A stretch of DNA of 64,000 nt from Metridium senile (Eukaryota; Cnidaria; Anthozoa; Actiniaria; Metridiidae): positions 12,165,398 through 12,229,397 of the forward strand of contig OX459105.1 in assembly GCA_949775045.1 (NCBI GenBank), given 5' to 3'. A model generated the notes under the pieces. That model saw only the letters and a program-made list of their open reading frames with translations. It was not told where the DNA came from and made no database searches. Both the position numbers and the translations under genes were made by a program. Below, in pieces: positions 1 to 64,000 of this stretch. Positions within the stretch are counted from its first letter, which is position 1; every line of letters begins with the position of its first letter.

Positions 1-864
1 AAGCAGTAATTTGCATCATTTTGCCGTTGTTGATCGGAAATCTACAATCCTCAATTTCTCGAAAAGAAAATAATTTTTAATAGAAAACTGAAAACCTCGT
101 CAGATCAGAGTTCTAACTTCTTTAGGGACTCTTGATAATAACAGAAAATCGAATTTTTATCAAATCTGCCGCTTTTATTTGATTTTGCTCAGTTTTCCAA
201 GACATTCTCTTCTAACAATTAAACGTGTGCATGGGTTTTCATTACCGAATAAAATGATATATTGGGCCCTTTTGTTTCCAAGAATATTTGAAAAAATGTG
301 GAGATCGTGATTTACCGATGTTTCTGTCGTGTACATAATTAATAATAAATTAATTGCTCTCAAGCTGGCATTTCTAAAGATAAAATATTTAAAAAAGAGA
401 AATCGAAGTGTTAAAATACTGAACACCATAAAAGGGAACTTTACTGATGTTTCCGACATAAGACCTTCGCCGCGGAATAAGGAAACAACCGTGAGGCAAA
501 ACAAATTCAATGGAAAATATAGCACTATAAACTAGTAATGCACACAGTGTTATAGTAGTGTTTCTAAGAAGAAGGACAATTGAAAAATGATAAAATAGAA
601 ATAAAAGTACTTCTTACCTGCGCAAGAGATCGGAGCTAACTAATCCCTTCACTGGAGTAACAGTGGATTACTTTAGGATCACCTGCCGTTATCTGCCGGT
701 GCAGTTATTGTTGGTATATAATAAGTGATGTAACCGAAGGGAAAAAGTCACTCAATCGGATCGGAACTGTCAAAGGGAAAGTTATTCTAAACCAAAAATA
801 CTGAGCAAAAAATATTCCAAAACTGAAATTAAAAACAGCGAGGATTTAGAAGAATGAACCAGTC
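1..864 (-). promoter_or_regulatory. Promoter/5' module of the secreted-protein family, unit 1
   Basis: A near copy of 2174-3024. On the minus strand it has a TATA-like TTATATA at about 717-723 and a non-coding exon ending at 618 before gtaagaag. Intron sequence follows to position 1. The coding exons it would serve lie left of the window. Confidence 0.5.
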
Positions 865-2173
865 ACCATTGAAAGAATTAATCAATGTTTAACCAAATTT
901 AAACTTCGTGCACAGTAAAAATACTTGAATCTGATTGGTTCATCAGCGCCCTGTAACGGACTTTACATCATGATTTTCATGCTGTAATGGCATTACATCA
1001 CGATTTTCATGATGTAATGAATTAACATCTTCCCTCAGAACGCAAATATTCATTATTCAGTTTCAATATTTATTATTTTTCTTGTAATTTATGAATGTCG
1101 TTACAATTACAACGTTTTGACCATTTTTCTTTCACATGGCTTTCCAGAGGGTCGTACAGGAGTATTCTCTTAATTCGTGATTTGCTTTTTTCATCAGTTT
1201 CCGAGAAACGTGAATTTGATAAATTCTTCTCCGTGATCCGTGACTCAAATGTTTTGCGTGACCCGTGAAGAACTTGATTCAATAACCGATATTCGTGATT
1301 TCGCCACTTATTCAACGTGATTTTGAGTTGCAAGACTTCCCATCGATTATTTCATACTTATGAATTCAGTTACTTTAAACTAACTCCTTTTTTCCCAGTG
1401 TTTTTTATGTGTAAGAGTAGGGTAAAAGAGGGCGTTACTTCTATATTTTCCTGATTCGTGAAAATGAAATTTGACATCCGTGATCCATGATGCGCTATTT
1501 TTTTCGGCCGTGAACCGTGCAAGAGACTCCATCTTTCCAGTAAATTTACTGAAAAAGGGCGGACTGAAACCGTTTTCATTTATATATATATATATATGCC
1601 AGACTGTTTTCAACGAGCTTACATGCAACATTATGAGACCGAAATGCTTACAATTTTGACAAGATAAAAGGTTTTGCAGCCTCGTGCTTTCATAAGTTTC
1701 TCGGTATTTGGATCCCCAGATGAAACAATCGCATTTGTATTTGATCTATTACTTCTCAAACAAATTATTGCCAATCTGAATAAAGATGATCTGAAAATGT
1801 GAAAAATCATTTATAGGATACTTATGCGGTTGATTGACTTTTAGACTCATTCTAGCTGGATAGTAGAAAAGAACAAAACTTAAACTGCAAGATAAGTTAA
1901 AATAATCAAAAAAGTAGAAGTCAATTTAGCAATATGTTTAGATTTTGAACTTTTTAATTAGTGATCAACCTATGAGGAAAACAGCAATAAGGGTCTCAGC
2001 TAATTAATATACCACTGTGTACTGTTTTGGAGTTGCTTAAAAACAACTCTAAATTAATTGTAACATATATTCTGAATTTTTTTTGACACAGAATTATTGG
2101 ATAAGACTGTGACCTTAGATTTAAATTTAGTTTTTTTTTGTAAATACTGGAGTTAAGTTTGGCTCGTAGATTC
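865..2173. other. No gene seen; spacer with CGTGATCCGTGA-like short repeats
   Basis: Small open frames only. 1180-1540 holds scattered variants of gtgatccgtga on the plus strand, and 1580-1600 is a TA run. Confidence 0.4.
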
Positions 2174-3024
2174 AAGCAGTAATTTGCATCATTTTGCCGT
2201 TGTTGATCGGAAATCTACAATCCTCAATTTCTCGAAAAGAAAATAATTTTTAATAGAAAACTGAAAACCTCGCCAGATCAGAGTTCTAACTTCTTTAGGG
2301 ACTCTTGATAATAACAGAAAATCGAAGTTTTATCAAATCTGCCGCTTTTGTTTGATTTTCCTCAGTTTTCCAAGGCTAGACATTCTCTTTTAGCAGTTAA
2401 ACGTGGGATTTCATTACCGAATAAAATAATATATTGGGCCCTTTTGTTTCCAAGAATATTTGAAAAAATGCGGAGATCGTGACTTACCGATGTTTCTGTC
2501 ATGTACATATAATTAATAATAAATTAGTTGCTCTCAAGCTGGCATTTCTAAAGATAAAATATTTAAAAAAGGGGAATCGAAGTGTTAAAATACTGAACAC
2601 CATAAAAGGGAACTTTACTGATGTTTCCGACATAAGACCTTCGCCGCGGAATAAGAAAACAACCGTGAGGCAAAAAAAAAATCAATGAAAAGTATAGCAC
2701 TATAAACTAGTAATGCACACAGTGGTATAGTAGTGTTTCTAAGAAGAAGGACAATTGAAAAATGATAAAATAGAAATAAAAGTACTTCTTACCTGCTCAA
2801 GAGATCGGAGCTAACTAATCCCCTCACTGGAGTAACAGTGGATTACTTTAGGATCACCTGCCGTTATCTGCCGGTGCAGTTATTGTTGGTATATAATAAG
2901 GGATGTAACCGAAGGGAAAAAGTCACTCAATCGGATCGGAACTGTCAAAGGGAAAGTTATTCTAAAACAAATAGACTGAGCAAAATATTAAAAATAACAC
3001 CCTGCGAGGAATTAGTAGAATGAA
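2174..3024 (-). promoter_or_regulatory. Promoter/5' module of the secreted-protein family, unit 2
   Basis: A direct repeat of unit 1 with TATA-like sequence near 2891-2898 and a non-coding exon donor at 2792. No coding exons follow before unit 1, so it is an orphan 5' duplication or an upstream alternative promoter. Confidence 0.5.
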
Positions 3025-3490
3025 TTTGATTTTTTTACTCATCTTAAAGAAGCTCAAAGTGCATATTTCTACTAATACACTGTATTAGCCAAAACTAGTT
3101 TTTCTGTAATGTTTATTACAGTGAATTTAATGCCATATAATAAATGGGGCGAAGCATCCTAAAAGGGGGCGAAACATCTGAGGGCAAAACATCCAAGAGG
3201 CGAAACATCCGGTTAAGCACCTAGTCGCTTATGATCGTAAGCGATAAAGCCGATATGATCACAGGTGGTCGTCCACAAAGTATTGTGTGCAGTTGCACTG
3301 GATTATAAATTACGGCTCAAACGTGTGATCGTTGGTGATCGTACTTGTTCGCTTATGATCGTAAACGATAGCACTTCTGCAACAAAGATAAATATATGAT
3401 CGCAAATGGTTGTTTATAACGTATTGTCTGCAGTTGCACTAGACTATAAATTACGGTTAAAATGTGATTGTGGTCCGTCATCGTACGTTT
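3025..3490. repeat. Two-copy 124-bp tandem repeat (GCTTATGATCGTAA)
   Basis: Units start at 3227 and 3351 with GCTTATGATCGTAARCGATA and include a shared CAGTTGCACTRGAYTATAAATTACGG segment split over the unit. There is no coding potential. Confidence 0.6.
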
Positions 3491-3974
3491 TTCAAACAAC
3501 CAACCTCAACCAAATAAACAGCCCAACCAGCCAGCGTTAAGAAAACAAAAAACAACCAAGGCGCAATTAAATAACTCCAACCAACAAAACCTTTATTATT
3601 TTTTCAACCTTTATTATTTTTTCAACCTTTACTAGTTTTTCAACCTTTACTATATACCTATACTCGCTAGTTTCCATTCAACCAACTAAACGTTACCCAA
3701 ACGAACAACCAACCAATCAACTACTTAAATATACAATCAGCTAGAAGATAAAAGGATATAAACAGGATAAAAGACAAAAATACAAATCTTATTGAGATAT
3801 CATGGTTTTTAATGATTTAAAAATCACATATAATCATTAGTACTTTTGACTTATAACTTAAAACTAAGAACAGAAAAATACGAGTTTTTCTATTTAATGT
3901 TATATCTTTTATGGTTATCATTAATATCGATACTCGTTCGATTTGTGCTGTGCATGTATTTCTTACAATCAAAT
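3491..3974. repeat. CCAACCAA-rich tract and 3' flank of paralog A
   Basis: The degenerate CCAACCAAYC tract has a counterpart at 10420-10680 at the same distance from exon 3 of paralog B, so the duplication that made A and B includes this 3' flank. Confidence 0.6.
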
Positions 3975-6403
3975 TTAATCAGTGCATGATTTACGGGCTG
4001 TACGTGTAATTCTATTTGCGCTGTTTGCAATCAGGTAAGAGGGAATTGCTCTGTCTCCATTATCGTACAGATATTCTCGTCCTTTTGCTGTACCTCCTGT
4101 ACGTTTGATTGGGAAGTTTGTATCGCTGAAGGCAACATCGATGCCAATATCATCGGTCCTCATCTGATATAACATTCCAAGTACAACATCGTCCATAGTT
4201 GGGCTGCGACCTGCAATCATACATATTTAAAACTAAGATCTAGAACAAAGAGATGAAAGAGAAGTCATGTGTCAAGGATGAAGAAAACAATGGGCGTGAT
4301 ATTGGAAATATATGAATTCAAATGAAGATGGCTACAAGAACAGGGGAAAGAATAAGAAAAAGAATGAGGACAGTTATAGGCAGAAAATATTGATGGTGAT
4401 GGGGATGGGGATGGGGATGGGGATGGGGATGGGGATGGGGTTGGGGATGGGGATGGGGATGGGGATGGGGATGGGGATGAAGATGGGGATGGTATTGGGG
4501 ATAGACATTTGATAGAGATGGGCAGTGAGATGGCGATAGAGATAGAGATGGAGATGGCGATGGGAATGGGAATGAGGGAAACGATTCGGATTGTTGAAAA
4601 TCGAGGGATAAAGATGGAAAGTGTTGTAGTTCTTTGCAGGGTTGCACAGATTTAACCACTGATTGAAAACAGGGTCCCCATAAACTAGACGGGTGTTTGG
4701 GAATTAATTTTGATGAGGTTAGATATTTACCATCGAAACCTAGGATGTCTCCTATTAATGGCATCTCCCTCTGTCCAGGAAAGGTTCGTTCTCCAGCTAT
4801 TGTATCTGCAACCCGCTTGATGAACGCCTCCTTTATTGGATCTGTTGGAGCAGCAGCTTCTGCAACCATGGCTATTACGAGAAACTCCACAATGTGACGT
4901 ACAATCGTTGCAGATTGCCCGCTACCAAAACCTTCGAAATTTGGTTGATTGTCGAGTGTTGACATACTTGCCTTTATCATCAAATCTGCTAGCATACCTT
5001 GATTTTTAATTACTTTAAGCTTATCAATGATAGTATCAAAACATGGAGCTACAAATGCATTTCCTAACCCCCAGTCCCTACCGTGAGTAGATACCAGGAT
5101 TTGATGCCTTCCCCTGAATGCTTTGGACAAGTAGAATGTCCTCGGTTTCCCTCCAATTGGCACTTCATATTGGGTTTTAAAAGGGTACACATTCAAGGAC
5201 GATTGTAAGAGTTTGAACAACTCTCTTAAGGTAAGGTTGTTGGTTGGTTTGATTTCTACTTTCATGCGTATTTGCTCACCATTGGTGGCTTCTATAGTTC
5301 CTTGGTTTATCAGTTCTTGCCATTTCGCCTTGTAGTAGTTGGATGTTGTCAACATACTAGCTGTTAACTCGTATCTTAGTTTAGTCGATCCATCAGGTGC
5401 TATAGCTTTACTTAGATCAATTTCAAGATTATTTCTCTCATTTTCGAAAACAGCGTTTACTTTTTGTAGCCAATCTGGACTTTGCATATCAAGTTCTTTT
5501 CGAAGAATCGAGGTTGATGCAAGAAATCCTACTCCATTAATTAAAATAGCGATTTCTAATTCTTCGCCATGGATGGTATCATCTAACTTTAAAGGATACA
5601 GCTGTTGTAACATTTCAACTCCCGTTTTCTCGGTCACAGTTTTTAACAATTCTTTGACTATGGACGAATGTCTGAAAGATCTTTCTCACTCTTTCCTTTT
5701 TTCGGACCTTTCACAGTTTCGAAAAGAAGTAATGCACTAAAACTACCAGAACCACTTAGTTGAAGTCTGAACTCGATCTTCTTTCCATCCACGGGAATTG
5801 TAAAGAAAACTGGCTTTTTTGCTTCCTTGTAAATCAGTGGGAAAAATTGAAGAAAGTGGAATATTTTTTTCATAGTCAACTGATCTGTTTTGATGAACTC
5901 CTCTTTGATCTTAAACATAAAAAAACACTATTTAATACATTCAATGTTTAAAGCAAGGTTGTAATCGGTTGAAGCCAATTAACTGGTATCCATAGGATCG
6001 CACTCGATTGTCAGCGATCGAATGGCATTATATAATGGTAATTGAACTAAGTCGAGTGCAATTTAACTGATTTATGAACAGCATAAAATTACCTCATTGC
6101 GATATTCCGTTGTCTTTCGTAAACCCGCTTTTTTCATATCTTCCCATTGAATCAGTAGTTTTTCTCCGACAACATCTCTTGAAAGATACTCCAGAACCTT
6201 TTTCCCGCCTTCTCCCTCAGCGCTGATTGGCTCAAAGAGGGAACGCTTCAAAGCTGTTGAATTATCCTCAAACTTAGTTTCTAAGTCATTCACAGAACTG
6301 TTGCTGAGTGTACCCCAAAATACAGCAAACAAAATTGTTACTCCAAATAGAAATTGGTGCTTTTGCTTTGAGCAAGTGAATAGCCCCATGACGGTGATCA
6401 TAA
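3975..6403 (-). pseudogene. Secreted/membrane protein paralog A, frameshifted
   Basis: It has the same structure as paralog B: exon 1 at 6093-6401 (103 codons, hydrophobic N-terminus), exon 2 at 4731-5909 and exon 3 at 3975-4210. Exon 2 lacks one base relative to B near 5665-5672, which gives an early TAG at 5658-5660. The rest of exon 2 is open in the shifted frame. The site matching B's polyadenylation signal reads AATAGA, and the promoter region is replaced by an inverted duplication (8380-8572). Three independent defects suggest a decaying copy rather than one sequencing error. It provides the empty-site reference for two insertions in paralog B (the CACTA element and a TTAA-type MITE). 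Confidence 0.65.
4394..4505. repeat. (GGGGAT)n microsatellite in paralog A intron 2
   Basis: A nearly perfect hexamer run. Paralog B has (GGTGAT)n at the same place. Confidence 0.9.
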
Positions 6404-8282
6404 CTAGAGAGAAAATATGAGAAATTACGTATTATTTATTTATCATATTTTATTTTTTAAGAACAAAATTTATTCAAGATTTAAATATATAAAGACACTT
6501 CTACAGATCGATTTATCTTGGTAAGAACGAGTATATGAAATATGGCTGATGGTGTTAGCCCGAGGATCAGGCCTTGGAATTCCAAGGGAAATTGTGGAAC
6601 TCCTCTCGTCCCCCTCCCTAGTATGAGTGGCCAGGCTCTCATGCAAGGGGAGGGGAGGAGAAGAACAGTCCGGAGAAAGGGACTTAGGGAGAGTACGGGT
6701 AAAGGAGAGCCTGCCAGGTTTTTTCGTTGCTTGCGCACTTGCGTTACTTCTATTGGTAGAAATCGTCAGCGTTGACATAATGATATATTGCATGACGCGC
6801 ATTTGTCAGTCAAATCCAGTTTATCAATTTGTCGATGACTGACATTTGTCATGTTCGTAACTATGTAACTATGTAACTTCGTAACACTGTAACTTGTAAC
6901 AGCAGTTCCAGTTTCCTGCAGGAAATTGTTAGACATGAGCATGAACTTTTACTTTACCGTGGATGTAAAAATAGAACAACCCTTGCTTTAAAATCCTTCT
7001 TGCTTCGCAAATACTTTCCAAGTCTTTTTGCTGACTGGTTTTGGTTTTGGTTTAATTTTCGTTTTCAACGTCCGCTTTGGAAATAATTGACCTTTGGTCT
7101 ATTTAATCTCGTTATTTTAATAAAAATATTAACATTCAGTGAAATATATTTTGTGGAAAAAATTATAATGCCATCATTTCTGGTGGATGTTGATTGGCTG
7201 ACAAAAGAAAGCTGAATCAAAAACTCTCCTTCTCCCTCTCCCTCTCCCTCTCCCTCTCCCTCTCCCTCTCCCTCTCCCTCTCCCTCTCCCTCTCCCTCTC
7301 CCTCTCCCTCTCCCTCTCCCTCTCCCTCTCCCTCTCCCTCTCCCTCTCCCTCTCCCTCTCCCTCTCCCTCTCCCTCTCCCTCTCCCTCTCCCTCTCCCTC
7401 TCCCTCTCCCTCTCCCTCTCCCTCTCCCTCTCCCTCTCCCTCTCCCTCTCCCTCTCCCTCTCCCTCTCCCTCTCCCTCTCCCTCTCCCTCTCCCTCTCCC
7501 TCTCCCTCTCCCTCTCCCTCTCCCTCTCCCTCTCCCTCTCCCTCTCCCTCTCCCTCTCCCTCTCCCTCTCCCTCTCCCTCTCCCTCTCCCTCTCCCTCTC
7601 CCTCTCCCTCTCCCTCTCCCTCTCCCTCTCCCTCTCCCTCTCCCTCTCCCTCTCCCTCTCCCTCTCCCTCTCCCTCTCCCTCTCCCTCTCCCTCTCCCTC
7701 TCCCTCTCTCTCTCCCTCTCCCTTCTCTCAACTCTCCCAGAGCCAGCTATGCAGGCTATCCCCAAAGCTCAACTCACCGCCGTGTCACGGTTTATCGAAA
7801 GAAAGATAAAAACTAAAAGTATACTTTTCAATTATCATTGAGGTATGTGAACGAGCTTTATGTTCTTTAGAGAATTATTTGTGTATTCTCACAACCTTTC
7901 GTGTATTCTCTCGTGAGTTTTTGTAATTATATTGATTTGATTTTCTCAACTTTTGCTTGTCAAAATGTTTGTAAAAACAACCAATATGCTCGCCACTTAG
8001 CCTTTAATTTTCTCTCGGTCGGTTTTTGTTTATTTTATCGCATTCTATCAATGTTTTGGTCAATTCAGGATCGTACAAACGTTTCACCTGCTTTTTGTCA
8101 CAATAAATGGACAAATTTGAAAAAAAAAGGAATTTGTAGGTATAATTATTAATATCGCTATTTTTCAGATTTCACGACGCCAGTCTAGAATAAGCCTTAA
8201 TTGTAACGCCCGTGGTCGTTACAGGAAAATTACGGCCCTCTCGCAATAGCCGATTAGCCAATCATAATTTTGATGCCATATA
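6404..8282. other. Intron 1 region of paralog A, repeats only
   Basis: Holds a repeat fragment at 6540-6780 (GGGGAGGGGAGGAGAAG motif) and the long CCCTCT tract. No exon is recognised. 8166-8283 (cgcaatagccgattagccaatc) matches, inverted, 26218-26290. Confidence 0.5.
7231..7724. repeat. (CCCTCT)n microsatellite, about 490 bp
   Basis: Over 80 almost perfect hexamers with one late CTCTCT variant. Open frames over it are artefacts of the period. Confidence 0.95.
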
Positions 8283-8572
8283 ATAAAAGCTAGTAATGCA
8301 CACAGTGGTATAGTAGTGTTTCTAAGAGAGGAAAAAATGAAAAATGATAAGTAGAACTAAAAGTACTTCTTACCTGCGCAAGAGATCGGAGCAGACTGAT
8401 CCCTTCACTGGAGCAACCGTGGAATTTTTTACGATCACCTGCCTGTGTCGGTCTTATCAAGGTGATCGTATCAAGGTGAAGGCTGACGGAGTTTTTTTTG
8501 ATAAGACCGACACCGGCAGGTGATCGTAAAAAAATCCACGGTTGCTCCAGTGAAGGGATCAGTCTGCTGATC
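8283..8572 (-). promoter_or_regulatory. Remnant promoter module of paralog A with inverted duplication
   Basis: 8283-8410 matches the family 5' module (donor at 8372-8373). The sequence beyond it, 8380-8465, is repeated in inverted form at 8490-8572, a near-perfect hairpin that displaces the TATA-like region found in the other copies. Confidence 0.5.
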
Positions 8573-9311
8573 ACGATAAGTTTGTCTACAAAGTTAACAA
8601 CGTTTTTGAAGTCAGGAAGTGTTATTGTCTTTCTTTTTCTGCATACAAAAGGCTCAAAAATCTTGAAAAAGTCCGGTTTATTTGATTCAATGTCCTGTCA
8701 ACGATCCTCATGCTTTCCTCTTCTTCATAAAGCTAGTATGACACAGACAAATTAATTCCTTCAACACTTGACGATGGTTTTGATTAAAGTTCTTATTATT
8801 ATTTATCGAAAAATAAGCTTCCGTAGGCTCTATTTCTCGATGCAAATGTCCACAAGAACGACGAATTTCAACTCGTTTCAACATCCATCGTGGTTCACTT
8901 GTTTATGTCAGCTAAAATCCTTTGTAAAACTTGTTTTTTGTTTCTTGACTTTATTGGATGATGAGATATAAACAAAACCCTTTGTCTTTAAATGATCTTT
9001 GATTTGGAATGATGAAGAAAGCTGCAGTAATTTTAATATTTTGGCATTAAAATTGCTGTGAGTTTGTTGAGGCAGCCGTCATGCTGAATGAAATTAAAAC
9101 CGGTTTCTGATCTAGTCTGACAACTCGCTCTTTTTCAGTAAAACTACTGGGAAGCGATTTGAAAGCCATGCGCTATCGCTCGGTCCGTACTGTCAAGACC
9201 TCGGTCTGAGATTTCCCTGTAATGTCCTCACTCTCGGTTAATAAGTAGTATATATTCCAGTAATTGTTTATTTGTCTCGCGGTTGTTTCCTTATCGGGAA
9301 AGGTCTTAAAC
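8573..9311. other. No feature recognised
   Basis: AT-rich spacer with only short open frames. Confidence 0.3.
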
Positions 9312-10040
9312 GGCGTTTACACGAGCAATTTTTCGTGTAGACGATCAGCAAGTTTTCCTTGACAATTTTATATTGACAATGTTTCCTTTCTCGTGTAGAT
9401 GATGAACAAGTTTTCCTTGTAAGTTTAGGTTGTGCCCGCAATGCCTTGCAATCAGCGGAGTACTAACATAATACTGGTTCCAATCCCTTGTCGAGTAAAA
9501 AAACTTTCCTCATTTCTTCACGAAATGACATCCTCAAACTCTGTACTTGCACTAAAAAGCATTTATATATAGATTTAATTTAAAACATAAACTTTTTAAT
9601 GAATGTCTAATTTTCATGTTAAAAATTTTATTACTACCTTTCAAACTGGGCAATTCTACGTCGGGTATTTCTTCACGAAGAGCCTCCAGTATTTATTCGT
9701 ACTATATACTCCTTTTTTAATATTACGATTTCGATAGGATTCATGTTAAGTATTCCATAGACTCTCTATGGATTGGAGTTATCCAATAAAATATAAACAG
9801 CTTTATCGCTCCAATTTATTTTTGCTTTGACCGCCATTTTGTTTATTTTGACTGATCGTGCGAAAAGACTGGGAACAAATCTCATGAATTTTCCTTGACA
9901 CATTTTCCTTGTTGTCCGTCTACACGCCGAGCAAATTTCGTCCTTGACAATTTGTCCTTGTCAAGGAAAAGCCAACATGCTAGCTTTTCTTTGTCAAGGA
10001 AAAATTGTTCATTTAACTCCATCTACACGAGCAATTTTAT
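9312..10040. mobile_element. Foldback/MITE-like element with GTGTAGACGA ends
   Basis: It starts with gcgtttacacgagcaattttt and ends with an inverted form (aaaattgttcattt, then ctacacgagcaatttt). Internal motifs ttttccttgacaattt recur in both orientations. Confidence 0.55.
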
Positions 10041-10918
10041 TTGTTTCATTCTTCTTCCTACGCTACAGTTAATACGCATGCGCTGCAGTCTCACAGGTAT
10101 CCCAAACCAAATTTGTTATCGCCCTCGTTCGTCGACGATCTCTTGATGTGAGAGTCTTGTCGTAGTTTGTACTGCAAGGCGTTTTTATTGTCTGACTCGA
10201 AGAATGCCAGACAATACTACGATTTTTAACTACTTTAATCCGATGAAAACACCTAATCAAAATCAAACTGTACTAGACGCAATTTTGACCGCATGGCACC
10301 AACACGTGACCCCGAGTCACGTGCCTCTAACACAGGTATCCTGAATATAGTAATCACAATACATTTTCCTTCTGAACAGTCCCTCCCTCCCTCCCTCTCT
10401 CCCTCCCTCCCTTCCTCCCTACAGCCAACCAACCCATTAACCAAGCAACCCATAACCAAGCAACCTGCAACCAACCGACCAACTAAGAAAAGAACCAATA
10501 AACAACCAACCAACGTTAACAAAATAAACAAACAAACCACGTTAACCAAATTCACAAATGTTCAAACAATCAATCATACAAAGAACCACCGTCAAGCAAA
10601 AAAAAAATAACCAATCAAGCAACTAAAGAAACAACCAACTAACGTAAACCAAACAAACAACTACCTAACCAGCCAATCAATATACAATCAGCTAGAAGAT
10701 GAACAAGACAAAAGACAAAGATACAAATCTTATTAAGATATAATGGTTTTTAATGAATTGGAAATCACATTTAATCATTAGTACTTTTGTCTTATAACTT
10801 AAAACTAAGAACAAAAAAAAAATACGAGTTTTTTTATTTAATGTTATATATTTTATGGCTATCATCAGTATAGGTACTTTTCTTGTTCGATTTCATGCTG
10901 TGCATGTATTTCTTACAA
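10041..10918. other. Spacer and 3' flank of paralog B
   Basis: Contains a CCCTCCCT run (10380-10425), a CCAACCAA tract (10425-10680) homologous to that downstream of paralog A, and the AATAAA signal on the minus strand (10833-10838). Confidence 0.5.
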
Positions 10919-13900
10919 TCACTTTGAACCAGTACATGATTTACGGGCTGTACTTGTAATTACATTCGCGCTGTTTGCAATCATGTAAGAGGGAATTGCT
11001 TTGTCTCCATTATTGTACAAATATTCACGTCCTTCTGCTGTACCTCCTGTCAGTTTGATTGGGAAGTTTGTATTGCTGAAGGCAAGATCGATGCCAATAT
11101 GATATTTGCACATCTCATATAGCATATCAAGTACAACATCGTCCATAGTTGGACTGCGACCTGCAATCATACACATGTATACAATCACTTTTGTCAACTA
11201 AAATTGAGATCTATAACAAGGAGATGAAAGAGAAGTCATGTGTCAAGGATGAGCCATGATGAAGAAAACAATGGGCGTGATATTGGGAAAGTATGAATTA
11301 AAATGAAGATGGCTACAAGGACAGGGGAAAGAATAAGAAAAAGAATGAGGACAGTTATAGGCAGAAAATATTGATGGTGATAGTGATGGTGATGGTGATG
11401 GTGATGGTGATGGTGATGGTGATGGTGATGGTGATGGTGATGGTGATGGTGATGGTGATGGTGATGGTGATGGTGATGGTGATGGTGATGGTGATGGTGA
11501 TGGTGATGGTGATGGTGATATGGTGATGGGGATGGGGATGGGGATGGGGATGGTGGTGGCGATAGTGGTGGGGATTGTGATTGGGAAAGACATAGGATAG
11601 AGATGGCGATGGGAATGAGGGTAACAATCACTGGAAAAACTGATAAATTTACAAACTTTGTAAAATTCCTGTAAATTTCCTGTAAATATACTGTAAATTA
11701 AATTTACAGGTTTATAGTATCTTTACATAGTTTGTAAATTTTCCCAAGATTCTGTAAATATCTTGAAAATACGTGAGTAAAATGGTTAGAAACCCTGTAA
11801 ATTTCTGATAAACTCTGTAAATACATCACGCAAACCCTGTAAAAACCCTGTGAATACTCATAATCAAGACTCTGTAAATATTCTGTAAATCAATTACCCA
11901 AAGCCTGTAAATATTCTGTAAATAATTTTACCAAAGCCTGTAAATATTCTGTAAATCAAATACCCAAAGCCTGTAAATATTCTGTAAATCAATTACCCAA
12001 AGCCTGTAAATATTCTGTAAATCAAATACCCAAAGCCTGTAAACATTCTGTAAATCAATTACCCAAAGCCTGTAAATATTCTGTAAATCAAATACCCAAA
12101 GCCTGTAAATATTCTGTAAATCAATTACCCAAAGCCTGTAAATATTCTGTAAATCAATTACCCAAAGCCTGTAAATATTCTGTAAATCAAATACCCAAAG
12201 CCTGTAAATATTCTGTAAATCAATTACCCAAAGCCTGTAAATATTCTGTAAATCAATTACCCAAAGCCTGTAAATATTCTGTAAATCAATTACCCAAAGC
12301 CTGTAAATATTCTGTAAATCAATTACCCAAAGCATGTAAATATTCTGTAAATCAATTACCCAAAGCCTGTAAATATTCTGTAAATCAATTACCCAAAGCC
12401 TGTAAATATTCTGTAAATGGATTTCCCACAGCCTGTAAATATTCTGTAAATACATAACCGGTACCCAAACCAAACCCTGTAACTACCCAAACCATGCAAA
12501 TATCACAACATAACTTTGTTTATTATGAATTCAGTGTTAGCAAAATAATATTTTTTACTACAAATATAAAAACCGTAACAATAACTCGAGTTCTCTTATA
12601 ATTTGAAAAGAATGAACTGTTTGGCGAAATTCTCAATTTCATGAACTCTACTTCCCGGTTAATTTGTTTTTAATGTTTGAAATGAACCATAACAATAGCA
12701 AATACTTTTGAGTATACTGTGTAATTTTAAGGTGTTTTTGCAATTCATTGTACACATGGGCCGGATTTTCCAGATACTTATCTGGTTAGTTTAGAGTGGT
12801 TTCCATTAACCTCTGAGACAAAGTGTAAAAAGAGTAAATAAGGATTTATTATCCAACTAGTCATAGACGAGTAAAAATATCGCAGGAGTAGGACTGGATC
12901 AAGTAAAAATATCCAGCGATATTTTTACTCGTCTATCTATCCCTGAAGTAAAACAATATTTTCCATTATAAAATAACAAAAACCTTTAGATTGGATAATA
13001 AATAACTTATTAAACAGTTTGATGTGTAATATGGCTGGATATTTTACTCGTTAACTTGCATTTTCACTCACCCGGAGGCTCGTCAAAATACAGCGTTTCA
13101 CTCGTAAAATATCCAGACATATTACACATCAAACTGTCTAATAAGATATATTTAGTCACACAAATGAAAAGCAAACAAACAAGTCAAATTTGACTGTATT
13201 TCACGGGTTAGAGCGCAAACACTTAATCCGTGAAACAAAATCTAAATTATTTAGTGAGTTTACTCGCTCAACCAGAACAGTCTAAGAAAAGGCAAATACA
13301 AAGGAAACAATACTTCATTATAGCTTTACTTGTCTAAAATATTCACTACCAGTCACCAAATAAGAACTATCAGACAGTATCAAATAGATCAGTATCACCA
13401 TAGATTTCATGGATTAAGTGTTTGCGCTCTAATGAAAACCACTCTAATCTCATAAAACTATCATAAATATGGATAATATAAAAAAAATACATTTTAAATA
13501 TTAAATAACTTCTAGATGATTTGTAAAGATCTGAATATAGAAATACCAAAACTACTCTATAAATCTCTTAAAAAATGTAAAACTATCAAATAAATAATTA
13601 AATAAATATATAAAATATTATAAATACATTTGAAACTATTAATAAAGTTTTAGATGATTCGTAAATAAATAAAAAGCTGAATAAAAAGCTTTAACAATAC
13701 ATTTGAAACTATTAAACTATTAATATTAAATATATAAAATATTATAAATATATTTGAAACTATTAATAAAGTTTTAGATGATTCGTAAATAAATAAAAAG
13801 CTGAATAAAAAGCTTTAACAATACATTTGAAACTATTAAACTATTAATATTAAATATATAAAATATTATAAATATATTTGAAACTGTTAATAAAGTTTTA

Positions 13901-16900
13901 GATGATTCGTAAAAAAAAAAAAAGCTGAATAAAAAGATTACTTAAATTTCAAATTGTTGTATTTTATAGTGTCTTTAGAATTGATTCTAAAGACTTCGAT
14001 CCCAAAAATTGATTCAGAAAGAAGCTGGCATAGCTGTTTCTTTTTGGTGCATCCTTTGATGTCAGCAACCCCGTTTTCTTTACATACTTCCTTTAGTTTC
14101 TCCATGCTGACATTAGAGATGCGCAGTTCTTTTAGGTAGAACAAACTTATAATAATGCCTTCCTCAAATGTAATCTAAATATCAAATAACTTCTAGATGA
14201 TTTGTAAAGATCTGAATATAGAAATACCAAAACTACTCTATAAATCTCTTAAAAAATGTAAAACTATCAAATAAATAATCAAATAAATATATAAAATATT
14301 ATAAATATATTTGAAACTGTTAATAAAGTTTTAGATGATTCGTAAAAAAAAAAAAAGCTGAATAAAAAGATTACTTAAATTTCAAATTGTTGTATTTTAT
14401 AGTGTCTTTAGAATTGATTCTAAAGACTTCGATCCCAAAAATTGATTCAGAAAGAAGCTGGCATAGCTGTTTCTTTTTGGTGCATCCTTTGATGCCAGCA
14501 ACCCCTTTTTCTTTACATACTTCCTTTAGTTTCTCCATGCTGACATTAGAGATGCGCAGTTCTTTTAGGTAGAACAAACTTATAATAATGCCTTCCTCAA
14601 ATGTAATCTAGGAGTAAACAAAAATGGTCGTTTTCAGTCAGATGACCTTGCTGGTGACATAGATATTCATTGCATGACAATGGGCCTTACACAATGAAGT
14701 ACAGAGTGCAGATCAATGGGAATCAAACACCAATGTTGAATTTGGGAGCTATATTGTCATGTGAAGATGGTATATGAATGAGTAAAGAAAATGTTGTCCC
14801 TTACCAGACCAGCTTCCATAAAAGCTCTCTTGTTTTCTTTCTTTTTTTCATTTATTTTTTTCTCGTACTCTGAGATTTGAGGCTCATCCTACATGTATAT
14901 AAGTAGAAAAAAATGTAAGTACACTTTTTATTGCTCCACTAAATGTACAGTTGCCTGTGAAATCCATTAAAAGTGAATAATCCCAGAGCTCAGACAGGGA
15001 TATAGGTAATAAAGAGGTCTTGAGTTCAATTTGGTAATAATTTGCATGAGTGTGTTTTTCAAAGAGTTGAAATTGCATGTGACAATGAACAGCGAACAAC
15101 CATTTCCATGATTCAATCTGATTACTCAAACTGTTTTCTTTTGTTTATCAACCAATCAGCAACGTGTAAACTCTGTACCTATTACACATTTTTGCACCAA
15201 TTACAGATTTCTGTACTGCTGTAATTGCATTGTACAAATGTAATTGCACTGAATTATGTATTAACAGAGATTTCATCATACAATTAGAATTGAGTAATTT
15301 TTTCATGTGTATTATTAATTATGGAATCAGTCTTCACTTAACAGTACTTTTGTAGAATCAATACCATGCTTTTAAAGTGCTTATGAAGTCAAAAATGGGA
15401 CATATTTCCCTAAATTCTAGACATCTTAGTTAATCGATTCCCGTTGTCAGAATTCAATTTGAAGCAATTGGGAATATTTTATCGATCTTTAAACATCGTT
15501 GTGACCACGCCCTGGCCGGGATTTTTCGGTCTGGGGCGAGTTACCGGAGGTGACGACACAAGTTACTGCATTGAAGTGTCAACTGAGGATTCATTTTGAC
15601 AACTTTACTTCAAGAGAAGTTGTAAAAGTATATCTAGTCTCGTTTGTTGTCAACATTTCACGAAAGATTCATTCGACAAGAATTATAATGTGGAAGGAAC
15701 AGACTATGTAAGGAAGGAGAAAGCTTGACACGACTGGTATTCGACATTAAACTCGCCATGGATTTGCCCGATCAGGCTTATACATATATCATTTTAAATC
15801 TCACGATGTCTAGAATTGAGGGAAATATGTCCCATTTTTGACTTCATAAGCACTTTAAGACCCGTTACATTACCTCAATATCCGATGCTGACTCACATAC
15901 CTCCATCTAATAAAGTAAATTTACAGTCAACACATTTGACATCTTGTACGATTCTCCGAATATTCAAAATGAATATTCGAATAATCAAATGAATATTCGT
16001 ATAATAAAATAAATATTTGTAAGTTCATAGAACCTATAACAGAAAGATTTCAACTCAGTTTAATATATTAAGGGAGTTCCACACTAAGATGATGTACATA
16101 CGTTTTCTTCAACCCCAAAATTACTTGCTGATGCAGTTTCCTAGAGTTAAGAAAAGATAAATAATGAACAACTCACACATACCGTATATATCCAGCATTG
16201 ATTATATGACAATCTACATTCTAAATGTACAATAAAACTAAAGCATCTTGTGGTACCAGGATGCCATGTTCATATTGTAACATGTTCATTTGAATATCAA
16301 TGCTTCTCACACAAAACAATTTATGAGTGCTATACCTCAGAATTAGCACCACTTTTATCAACCTAAAAGACAAAAGACTTCATGTAAAAATAGGCAAAAT
16401 ACTAAGTACTTATTGACTGAGTGGGAGGGCCGTACGGGGGAAATATTTGGCTCGCGGTCATGACGTACAAAATGACCAAGAGCCAAATATTTTTCCGTAC
16501 CCTGGTGCAAATCCTGGACAGGATCCTGTCTAGGATCAGGATCCTACACAGGATCCTGTCTAGGATTAGATTCCTGTGTAGGATCCTGTTGAGTGTCAGG
16601 ATCCTATGTAAGATCCTGTCTAGGATTAAGTTCCTATACAGGATCCTGTCTAGGAGTTGGTTCCTATACAGGATCCTGTTGAGGGTCAGGATCCTATGCA
16701 GGATCCTGTCTAGGAATTCTTTAGTTCCTACACAGGATCCTGTCTAGGATTTCTGTAGTTCCTACACAGGATCCTGTCTAGGATTTCTGTAGTAATTCCT
16801 ACACAGGATCCTGTCTAGGATTTCTGTAGTTCCTACACAGGATCCTGTCTAGGATTTCTGTAGTTCCTACGCAGGATCCTGTCTAGGATTTTCACCAGGG

Positions 16901-19900
16901 TACGGCCCGACCTAACTCAGTCAATAAGTTTTTTATCATATGACTCGTATATTTTGTCCGGCGCGCGCCATTTTTTGTAATGTCTCGAGTAGCTGGTCCG
17001 TACAGGTTTAGCAAATTTAAAAACATAGACCAAGTTGAGTTCTGTGCATCCTTAAAAGTTGAAACTTACATTTCTGGGTTGTTGAGGCTCTGCACGGGAA
17101 GTGGACTTAACCTAAAAAAGAGATGAAGAAAAAATGCATAAAAAAATACCTGGCCGCCGCCGGGTACACGAAAAAGTGGGGTTTGCTAGCAGGCTCTCCT
17201 TTCCCTTCCTCCCCCATCCCATCCCCCCATCTTCCTAAATCCCCATCCCCAATCCTCTAAGAGCCAGCAATGCAGGCTGGTAAATACACTGTATGAACTA
17301 TGACTTACTTGTTTTGTGTTTTGGGGAGGTTCAGTCTTGGCCCTCCTTTTTGTCTTGTCCTCTACATGTAAACCCTAAATAGCAGTATTTAAAATGATCA
17401 ACTCATGCAACAATATATATTCCATGTTCCTGATTATTTTGGTTTTCTAGCAAGTTTTGCTAAATATATGTCGGTAGAACTGTAACACAGAAAAATGTTT
17501 TCTACTTCTCGATTATGTGGTAGCTTGCGTACACACATCTGTACACCATTTCCACTAGGTACATTGCTTACATCAATGGTTAGCCCAACCTGACTAGAAT
17601 AAGTAATACCAACACACACTATTAAAAGTGCACACATACTGTACCTAAGAGCCGGCAATGTAGGCTGGTAAATACACTGTATGAACTACGACTTACTTTT
17701 TTTGTGTCCTGGGGAGGTTCAGTCTTTGCCCTCCTTTTTGTCTTGCCCTCTACATGTAAACCCTAAATAGCAGTATTTAAAACGATTAATTCATGCAACA
17801 ATATAAATTCCATGTTCCTGATTATTGTTTGGTTTTCTAGCAAGTTTTGCTCATTTCTAATCATCAATCTGTATACATGTGAGTTTTTCAGTTACATGTA
17901 TGCTGGTTAAAATAGTTTCTTCTGTTAAACATTATTCCAGGTCTTGAAATAGCATATTATCTTGCAATGATTCTCAATGTAAGCATGTGTTAGTCTAGTT
18001 CATGCAGCATACCAAAACACAATTCTTAACAACATACAAATTCTTGCACCTGTCAAGTGCCAAAAGCTGTGGCAGGCCAAACTTTCTTCCTATTTTGATC
18101 CCAGTATTTTAATCTTATCAACACATGAATGTGACATTTTAGCTGCTTGTGGCTACATGTATTACCTTGTAAGCTGATGGCTTTCTGCCTTGGCTAAGTT
18201 TCTGACCAATAAATTCTCTGGCCCGCTGGCTGGATAATGTGACAGTTCCGTGGCCATCAATCCTGAGTCTTCCAATATACTTTCCCAGTTCATTATCTTG
18301 TAAGATCTCTCCCATAAGCAAACAGTTCCCTTTAGCCTCCTCATAGCATGTCCCATTGGCCACTTTCAGGGCTCCACTTCCCTGCCACTTGAAATACAGT
18401 AAAAACCCATATAAGAAGCACTATTTTTCAAGGTTAGGCTAAAGTGGTTCTTATATAATTGGTATTTAGTGAGAAATTAGGCTAAGGTGGTTCTTAACTG
18501 GTTCTTATTTACAAAGCATAAACAATTTCCCTTATATATTGTTTTTTTTTATGTAATATAAATTGTTATGTAGAAGCATCTGAATGATGAATGTATTCTC
18601 ATAATTTGAGAACTAACTGATAATACATTTGTAAACATTTTACTTGCATTGATTTTAAATTTGGTCATATTCAGACTCAAATTATATTTTTTCAAATGAC
18701 CAAATAAATCTTGAAACCTTTCATATAAGAACCAGTCTAGATTTTTAGCCTAAAGCCTAGTGGTTCTTAATCCACTGGTTCTTATATGCGGGTTTTTACT
18801 GCAGTAATGACAATTATTAATGCAATCTGATATATTTGGTATATATTCGACTGAAGTCTTCTGTAATTTAGAGATGTCGAATTTAACAGTTTCACAATAT
18901 TGTCAGTAATATTCCTAAAACCCCAATTGAATATCATTTTACCAGTCATACTATGAGATTTTGTTTATTCCATCATTCTTTCCGCACACGTTGTTACACT
19001 GACATTACATCAAATGATTGACAATAGGAAGTTTTGCAGACATGCACACAAAGATAAAAAATACACTACCTTCCCCTCTTTTTTGGCTGTATCCACTAAG
19101 AGGCACAGTCTGGCATTAAATTTATTCAACAGCATGTTCGCATCTTGTGCTTGTTGGTTTGTTTTTGCCAGTAAAAGGAGTTCTTTCTTCCCAATCTCCC
19201 TTGAAGGCTGTTTCGTGTCTAAATTTTCAAGTTTCTTGTGTGGTTTACATGTAGTATGGTGGTCATCTTTTTTTTGCTGCTCAACCACAACATCGTCATT
19301 GTTATTTTGCAGCTTATCCACACACAAGGTCTCCTCTAAGAATGTGATAATAGCAACAAAAGTGTATTTATTCTTCTCACTTATCAATACTAATAATTAA
19401 TGATTTTGAAATGATATTATTTCAAATCATGTATCATACCAGAAACTCATAAGGGGATTGAAACATGCAACCGCCGTACATTTTTTGTGTCCCATGCTAG
19501 GCAATATTCAACTTGTTCGTTGGAAATATTTTTGCGTTTAAACATAACTTTATGCTTCCAAAACACTGGAAACTTTTTGAATAGACAAATACTAGAAAAA
19601 CATATCTAAAAACCCACAAAGATTAATGATATATATATTTTTATCACCAGTAGCCATTTTGAATTGAGCTTTGACTACCAAATATGGTATCAAAAATATG
19701 CTAATCAGTTTGAATATGGTGGATCATAGAACCACGCTACACGTTTTTATCCCCTAATGAGTTTCTGATCATACACTATCAAGTTAAGATTAATATATTG
19801 CTCATATTTACATTTAAGCCTTCCCTGAATTAAAAAAAAACATTAATTCATCCGATTCAAATTTCTCAAAAAATTAGTAATTAATAATAATAATAATAAT

Positions 19901-22900
19901 AACAAACCTTGTAAATTATTTAAGGCACTTCTCAGCATAATCAAATATTTCCCAGGGATTTTCATGGTTTGGATCATGTCTAGATTTTTTGCTAGGAGCC
20001 GGAGTTCCGTCACAGTCTCGAACTGGTGAGATAAACAACATAGCAACATTATTGTAACATAAAAGAACAATTTGCCTTCCTCACACCAAGATTGTCTGAT
20101 CTCATTAAGAGACTGTGGTAAACCACTTTTAAGGCAGTAGAGTCTATGTTTAGGCAATATCATTTATGTTTTTTTCATGCTCAAACTTTCATTGAAAAAT
20201 GCCATGTTTACATTTTGGTCTAGTGACATTACACAGGAATCCTAGTGCCCCAAGGGTAAATTGATTTTGCACTCGAAAAACTAAACAAAAACAAACTTTA
20301 TAAAAAGGATCTTTGAACTCAAAACAAAAGTAATGTATCAAGCCTCGACAGAGATATGTACGATCTTTCGTGCTGTGGTTAATATGGAAAAAAAACATTT
20401 ATATAGTCAAATAAGGTTCGAAGAATCTAGGATTATAACTTTTTGAAGCTACTGTCCTCCATATATGGAGGCGTATCTTCTATGTCATGGTGTAGTGAAG
20501 GAATAGAAAACGAGGCAGCGTGCTCTATCGAGTCTTATAATTCAACAACAAATTTTCCTCCGCTCTCATTGGTCGAGGGGCGATCACGTGACGTGATAGT
20601 GCCCGCCGCGGAGGGATACTATCAGCGCATAGTGCCTGCTGAGTGAGAAAACAAAGCAGTTTTTTTCGTAAAATTTAAAATAAACTGACTAAACTGACGT
20701 AATTTTGCATTGAAATGGTTTTCTAGTTTGCTTTTCGTCCGCTGTGGAAAATTTTGTTGTTGATAAACTGAATAAACTGACGTAATTTTGCATTGAAATG
20801 GTTTTCTTGTGTGCTTTTTGTCCGCTTCGGTATGTTCTCGGGCGACTATTTGTTTTTCTGAACATCCAGTTTCTGCGGGCAACTATCACAGCATAATGCC
20901 CACGATTCAACTACTCTATTGTTTAAATAGAGCACGCGGGAATTTTAAGAAGACGAGAGAAGCGTTAGGAGAAACACGACGCGTAGCGGAGTGCTTCTCA
21001 GCGCTTCTCAAGTCTTCTTAAAATTCCCAAGTGCTCTATGACTCAATAGAGCACTGCTGCCGAGTTTTCTATTTCTTTTATAAAATATTCAGTAGTTAAA
21101 ATGAAACGAATCGACGCTCCGTGCACTGTTGAGTTATAGAGAACGCTTCTCAGCCAATCAGAGCGCGCGATTTATATCAAATATTTTATAATGTCCGATA
21201 GAAAAAGTGTAACACTGACTACTACGCATGCGCGAAATTTGCCGCTTGTGTCGAAAACAAAATGGCGGACGTGATGCAAAGCCGTGTAGCTTGAATTCTA
21301 TTGCCTCTAGCGTAATTACTTGATAAAGCTAACCAAGTCAACCTGTTTAAACTCATTTACTTACTTTCCTTGTATTGTCCTTAAATTTTTAGAATAGCTT
21401 TGTAATAGCATTTTTCTTGACCAGGGTTGGTAACGTTACCTTGCATATAGGGGCGCCTTGCATATAGGGGCGCCTTGCATATAGGGGCGAGGGGAGGGGT
21501 GGTATAGAGTATATAAATTTTCAAAATACCAGCATTGTTGTACAACATAAAGCACTAGATGTTTATGAATTACGCGTAAATTCAGCTTTATTCAATTCAG
21601 CAATTTTTTAATATAGTATTTATCTATATGTATCTCTAGATATCTCATATTATTTTATTGTCTTAGTGTTTTCGCTCTATCACTTTTAAATTTGAGTTAG
21701 CTAATTCATTGAACTTCCTTCCGATCTTTTAGAACTACCGTATACAGGCTTCATACTGCATGAACGCTATATATAATGGTAATTGAACTAAGTGGAGTGC
21801 AATTTGGTTCGAAATCAAACGCGCGATTACAAAATCGCACGACCGCGTAGCGGGAGTGCGATTTGAATCGCAAGTTTGATTTCGAACCAAAATTGCACGA
21901 CACGAAGTTCAATTACCACTTAATTATATCCATTTTGAAATCAAACTGTAGTTTACAGCATGCTTTTATTGATTTTTTTACAATACCGGAAACGGAAATG
22001 CTCTTTTTACATTGAAAATGTCATGTGACAGGTCGTTTGCAAGTTTGACAACTGATCACTAGTTTGCTTGGCAGCTCAAAGTTCTTGCAAATTTGGCGAA
22101 ATTTATAGTTTAATCTTCAACAGCTGACTCAATAAGGTACAGTTGTTGTGTCTTCGGTAGCTGAGGAGATATTCAGGACTAATGTCTAACTTGATCGTAC
22201 ACATGTGTGTAATGGCGTTGAGCTCAGCAGAACTGGCACACGTGAAATTGAACATACAAGCAAGATTTGGTTAAGTTAAATAAATTAGCTACCTCACATT
22301 TAAAAGTAAATAGAGCAAAAACACTAAGACAATAAAATAATATGAGATATCTAGAGATACATAGATAAATACTATATTGAAAATTTGCTGAATTAAATAA
22401 AGCTGAGTTTACGCGTAATTCATAAACATCTAGTGTTTTATGTTGTACAACAATGCCGGTATTTCGAATGTTTATATACTCTATACCACCCCTCCCCTCG
22501 CCCCTATATGCAAGGCGCCCCTATATGCAAGGCGCCCCTAATATGCAAGGCGCCCCTATATGCAAGGTAACGTTACGAACACTACTGTTTTTCTTAGCCA
22601 TTCTTAAAATATAATTTTCTGAATGGACCTTAATCTCCAATCTCCAAACCTTATCAGCAGTTCTCCGTTAATTTGTTTTTAATTTTTTTTTCTTTTATCT
22701 ATATATTTAGCTTTTTAAAACAGTAGCTTTATGCAGTCCTAGACTGCCTATTTTTTCTCGAGCTGTGAGGTTTTCCCGCGCTTTTCTATAAAACAACTTT
22801 TCAACTCCTTACTGGAACTATTCTAAATTCAACCTACCTTATTTTCTTCAACAATTTGTGGTATAAGTCCCGATAAACCATTTATCTGAAGAAAGAGCTT

Positions 22901-25900
22901 CGCATCATCACAAGAAGTCTATTTTAAAGGAATAAGTTAAGGTAAGCTTTAAACGCATGATCATTCAAAAGTCTTCAAGCGTAAACCACAAACAATTCTA
23001 AAATAAAAGCAATAACTCTTCGACAATTAACTTTAAAAGTGGTCATAAAGCACTTACCGATACATTTTGGGATTCCATGATCAATGTTCCCTATAAAAGC
23101 TACAATAAAGCTGGTTGAAAGTTGTAAGACGAAAAAGACCTTGTTTGCAGTTGAACCGAAGGCAAAGCGACCCGCGTAGGTGTATATCCGCTGGTTAGAT
23201 AATGCAGGCTCACCTTTTCTACCAGGCTCTCACGGCGATTTTGTTTTCAGGGCCTTTGTCGCCTTTGTACATGTATTGAAGTATATTTTAAAGATCAGAA
23301 AGCTTGTAAAACGAAGTGTAAAACGGAAACAAATTGGTTACTGATGGTTTACATGTATTGCTAACCTTTCGGATGGTTACAGTGATCGCATATGGATGGT
23401 AAGTTCAAAAAATATTGAGCTTATAAACTCTTTTTAGCTGCTTGAACTTCGCATTCTGTCGTCGGATTTTCGTTCAGTTTGAGATGCATGGTGAAAATAC
23501 TTTAAAACTACATTTATCGATAGTTTTTAACTTACTGAATACGAATTTGTTTACATCTCTAAAAACCTGCGGTTTTTTCGTAAAAGCCTTCGAAAGTTTG
23601 ATATACATGTAATTCTTAAGAAAATTTATTCCCTATCCGCCATATTGTTTTTACTGAAAATCCGCTCATAATTTCGGGCTCATATCAACAAATTTTGCTG
23701 CTTTACGGTTATTAAAGGGCGATTTTTCTAAGATTTTATATATTATCTACAATAATTGATTAAAATTTTTAGTGAGGAAAAATAATAAAAAGTGAAAACA
23801 AAAGCACCCAATACATTTTGAATAAATATATCTTATTAGACAGTCTGATGTGTAATATGTCTGGATATTTTACGAGTGAAACGCTGTATTTTGACGAGCC
23901 TCCGGGTGAGTGAAAATGCAAGTTAACGAGTAAAATATCCAGCCATATTACACATCAAACTGTTTAATAAGTTATTTATTTTCCAATCAAAAGGTTTTTG
24001 TTTTACTTGAGTGCTAGATAGACGAGTTAAAATATTGCTGGATATTTTTACTCAACCCAGTCCTACTACTGTGATATTTTTACTCGTCTATGACTAGTTG
24101 GATAATAATGGAGGATATAGTGTACTCCCATATATTTGCTATACGGGTATGCGCCGCACTGACTCTGACTCATAATGAAATGGGTGCTTTTGTTTTCACC
24201 TTTTATTATTTTTCCTCATTAAAAATGTTAATCAATTATTGTAGATGAACTAAACTATTCATAAAATTTAATGGCCATAGAGCAGCAAAATTTGTTGATA
24301 TGAGCCCGCGATGAGAGATGTTGGTTTGTCCTTTTCATCATCGACAATCATTGATTAGTGGCATTTGATTGATATCAATTGCAGTTATTGATTTACAATA
24401 TCCACCTCTTCTAAGCATTTTTTTATTCATTTGTTGAAAGTGTTTCTCTCTCTTTACATCATAATTTGAAATATTATTCATTCCTTATATTGCAGGGGGG
24501 AGAAGTAATCAATCTCCCTGTCACTGTCCGTTATGCAATGGAAGGCTGCGTGATAAAAGAACAATAAGAAATCATTATAGAAGTGCTCATAGTGCAAATA
24601 GTCCATCCTTGGATAAACAAGTTAGCTCAAGTAGCCAGGATAATTTAACTGAAACTGTATATGCTAGAGGATATTTTGAAGAAGGACCTTCTGAAGGCTT
24701 TTTACTTGCTGCAAATGGTCCAGATGAAATAACAGAAGAAAACTTGGAAGAATATTCAAACTCCGATAGTGAAGATTCTCACACAAGCAATGATTCAGAC
24801 TCAGATGTCGGAGATTCATATGGTTCTGAGATTGACTCTGATGATGGCAGTGATGAAGATAATGTTTCTACTTGTGAGTACACTGGAAAGGACATAAAGA
24901 ATGCAGTTCTGAGAAGCATAGAATCAAAAATTCTAAGTGGTAGGTCACAAGCAGAAACACTTTCTGAACTTAGAAATCTCTATGAATTGTTAAAAGATCA
25001 TCGAATCCCACATAAGTCTTGGAATTCTGTTTTGAGTTATTTGAAAAAACTTGGCTACAAGGAATCTTATTATTTCAAAGTTTGCTGTTCACCTGACCAT
25101 ACCAGATTACTTGAAAATGAAACAGACTGCACTGTTTGTGGGAAATCATTTGATGATTGTTTAAACTATTATGTGCTTGGCATTCAACTTCAAAACTACT
25201 TTTTAAATGATACTGTCATCAAGGATCATCTTGAACATTGGGAACATAAAGATGAATGGTTAAATATTGATGATGATGATGATGGAATCAAGTACAAAGA
25301 GACCTGGCATGGACAGCATTTTAGGAAGTTATCCTATTTTTGGGATAAAAATGTGGAGTCTCTTCTCCCTGCACTGTGTCCTAACTGTAATAGTGTTGTA
25401 TCTGTGCGTGAAATTACTGCACATGTTCCTCCTGGAAATACTCGTCACAATGAATTATACTTAAGCTGCAGAGAATGTTGTTTTGACTTTTTACACAAAC
25501 CAAAGACAATGAGAGGATGCGAGCTCAATCAGGCATTTGTATTCCATGAAGACGGTTTCAATGTCTTTGATAAAAAAAGTCGAGGAATTTCTGCGATCCA
25601 CATTGCAAGTGCATGTCTTGCTAAAGACCAAAGAACAAGTGGGAAGTACCTCCGAGTCTACAGCTTTGTACCGACAGAATTCATAGCAGAAGGTATCCAA
25701 CACAAAATGGATCCCTTTCTTAAACCTTTGGTTGATGAAGTGAAAGAGTTGTACATCAATGGAATTACAGTTTCTATCAAAAATGACATAGTCTTAAGAA
25801 ATGGCAATGTCATTCAGCCTGGAAAGTACCAAATCCGAATGCTGCTCTTGGTTGGAACAGCTGATATAAAAGGACACCAGGAAATGCTTTTGTATGCTGG

Positions 25901-28900
25901 AGGTTAGTCTGAAGCTCATTTTCTTAAATACTGTACATGTAGTTAGCAATACAACAATATGATTAAGCTTTTATGTTATTGAAGCAGTTTTCTTTTATAT
26001 TTATTGAGCTTTGTATCCTTGGTCATTGAGAATTCAAGCTTAGTAGATAGCATTTAGTAAAAGTGTGAAACATTAGTAATACTTTCGTTTTCTTTTATTT
26101 GACTAGCAATATTTTGCACAAATTATTAATTAGTGTTTCTCACTTTTACTTATTGCACTCTTACTACTGTAACAGATATTGCCCTTGCTGTGAGGTTAAT
26201 AACTGTATATTTTTGTAGGGCATCAAAACTTCGCGTGCTCTGATCGGCTAATTGGCTTTCGCAAGAGGCCATAATTTTCCTGCAAGAATTTGTCCGGACT
26301 GGCATCATGAAATTTATATAATAACAACCAAACAACTAAAAAAACAACTGATGGATACACGCTACCCACGAACCATTTCTTTTAGGGTCAATTTTGCAAC
26401 ATTAGGACTATTCTTGAATTTCGCCTATGTCATCACAGTGTGATACAACAGTAATATGAAATTATAAAACCTTCAAGAAGCATATTTGACTTAAATCAAA
26501 GAGTTGTTTGTAGGCTGGTTTTTGATTCATAATAACTATACGTTACTTCAGCCTTTCAATTTTATTGAATTTTGTCAAGGTTTCGGCTCATGGAGCCATC
26601 ATCAGGACTGTTTAATATCAAAGGATTCCTAAAAGTAATATACAATATACAATATACAATTAACATTAAGGTTATGGTCCACGGTCGCGGTGTGCTTTCA
26701 CATGCTCTCAGTTAAAAGTTTGTTTACTGCGTCATTTTACAATAATAATAGACATATTATATATCATTTTAAAGCTTATATAACAGAGAATAAGACTGTG
26801 TATGTTTTGTTATATACAACAATTTTCTATAAGATATGCTCTTCGAAAAACCTCAAAATTAACCGCCTTCAGTGCGAGTTGTTTAAAAAAGTATAAGTCA
26901 AAAAGTTCATACTGCTTTGCCGTCATTTCTTCGTTATATCAATCAACACATATTGGTCTTCCAAACCGTGTCCAGTTTTTTTGATAAAATGCTTAGTTTT
27001 AGAGTTATGACCCGTTTTGTCATTTAACTTGAAGTTTTAACAATGAGTCGACTTTGAAACACATTTATTCAAGAACGAAGCATTTTATCGAAAAAACTGG
27101 ACACGGTTTTGAACACATGTATGTGCTGATTGACATAATGCAGAAATGACGGCGAAGTAGTAGGAACTTTTGGACTTATACTTTTTTTAATGAAAGCGCT
27201 CGATTTTGAGGTTTTACGTGAAACATTGGTTAAAGATATTATTTTTCTTAAAAAGACTTACATAGTCTTATTCTCTGTTATATAAGCTTTAAAATGATAT
27301 ATACTTTGTCTATCTTTATTGTTAAGTGACGCGCTAAACAATTTTTAACTGAGAGCACCCCGCAAACGTGGACGGTAACCTTAATGCTGCAAATAGATTA
27401 CAGCAATATAGATAAAACGAGAAAAATACTTACAAACTAACTGTGAATTGTCCAGAAGTGACTCGGAACTACAGAATGACGACTAACCGAAAATAACTTA
27501 CAACACTAAGATATACTGAAAAACTGAGCTGGATTTGCATATGAACAATGACAGAGCAAGGAATGTAGAACAAAATTAACGAACCGAAACGATAGAAAGA
27601 AAAACAAATACAAAATTGATAGAATAAACTAAACTGTTAGTGTTATGCACGAACACTAATGTTTTATGTATAAGCGCCTGATAAAGAATTCATGTTTTTA
27701 TACATGAGTATCTTTATTGGGCTATAAAGTCCATGCATGTGACTGCAATGGACGATCATGATTGGACTACTACATGTAGCTCATGCATTATTAATTAGTT
27801 TGATAATTCTGCTATAAAATATTTTATAAATTGTGCATATTTGATTGATTTGCAGGAGGAAAATTTGGTTGCCGAATTTGCTCAGTCCAGGGAACATATA
27901 TCCCAGCTAAACGCCACTATTACTATGGTAATTTTGGAGTAAGATACAGGAACCCATGCATACAAAAATCGCCAGAATACTATCTTGCTCATGGTGAGGA
28001 GGTAGAGAATGCTAGAACTCAAACCGAACGAAAACGACTTCAATTAGAGTGTGGGGTGTCTGGTATTAGTATTCTGTTTGAGCTGTATTATTTGTATGAG
28101 TTCAATCCAGCTCATGATTTGGTGGTCGACAGGATGCACTTGACTTTCAATATGCTGAAAAGGGAGTTCATTGATAAAATCTGGGCTGATGTGAACAACA
28201 ATGCACAAACTGATGTCAATGCCAGAGATCCTGATGTTGGTGGCCTCATTGATCACAACGACTTTGGAATTGCCTTAAACCATGTATCATGGCCCAAGGA
28301 AGAAAGAGAAAAAGGTGTTGCTAAACTTCGCAGTTTAACAGACAAGTTGGGAACCTGGAAGTCAAATGAGTTTAAGAGGTAATGTTTCAAATGATGCAGC
28401 TGATCAACATTGAATTTTGATTTTTTTTTAATTGAAGATTTTGCTGTGTACTAGTTATATTTTATATCATTAGGCCTTATTTCTTTCTCAGATAATAGTC
28501 CACAATAATTCAATAGTAACATACAATAGTAAAATGCAAAGTACACTGTTAACCTCGCCCTAATATACTCTAGCTGATGCAAGTACCTACGTAAAGCCTT
28601 TGATTTGATAGATCACAGTATCCTAGTAGGTAAACTTAAGTCCTTAAATTAGATCTTGCAGTTAGTGCTATTAATTGGATTATAGATTTTTTGTCAAATA
28701 GGTATCAAAGGGTCAAACTAGCTAACAGTTGCCTTTCGGAATGGGGTCTGGTCCCTTCAGGCGTCCCGCAGGGTACGAAATTAGGTCCCTGGTTATTTCT
28801 GATTATGATTAATGACCTGAATGTAGACAAAGCATATATATGGAAGTTTGTCGATGACACAACTGTTTCAGAAACCATTCCGAAAGGTGAACTGGGTGGT

Positions 28901-31900
28901 ATACAATCCACTGTTGACCGAATAGTTGCTTGGTCATCTAGCAATAAGTTTCAGATTAATAATGATAAATGCAAGGAACTTAGGATTTCCTTCGCAAAAC
29001 AGCAACACGATCTCAATCCAGTTATGGTGAATAATAGCCCTATCAATGTTGTAGATAATGCCAAATTACTAGGTTTAACTATAAGTAGTAACCTTAGTTG
29101 GAATTTGCAAGTAGATGAAATTGTCAAGAAAGCATCCAAAAAGCTTTACTTTAATTCTTGTCCAACTAAAAAGGGCAAGGGTACCAACAGCTGACCTAGT
29201 ATTATTTTACACAACTTGTATTAGATCTGCTATTGATTACGCAGTACAAGCCTTTCATTGCTCTCTACCTAAATACTTAATTAATGATCTAGAAAGAATA
29301 CAGAGAAGAGCAATGTCGATTATCCATCCAAACTTAGCCTATAAATTAGCCCTTAGCATTTCCAATCTCAATACTCTTGAGCAACACCACAAGGAGTTTG
29401 CACGAAATTATTCAATGATATAATATGTGATTCTAGCCATAAGCTAAGGAATTTACTGCCACCGAAGCACAGTTGCAAATACAACCTAAGAAACCAACGT
29501 ACCTTTAAATTGCCTGTTGTACATTCTGACAGATTTAAGAAAACTTTTATACCATCTATGAGTACAATTTTTTAAATTTTATCCTAAGCCATTAAGTATA
29601 CATACATATACACATAATTTTTATAATATTAATTCACGTTAGCAATATATACATGCAATTTATATCATAAAATTTAATATAAATATATATTTTACATTTA
29701 ATTGTAATTAGTCAATTTTAGTATTGTAAATTTACGTGATTCAGTGTACACTGCCATGTAAATATTGTAATAAAATTCTATTCTATTCTATTCTATGTTT
29801 ATTATATTGCAAGAGCATAAAATTCTGATTTCCCATTATTGAATCAGATAGATATTGTGGTAAACTAACAAAAATTACAGACTGAAGCATATTCTAAAGT
29901 TAACCTAGTAATTAGAAAAAAATATACCATAATCAGTATCATCATTGCATTTTATATAGTACAGCAAATACATGTAGTCGCAGTGCACTGTCCAAGTCAG
30001 GCCACATACTCCGGGAAATTTGAATGGATTTTTAATTACATATTAATTATTATCATTCTGTTCCTAGATTCAGTGAAATTGCAAAAGAAGTTCTTGCCGA
30101 GAAGATTCCATCTAAAGCCTACGATTGTTACATGGTCCTATCTCAAGCAGTAAAGATGCTGTACTCAAAAGAGCTTAAAGTATTTGGTTGGTCTGAGGAG
30201 AATATTAAGTGCTTGAATAACCTGCTATGGGCTCATGCTATTATGTGTGAAGACTATTATGGACTGGGCTACTGCACAGAAAACCTAGAATATTCGACAC
30301 ATGCTGCAGCCCAAATACAACGACATTCAAGCTTGGATAACTATTCTTGCGAACTTTATGAACGTGTCATAAGGCGTCACAAGCAACAGAAGCATAACTC
30401 AAGGGGAATTGAGAAAACCTACGTCTCAAGAGAAAGTTTGAGGGACTTTTTGAATTTGTATAAGCTTAAACATGGTGAAATATCCACTTATCAAAAGAAG
30501 TTAAAATACCAATTCAAAATGGAAATTCTTCAACAAAGGCAGCCTTTCTTTTTAAAGGAAAGTTCACTAGAGTCGGCAAGTAACCTGATAGAAGATTTCA
30601 AGGCCTGCCAAGATATGCGAATGGAACATGCTATAAAGAATGGTGTTCTCCTGGGCTCCATTTCAGAAAAGAACTTACCAGACCCAGTACTAGCAGATAT
30701 TGGGAGGTATGTCAGAGCATGTACAGGACTGAATGATGTAGAAGTACAACCTATTCTTAAAACTTCGAAAAGTGCTGTTGTTCTAAATCAATTTGGAGAA
30801 GTTATGAAACTATCACTCAATGATACAGTAAAGGTTAAAAGTCCCAACAACACCGAGGAATGGATTGTGGAGATCGATGTTATTGCTGTAGCTGGTCCAT
30901 TTGATGGGTTATTTTATAGTTTTCTAAATGGCCCTTATTATATACCTGTTCTTGAAAATGGTCAGGTAGCTGTTCACCGATGGACAGGCACACCCAAGTA
31001 TATTCAACGGTCATATCAAAGGCAGAGTGTACAACCTATAACAGCATTTTGTAGAAAGGTCATGATGTATCCAGAGCCAGGCAACTATGACAATCCAAAT
31101 TACTGCCTCTGTATTGATTTCAAGAAGCCTGACCTGACAAATAATGTGAAAGTTCCAATTTACCCTGTTATCGATGAGACAATAAAGGTAAAAGGAATAA
31201 GAAACCAATTTTGGTATGGCAAAGTAACAGAGGTTAATCTTCCTGAAAGGAAAGTTAAAGTCCATTGGTACCAAGAAACTAGAAGAAGGAATGTCTGGAC
31301 CCTATGTACGAACAATGAAGATGAGATCCACTTCAGATGTGTTGTTGGGTTAGCACTTACTCAGAGAGTATTTGGAGGAACTGGAATTACTGACATTTAG
31401 TTTTATCCCATTGTTTGAAGTAATTGTACTCATCATGTTACCAATACATTTGCATTTGTAAAAACCTTTTTTTTGTATTGGTATTGTATATTAGAGTACA
31501 TGCCATATATCCGTGAAATAATTACTAGCTATGTATCACCTAAAAGTATTACTAAGATTTTACTCAGGCATGAAATCATACAAAGAAACATGAAGGCAGC
31601 TAATTTTGTGACTATTGTTCCTTACACTGTTCCACTCCACCACTAATTTGTACAAAATAGTGACATTAGACAATGTATATCAAGTTTTATTTCACAGATA
31701 TATAGCATACACTCTATACATGTATATAATATTTACACCTGTCTTCAGTAGAAAGCATTTTGCAAATAGTGAATTAGGAACTATTCAGCAGACGTGTGAT
31801 GTTTTTATTTCCAGTCAGGAATAAACTGCTCTACTACGTGAAACTAAATATTGAATAATATTAGACTGAAACTTCTCTGCATGAGGGCAAATGAGGAAAT

Positions 31901-34900
31901 TGCAAGTCAAATCAGATAATTGCTGAACCAATTCTTTAGAATAAGCTTGCTAATTAATTCCTATTTCACTATTTACCAATTTCTTTTTACTATTTTCAAA
32001 TACATGTAGGACTACATTTTTGAAAACAGGTGTATACATGTATATACCTAAACTTTTTTAAAAAATGGCAAAAACAAATAGAAAGTAGAAGACAAAGAAA
32101 ATTAGGACTTGAACTTGAAGCTTGAAACTGTTTATTAGGCGTTTTGGCTTTTCATACACATATATGCTTTAATAATGACGTTATAATATTAATGATTGAA
32201 AATCATGCAACATCTTTCACTTTTTAATGTTAAGGTGGCTCCCTGTAGTTTTCTTTAGACCATACCTTTCATATTCATTTGGCTGATTTTTAGTCTTAAC
32301 TTACACCTAAATACTTGGTTTTTGGACCAGTGATAATGCTAAAATGAAATGTTAGATAAATGTCAATTTCAGCTTAATTGGCGTTACCTTGGCAACGATA
32401 AACAAATATGGCCAAAATTGTTTTTTGTCGAATAAACAACTCTAAAACATGAAAATTACGACTTCAGAATATTTCTGCAAATTACTAAAACTTGTTTTAG
32501 AGTTATTCGACAAAAAAACTTTTGGCCATATTTGTTTATCGTTGTCATGGTAACGCCAATCAAGCTGACATTGACATTTATCTAAACTTCCTGCTTTGCA
32601 TTATCACTGGTCCCAAAACCAAGTATATAGGTTTAAGTTAAGACTAAAAATCAGCCAAGTGAATATGAAAGGTATGGTCTAAAGAAAACTATGGGTGTTA
32701 GTTGAACAATAAATTGAGTAGAATAAGCATACAGTAATGTTAGTGTTTGTACTCTACAACTGCAGGTTCATTTCTAAATTTTATCACAACAATTATCAAA
32801 TTATCGATGTTGTTGTAATAGTGTTTCAAACACTATTTGATACAAATTGTGGAATTTTTACCAAAAAAAACACTGTTTCTAGCATTAAAGTAGATTCTGT
32901 ATGTGCTGCAAAATGAACAGCACTTTTTGGCTGTGGCTGAACTCTGCCCTCAGCATTTTAATTATTTGACATTGCCACCTGGACAGGTTTTACATCTTTG
33001 TTGTGATCTGTACTGTTGCAGTCATGAAATCTGATGTATGTTCTCTTGTATTCAGTGGTTTTTAGAAAATAAAACTTTTGCTACGACATTCATATTGTAC
33101 GTATTAATAATAATTAATAGGAAAACAATAAATCATAACTGTTTTTTTGTTAATTCTGGTTTTACTGAAGTTTGTTATACAGTCTTTTGGTAAGGTTATG
33201 TAATAGAACATGCATGAACATACATGTCAGTTGGAAGGCAAGACTAGACGTTCTTCCCCAGGGCTTTATTTTAAGCAAACTTGTATCCCGAAAACATCTA
33301 GCTTTCGAGATTCATACTTTATTTGCATCGTTAATATGTGGAATGCCTTACCTAACGATATTAAGTTAAGCAATTCTCTTTCTACTTTTAAAAACAGACT
33401 TAAGACCTTTCTCTTTTTAAGGTTAAATAATGTTTTTGACCAAGATAATATTAGAACGTATAAACTTATCTGCCCTAAATGTCGCAGGACTAACACTTAT
33501 ACTAAGTGCCAGTGCTAATTTGTACATACATCTTATAAATATACTTTAATTTTCAATATTTAATTACTACTTATAATTACTATTCATAATTACTATTATA
33601 ATTATCATTAGTGTTTTTCTTATAGGACTATATTGGGGTTGGATATTCTTCTTATTGGGGTTGGGTTTGGCCGATTAACCTTGTAGGGGACTTTGTGTCC
33701 TATTGTTAGCCATGTACGGCTATATATATAGTGTGTACTAAATCTGTAAAATAAAAATAAATAAAATGAAATGATAGTATCATTCATTATAATGTGATGC
33801 TTGTTCAGCAAAAAAAAAGGCACAATGATCCCAGCATCAAACCCTATTAACTGCAGGGCTTATTCAATATCACTACCTTGATGGTTTTCATATTGTAATG
33901 CAAATTAGCCATGGGGTCTTCCAGGGGACAAGCAAATTAAAATTTGGATATTTTAGCAGATTTTGACAGAAATTTATAATTTCTTTACAAGTGCATATTC
34001 AATAGACCTACTCAGCTTGGGCAATGTTTGTCCCATTTCAGACCCCTTGGCAATAAAATTCTTTGTTTTACATCAACGTTTGAGAAGATATATAAAACAA
34101 ACATTGCCCAAGCTGAGTAGTCTATACTTATCAAATGAATGAATCTCTTCAAATGAAGTGGTTTTGGCCGTTAGTTTTTAAATAATATATAATAATAAAT
34201 TTGCTGTTTCTTTTCATGCTTGCCACCAAGAAGACTGCATGGCTAATTTACATTACAATATAAACTTAACCATCTTGGCGTTCATTCTGAATAAGGTCTT
34301 AGTTATAGATACAAAATAATGAAAACATTAAACCTGTGAAACAAAATCTAATAGTCAAGGTGTAATAGAAACAATGGATTTAGAAACTGTTATGGTAATG
34401 TTAGAGTGAAAACATTAAACCCATGAAATAAAATCTAATAGTTAAGGTGTAATAGTCAAATAGACACAAAAGAAAACAATGGAATTAGAGACTACTAAGG
34501 TGTATTAGGACTTCACTCTAGTCTAATATCTGTTTCACGAATTTATGGAAACCACTCTTAAATAATTTATTTTAAATAGCTATCTTAAACATTTAAGTGT
34601 ATTTAAAGTGAATTGAAGAGAGATTCGACTCATCTGCTGTGGTCTTGTTAGCTTTTTCCCCAAGCCAAGGACTTTTTCCTTGCTATCTCCGAGTTTATGA
34701 AGATACTGCCTTAAATATTTGAGTGTATTACAGAACACATATCCATATGAGTAAGTGTCGCTTTTGTAACTTTGAGGTCCACCATTGACAACTTCTGGAG
34801 CAATGTGGGGGTATGTTCTTCTGTATGTTTCCTTTTCTTTTTCTGTTAGATATTTCAATTGAGAACCTTCAAAAAAAAAAAAATGATTAAAGATCCTGAA

Positions 34901-37900
34901 ACACAATTCACATTATCTTTTGTAGGGTGTCAAATGCAAAATTTTGAAAATTAGCATTTTCTGGTATCTCTTAGGGTGTCGACATAGGAGAAAATGTTTG
35001 AAAATTAGCATTTTCTGGTATCTCTTAGGGGGTAAAATTCATCCAACCACGCCCTTTTTCAAAGACTTCCGGTATGTTTAAGGGGTATTTTTCAAACTTT
35101 CCGACAAGCATCCCTGGTACTTTTAACCCCTGGGGGTTATGACTTAAAGCCATATTGTCATGAATGAAAACAAAAGGTTAAACTGAACATATTAGATTAC
35201 AAATTCTTGTTTCAGGAAAATCATAGCCATGACCAAATCTGTATATGAGCAAGAGGTTTGTCCTGATTTGCATACAACTTTAACTTTTTCTCTGAAAAAA
35301 TAACATTTTACCTTGAAGTTTTTAGTACAATATGCTGTACAGTTAATATTGAAATTGCATAATTAATATACAATGTTCGCATGCTATCTGTATGAGGTTT
35401 AAAACATCTTGCCTGCGGCTTGATGTTTTAAATCCTCATACAGATCTCAGAGTGTCTGTCTTATTTTGAAAAATATCAAAAATATCGTTTGGACTACTGT
35501 AACATATTGCTGTATAGAATTTCTGAGTGTCAAGTAAAGAAACAAGTAATGAACGCTAGTGCTAGACTCATTTATCAAGTACCTATGTTTTGTCATATCA
35601 GCCCTATACTTAAAATTATACTTATTAATTACTTGTATTTAGATTAATTTGTAAGTTATGCGCATGTGATTAATCATTAATCATTTCATAGAACATGCGC
35701 AATATAAATATTAAATACTATTATTATATATATTTATACTTACTTTTAATATCTTGAATATATTTTGCTTTCCCAAAATCGACAAGCATTGCATGGTGAA
35801 TTCCTTTATTGTCCTCAATCACAATATTATTTCCTTTTATGTCATTGTGAATAATTTTTTGAAGGTGAACATGATGAATTGCTGAAGCAATTTCATATAG
35901 AAGATGCATGCATTCCTTCAATTGGACATTCTGTGTATTCAAGCTATGTAGATAGCTTGAATAAGTTTTAGGTTTGCCATTGCTTAAACACAACCTTGTT
36001 AACAGAAAGTATGGGCGTGTCAATGTCTGTACCCCTATCAATATTGGAATATTTGGGTGGCTAGGGATTTTAAGAAGGAAATTGGCTTCCTTGTGAACTA
36101 TGTTAGCTGTCACTTTCCCTTTCAACACTTTTATTGCTACTGGGATATTCTGATATGTACCAGCAACACACATTCCAAATGTCCCTTCGCCGATTGACGA
36201 GCATTTCTCAATGGGTGTCAATGATTCCAAACAAATATTCAGACAAGGAATGTGGTGTAGTTTCCCTTCATCTTGGATTGATTGTGTGATCTTCTTTTCT
36301 GCTTTGTTGACTGTTAGATTGTGTGTATCTTCATTTGAGGCATTTGGGACTTTAATTTCCCTGAAGTCGACCCCATAATAATACCAATTAGAGTGTACTT
36401 TTCTCCGTTCAACACTTGGGAAGGCTTTCCTTACAATTAGCCCACATTCTGTTACTGAGAGTGATCGGTCTTCAGTCAAAATAATCTCTCTCAACTCTTT
36501 GACTTTGATCCTTGTCGATTTGTTTGTTGATTTTATCCTCTCCTTTAGCCTGGAATGCAAGAACGAAAACCAATGTACTTGAATGTGGCGATTAATTTTT
36601 AGCTGAATGAATCAAACATATATATACCTTCGAATAGCTTCATTTCTTCTACCAATTCTTAACGTATAATTTGTCCTGTTTGCCTTCATTATTATAAAAT
36701 GGCGACAATGTCAAACTCAGAACATTCGGTATTGTGGGCCAGCGGTTCCCTCGTTACCACTAGCGACGAAAAACCAATCTCGATTTATGATTCAGGGTTA
36801 GTGATTAAAATGTCTTGATACGCACTTTATAGAATTAAGAGAAAAACAAACATGAAGAGCACAACTGTAGAGATTTTCTACGAATTCCGCAGTCTTGATT
36901 TGAAGAAAAATGAAAGGTTGTTTAAATGATTACATTTGAAAAGAAATCGCACGCGCTTCTATTAACCAATCACGCACCGATAATTAAAATGGATTTCTTA
37001 ACTCAAGTACAGTTGACTCTCTCCTAACGACCACTCGTAAGCGACGATCTCCCATAAGCGACCACTCTTTCAATTTCCCGTTTTGTTTCCAATATAAACT
37101 CTGTAAAAAAACTCTCCCGTAAGCGACCACTCTCGTAAGCGACCGCGACCACCTTTAGGGTTCAAGTTTTTGACTTTTTCATTGTTTTTCCTCTCTCGTA
37201 AGCGACCACCCCAATGACAGATCCTTTCAATAAACACAAAATGTTGAATTTATTTAAGATGATAAAAATGTGTATACAGTATTATCTGGTATATCCTGAA
37301 TAATGTAAAACCCGAATAATGACCGAATAGTCGCGAATAGTGACGAATAGTAGTAAACTTGTGCATGGTGCCATATGCTAAAGCAAGGCAAACGACACCA
37401 TGCAGACGAAATTTGGACAATTTTTTTATTTTCTTCCTTCCACAAAATTCGTCCTGTAAACAGTTGCAGATGTTTTCCTTTTTGAATTTAGAGGATTTCT
37501 ACGGATACTTTTCGGGCCCTCCTTTTTGCATTTACATGATATTCACATAGTTTTCGCACTATCGCGCACTATCGCCAATTTTACAAGACCCCTCTGACGC
37601 GTACAAAATGTATTTCTATTAATAACAACACAATGAAATGGTAATTTTGTTTTATTTTTTGGCATTTTGTTCCAATTAATGTTTAGATTTAGTAGGTCTT
37701 TTTTAAGAAAAATCTGTAATGAAAAACCATTTATATCTAGAAAAAATCATTTTTTTAATATTTTAAAGGTTTCGCATTACAGATTTTTTTTATTTTTCCT
37801 CAGTTGCAAGACCAGGTAGGGAACTAGACATGTACAAGTTTAAAAAAACTTTCACCTAAAGGATTTGGAGATATCAGCTTTAATAAAGGAATTTCAGGTC

Positions 37901-40900
37901 CTTTTTGCAGCGGCCTGCTGTTGTCATGACAACGTCAAACGCAATAATTAAAACAAAAATGATATCCTAGATCCATAAGCTTTAAAATGATATATTGGTT
38001 AACTGTATAGCTTCACAATAATGCTGCATAATATGCAATATAAAGTAGGTATATAGATATATACAGAAACCATTTCGAGCCTCCTTAAGTATTTCACCAG
38101 AGTTTTTACATTTTTGCATTTACAGGATTTTTACAGTTACATAATTTTCTTTGAGTGTTTACAGAGTTTTTACAGACTTAGCCCTGTTAATGTACAGGAT
38201 TTTTACATACACTTTTTGGGCCCTCCTTTTTGCATTTACAGGATTTTTACAGAATTTTCTTTGTGTGTTTACAGAGTTTTTAAAGACTTCGCCATGTTAA
38301 TTTACAGGATTTTTACAGACACTTTTCGGGCCCTCCTTTTTGCATTTACAGGATTTTTACAGAATTTTCTTTGATTATTTACAGAGTTTTTAAAGACTTC
38401 GCCATGTTAATTTACAGGATTTTTACAGACACTTTTCGGGCCCTCCTTTTTGCATTTACAGGATTTTTACAGAATTTTCTTTGATTATTTACAGAGTTTT
38501 TAAAGACTTCGCCATGTTAATTTACAGGATTTTTACAGACACTTTTCGGGCCCTACTTTTTGCATTTACAGGATTTTTACAGAATTTTCTTTAAGTATTT
38601 ACAGAGTTTTTACAGACTTCGCCATGTCAATTTACAGGATTTTTACAGACACTTTTCGGGCCCTTCAAGCTCTACTTTTTCAATTTACAATATTTTTTAC
38701 AAACTTTCCTTTAAGTATTTACATAGTTTTTACAGACTTGGTGCTTCAAAATTTACAGTATATTTACAGATTTACCATTTCACAGATATTTACAGAAAGA
38801 GGAAATCGTATGAATAAATTTACATAGTTTAGTCGTTTTTAATTGCAGAGTATTTACAGACTGGCTAAGTTACACAAAACTAAGACTATAAAAATACCCT
38901 GTAAATTAATTTACAGACAATGTAAATTAATTTACATACTATGAAAATACCATGTAAATTTTTATTTACAGGAATTTTACAAAGTTTGTAAATGTATCAG
39001 TTTTTCCAGTGAATCAGAATAGTGGTCGCAAATTAAATGTGGGGGATAAAGCTAGAAAGTGTTTTATTTCTCTGCAGGATTGACACGGATTTAACCACTG
39101 ATTAAACAAACACTGTATATTTAATTTACTACTCAAAGTACCACATTGACAAATGTGACACAGGAATCCCAAACAATACAGATATTATTGAACACAGGAT
39201 CCCCACAAACTAGACTAATGTTTGAGAATTGATGTCAATGAGGTTAGGTATTTACCATCGTATTTCGGAATGTCTTTTATTTTTGGCATCTCCGTCTGTC
39301 CAGGAAAGGTTCGTTTTTTAGCTATTGTTTCTGCAACCTCCTTGATGAACGCCTCTTTTATTGGATCTGTTGGAGCAGCAGCTTCTGCAACCATGGTTAT
39401 AACGAGGAACTCCACAATGTGACGTACTGTCGTTGCAGATTGCCCGCTACCAAAACTTTCGAAATTTGGTTGATTGTCGAGTGTTGACATACTTGCCTTT
39501 ATCATCAAATCTGCTAGCTTGCTTTGATCTTTAATTTCTTTAAGGTTTTTAATGATAGTATCATAACATGGAGCTACAAATGCATTTGCCATCCCCCAGT
39601 CACTACCGTGAGTATATACTACAATTTGATTCCTTCCCCCGTAAAATTGGTGCGCTTTGGACAAGTAGAATGTCCTTGTTTCCCCTCCAATTGGCACGTC
39701 ATATTGATTTCTTTTATAAAGGAATTCAGTAGGTAAAATGTTCAAGGAAGATTGTAAGAGTTTGAACAACTCTCTTAAGGTAAGGGTGTTTCTTGGTTTG
39801 ATTTCAATTTTCAATTTTTCATTTTCCAAGTTTTTCACAGAAATAGTGTCAGCTTGGTTTGTCAGTTCTTGCCATTTGGCCTTGTAGTAGTTGGATGTTG
39901 TCAACATACTAGCAGTTAACTCGTATCTTAGTTTGGTCGTTCTATCAAGTTCTATAACTTTACTTAGTTCAATTTCAAATTTATTTCTCTCCTTTTCGAA
40001 AGCAGCATTCACATTGCTGAGCCAAATTTGACTTAAGACAGGTTGTTTCCGAAGAATCGAGGTTGATGCAAGAAATCCCACTCCATTTAAAATAGCGATT
40101 TGTGTTGCTTTGCCAGGGCCAAAACTATTTTCAATGTAACCAGAATCACTTAACATTGAATGGTACAACATTTGTAACAGATTTGTTTTATTTGCCCAAT
40201 TCCAATTCACAGTATGTTGCAATTGTTGGACTATGGAAGAAATGGCTGAAAGATCTTCTTTAACCAATTCTTCGGGATCTTTAACATCTTTGAAAAGATG
40301 AAATGCACTAAAACTACCAGAACCATCCAGTTTCTCAAGTTTGAACATAAACTTCTTTCCATTAACAGGAATGTGAAAGAAAACTGGCTTTTTTGCTTCC
40401 TTGTAAATCAGTGGGAAAAATTGAAGAAAATTGAATATTTTTTTCATTGTCAACTGATCTGTCTCGATGAACTCCTCTACGATCTTAAAGATGAAAAACA
40501 CAGTATTAATATTTTATACATTCAATGTTTAAGGCAAGGTTGTAATTGGTTGAAACCAATTAAGGAGGCTCGAAATGGTTTCTGTTTATATCTATATACC
40601 TTCTTTATATTGCATATTATGCAGCATTATTGTGAAACTACACAGTTAACCGATATATCATTTTAAAGCTTATGGATCTAGGATATCAATTTGTTTTAAA
40701 ATATTGCGTTTGACGTTGTCATGACAACAGCAGGCCGCTGTAAAAAGGACCTGAATTCCTTTATAAAAGCTGATATCTCTAATTCCTTTAGGTGAAAGTT
40801 TTTTTGAACTTGTACATGTCTAGTTCCCTACCTGTTTTTGCAACTGAGGAAAAATGAAAAAAAAATCTGTAATACGAAACCTTTAAAATATTTAAAAAAA

Positions 40901-41819
40901 TGATTTTTTTTCTAGATATAAATGGTTTTTCATTACAGATTTTTCTTATAATGGATCTTCTAAATCTAAACCTTAATTGGAACAAATTGCCAAAAAAATA
41001 AAGATAAATCTACCATTTCATTGTGTTGTTATTAATAAAAATAAATTTTGTACGCGTCAGAGTGGTTTTGTAAAATTGGCGATGTTGCGCGCGCGGTCAA
41101 AAAAACATTTCGAGCCTCCTTAACTGGTATCCATAGAATTGCATTGGATTGTCAGCAATCGAATGCCATTATATCTGGATATGCCTATAATTTCAAATAT
41201 CTTTGCCGCTATCAAAGCTTAAAGCATAGATGCATAGATGATGTATACACCTACTTGCAGTAAGGTTGTCATACAGAAATATACATTTGTTATAAAGAAC
41301 ATTTGTATATAATAGAACATTTGTGATTTAGTACGATATATAGGAATTGATTAAAAGACAAAAGAAGATCACTCAAGCTGAACTCTCTTGTCTTTTAATT
41401 AATTCCTTTCGCACTAAATCACAAATGTTCTATATTTTCTTTGTGACAAATGTTCTATTTAATATGACAACCTTACTGCAAGTAGGTGTATGAACAGCAT
41501 AAAATTACCTGATTGGGAAGTACCGTTGTCTTTCGTACGCCTAAACCGCTCATCTTTTCCCATTCAATCAGTAGTTTTTCGCCGACAACATCTCTTGAAA
41601 GATACTCCAGAACCTTTTTCCCGTCTTCTCCCTCAGCGCTGATTGGCTCAAAGAAGGAACGCTTCGAAGTGGTTACATTATCCTCAAACTTAGTTTCTAA
41701 GTCATTCACAGAACTGTTGCTGAGTGTACCCCAAAATACAGCAAACAAAATAGTTACTCCAAATAGAAATTGGTTGTTTTGCTTTGAGCAAGTGAATAGC
41801 CCCATGAAGGTGATCATAA
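10919..41819 (-). CDS. Secreted/membrane protein paralog B, intact, split by the transposon
   Basis: Coding exons 41509-41817 (ATG; acceptor ttctttctag at 41820), 39256-40483 and 10919-11160 join in phase to 592 residues. The exon 2 donor (gtaaat at 39255) and exon 3 acceptor (gattgcag, ending at 11161) flank a 28-kb intron, 27.4 kb of which is the CACTA element. The N-terminus has a short polar stretch, then a hydrophobic segment (FLFGVTILFAVFWG), a signal peptide or membrane anchor. Few cysteines. The polyadenylation signal AATAAA is present (10833-10838). A non-coding first exon near 43215-43300 is shared by the family. I do not recognise the family. A distant likeness to ribosome-inactivating folds was considered and is weak. 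Exon 3 is assigned by paralogy with copy A and by phase. Confidence 0.7.
11373..11560. repeat. (GGTGAT)n and (GGGGAT)n microsatellite in paralog B intron 2
   Basis: Hexamer run at the position of the (GGGGAT)n tract in paralog A. It marks the left part of the intron broken by the transposon. Confidence 0.9.
11629..11676 (+). repeat. Left terminal inverted repeat of the CACTA element
   Basis: 48 bp starting CACTGG. It is the inverted match of 38964-39011 with one difference (position 18: A on the left, C on the right). The similarity then breaks into motif-level resemblance. Confidence 0.88.
11677..12480 (+). repeat. Left subterminal array, 33-bp tandem repeats
   Basis: After irregular CTGTAAAT motifs, about 17 copies of a 33-bp unit run from about 11876 to 12455. 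Each unit has two CTGTAAAT-type motifs joined by a short spacer containing TTACCCAAAG. All motifs point the same way. The long minus-strand reading frame with an 11-residue period here is a by-product of a repeat whose length is a multiple of three. The likely role, from known CACTA elements, is transposase binding. Confidence 0.8.
12857..13150. mobile_element. MITE, copy 1 (TATTAGACAGTTTGATGTG family)
   Basis: Palindromic halves around GTGTAATATGTCTGGATATTTTAC plus a second hairpin with GACGAGTAAAAATATC. Copy 2 is inverted at 23826-24110. Confidence 0.7.
13151..13937. repeat. AT-rich tandem duplications downstream of the SAP-like gene
   Basis: About 130-bp repeats containing GTTTTAGATGATTCGTAAA at 13650, 13780 and 13900. 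They form part of the duplication that also copied the terminal exon. Confidence 0.55.
13938..14174 (-). CDS. Alternative last exon, copy 2 (SAP-like)
   Basis: A 433-bp tandem duplicate of 14371-14607. It has its own acceptor (atatttag) and an open frame to a stop. Because each copy ends in a stop, only one can be the terminal exon of a given transcript. Confidence 0.5.
   Translation of the reverse strand: MTFEEGIIISLFYLKELRISNVSMEKLKEVCKENGVADIKGCTKKKQLCQLLSESIFGIEVFRINSKDTIKYNNLKFK
13938..23078 (-). CDS. Lysine-rich protein with SAP-like C-terminus, 13 exons
   Basis: I assembled this gene from small exons with matching phases: 23058-23078 (ATG), 22838-22918, 19908-20022, 19070-19335, 18166-18387, 17697-17762, 17309-17374, 17070-17111, 16336-16362, 16102-16140, 15874-15906, 14805-14888 and a last exon 14371-14607 (or its copy 13938-14174). 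The sum is 1,299 nt, 432 residues. Exons from 18387 downward all begin and end in phase 0. Exon 2 encodes a short helical segment (DDAKLFLQINGLSGLIPQIV) that may be SAM-like, exon 12 is a Lys/Glu coiled segment, and the last exon has a SAP-like LKELCKENG-type helix pair suited to DNA binding. The function is not recognised. Its ATG lies 313 bp from the transposase ATG, divergently, so the two may be co-regulated. It could be the element's accessory DNA-binding protein. Confidence 0.6.
14371..14607 (-). CDS. Alternative last exon, copy 1 (SAP-like)
   Basis: Acceptor cctag then ATTACATTTG, 78 codons and a stop. It encodes a SAP-like helix-extended-helix segment with a CTKKKQLCQLL basic helix. 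It differs from copy 2 at only two residues in the compared part. Confidence 0.55.
   Translation of the reverse strand: MTFEEGIIISLFYLKELRISNVSMEKLKEVCKEKGVAGIKGCTKKKQLCQLLSESIFGIEVFRINSKDTIKYNNLKFK
15376..15854. mobile_element. TTAA-flanked MITE in an intron of the SAP-like gene
   Basis: Inverted ends AGTGCTTATGAAGTC of more than 50 bp, flanked by TTAA at 15372-15375 and 15855-15858, as for piggyBac-type insertions. It ends 19 bp from a 33-bp exon. Confidence 0.75.
16408..16932. mobile_element. MITE carrying a GGATCC minisatellite
   Basis: Inverted ends ACTTATTGACTGAGT and GGGCCGTAC enclose about a dozen 33-40-bp repeats with CACAGGATCCTGTCTAGGA (16510-16895). It lies in an intron. Confidence 0.7.
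17309..17762 (-). CDS. Tandem-duplicated 66-bp exons of the SAP-like gene
   Basis: Exons 17697-17762 and 17309-17374 are near copies, 388 bp apart, within a longer duplicated block (about 17250-17840). Both start GGTTTACATG after ctatttag, end before gtaagt and are 22 codons in phase 0. Either or both could be included without a frame change. They encode a basic KTKRRAKTEPPQ segment that could be a nuclear-localisation sequence. Confidence 0.55.
18397..18801. mobile_element. MITE with CAGTAAAAACCC ends
   Basis: Inverted ends CAGTAAAAACCC...GGGTTTTTACTG with internal gtggttctta repeats. It lies 9 bp upstream, in transcript sense, of exon 18166-18387. Confidence 0.75.
20510..21180. repeat. Compound hairpin repeat, related to 47030-47340
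   Basis: Contains TTCCTCCGCTCYCATTGGTCGAGGGGCGATC and a hairpin with ATTTTAAGAAGAC arms around 20935-21025. A second copy of the family lies in intron 1 of the MPDZ-like gene. Confidence 0.6.
21427..22582. mobile_element. Foldback element with long inverted repeats (about 300 bp)
   Basis: Arms begin GTAACGTTACCTTGCATATA with three or four GGCGCCTTGCATATAGGG repeats. They continue through a matching arm (21430-21730 versus 22285-22580). A smaller palindromic element sits in the middle. Confidence 0.8.
21768..21932. mobile_element. Nested MITE (ATGGTAATTGAACTAAGT)
   Basis: Inverted ends around gtgcaatttnggttcgaaatc. A 38-bp fragment of one end occurs at 6028-6066 in paralog A intron 1. Confidence 0.7.
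23079..23391. promoter_or_regulatory. Shared head-to-head promoter region
   Basis: 313 bp separate the ATG of the SAP-like gene (minus) and the putative ATG of the transposase (plus). No clear TATA box is seen. Position alone suggests a bidirectional promoter. Confidence 0.4.
23392..31400 (+). CDS. tnp2-like CACTA/EnSpm transposase, four exons
   Basis: Coding exons are 23392-23398, 24496-25902, 27856-28378 and 30068-31400. They join in phase to 1,089 residues. The start (ATGGATG before gtaagt) was chosen because its phase fits exon 2, but it is a two-codon exon and less certain. Visible parts: a zinc finger at residues 13-34 (Cys13, Cys16, His29, His34); a Ser/Asp/Glu-rich stretch at about 78-126; paired Cys motifs at about 197-226 and around 25380-25490; then a tnp2-like core with PLVDEVKELY, a hydrophobic strand ending VGTADIKG, GCRICSVQG and VVDRMH. 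Its role would be to bind the element's ends and cut and rejoin DNA in the nucleus. A polyadenylation signal AATAAA is at 31820. All exons are open. Intron 3 holds a broken CR1-like retroposon. Family assignment is from motif resemblance. Confidence 0.8.
23655..24320. mobile_element. MITE in transposase intron 1, with a second MITE nested inside
   Basis: Outer arms (ataatttcgggctcatatcaac versus gttgatatgagcccgcgat) enclose 23826-24110, the inverted second copy of the 12857-13150 family. Confidence 0.7.
26525..26640 (-). ncRNA. Hammerhead-ribozyme-like motif of a Penelope-like repeat
   Basis: On the minus strand, CTGATGA (26599-26605), a GGCTC/GAGCC stem with a CAT loop, then GAAAC (26580-26584): the core order of a hammerhead ribozyme. 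Such motifs are known in the terminal repeats of Penelope-like retroelements. No reverse transcriptase follows. Confidence 0.5.
26667..27386. mobile_element. Foldback element in transposase intron 2
   Basis: Outer arms attaaggttatggtccacg / gtggacggtaaccttaat. The inner arms match over about 250 bp (ATATATCATTTTAAAGCTTATATAACAGAGAATAAGACT). Confidence 0.75.
28585..29790 (+). mobile_element. Truncated CR1/L2-like retroposon in transposase intron 3
   Basis: Reverse-transcriptase fragments GVPQGTKLGPWLF and KFVDDTT (the FVDD form of the catalytic box), then frameshifts near 29160, a tail with FKKTFIPSM and a terminal (ATTCT)n at 29776-29800. It is 5'-truncated and inactive. Confidence 0.75.
31401..32210 (+). 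other. 3' flank of the transposase gene
   Basis: AT-rich. AATAAA at 31820-31825 is a candidate polyadenylation signal. No further coding sequence. Confidence 0.4.
32215..32700. mobile_element. Palindromic MITE (GGCCATATTTGTTTATCGTTG)
   Basis: Near-complete inverted repeat with outer ends around CATACCTTTCATATTCA and inner arms gataaacaaatatggcc/ggccatatttgtttatc. Confidence 0.8.
33185..33765 (+). mobile_element. 3' end of an L2/CR1-like retroposon
   Basis: Encodes the typical reverse-transcriptase tail WNALPNDIKLSNSLSTFKNRLKTF, then a 3' region and an (AAATA)n tail at about 33745-33765. 5'-truncated. Confidence 0.7.
33990..34125. mobile_element. Small palindromic MITE
   Basis: Arms CTACTCAGCTTGGGCAATGTTTGT and its inverse, with a short centre. 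Confidence 0.7.
34580..36689 (-). CDS. RFX-like winged helix fused to a protein kinase
   Basis: Exons 36628-36689 (ATG), 35744-36549 and 34580-34866 join in phase to 384 residues. Residues about 50-85 (LIVRKAFPSVERRKV then NWYYYGVDFR) resemble the C-terminal half of an RFX winged-helix DNA-binding domain, which is an inference from pattern. Residues 140-380 are a kinase: Gly-rich loop IGEGTFG (140-146), VAIK lysine 161, catalytic loop HNDIKGNN (255-262, Asn replacing the usual Arg of HRD), DFG (278-280), APE (312-314), then SDTYSYG. Catalytic Lys, Asp and Asn are present, so it may be active as a non-RD kinase. The C-lobe after APE is short (about 70 residues). A polyadenylation signal is at 34566-34571. 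The gene lies wholly inside the CACTA element and is probably cargo or an accessory gene. The substrate is unknown. Confidence 0.72.
34920..35743. other. Kinase intron with short duplications
   Basis: A two-copy repeat (ttagcattttctggtatctc) at 34950-35035 and a palindrome at 35383-35460 (CTGTATGAGGTTTAAAACATC). Confidence 0.5.
36699..36799 (+). CDS. Possible divergent first exon, unrecognised
   Basis: An open reading frame starts ATGGCGACAATGTC just 9 bp from the kinase ATG on the other strand and ends at TCAGG followed by gttagt. It could be the first exon of a plus-strand gene mirroring the SAP/transposase pair. I found no convincing second exon, so this is tentative. Confidence 0.2.
37006..37215. 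repeat. Pogo-like MITE fragment (GTAAGCGACCAC repeats)
   Basis: Starts TACAGTTGACTCTCTCC and carries several ctcgtaagcgaccac motifs. The other end is not clear. Confidence 0.45.
37555..38095. mobile_element. TTAA-type MITE, truncated copy inside the CACTA right arm
   Basis: Inverted copy of 40564-41119. The right end CATTTCGAGCCTCC-TTAA is intact and the left terminal repeat is missing. It splits the right subterminal array. Confidence 0.75.
38096..38963 (-). repeat. Right subterminal array, 110-bp tandem repeats
   Basis: Five copies with a 110-bp period, judged from the GGGCCCT box at 38218, 38328, 38438, 38548 and 38658. Each carries several TTTACAG motifs, the inverted form of the left-arm CTGTAAA motif. 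Irregular TTTACAG motifs continue to the terminus. A further unit fragment at 37445-37550 is separated by an inserted MITE. Confidence 0.8.
38964..39011 (-). repeat. Right terminal inverted repeat of the CACTA element
   Basis: Ends CAGTTTTTCCAGTG at 39011 and is followed by AAT, the same three bases that precede the left end. Confidence 0.88.
40560..41123. mobile_element. TTAA-type (piggyBac-like) MITE, complete, in paralog B intron 1
   Basis: Ends GGAGGCTCGAAATG / CATTTCGAGCCTCC, flanked by TTAA at 40560-40563 and 41120-41123. Paralog A has the empty site CCAATTAACTGG with a single TTAA at 5979-5982. Confidence 0.88.
41243..41490. mobile_element. Palindromic MITE (CACCTACTTGCAGTAAGG)
   Basis: Inverted ends of about 30 bp and inner arms with aaatgttctat in paralog B intron 1. 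It is absent from paralog A. Confidence 0.75.
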
Positions 41820-42799
41820 CTAGAAAGAAAATATTATTCTATTTATCATGTGTTATTTTTTAAGAAAACATTTTAATGATAAATTTTAATATATATACAG
41901 ACTCTTCCATAGATCGATTTATCTTGGTAAGAACGAGTAACTGTATATGAAATATGTCTGATGATAATGGTTTATATGGTCTACTCCCCTAGACTAGACA
42001 GATTATTTTTTTTGCCAAAACCCCTTGTCTTGATGTAGTGTGTTGCCCAATTTTGTGACAGTACCAGTATCGTGACACAAACAAATAAAACTCGTTTTTA
42101 GCGACGGCTATTTGATATGTCAAAAAGAAAAAGACTACAGAGGAAACACTGAACATTTAGCTTCAATATGCATGTTTTGACGGGCTTTTACATGTATGGA
42201 TTATTCGAAGAGAAGCAATTATTGACAGAGTAGTGGAGGTTTCCTGACTAAAATGTATGACTTTTACTGCGCAGTAAACTGACATGGGCTCGAAAAAGAG
42301 GGATTTACATCGCATATTCTCAAAGAACAAAGACAAGATTTATACTGACGATAGCTAGAGAGTGTTACTTCATTCTACGACCCTTGAATGTTCAGCAATT
42401 TTGATATTTGCATAAATATTAGACGCATAATATTTAGCTCGTTTTTTAAAAGATTAGGTGCCCAGTTTCGTGACACGCAATTACCAGTGATTACAAAAAT
42501 CCCGAATACACTAACAAGTATTGGATTTAAACGAAATCATGACTGGAAGTTGTTTGATTTTGAAAACACACATGTTATGAATTGTGTTCGTTTAGTGAAT
42601 CAGGTTTTGCTTTTGCTATGGAACACTACGGCAGATAAAGTCGCCTTTGCAGATCGTTTCTGTGCAAATTAAGTTGATAAGTAGCAGGACTTTGAAACAT
42701 TTCAAATATTTTCATATTCAAAAATTCTGTTGTGTATTTATTCTGGGAGCGAGAAACGAGCGACAGAAGATTACCCCTGGATTCCCGAGGATGGAAAAA
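41820..42799. other. Paralog B first intron, no exon recognised
   Basis: AT-rich with a few short open frames. Confidence 0.35.
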
Positions 42800-43600
42800 T
42801 AGTTGAAGTTTGAAATTAAAATTGGGAGATTTATATTTGAAATATATGATGATCGTCACTTTCACTTACCGATGTTTCGGACGTGAACTGATATATAAGT
42901 ATAAGGAAGCGATTCAATACACTGAAGAGAAAAACTTTTCACTGGCTTCTAAATTAATAATAAATTATCTGCTCTTAATTAAGATGGCTTTTTTAAAAAA
43001 TGGATTGTTTAAAAAATAAATATAAAATAGGATAAAAGAGAGCTTTACTGATGTATCTGGCACCAGACCTTCACCGGAATATATATAAGGAAACAACTGA
43101 GACTAAAAGAAAAATCACTGAAAACTATAGCACTATAAGTTAGTAATGCATACAGTGGTAATGTTTCCAAGAAGAAAAAAAAAGGAAAAATGATAAAATA
43201 AAAGTACTTCTTACCTGCGCCAAAGATCAGAGCAGACTGATCACTTCACTGGAGTATTAACAGTGCATGGATCTCTATGGGATATCCCACCGTTATCTGC
43301 CGGTGCAGATATTGTTGGTATCAGATATAACCAGTGACGTAACCAACGGTGAAAAAAACATTCGATCGAACCGGAACTGTCAAAGGGAAAGTGATTCTAT
43401 AGGTAAATTCATTGGAGGACGAGGGAATTCCATGTTGAATTTCACGAGAGAAATCAATTTCGTTCTCAACCAACCAGCGCACGTATAAGATTCTAAAACA
43501 AATAGACTGGGCAAAAAAAATATCGCAGAAATATTCCAAAAATTAAAATAAAATAAAGCCCTGCGAGGAATTAGTAGAATGAACCAGTCACTGAGGGTTC
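42800..43600 (-). promoter_or_regulatory. Promoter and non-coding exon of paralog B
   Basis: A diverged copy of the unit 1/2 module. The donor of the non-coding exon is gtaagaag with the exon edge at 43215. A TATA-like TTATATC lies near 43324-43331. Relative to units 1 and 2 it carries an insertion of about 97 bp (about 43400-43490) bounded by repeated GATTCTA. A second strong minus donor, gtaagtg at 42865-42871 after CGAAACATCG, may belong to another untranslated exon. Confidence 0.5.
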
Positions 43601-43714
43601 ATAATCACGACCAGGTTTTGTAACGTACTCAGTGGTTCTTTTAGGTATCTGTACGTTCCCTATGCGGGTTTATCGACTTTTGCTATTTTTGTAATGTGCA
43701 TGGACAAACTAGAT

Positions 43715-43715
43715 T

Positions 43716-43811
<96 letters not shown>
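43715..43811. repeat. (AAT)n microsatellite
   Basis: Perfect trinucleotide run of about 32 units. Confidence 0.95.
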
Positions 43812-44112
43812 TCTTTATTTAACGAGTGACACTTTATCCTCAGATAATTTTCAAGTGGCTCTCAAATAAAATATAAATACAACTATTACAATACAACTAT
43901 CACAATACAGTACATTCAAAAACTCATTAATAATTCATGTGAAATTTTCAAAAGAAATCGTAACCGTGACGAGTGTTTTAACTGAAGTTATAGATTCACC
44001 CTAATTTACATAAACTTTAACCTTAATTTTCTCTAATAAACTTTCACAAATCCTTGATTTTTTTTACAAAAACACAAAATATAGGTTGGAGTTTTTGAAG
44101 TCGTTCAATAAA

Positions 44113-44201
44113 CTCGCAGATCGTGTTTTATCAGGTTTAAAACCACTTGGCTTCGCCGCGTGGTTTTAAATCCTGATAAAACACGATCTGCGAGTTTATT
44201 A
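44113..44201. repeat. Palindrome (CGCAGATCGTGTTTTATCAGG)
   Basis: Two near-perfect arms around CTTGGCTTCGCCGCG. Similar in plan to 35383-35460. Confidence 0.7.
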
Positions 44202-44429
44202 AACATTACATACAATACAGTACAGCTTTTAACTCATTCCCGTGCTTTATGACAATATCATATTCTATTTTGTTGATGAGAATAACCTGAGCGGTCAAAA
44301 AACATAGCAGAGTTGTTTCCTTTTTGGGGTTTAACTCAACAAGACTTCAACATTTCTTTTATTTAAGAGGTCAAATTCAAAATCGACCGAAGCCAATCAG
44401 ACCTTCCCTCCCACCAGGGGTTTAGCAAC

Positions 44430-44790
44430 AACAGGTCACGTGACCCTAAGTCGAGCAGCTGTGTCAAAATGAACATCAGAAATGAAAAAAAAAAATACCT
44501 CAATGTTGGTAAGCAAGCAAAACTTCAGCTCATAAAATTTACGTAGCACGAGGCCTAGGAAATGGCATTAGATTTAAAATTCAATATTTTACTGAGGGAT
44601 GGCAAGCTTGCCATCCAGAGCATATTTTCCAGACAAAGGCTTATAAATCCGGATCCCTTCAAAATGGTGTAACATTTTCGCCTTCTTACTAATATTGGGG
44701 TGCTCTTTTCATTTCTGATATTCATTTTGACACAGCTGTTCGTTTTAAAGGGGGTATGGTCACATGACCTGTTTTTGCAAAAGGCCTCCG
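44430..44790. mobile_element. Palindromic MITE (CAGCTGTGTCAAAATGAA)
   Basis: Arms from ggtcacgtgaccctaag to ggtcacatgacct with matching CATTTCTGAT inner parts. Confidence 0.65.
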
Positions 44791-45204
44791 TATTCTTTTC
44801 TGGCACAGATTTTTAAAATCAGTTATACAGTACCGTCGTTAATTCTCCCAGTGTTCACCTAAAGACTGTCGTTCGAAAGGTCAGTAATTTAAAATCACTT
44901 GATTTAGAGAAAATACGTACTCGTAAATTTCATACGAAATTACATCCGGGATACGAGTGACATATTTTCCATATCTTCACTGTTGAAGATATAGACGTCA
45001 TTTTGTTTTCTTTTTTTTTTTTGCAATTATTTGTAAATAAATCGAAAAAAACCGTTTTGTGTAAAGCAAGCTGTACAACTTTTCAATTTCATATTTAAGT
45101 ATTGACAAATTATGGTTTTGTCATTTTTTTTTAATCAATAAATTAATTTAACTCACGTTTTTGTTTGTGTCTCAATGATTACTAGAAGCACTTAGTGCGC
45201 TTAC

Positions 45205-45350
45205 TCAGGCTACTTCATAGAGTAGTAATTGATAGGTAGTTTACCTGGCTGTGGCATTACGTCATGTGTAATCTCGACACAACGATAGACCCATAGATAG
45301 AGAAGGTAAACCTAGACTCAGGCTCCCCAGTGGGGTAGCCTGAGTAGAAA
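45205..45350. repeat. Hairpin repeat (CTCAGGCTAC / GTAGCCTGAG)
   Basis: Related to 49385-49555; both contain GGTAAACCTAGAGTCAGGC-like sequence and GATAGATAGA. Confidence 0.5.
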
Positions 45351-45907
45351 TAGATAAATGAAGTTTATCTTCTCGTGTTCAAACTTCATATCTTAGCGCT
45401 ACCGTGTAAAATCCTCTATATATTAGACTTGCTCATTATACAAATTATAATTATAATTATTTTTTTTAATTAACACTTTCCTTAGAATATGTATTATATT
45501 CTCTTGATTTTGCCGCGGATTGCTGTCTTAGCCTAAACCGAGTGGAAGCTGGTAACTACCAACTCGCGACTATGAAGACTGGGCCTAGCGTCGTATTTAC
45601 ATATTATAAAATCATACAACTAAATATGCGAAGAACGACAAGAATGCTGTTGAATTTATCTTTATTTCTTCTCATTCCTACGCCCTAGGATGGCTATGTT
45701 GGGCTGAAATGTGTATTAACATCTAATCTCAGATTCTATAGCATTGGATGGTCGATTTGGTAAAGAAAAGTTGAAAAATTTCGACTATAAGAATAACATC
45801 CATCGAACTCGAGTTCCGCAAAAGCGAAGTTGAAGACTCACAACAAATAACGTTGCTATTTTTAACGTGTTCTATTGATACTCTGCGTAAGAAAAAACTT
45901 TAACAGG

Positions 45908-48900
45908 ATGCCGAACATATCAGGTAAGTTTGACTTGCTCTGTTTTTATAGCTAAACTACAATTTCTAGCGCCGAGTGTATATTCGATTACTACTCGTAC
46001 AATTCCAACTAGATTTCAATTTTATTCTATGTTTATGCAGTTTTTTTTATTGAAAAACTCTGTCTCTTTTGTCAAATTTTTGTGTTCTTTTATTTGATAA
46101 TCATTCTATGCAAGTACTTAAGCAGTTACGTAAAATAAAAAATATAAAAAAAGATTGTTTTGTAAGTGATTTTAATTTGTATTTACATGTATGTCCAAGT
46201 TTGTTGGACATGTTCAAATGTAAACATGTCTACATTGTTGGTTTAATACATGTTTCAACTTCTGTATTCTAAAATTTTAACTTTGTTTGAATATTTGAAA
46301 ATCTAATTTGCCAAAAATCTTGTGTATTTTTGGTTGTTGCAGATTAAGCTTATTATTTTTTGTTTTATTAATAAAAGTTTTTTGTTAGGTTGTGGGAGCT
46401 AAAATCGTCCCATAGATAGATAGATTGAAATGTTATTCAAAACATTACTGATTTTTTTTCATTGATGCAACACTTGTTAATTAAGGGAAAGCTGTGCCGA
46501 TTTCCAAAAATATATTAAATTAACCAAACACAATAAGTATGTTAACATTCACTCATTAATCAACATTCCCATCCTGTGCAGGTGTTTGTGAGTTATTGTT
46601 TCCTTAAACTTTTCATTTAATATTATGTCAGATTTAATTTTAAAACAAATGATTGTAGAGTTCTCTGTTTGTCCTTCTATTATTAGTTAAGATACTGATA
46701 TTAACTATTGTGCAGACAGTTTTGTTATGATTTTAATATTGGCAATATTATTTTTATCTTGTACTCAATTATTATTGTAAATTGAATAATAAAAATAGCT
46801 ACAGTAGTATTTGTTGTAAACATAGATGTAAAGTTTAACAAAATCAAGGCCAACAATTTTGCTCAGTTACATATTTTAATCTTTTTGAAACAAAATCACA
46901 TTGCATCCCTACCACCTTGAACTAGGAATTTCAATTTTAAGTTTGAAGCATTAATATTATGTAATATACTAGTTACAATAATAATATTATAATTTTTCAT
47001 ATCAATGCTGGATCCTTAAAAGCAAAAATTGAAATATATAGGTCTTTATAATTCAACAACAAATTTTCCTCCGCTCCCATTGGTCGAGGGGCGATCATGT
47101 GATGTGATAGTGGCTGCCGCGTAGGGATACTATCAGCGCATAGTGCCCACTGAGCTTTTCGTCCGCTTCAGAAAATATTGTTGTTGAATAATAAAAACAA
47201 TAAAGCAGTTAAAATCTCGGGCATAATGCTGTGATAGTTACCCTTGGAAACTGGATGTTCCTCATTCTGAACATCCAGTTTCCGCGGGCAACTATCACAG
47301 CATATAATGCCCTCGATTCAACTACTCTATTATTTAAATAGTTTCCTTTTGCACTAGATTATACAGCTATGATATCTTTATTTATCCCACATCATATAAA
47401 ATACAGCCAATCAAAAAGGCTTGAAAGCCTTTGTACATGTATATTGGATGGTATTCAACTGCCTCTTCCCGAGAGACATTGTTGGTTATCGTTATTTTAT
47501 ATAGATGTTGGATAAAATAGTCATACAATATTTCCTCGTGACATAGCGTGAATATCCAAGTTGTCACTTTTATTTTCTTTGCATATACACACAATCTCCT
47601 AAAGGCTTGTGTGTATTATATATAGTGAGCCATGGGATATTATAATGGTATGCCACTCAAAACCATTGTATAACTAGTTGCATTAACATCTTTTGATTAG
47701 AAGATCAACTCTGAGGCTAGTTGATGCATTCTCATGTTTAGTATTTTTCTGTTATGGTGAAATGTTAAAAATATAAACCCTAAATTTGTATGTAATATAT
47801 ACAATATGAGCGGCCGATCTGTATCCGATATTCAACGGCGAGTCGAAGACGAGCCGTTGTATATCGGATACAGATCGGACGCGAATATTGTATAGAACTT
47901 ATGAAAGTCCAACGTTAGTTCTTTCATATTTTACTAAAATTGTCAAGATAAATGTAAATCTGGCCGAGAAAATTCAAGTTGAAACTTATGCAAATCAGGA
48001 CGAAATCTGTATGAGATTTACAAACTCCGTCACGGACGTGAATTCTTTTGTCAATTGCTCATTAATTATTCATGAATTTTATAAATATATATACTAAATG
48101 ATTATAATATGATTAATGATCAGTTTTTCCTTGAATAATACAGAAACAAACAAGGCTGTTGAAATCATTGATGGATTCCAAAAGAAACTCCAAACCCAGG
48201 GTGATCAGCAAAGCACTAATGAGCTGGAAAAGATCAAAGCTATGCTGGAAAGTCCTCTTTTCCAACAATTACTGGTCATTCAACAATCCATCCGAGACCT
48301 CAACGACAAGCTACACAGTTCTTCCACAGAAGCTATTGAAGATTTTGATTTCGCTCCAAATGGAGAACTCATATTTTCAAATAATATTGATGACATTGCG
48401 CCAAACAATGACAATCAGTATTTGAACACACAAGCAGACATAAATTTATCTGAGCCTGTTCTTCCAGATAATGACTTTGACACAGAAGAAAATCGGGAAA
48501 GGATAATAAGTGCAATTTCATGTTCGAAACATGCACAGGACAGTCCGGAGTTTGTGACTACGATTGAGACGTTAGCCCAAGGAAGGGAGGTTGAGGTTGT
48601 GGACCTCATGAAGCCTGAGAGGGGTGGGCTGGGGTTTAGTGTTGTTGGATTGAAGAGTGAGAATCGTGGTGAGCTTGGGATCTTTATTCAAGAGATTCAG
48701 CCAGCTGGTATCGCAAAAAGGTACTTAACCATTTTATATATCAATGAAAAGTTAATTTGTTTGTTTAAGGGTCAAAATACGGTATTTTAGTTCTCTGTTC
48801 CCCTCCATAAAGCTTGACATTTGTTATATTTGTGACCAAGATACAGATGTTTGTATATGATACCTACCAGTACTGCAGGCACACGAGAGTAAACAAATAT

Positions 48901-51900
48901 ACAAACATCTGTATCTTGGTCACAATAACAAATGTCAAGTGTTACGGAGGGGAACAGAACCAAAATACCGTGTTTTGACCCCTAATGTAATTACGAATGA
49001 TGTTTGATAGATATAAACATAATTTTTAGAAATATTACATTTGTTTTTGAAATTATTATTAATCTATTAAATTTAGTATAATTTCGCAGGTGATTATGGA
49101 AAATTGTGTGTGCATGTATGTTGATTGATCTATATATTCTCACTACATGTATTTCTCTATTATCACCTACAGTATTTTGCACACTTATAAATTAGAAATG
49201 AACAGTTTTTTCTTAAAAAGGGCTGTTTTTTTTTTTTTACTTTTTAAAAAAATCATGCCAATGGGTATTAATACCAAAACAATTATCCACCTCATGCTTT
49301 GTGAATAACAGTGAATGATAACCTTTGACTCTGTCTCTCTCATTATTCACCAACATTCACCTCACCCTCTGCAAATAATTGTTAACTAGACGCTCTAGGA
49401 GCGTGAAGTCAGGCTAGTGATAGAATGGGCTTCCTGTGTTCATTCGCATAGCATCATGGGGCCTATACGCGACATGACAGATAGATAGATAGATAGATAC
49501 ATTGACTAAAAGGTAAACCTAGAGTCAGGCCCTCTAGCCCGACTAATTATTCTTGTTTAGCTTTATTATACAGATATATTTCAAAAAACATAGAATACTC
49601 CATACTGCATACTGTGCATTGTATAAGACCAAAATGCATTTTGGGTCATGATCAACACCATAACACTGCATTCCCCTAGCCTGATTTTCAGAGCGGGCCT
49701 GGGTCCTACGCTATCATTTTCCCCTTAAACTTTGAGGAGAAAGCGATAGTGTAGGACCCAGGCCCGCTCTGAAAATCAGGCTACATTCCCCTATGTCCCT
49801 GTCTAAATACTAAATATCTCAAAATAACATAAACACAAGATTCTTTATGTATCTACAATTCTTTGCTTTCAGAGATGGACGTCTGTATGAAGGTGACCAA
49901 ATACTCTGTATTGATGGTCAAGTACTTGATACTGGCATCTCCCACCAGGAAGCTATAAGTATTCTACAGAAGACAGAAGGAGAAGTTGAACTGATTGTAG
50001 CTAGAGGAGGGTTGCAACGAGGTGATAATATGTCCAGGACTACGTCAGGAGCTAGTTCATTGATATCTAGAACACCTTCAAATGTTAGTTCGGTGTCACA
50101 AACATCTGAACAAGAACCAGCTGCACCCAATGTCCAGGTAATGTTTCTGGAAATAGTGTTTGTTGGATAATGATGGTGTTTGTGGTAATGGTGATGGTGG
50201 CGGTTGTTATGATTTTGGTAGTAATGATGATAATGAAGATGGTGTTGGTGGTTATGGTCATGATAGACTTGCTCCAAGTCTCGTTCGTCGTTCTCCCTCT
50301 TTCTCATGATTCTCTTTGGAAAGCTCTCGGCTGACATGATTTTCGGAAAACCCAGGAACCTCGATCAACTGAAAATTTAATGAGTGAGACTTGGAGTAAG
50401 TCGACTATATGGTGATGATGGTGGTGGTGGTGATGATTATGGTATTGTAATGAAGATTGCAATGGCGATATTTAGAGTCACTGTGATACTTAAAATCATG
50501 ATGATTCCGTTGCGAAACAAGTTCCTGTGTCTGTCTTGCTATAATTGCTGTTATTGCAGACAGCACTTTTCACAATGGAACTGAACTCGGCAATGCCACA
50601 TTTCAAAGCATTGCAAGACAAGTTGCTGAGAAAATTGCAGTGTCTGTCTTGCAATTTTTAAATACGGAACTCTGCAATGGAACGAAACTCAATGCTACAT
50701 TCCATAGCATTGTGAGACAAGTTGCTGAGAGAATGGTACAGTATAATGATAATCAAGATAGAAATAATGATGCACTATGTTTCCCAGGTCCCTGAGGTTG
50801 AAGAAGGATCATATACACGTCACATAGAAACAATCATGCTCCATAACGATGGAGGTGGACTGGGCTTTGGTATTGTTGGTGGGCGGAGTTCAGGGGTGTC
50901 AATCAAGACTATCCTCCCTGGAGGAGTAGCTGATAGAGTTAGTATATAAATGTTGTGTACAATTACTTTAATCTTATTTACATTTCAGATACAAGTCATT
51001 AGTGGTTGTATCTAATTTACATGTTCATTGTTTTAACCCCTGTTTTCCCTGACGATTATTCAAACCCTCCCCGTGCTTTAAGTTTGTATGGGCTTTACAA
51101 GGGTGTTCATGTGATCTGATTTCTCATATCGGATTGGCTGGAATGCTTATGAATTATTAATGAATTTTACAACTATTATTACAATACCAAGAACTATGAT
51201 ATAACAACTATTGAGCAATTGCCTAAAAAAAAAAAACACAACAAAATTTCCCAAAAGAAATATAGTGCAAAGCAGAAAAAAATATCCTGCAAAGCCTTGA
51301 GGGCAAAAAAAAAAAAAATTCTGCAAAAATAATCCCCCATTCCCTCCCTCTCAAATATCTAATGGTCCGTTCCTAAGGAGATTCGGTAATGACCTGTATT
51401 AATGTTCTCATGGGAATGCTTTTTGTGATTTATCCAGGATGGTCGTCTCAAGGAAGGAGATCAAATCCTGCAGATAGGAGAAGTTAACGTTGGAGGAATG
51501 GGCAGTGAAGAGGTTGCACAAGTACTACGTAAAGCTGACCAACATGTTAAGTTGGTTGTATCCAGGATGGTTAAAGAATCTCCTACAGCAGATAATGATC
51601 TGCCTTATTTTGAAGAGGTAAATTTATAGTAGTAAATGAATAGAAAGGTAACTGAACTAGGCTGAGTAATTACCAAATACATTAATTCTATTACCTATCA
51701 TTTATATCAAACACCGACACAGCCTATAGAGTACAAACACTAAAAGTGTGCAACATAAATACCACTAAATACTGCTAAATTATGCAAATTCTTTTGTTCT
51801 CTATTGTTTAATCAACACTATTTAGTGGTAAATAGTACAAAGTATTGCACACTTTTAGTGTTTGTACTCTACTAGTTTACTTACTAGTTTCCATTTAAAT

Positions 51901-54900
51901 TACCAAATACCTAACAAAGCTGATAAACTATTGATGATGAACGATTTTCTTTTCTTTCTGTTATTTCCATATCTTCCTTCTTCCTATTCCACTCGTCCTA
52001 TTCCCAACAAATCGTTTACTGCAGTTTTTGACTTTCTTCGAACTTAACAAAACGTATTTTACAACTAGCTGTTGCATTGTCTGAGTTCGCAGAAAGTCGA
52101 AGATGTAGTTCCTTATTTTCACTGGTTTTTTTTAATAAATTTTCTGATTATTCTTGTTGTTCTTAGGGTGATCAGAATGTTGAGACGTTTGACATTGAGT
52201 TGATAAAAGGAACAAAAGGACTTGGAATAACAATCGCTGGCTATGTTGGAGAACATAGTTCAGGTAGATAAACCAACTTAATAAGGGATGTATAAATCTA
52301 GTGGCTATAGGGTGGCGAAAGGGGGGACCGATCAGCTCGTATCGCCAGCCATTTTATCACGGAATTGAGAAATGACTTTCATAGTTAATACTAATGTTAT
52401 ACAGCGTCACATTTCAGTCACTGATTGCCAATTTTGTAATCACAAATCACCTCAGCGAAAAGTACAGTATTTAAAGAGTCATATTCATTTGTTTACAGAT
52501 CAATTATCTGGTATATTTATAAAGAGTATCATTGAAGGAAGTACAGCTGAAAGTGATGGCAGGCTTAAAGTCAACGATCAAATCGTTGAGGTAAGGCACA
52601 TGTCTCTGAATATATATTTTATTCATCATTTATAACTAAGGTACATATTAAAGCTTGATGATATTGGTCCTTGTTGTGTAGTGGAGCAAGGAGCAAGGAT
52701 AGCACATTTGGTTAGTGCGCGGCTTTCACATCCTTGTTTCGACTTCTCTCCTTTCCGTGTAGCTTTAAGTAGCTTTAAATATACCCGTATTTTAAAAAAG
52801 AGCACTGAGTGGGAAGTAAAATGAGCGCACCGTCGGCTTTCTGGAAGACTAGCTTCGGCTAAAAGGATTTCCGACGTAAAATGCAGTTCTTTACTTTTTT
52901 TAGTACGTGGTTTACACATCGAACTAGAAAGCCGAAACCGTGGGTTGAAATCCTGCCAAGGGCAATTTAAACCTATGGTGCTCGATCTTTCTCTGTTGCT
53001 GCTGCCTCTCTTTGGAACACTTTGCCTGCTGATCTCGGGAACATTAAACTGCTATCCGCCTTCAAAAACAAGCTAAAAACATTTCTTTTGACTCATAACA
53101 ATTTATATTTTTCGTGTTATTTTTGTAAAGCGCACCAAGATTTAATGGGGCACTATATAAGAAATGTATTATTATATTATTATTATTGATATAATTATTT
53201 TTTTCTCATGTATCTGTTTCACTCATACACCGAACGCATTTCAACGTATCGTATACAGATCGACCGCTCATATTGTGTATATTTTTTATCCAGGTTGATG
53301 GTGTTAGTCTACATGGTAAAGACAACCAACAAGCTGTTGAGATACTCAAACAGACTGGTCCTATTGTAAAGCTAAAGGTAGCACGTCATATGCCAGAAAA
53401 AGAACAGACTACTGTACAACCACATCCACAAGGTATTCAGTCAAACACAAACACAAAATTTGTAACACCGTAAAAGCCCAGGCAAACGGTGTCAACATGT
53501 GCTTCAACATCCGTTCGATTTTGTTGAATGGCAATGTTTAAACGCTTTTAAACTCTTTCAACATTGTTTAAACGTGTTGCATTGAATTGATGTTGAAAGA
53601 GTTTAAAAACGTATAAACATTGCCATTCAACAAAATCGAACGGATGTTGAGGCAAATTTCGAAACCGGTTGCCCGGGCCTTAAGAGCTTTAGCCCTTCGT
53701 CGGAGTAAACGACAACAAGAGTTAAAGAGTACTGTAAAAACTGTTCATAAATACCCTGTTTACCTGAGGCTTGACTAGCTTTCTCCCTGCCACGTACGTG
53801 GCAAGCGAGTCAAGCCTCCGGTAACCAGGGAATCAAATAAAATACTTCAGTGCTAACATATATATATATAGATATTTGCAAATACTGAAATTCGTATACG
53901 CGGTTTTTTGATTAATGTCGTTTTGTTTTGCCATGTTGTTTTGTTTGTTATGTATTTTTTGCCATGCTGTTTGTTTGTTTATTTTCATGTTGTTTGTATG
54001 TTTTTGTTTGTTTTGTTTATTTCTTTATTTTATTTTGACACACGATTTAGATGCCGATGCTGTGCCTGCCGTACCAAGTGTTCAGGTTACAGAAGCAGAA
54101 ACCAATGCAAGCGAACCTCAAGACGAAGAATATGAATTACAAAAAGGTACCTACTGACAAACCTTCATATTGATACAACCAAAACACCCCGTTTGTAAAA
54201 ATACAATTACGATTGCTATTACAATTACAATTACAATCATGTGCAAAATTGTTGGGACGTTGTCACATTTTTATGAGCGTTTTGGTTTATGTTTTAAAAA
54301 TTATATAAAATCTATCAATTTGATTTGCAAACCCCCTTCACCCCTGAGCAATGTTGATTGGTCTTTCAAATGACAACCGTTCCACATTCCCAAAACTCAA
54401 CATTAGGGACCTTAAGCAACGACAACGGGTACGACGACGACAACGGCAGAAAACAATAGTCCTGATTAGGAAAAACAATATGGCCACGTGAAAATGTGCA
54501 GTAGAGTGAGCCGTTGACTTCGATATGTCTTCAAGGAGAACGTGAAAACGGCACTTTTTACGGTCTATTGAAAACGCGGTCTTTGGCCATTAAATCTACG
54601 GTAATTCTCTACAGTGCATAGCGTTTCTTAAGGACAATTAACTACAAATAAAGCTGCCATAAAGTGGACAAAGAAACGACTGGAAGAGACTGAGTATTGA
54701 CGTGACACTGCGCGCAGATGTTTTCGCTTTTTCGACGTTGCCGTCGTCGTTGTCACAGCTTAAGTTCCCTATTGATACGGGGGAGAGGGGGAAACGGAAA
54801 AATGATGCTGAAATATTTTTCAAGTAAAAACCAGATAATGTCCCAAGGTATTTTGCACATGATTGTAGGTCGAGAAGCTGTTATATGCAGACACCTATTT

Positions 54901-57900
54901 CGGAAAAATGTCCAGAGCTATAGTTCGATCATCCTAGGAAGGAAATAGGTAATAATCATAAAATCATTTCAAAAAAGCCAGCGGTAGATAGGCTAGAGGT
55001 TTGAGGGTGCATCCGAAAAAAAAGTCACTAAAAATGGGTGTCTGACAAAAAAGTTATCGGTATATTTCCATATGCAGTGCTAAATAAAATCATTTGTTGT
55101 TGTTGTAGTTGTTGGTGGCGATGGTGTAGTTGTTGCTGCTGTTACGTTGTTGTTGTTTTTGTTATATATTTCATGAAATGTTATGCTGAGAAACGTGTAG
55201 CCCGTGTTGCCGGTGGTCTGCGGAGGAAGAGAAAATGAAAGATCTTTCCTGTCAGTCTCCGCAGACCGGAGGCAACGTAGGCTAAGAACCGTGAAAAAGG
55301 GGGTCATGTGAAAAGCTTAGAAAAGAAGGGGGAGGGCCAAGATTCTTCCTTTCGGTATAAAATGAAGGGCCCTGGTATATTTGAAACCAAGACAGTTTTT
55401 ATTATATTCCACAGAACTTCAAAACCTTGATACGGAAGCCATAAAGCAGCATTATTCAACCATCCTTGGTGATGACGTTGACATCCTAGTAGCGGAAATG
55501 CAGAAGACTAGTCCGAGTGGAGGATTGGGTATTAGTCTTGAAGGAACCCAATACCCGCATGGTAAGTACTAAGGGGGGTGGGGTAGGTGGCTGGTTGTAC
55601 TCACAAATGTAATGTGTTTCTGCTGGTATATAGGAAGGTTTCGCGTGACGTCAGTGAAACACTAAAATCTAAATTATAAATCGCAAAAATCTGGTTCTCT
55701 AGTTTTATATATGTTCTTTATAATGTATTACATGTATTCCTGACAATTTGGTATTCTCTACTTTCACAATAACCATAATGCTTTCTATTTTTGTTGGGTA
55801 GCTAGTAATTGAAACAAATTTGTATATATTTGAAACGAAGTAACTGTCACGCAATATTGTTAGGCGTTTTCTAGAGCCGTGAGATTGTTTGTTGAATAAA
55901 CTTTTGCGATGCAGTTGGAGTTACATTGTGTTTTTTACGCTTGGACTTTTGTCTGCCATATTGTTGTACCATATTGTGTACAATGTTCCTTTTCATAGTT
56001 CTTGTCGATCAACCTCAGTCTCGATAGCGTGTAGTATATTCTTTAGAATTTGACTACAGCCCGTGGTAATTTAAGTAATGTACACATTATCAAACAATTG
56101 AAACACTTGCAAATTCCACGGGCCGTAGTCAAATTCTAAAGAATATATTACATGCTAACGAGGCTTAGTTCGATCGACGAGAACTGTGAAATGGTCTATT
56201 GTTTTTAGTCTGGGTTTCTCTTGATAGCATGTGAATAACATTATAGCCTTATGTTTAATTAGATGGATCAGCTCCATGGCATAGAGTACATACTGTCAAC
56301 CCAAGAGGGCCAGTGGGTATCGATGGAACAATAAGACCTGGCGATCATTTAATAGAGGTATGACTTTAATAGTGTTAGATGTGAAACAGGACGGGAGGGT
56401 TGAGGAGGGTGGTGTGGAGCACCCTTATGCAGTAATACAGCACCAGTCATTTTGGTTGGTCCCCTAATACAGTACCCTATTGTTAGGTTAGGTTTGGTTA
56501 GGGCAATTGTTTGGAAAGACTCTGTTTTTTTTTTTTAAACCAATCCTAAACAGTGTTTTAATTTTGTGTTGGATTGCCTCCCTTTGGAAGTTCGATACGA
56601 ATAATGGTAGCCTGATTTTCAGAGCGTGCCTGGGTCCTACGCTATCCCATTCTCCATAACATTATGAGCGTAGGACCCAGGCCCGCTCTAAAAATCAGGC
56701 TAAAATAATGGTGACTTTTGAAGACTATTTCCATGTGTCCAAGATTCGATGAAAAAGATAATAGGAACAAATTAAATTCTAGTCCTGTTAAATATGCTTG
56801 CACAGAACGTTTTTACTGTAGTTCCCAACAAAAAACGTGTAGTAAACTTACTGTATATTTTCCATAGGTGAATGGCATTGGAGTGCTCGATTTAGGACAC
56901 AATGAAGTAGTAACCCTGATCCAGTCTCTACCGGACGACTTCCGTTTGGTTGTTGCCAGACGGAAAGATGGAGAACCGGAGCTAGAAGTGTTCACAGACG
57001 AACAAGTAGCAGAACTAGAAAGTGGACCACCAGGATTCGAGGGTACATATGATGATTGTGATGGTGATGATTGTGGTGATGATTGTGATGATGGTGGTGG
57101 TTGTGGTGATGATGATTGTGGTGGTGATAATGTAGTGATGATGATTAATATTGTGGTGATCAGTGATCATTGAGGGGTGACGATGATTGAGGGGTGATGA
57201 TGGTGATGTTGATGATAATCATGATTTTGGTGGTTGTGATGATGATTTTGGGGTGATGATGATTGAGAGGTGATGATGGTGATTGTGATGGTTTGTGGGG
57301 GTGGTTGATGATGGCAGCTGTGACGGTGGTGATGATCATGATGATGTTGAAAATGATGATTATGATGATGAAGGTGGTTGTCGCAATGATGATACAGGTT
57401 TCGTTCGATTTTTCATTTCATTACATCAATCATATATATTTCTCTGTCTAGTCCCAACTGCTAACGCCAAACAAGAAGATAAAGCAGAATCTGTTACTAC
57501 GACCCAGTCGGTCAGCGGTCAATCCATGTGGTCAGATAATGTTGAGTATGTGACACTTGAGAAAGCTGACAAGGGACTGGGATTTAGTATCCTTGACTAC
57601 CAGGTAAACAAAGGGATAAACAAACAAACATACATCAAAAAGACAGACAGACAAACCGACGGACAAAAAGGCAGACAGACAGACAAATAGGCAAACAAAC
57701 GGACAGACAAACAAACATACAGACAAACAAACAAACAGATAAACAAACAAACATACAAACAGATAAACAAACAGACAGACAAACAGACAGACAGAAAGAC
57801 AAACAGACAGATAAACAAACAGACAGACAGACAAACATACTGACTAACATACAGACAAACAAACAAACAAACAAACGGATAAACAGACAGACAGACAAAT

Positions 57901-58715
57901 AGACAAACAAACATACCGACAAATATACAGACAAATATACAAATAAACAAACAAGCAAACAAACAAATCAACAAACAAGAAAATAAAGAAACTAAAAAAG
58001 CTTTTGTCTTTTCAAGGATCCGTCCAACCCCGACCAGACAGTCATCGTTATACGAAGTCTTGTCAATGGAGGCGTCGCTGAGTATGATGGGAGCCTACAT
58101 CCGGGAGATAGATTGATGTCAGTCAATGACGTCAACTTGGAGCATGCATCACTAGAACACGCTGTACAGACATTGAAGGGGACACAGAAAGGTAAGAAGG
58201 AAAAATGAAAAAAGTTTAGATTAGTTCCCTTCACGTTTCCCTGTGCCATCTTAAAAGGTAGCTGGGCTTTTGCATTAAAACGAGACGAACGTTGAGCTTG
58301 CAAATTGTGTTTTTTTGTTGTTGTTGTTTTTTGTTCTAACAGCTTGATTGTGCACGTATTAGTTACAAATCAGACAAAACAGACTTCCAAAACAGATTTA
58401 CATAACAGACTATCAAAACAGACTAAATGAAAATATACAGGACTGATCATAAACGATTAATTAAATAGAGAGACCTCTTAACATCTTGCCGGACAATTAA
58501 TCACGTGTCTCTATCTTTGATAGCCTCCTATGCAGCCGCTCCTTTGTGACACGGACTCAAAGGAGCGGCTGCATAGGAAGCTATATCATTGCAAGCTCAA
58601 CGTAAGTCTCGCTTCGATGCAAAGGTACGGCTACTTTTCAAGAGATGGCGCAGAGAACTGTGGAGGGGACTATTGACATATTTGATCAACATGCAAATGC
58701 GTGTGCTGTGTGCTC

Positions 58716-58750
<35 letters not shown>

Positions 58751-61700
58751 CTCTATTACCAGCAATATCCAGAAGAATTATACAATTTCAATTTAAGGAA
58801 TGTTTTGATAAATGGTAAAAGTTTCTCAAAATAGCTAAAAAAGCTGAGCAATTACTAGTATATGCGTGTGCTGTGTACATGCAAATGCGTGTGCTCAACA
58901 ACAACAACAAAAAATTTTATTACCAGCAATATCCAGAAGAATTATACAATTTCAATTTAAGAAATGTTCTGATAAATGGTAAAAGTTTCTCAGAATAGCT
59001 AAAAAAACTAATCAAGCTGAGCAACTACAGTGGAACCCCGTTAATCCGGACACCGAAGGGACAGCTAAAAGTGGCCGTATTAAGCGGGTAAAATTTATTG
59101 AAAATGTATAGGCATGCATTTCGTCGGGACCTAAAAAACTGGCCGCAATAACGGGCTGGCCGTATTAAGCGGGTGGCCGTAAGGCGGGGTTCCATTGTAC
59201 TAATATACTAATAGAGAATCGATTGGTAATACAGTTCGTGATCAACAACAACAACAACAAAAAAACACTATAAGGTACAAAAGTGGCAATAACAACAATA
59301 TGTACCAGATGGACATTCAAAAACTATGACGAGTTAACATTGTAGGAATTTAATAAAGTTAATTCAAGAGTAATTTTGAACGTATTCAGAAAAAGACATT
59401 AACGCGCCTCAGCTAATCAGAATACATGATTTCAAATAGTTACTTTGTAATGGTTTGTTTATCACGCAATTTTGAGCACGTTTTTGTTGAAAAGACTACA
59501 GAATTGATTGTAAATGAAGATTTGTCGAAAACACAAAAAACGCATAAAATTAAAACGACAACAACTCTATGACAGCATAGTTATATTTATTACAATTTGC
59601 TACTTACAGAAAAGTAACTTCCATTGATAGTTTATCCATAAACTTGTTTTTAAAATCCTTTTTTGATGAAAATATTTTGTGTCGATGACAAACTTTCCCT
59701 CAATTACGCACGAGTGTTGTGTGACATCATGGCGTAAGCACAGTGTGTCTGTCCTCTTACAACGGTAAATCAACCAATCAGCGTGCGAGAATTCACACAA
59801 GTGTTGTAAAATTGTAAAATGTATTTTCGTGAACAGGTCAAGTAGTAATAGGCGTAGCCAAACCAGTGCCAGTCCCTGACGACTATGATGAGGAGAGTAA
59901 TGTAGGCGAATCACTACCTGATTCAACAAGACCCTTGTCAATGCTTGATATAGACAATGAAGAACGTGAAGGACGTGCTGATATCAGCTTGAATGATAAT
60001 ATAGGTTAGTAAACGGGCTTCCTGTGTATATTATTACCATCAATGCTTGATATAGACAATGAAGAACGTGAAGGACGTGCTGATATCAGCTTGAATGATA
60101 ATATAGGTTAGTAATCGGGCTTCCTGTGTGTATTATTACCGTCAATGCTTGATATAGACAATGAAGAACGTGAAGGACGTGCTGATATCAGCTTGAATGA
60201 TAATATAGGTTAGTAATCGGGCTTCCTGTGTATATTATTACCATCAATGCTTGATATAGACAATGAAGAACGTGAAGGACGTGCTGATATCAGCTTGAAT
60301 GATAATATAGGTTAGTAATCGGGCTTCCTGTGTGTATTATTACCGTCAATGCTTGATATAGACAATGAAGAACGTGAAGGACGTGCTGATATCAGCTTGA
60401 ATGATAATATAGGTTAGTAATCGGGCTTCCTGTGTATATTATTACCATCAATGCTTGATATAGACAATGAAGAACGTGAAGGACGTGCTGATATCAGCTT
60501 GAATGATAATATAGGTTAGTAAACGGGCTTCCTGTGTGTATTATTACCATCAATGCTTGATATAGACAATGAAGAACGTGAAGGACGTGCTGATATCAGC
60601 TTGAATGATAATATAGGTTAGTAATCGGGCTTCCTGTGTATATTATTACCATCAATGCTTGATATAGACAATGAAGAGAGGGAAGGACGTGCTGATATCA
60701 GCTTGAATGATAATATAGGTTAGTAAACGGGCTCCCTGTGTGTATTATTACCATCATCATTATCAATATCAGTACCATTTTTATTTGATTTATCTCCTTC
60801 AAAGTTTACAAAATTAAGTAGATAAATTTAATTTATAAATAACGTTAATAGATAATGTTTACAAAATTATATATATAAATCAGAGTTATAGATAACATAA
60901 AGACAAAAGAATTAAATAAGGAGAAAGGGCGAACTATATAGTACCTAAGTAAGTGCCCTTTTCTCAAATTTAAATATAAATGAACATACGTAAAACAGAG
61001 AACGGAAAATAAGTTGTATTCAGTACCATTAGTACACTGCAAAAATGGCTGAGTAGGTACAACACAGTATATTGAGTTAACCATGCATTCAGGATAACAC
61101 TTTATAGTGAGTAAACCCAACTCTATTGTGAGTAAACCCTACTCATTATTGAGTAAAAGTGAGGTTAAACTCAATATATTGAGTACATTGTCCTCAATGG
61201 TGCGTCTTCATCTATGTTTACTCTCAAAAATGAGTTGGGTTTACTCACTATAAAGTGTTATCCTGAATGCATGGTTAACGCAATATACTGTGTTGTATCT
61301 ACTCAGCCGTTTTTGCAGTGTACCATCATCAACATCAACATCACTACAACCATCATCATCATCATCATCACTATCACAACAACAATCGTCATCATTATCA
61401 GAACCATATATATTTCAGATATATTCATGCTATATTTTATGTATTATCTACCAGTAGGAAAAGTTAAAGCAGGCGATGAATAGACTATAATGAGACGAGG
61501 CCTTATATACCAGTCGTGCGATATATTCATGATATATTTTATGTATTATCTACCAGTAGAAAAAGTCACAGCAGACGATCGGTAGATTATACTATATGGG
61601 TAGATTATATACCAGTCGTGCGATATATTCATGCTATATATAATGTATTATCTATCAGTAGAAAAAGTTAAAGCAGTCGATGGAGCGGAATCAGACAGCG

Positions 61701-63890
61701 ATCATTCATCAAAGTTTGACTTTGGTCCACCATTACTGTTCTCTGGTGATTCTATCGATATTGATAACTTACCAGATAAAATACAATCACGCATGGAGAC
61801 CATCACTATTAGAAGACAACAGGTTGGCAAGCTGGGTAAGGAACGTTATTACTAGTATTATTTATACGATTGATAATATAATGAAATTTGAAACACCGTA
61901 AAAAATGTTGACTTAACTTAACCGACGAAGGGCTAAAGCTCGAAACGTCAGTAAAGCTTAGTTAACATTTTTTACCGTGTTACAAATTTCATTATATTAC
62001 CTATCGTTTATATCAAACACCGACGCAGCCTATACTATAGTTTACTCACTAGTTTCTATTTAATACCATTTATAACTAATTAGATATAGTTAGAATCATC
62101 CTCATCGACTAACATGAAAACTAAATTGAACCAGTAATCACTCGTATCGTTCGAATCATCAGTGGTTCGCTTTGGTTTTCATAGCTAATTCAATAAGCGT
62201 TGTTGAAACAATCTTGAGACCTCAAGGGATAATGGGATATATTCGAACACTATTCGTTTACACTAGTAATTTTGTCAGTGAGTTGCACTACATTTTGAGG
62301 AGCATTTTTTAATTTGTTGCGACAAAAACTACTATTTTTAACCGTAATGCGCAATCTGTTTGGGCTTCTCCCCCTCCCCCACTGCACGATGTTGGTCTGG
62401 CAGTCACCAAGGAATCATGTTAACTGAAAAACCAACATTGCATGGAGGGGAGAGGGGTGAGGGGAGGAATAAAACCATTCCCCTATCCCCCTCTGTACGA
62501 TGTTGGTCTGGCAGTCATCAAGGAATCATGTTAACTGAAAAACCAACATTGCATTGAGGGGTGAGGGGAGGAATAAAACCATTCCCCTCTCCCCATCTGT
62601 ACGATGTTGGTGTGGCAGTCATCAAGGAATCATGTTAACTGAAAAACCAACATTGCATGGAGGGGAGAGGGGTGAGGGGAGGAATAAAACCATTCCCCTA
62701 TCCCCATCTGTACGATGTTGGTGTGGCAGTCATCAAGGAATCATGTTAACTGAAAAACCAACATTGCATGGAGGGGAGAGGGGTGAGGGGAGGAATAAAA
62801 CCATTCCCCTATCCCCCTTTGTACGATGTTGGTCTGGCAGTCATCAAGGAATCATGTTGACTGAAAAACCAACATTGCATGGAGGGGGAGGGGAGAATTA
62901 TTGCAAGCAAATATACAGTAAAACCCCTGTATAACGGACTGCGATGGGACAAAGAAAAATGTGGGGGTTCTGGTTTATTGATGTTTAATTTGAAACTTTG
63001 AGAAACTTTGCGACCAAAAGGTATGTTCGGTTTAGATTGAACTCTGACTTTGTGAGGGTCCGGTATGGAGGAGTTCCACTGTAGTCGAAGGTGAACTAAA
63101 CGGAAAGCCGTAAAATGTTTTTTTTTAATCGATATTTCGATCTCTTACTTGCCTTCTTTTTTAGGGCTTGTTATCAATGGCGATGAAAGAGATGGCTATG
63201 GATGTGCAGTCAAGTCTATTTTACAAGGAGGTGCTGTTAGTCTGGACGGTCGAATGGGTGTTGGTGATAATATCGTAGCAGTCAACGACCAAAGTCTTAT
63301 TGGACTATCCAGCCATGAAGCCAAGTAAACTTTTGATCCGGATACTTTTGAAACCGCATACTTTTTGATGCGAATCGGTCTATCGTCCACACGAATCCAG
63401 TGAATCCGGTCACCGAAACCGCATACTTTTACTTGAATTCTCCGGATACGCGGTTTCGTGTGGACGCAAATATTTCTATGCGGTTTCAACCGGATCGGAT
63501 TCGTGTAGACGAGGCCTTAGATATTATAAACAAATAGGAGTTGATAACCACATGCACTTGTGATCAGAAGGCACTGAGGAAAGCCTTTTTTTCTACAAAA
63601 CGTGCAATGAAGCAATAACAACAAAACTGTCCCTTAGGATGGAGGGTGCGTTATTCCTTACTGTATATTATTAATACCAGGGCTTCCATTGATACCAGAT
63701 AATTTATCTAAAGGGACTATCCTGAAATTTAGCTAAATAAAGGTTTCATTCAGAACGCGATAAAAGAGCCACTTTGTTCACTAGTTATGTACATTCAAGT
63801 TTCCTGGCAAAGTAGTAATTAAAATTGTTTTTTTTTGTGTGTGTGTTTTAGATCTGTTCTACGAAAACAGTCGCTCCAAAAGGACATAAG
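45908..63890 (+). CDS. MPDZ/PATJ-like L27-multi-PDZ scaffold, 5' part, 18 exons
   Basis: Exons: 45908-45923, 48144-48720, 49873-50137, 50788-50937, 51438-51617, 52167-52263, 52499-52590, 53294-53432, 54051-54146, 55415-55561, 56263-56357, 56868-57042, 57452-57603, 58017-58191, 59837-60004, 61662-61835, 63165-63324 and 63852-63890. All junctions are GT/AG and in phase, giving about 965 residues before the window ends in an intron. The start MPNIS|ETNKA was chosen because exon 1 has a strong gtaagt and fits the phase of exon 2. An N-terminal L27 domain is followed by six PDZ domains with GLGF-type loops; the fifth has [12 protein letters not shown], very like MPDZ/PATJ. In bilaterians these proteins bind PALS1 through L27 and organise apical junctions at the membrane. 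MPDZ and PATJ cannot be told apart here. Introns are packed with MITEs. Confidence 0.88.
47030..47340. repeat. Hairpin repeat copy in MPDZ-like intron 1
   Basis: Same family as 20510-20900 (GGTCGAGGGGCGATCAYGTG), with a hairpin AAACTGGATGTTC/GAACATCCAGTTT. Confidence 0.6.
47795..47895. repeat. Palindrome (CGATCTGTATCCGATAT)
   Basis: Two arms separated by tcgaagacga. A half copy lies at 53227-53277, 16 bp before exon 53294. Confidence 0.75.
48147..48320 (+). other. L27 domain
   Basis: About 58 residues: two helices ending [20 protein letters not shown]. The SPLFQQLL core is characteristic of MPDZ/PATJ L27, which dimerises with the L27 of PALS1-type proteins. Confidence 0.85.
48766..48985. 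mobile_element. Palindromic MITE after MPDZ-like exon 2
   Basis: Arms of about 85 bp (GGGTCAAAATACGGTATTTT ... ACCGTGTTTTGACCC). Confidence 0.8.
49385..49555. repeat. Repeat related to 45205-45350
   Basis: Contains (GATA)n at 49480-49498 and aggtaaacctagagtcaggc. Confidence 0.5.
49679..49785. mobile_element. Short palindromic MITE, copy 1 (TAGCCTGATTTTCAGAGCG)
   Basis: Arms of about 45 bp. Copy 2 is at 56606-56702 in another intron of the same gene. Confidence 0.8.
50820..51570 (+). other. PDZ2 (exons 4-5)
   Basis: [11 protein letters not shown] loop, then [14 protein letters not shown] across the intron and a [11 protein letters not shown] helix. Confidence 0.85.
51719..51870. mobile_element. 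TA-flanked palindromic MITE (GAGTACAAACACT)
   Basis: Ends GAGTACAAACACTAAAAGTG and its inverse, inserted in a repeat (caaacaccgacrcagcctata) whose uninterrupted relative is at 62000-62060. TA on both sides suggests a Tc1/mariner-type mover. Confidence 0.7.
52185..53390 (+). other. PDZ3 (exons 6-8)
   Basis: KGLGITIAG loop, [16 protein letters not shown] and [12 protein letters not shown]. Split by two introns. Confidence 0.85.
52975..53190 (+). mobile_element. L2/CR1-like retroposon 3' tail in an MPDZ-like intron
   Basis: Encodes [33 protein letters not shown] end (split here: LWNTLPADL, then [10 protein letters not shown]), then GGGGCACTATATAAG and a TTATTA tail. 5'-truncated. Confidence 0.65.
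53476..53685. mobile_element. Palindromic MITE (CAACATCCGTTCGATTTTG)
   Basis: Arms of about 70 bp around a short centre. Confidence 0.75.
54409..54775. mobile_element. MITE with AGGGACCTTAAGCAACGACAAC ends
   Basis: Inverted end gacgttgccgtcgtcgttgtc...cttaagttccct. This end type is, as far as I recall, common in coral and anemone genomes. Confidence 0.7.
55196..55286. repeat. Palindrome (GTCTGCGGAGGAAGA)
   Basis: Inverted arms gccggtggtctgcgga / tccgcagaccggaggc. Confidence 0.6.
55995..56190. mobile_element. Palindromic MITE (TTCTTTAGAATTTGACTAC)
   Basis: Arms of about 80 bp with outer ends agttcttgtcgatc / gatcgacgagaact. Confidence 0.75.
56606..56702. mobile_element. Short palindromic MITE, copy 2
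   Basis: Same arms as 49679-49785 (CCTGGGTCCTACGCTAT). Confidence 0.8.
57045..57420. repeat. GATGAT-rich degenerate microsatellite in an intron
   Basis: Irregular GAT/GGT/TGT runs directly after donor 57043; not coding. Confidence 0.8.
57605..57990. repeat. (ACAAACAGACAG)n microsatellite
   Basis: Degenerate AAAC/AGAC repeat filling nearly the whole intron. It makes false Cys-rich minus-strand frames. Confidence 0.9.
58218..58680. mobile_element. Palindromic MITE
   Basis: Outer arms ttcacgtttccctgtgccatct versus agatggcgcagagaactg. An inner hairpin at 58508-58582 has GCAGCCGCTCCTTTG arms. Confidence 0.65.
59028..59197. mobile_element. Pogo-like MITE flanked by TA
   Basis: Ends CAGTGGAACCCCG / CGGGGTTCCATTG, flanked by TA. 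Internal gtggccgtattaagcgggt occurs in both orientations. Confidence 0.75.
59938..60753 (+). repeat. Eight 102-bp tandem copies of an exon end plus 5' splice site
   Basis: Copies begin at 59938 and every 102 bp to 60652. Each holds the last 67 nt of MPDZ-like exon 15 (TCAATGCTTGATATAG...), the donor gttagtaa and 35 nt of intron. Read-through meets a stop at once (GGT TAG), so splicing is needed. Confidence 0.92.
61022..61325. mobile_element. Palindromic MITE (ACTGCAAAAATGGCTGAG)
   Basis: Arms of about 110 bp containing TATAGTGAGTAAACCCAACTC. Confidence 0.8.
61419..61724 (+). repeat. Three 102-bp tandem copies of a 3' splice-site region
   Basis: Copies begin at 61419, 61521 and 61623. Each has tattatctaycagtag at its acceptor (61457, 61559, 61661). 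Only the third leads into a long open exon; the first two meet stops shortly after. Confidence 0.85.
61890..62060 (+). repeat. Penelope-like terminal repeat fragment
   Basis: Contains CCGACGAAGGGCTAAAGCTC then GAAACGTC (61922-61949), a hammerhead-like core with one base off the consensus, inside a palindrome of aaaaaatgttgact arms. Confidence 0.45.
62360..62895. repeat. Five-copy minisatellite, about 111-bp period
   Basis: GATGTTGGTSTGGCAGTC boxes near 62387, 62498, 62602, 62713 and 62824, alternating with a GGGGAGAGGGG block. Continuous plus-strand frames here are artefacts. Confidence 0.85.
62916..63081. mobile_element. Pogo-like MITE flanked by TA
   Basis: Ends CAGTAAAACCCCTG / GGAGTTCCACTG with TA on both sides. 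Related in plan to 59028-59197. Confidence 0.7.
63336..63520. mobile_element. MITE with GTGTAGACGAGGCCTTA end
   Basis: Starts within about a dozen bases of the donor of exon 63165-63324. Internal GAAACCGCATACTTTT motifs are inverted as GCGGTTTC. Confidence 0.6.
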
Positions 63891-64000
63891 GTAAGCAAGT
63901 AAATGGTTGTAAACCGATAAAAGTAGTAGACTTTGTAAAGGTGGCATAAACATCTAATTGATTTTTTTTTTGTCGTGTTGGGATCGTAGATTATATATTA

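Follow-up and report, generated by a model that had tools for sequence, protein, structure and literature searches.

The window analysed here, 64,000 nucleotides of the actiniarian Metridium senile (C11:12165398–12229397), raises the question of whether its central part, nt 11629–39011, moves as one unit and, if so, what the genes inside it contribute. A preliminary description, made from the letters of the window, had proposed a single giant CACTA-type transposon with an internal transposase and two cargo genes. In plants, En/Spm (CACTA) elements have CAC...GTG ends, a 3-bp duplication, inverted subterminal arrays and a tnp2-type transposase with introns. It is highly probable, in our assessment, that nt 11629–39011 constitutes a CACTA/EnSpm DNA transposon of autonomous type, complete and amplified very recently. 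Direct support comes from the paired ends, the 3-bp duplication, the arrays, an open spliced transposase frame, copies elsewhere and a paralogous empty site.

Ends and Subterminal Arrays

The features of the element are listed in Table 1. The matching ends, AAT duplication and inverted arrays reported previously were all recovered. Nucleotides 11629–11676 and the reverse complement of 38964–39011 are identical at 47 of 48 positions, and the junctions read aacAAT/CACTGG on the left and CCAGTG/AATcag on the right, with AAT on both flanks. The CAC...GTG termini typical of CACTA/EnSpm elements are thus present as CACTGG/CCAGTG, and 10 of the 11 genomic matches to the left end begin with CACTGG. 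The inverted motif arrays, another trait of the group, are strongly polarised: in the left 850 bp the plus and minus strands carry CTGTAAAT 40 times and once, respectively, in the right 950 bp once and 18 times, and in the 25,583 bp between the arrays it is absent from the plus strand and occurs once on the minus strand. The left array contains a 33-bp tandem unit (starting at nt 11872), while the tandem unit on the right is 110 bp. The window has no N bases. Other transposons nested in introns of the transposase gene account for part of the 27.4-kb size of the element.

Table 1. Features of the element and its borders, in window coordinates.
Feature	Position (nt)	Strand	Basis or remark
Left target-site duplication copy, AAT, 3 bp	11626–11628		sequence
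Left terminal inverted repeat, CACTGGAAAAACTG...	11629–11676	+	sequence comparison; 47/48 to right one
Left subterminal array, CTGTAAAT in + orientation	11659–12451	+	motif count
Gene 3 (inferred), 398 aa, 11 exons, without start exon	14371–20022	−	exons picked by eye
Gene 3, exons 1–6	19908–20022, 19070–19335, 18166–18387, 17697–17762, 17309–17374, 17070–17111	−	
Gene 3, exons 7–11	16336–16362, 16102–16140, 15874–15906, 14805–14888, 14371–14607	−	
tnp2-like transposase gene, 1,089 aa	23392–31400 (exons 23392–23398, 24496–25902, 27856–28378, 30068–31400)	+	
Fold-back repeat, ~720 bp, nested in transposase intron 2	26666–27385		copies elsewhere in genome at 97–98%
LINE fragment with reverse-transcriptase piece, in transposase intron 3	28590–29796	+	copies elsewhere at 93%
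Kinase gene, 384 aa	34582–36689 (exons 36628–36689, 35744–36549, 34582–34866)	−	
Right subterminal array, CTGTAAAT inverted relative to left	38110–38963	−	motif count
Right terminal inverted repeat, ...CCAGTG	38964–39011	−	sequence comparison
Right target-site duplication copy, AAT	39012–39014		sequence

Insertion Site

The element sits within an intron of a minus-strand gene, with an exon ORF at nt 39215–40513 and the gene resuming at ~11.0–11.2 kb. A tandem copy of this interrupted host gene lies at ~3.7–6.0 kb of the window. In BLAST comparisons the left flank matches the tandem copy up to 11 bp before the insertion, the final part of the match being a GATGGN repeat, and on the right the match resumes 31 bp past the insertion. 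Between these matches the tandem copy has 36 bp, as against 39 in the joined flanks with one AAT, and the bases are weakly alike. The insertion site is empty in this paralogous intron; no allele lacking the insert was seen.

Copies in the Genome

The assembly (389 Mb, 169 contigs) was searched with 272 bp of the left end, and among the 107 matches listed 11 were identical at 100%, including that of the window; ten of them cover positions 1–272 and one covers 4–272. Among the matches listed, right-type ends occur at 7 places (98% over 48 bp), fewer than the 11 left ends, which counts against the main reading. The outer flanks of ten intact left ends all differ, except for the C13/C132 pair. The element has spread very recently, to about ten places.

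Six further sequences were compared with the element. At 12.56 Mb on C12 it is present in its entirety, colinear with the window and 99.85% identical (27,389 aligned columns with 17 mismatches and 23 gap positions), with a left end lacking the initial CAC; the two elements, both full-length and without interruption, diverge by well under one base per thousand, a measure of how recent the spread has been. Contig C97 also carries the whole element, plus a 4.5-kb insert in transposase exon 2 that is bounded by direct repeats, and differs from the window by 7 mismatches in 13,297 in the right half and 38 in 13,843 in the left part. This contig starts exactly at the terminal base of the element, and the idea that it represents an excised molecule was dropped, as a contig edge is no proof. 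Deletion derivatives are also present. C16 and C131 have two internal deletions in common; in C16 a few matching bases are seen at the joints. The transposase gene thereby loses the last part of exon 2 along with all of exons 3 and 4, and gene 3 loses six of its 11 exons. C132 lacks nt 23906–31551, i.e., the transposase gene except its 7-base first exon, and the identical stretch is missing from the copy at C12:463271. Extra sequence occurs 2.75 kb inward of the left end in C132, where it is about 9.25 kb long, and in C13, which holds the first 2.7 kb of it at 100%, followed by 200 N. From the left end at C5 the match to the element extends to about window position 25292, and from that at C1:11.03 Mb to about 23858, with other sequence beyond; a further left end is found at C1:15.60 Mb (100 bp fetched). 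The 3-bp duplication is perfect in two of the four sequences with both outer flanks (window, AAT/AAT; C16, TAA/TAA), and not in C12, with its damaged left end, or C132 (AGC/GGC).

These data bear on whether the two ends might belong to two separate elements, or have been brought together by a chimeric assembly, and so bound no single mobile unit. C132 combines the outer left sequence of C13 with the outer right sequence of C6, its 3-bp flanks are unequal, and it is therefore probably a chimera between near-identical copies, so that such chimeras probably exist in the assembly; runs of 200 N also interrupt the C13 and C12:463271 copies, and in C5 200 N lie ~180 bp past the break. The structure of C132 is unreliable on its own, yet its main deletion is also present at C12:463271. 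In the window, however, the same gene lies on both sides of the insertion and its tandem copy continues through the site uninterrupted, the 3-bp flanks agree, and the identical 27.4-kb order recurs at another locus and also, interrupted by an insert, on a third contig. Two separate elements or a chimeric assembly of the ends are, on this evidence, very improbable. The whole-unit copy, the interrupted copy and the empty site answer the refuting conditions set out in the preliminary description and support a single giant CACTA-type transposon, as first described, although its termini read CACTGG rather than CACTA, and the copies at other sites together with the paralogous empty site support mobility, as expected of the group.

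Transposase Gene

The transposase gene has four exons, and all borders are GT–AG. Five homologues were found (E-values 6e-268 to 3e-118); two carry names, from Nematostella vectensis and Actinostola, in keeping with an anthozoan host. The joins between the long exons, two of the three in the gene, align gap-free with the uninterrupted homologue P0021, which may be either a genomic or a transcript record. CACTA transposases reportedly vary in exon number. Five of six alignment members match the Pfam family Transposase_21 (tnp2) with E-values no higher than 1, the best being 3.1e-5; the scores for P0021 (22.6 bits) and the window's own protein (17.7 bits) are both below the curated cut-off of 28.6. 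The tnp2-like transposase claimed at the outset corresponds to a four-exon, 1,089-aa frame, with a domain match below the cut-off where scores were seen. Acidic positions in the motifs HEDG, TAD and CELYER/CFVYER, putatively the DDE/D catalytic triad that an RNase H fold would hold in this group, are conserved in 4, 6 and 6 of 6 rows, respectively (rows covering them). An AlphaFold model (5 sequences; mean pLDDT 43.9) was too poor for assessing a DDE fold, and a search of solved structures by sequence with the transposase profile returned one match (E = 0.69), taken as chance. In exon 2, a 9-bp gap (a multiple of three) separates the window from all four other copies in which the exon was found. 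Given the duplication and established knowledge of the family, the transposase would bind the ends and the inverted subterminal arrays, excise the element and insert it at a 3-bp staggered cut.

Kinase Gene

The second gene is predicted to specify a protein with an N-terminal RFX-like winged helix followed by a protein kinase domain. The latter scores 95 bits against Pfam Pkinase (cut-off 31.7) and has GEGTFG, HND..KGNN, DFG and APE, presumably the kinase catalytic motifs, consistent with a protein kinase domain. Protein searches gave 20 matches, one of them the window's own, and a block around ECG..AFP..YYYG is common to the N-termini in the alignment (A3, 10 rows). An RFX-type fold for the N-terminal domain is predicted from a model of the homologue P0008, rather than of the window's own protein: mean pLDDT was 47.8, with residues 1–78 at block means of 68–93, and these residues match the RFX-type winged helices of PDB 1dp7 and 8zjr. 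At the sequence level the RFX signal is faint (E = 0.14, in one of ten).

In a tree reconstruction, the window's kinase and P0002 group together (100/96), adjoining P0003–P0008 (96/93) and apart from the other multi-copy kinases of the genome (L035, L037, L039). P0003–P0008 terminate close to the position of the second intron of the window's kinase, which suggests that this intron is shared. Within the genome, the main exon occurs at 99% at 7 places including the window (C131 has part of it) and the last exon at 9 places. The genome search listed 87 kinase matches (107 of 153 candidates scored), and the others among them are distant kinases, 46% identical at most. No kinase match was listed within 100 kb of the divergent end matches at C1:20.32 Mb and C11:0.43 Mb.

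Whether the kinase is a mere Pack-type passenger, host-gene DNA that travels along with no role in transposition, is a sub-question compatible with the transposon reading. Capture of host sequences by TIR elements is known in animals, according to the available part of one report (PMC8277862). The kinase has introns, as host genes do, and a 7-bp gap in the last exon of C16 and C131 means that its frame may not be kept intact everywhere. A close parental kinase gene is, however, absent from the genome matches listed, and RFX-kinase relatives of matching architecture are present in other datasets, the nearest being 54% identical over 65% of the query and grouping with the window's kinase (100/96). 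Pack-TIR/Pack-CACTA elements are non-autonomous and filled with host-gene fragments, and the present element differs from them since it has its own transposase gene and no close parental kinase among the matches listed. We rate capture without function as rather doubtful. The alternative, to which we give about an even chance, starts from the presence of the RFX-like domain: the winged helix would bind DNA, with the subterminal arrays or host promoters as candidate targets, and direct the kinase there, where it would phosphorylate transposase or chromatin proteins and so tune transposition. On this view the kinase would belong to the element itself and not be a recent acquisition from the host, and the earlier term 'cargo' may be inapt for what may be a working part.

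Candidate Gene 3

Inferred gene 3 consists of 11 successive exons, in which all joins are GT–AG and a single frame is kept through to a stop. Its codon score (0.275) exceeds those of all 500 random stop-free sets (mean −0.064, sd 0.029). A shifted frame reaches 0.273, however, so the score favours a coding-like composition more than the exact frame. The exons were selected by eye, a start exon was looked for and not found, a search of 3,543 candidates gave no homologue with an E-value of 1 or lower, and there was no Pfam domain match. Set against the ordered AG/GT-bounded exons and the codon score, these points leave it possible, though unlikely, that gene 3 is no gene and simply a hand-picked chain of open stretches. 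The extra genes of the element are the predicted three-exon, 384-aa kinase gene and, as a candidate, the 11-exon gene. En/Spm encodes a second protein besides the transposase and, by a weaker analogy, gene 3 might specify an accessory protein.

Relation to Known Elements

The element resembles plant En/Spm in its CAC...GTG ends, 3-bp duplication, inverted arrays and putative tnp2-like transposase with introns, and differs in its 27.4-kb size, animal host, RFX-kinase gene, 11-exon extra gene, CACTGG ends and a Pfam match below the cut-off. An animal relative is SmTRC1 of Schistosoma mansoni, described in the part of the source available as a CACTA-related element of 4.5 kb with 54-bp inverted repeats, found in an intron, with one transposase-like ORF, copies that are mostly deletion derivatives and a 2-bp duplication in 7 of 14 copies (PMC1636069). 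Both occur in animals and have long inverted repeats, an intron location and deletion derivatives among their copies; the present element is far larger, with more genes and a 3-bp duplication. Enlarged EnSpm elements of 16–20 kb with 4–5 ORFs, likewise oversized, are described in a review for the red alga Chondrus crispus (PMC6431247), a different host. Fungal EnSpm and other transposons carry TET/JBP genes, thought to help against the host, and those EnSpm have 3-bp duplications and CAC..GTG ends, as far as the available portion of that report goes (PMC12730594). There, one enzyme class recurs in unrelated DNA transposons, and the same may hold here; in fungi it is a dioxygenase, whereas here it is a kinase with a DNA-binding-type domain, in an animal. 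The predicted fold of this domain is like that of RFX transcription factors (PDB 1dp7, 8zjr), whose DNA-binding domain recognises X-box DNA, with the difference that it is fused to a kinase and transposon-borne, and that its DNA binding is putative.

Precedents exist, then, for CACTA elements in animals, for oversized ones in a red alga and for enzyme genes that recur across fungal DNA transposons. The kinase fusion and the overall combination were not met in the open literature searched, where no title or abstract described a kinase within a CACTA element or a fusion of RFX and kinase domains, within the terms used. The locus indicates that a cut-and-paste element in an animal can move as much as 27 kb, two or three multi-exon genes included. 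It also offers a testable case of a transposon-borne kinase that has a DNA-binding-type domain of its own, of interest for the way DNA transposons deal with their hosts and for the spread of such genes.

Kinases in Other Repeats

A broader and more tentative proposal, to which we attach somewhat less than an even chance, is that DNA transposons of cnidarians carry DNA-binding kinases as a class of genes that assist transposition or counteract silencing, comparable to fungal TET/JBP. The RFX-kinase would be integral to, and selected in, the giant CACTA lineage, and at least two further repeat families of the genome would have acquired other kinase lineages in separate events. Three locus pairs from the genome search, bearing 35–37% identical kinases, were compared, and the members of each pair proved alike over long distances: 99.2% over 7.66 kb (C7/C10), 99.8% over 6.86 kb (C14/C5) and 99.9% over 4.63 kb (C8/C4). 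Flanks differ at borders inside the fetched stretches, on the left for C7/C10, on the right for C14/C5 and on both sides for C8/C4. No transposase was recognised for these units. Since similarity between the C14 unit and the C8 unit is about 95%, the three pairs represent at least two types of kinase-bearing repeat.

Repeats within the Element and Assembly Joints

An inverted pair of repeats (12846–13158 and 23819–24108; arms 91–98% complementary, separated by about 10.7 kb) encloses the putative gene 3 of the element, and its right arm contains the deletion joint common to contig C132 and C12:463271, two places carrying other copies or parts of the element. A duplication at 99% (13851–14150 and 14284–14583) takes in the greater part of this gene's final exon. 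Intron 2 of the transposase gene carries a 720-bp fold-back repeat (26666–27385), for which at least nine copies were found elsewhere at 97–98% among the matches listed (19 of 8099 candidates scored).

C132 (40,524 bp) combines the left flank of one locus with the right flank of another (C13:8117896, C6:17403317), and is likely to be an assembly chimera formed through near-identical transposons. Position 1 of the 105,669-bp contig C97 is exactly the terminal base of the element.

Host Genes and Tandem Repeats

The window also holds tandem paralogous host genes that are 80–82% identical (3679–5982 versus 10632–11552 plus 39187–40563) and are adjoined by GATGGN repeats. An exon at 48113–48790, which matches L27_2 and, below the cut-off, PDZ, perhaps belongs to a scaffold-protein gene. 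Further repeats are CTCTCC (83 copies, 7224–7723) and a 102-bp tandem unit (8 copies, 59938–60756).

Related Kinases in the Assembly

Kinases elsewhere in the assembly fall into sets with identical scores, and their single open frame runs through the intron site of the element kinase. All three locus pairs compared proved to be long near-identical repeats, some of the kinase-bearing repeats being adjoined by a large ORF.

Kinase loci outside the element, grouped by score
Group	Loci (contig:position)	Score
Set 1	C1:38966853, C1:62419648, C7:14108622, C10:11433066	identical
Grouped with set 1	C86:7637	slightly lower
Set 2	C5:14229949, C10:11504320, C14:5379511	identical
Set 3	C1:40870003, C4:9581608, C8:2175974, C12:1188536	identical
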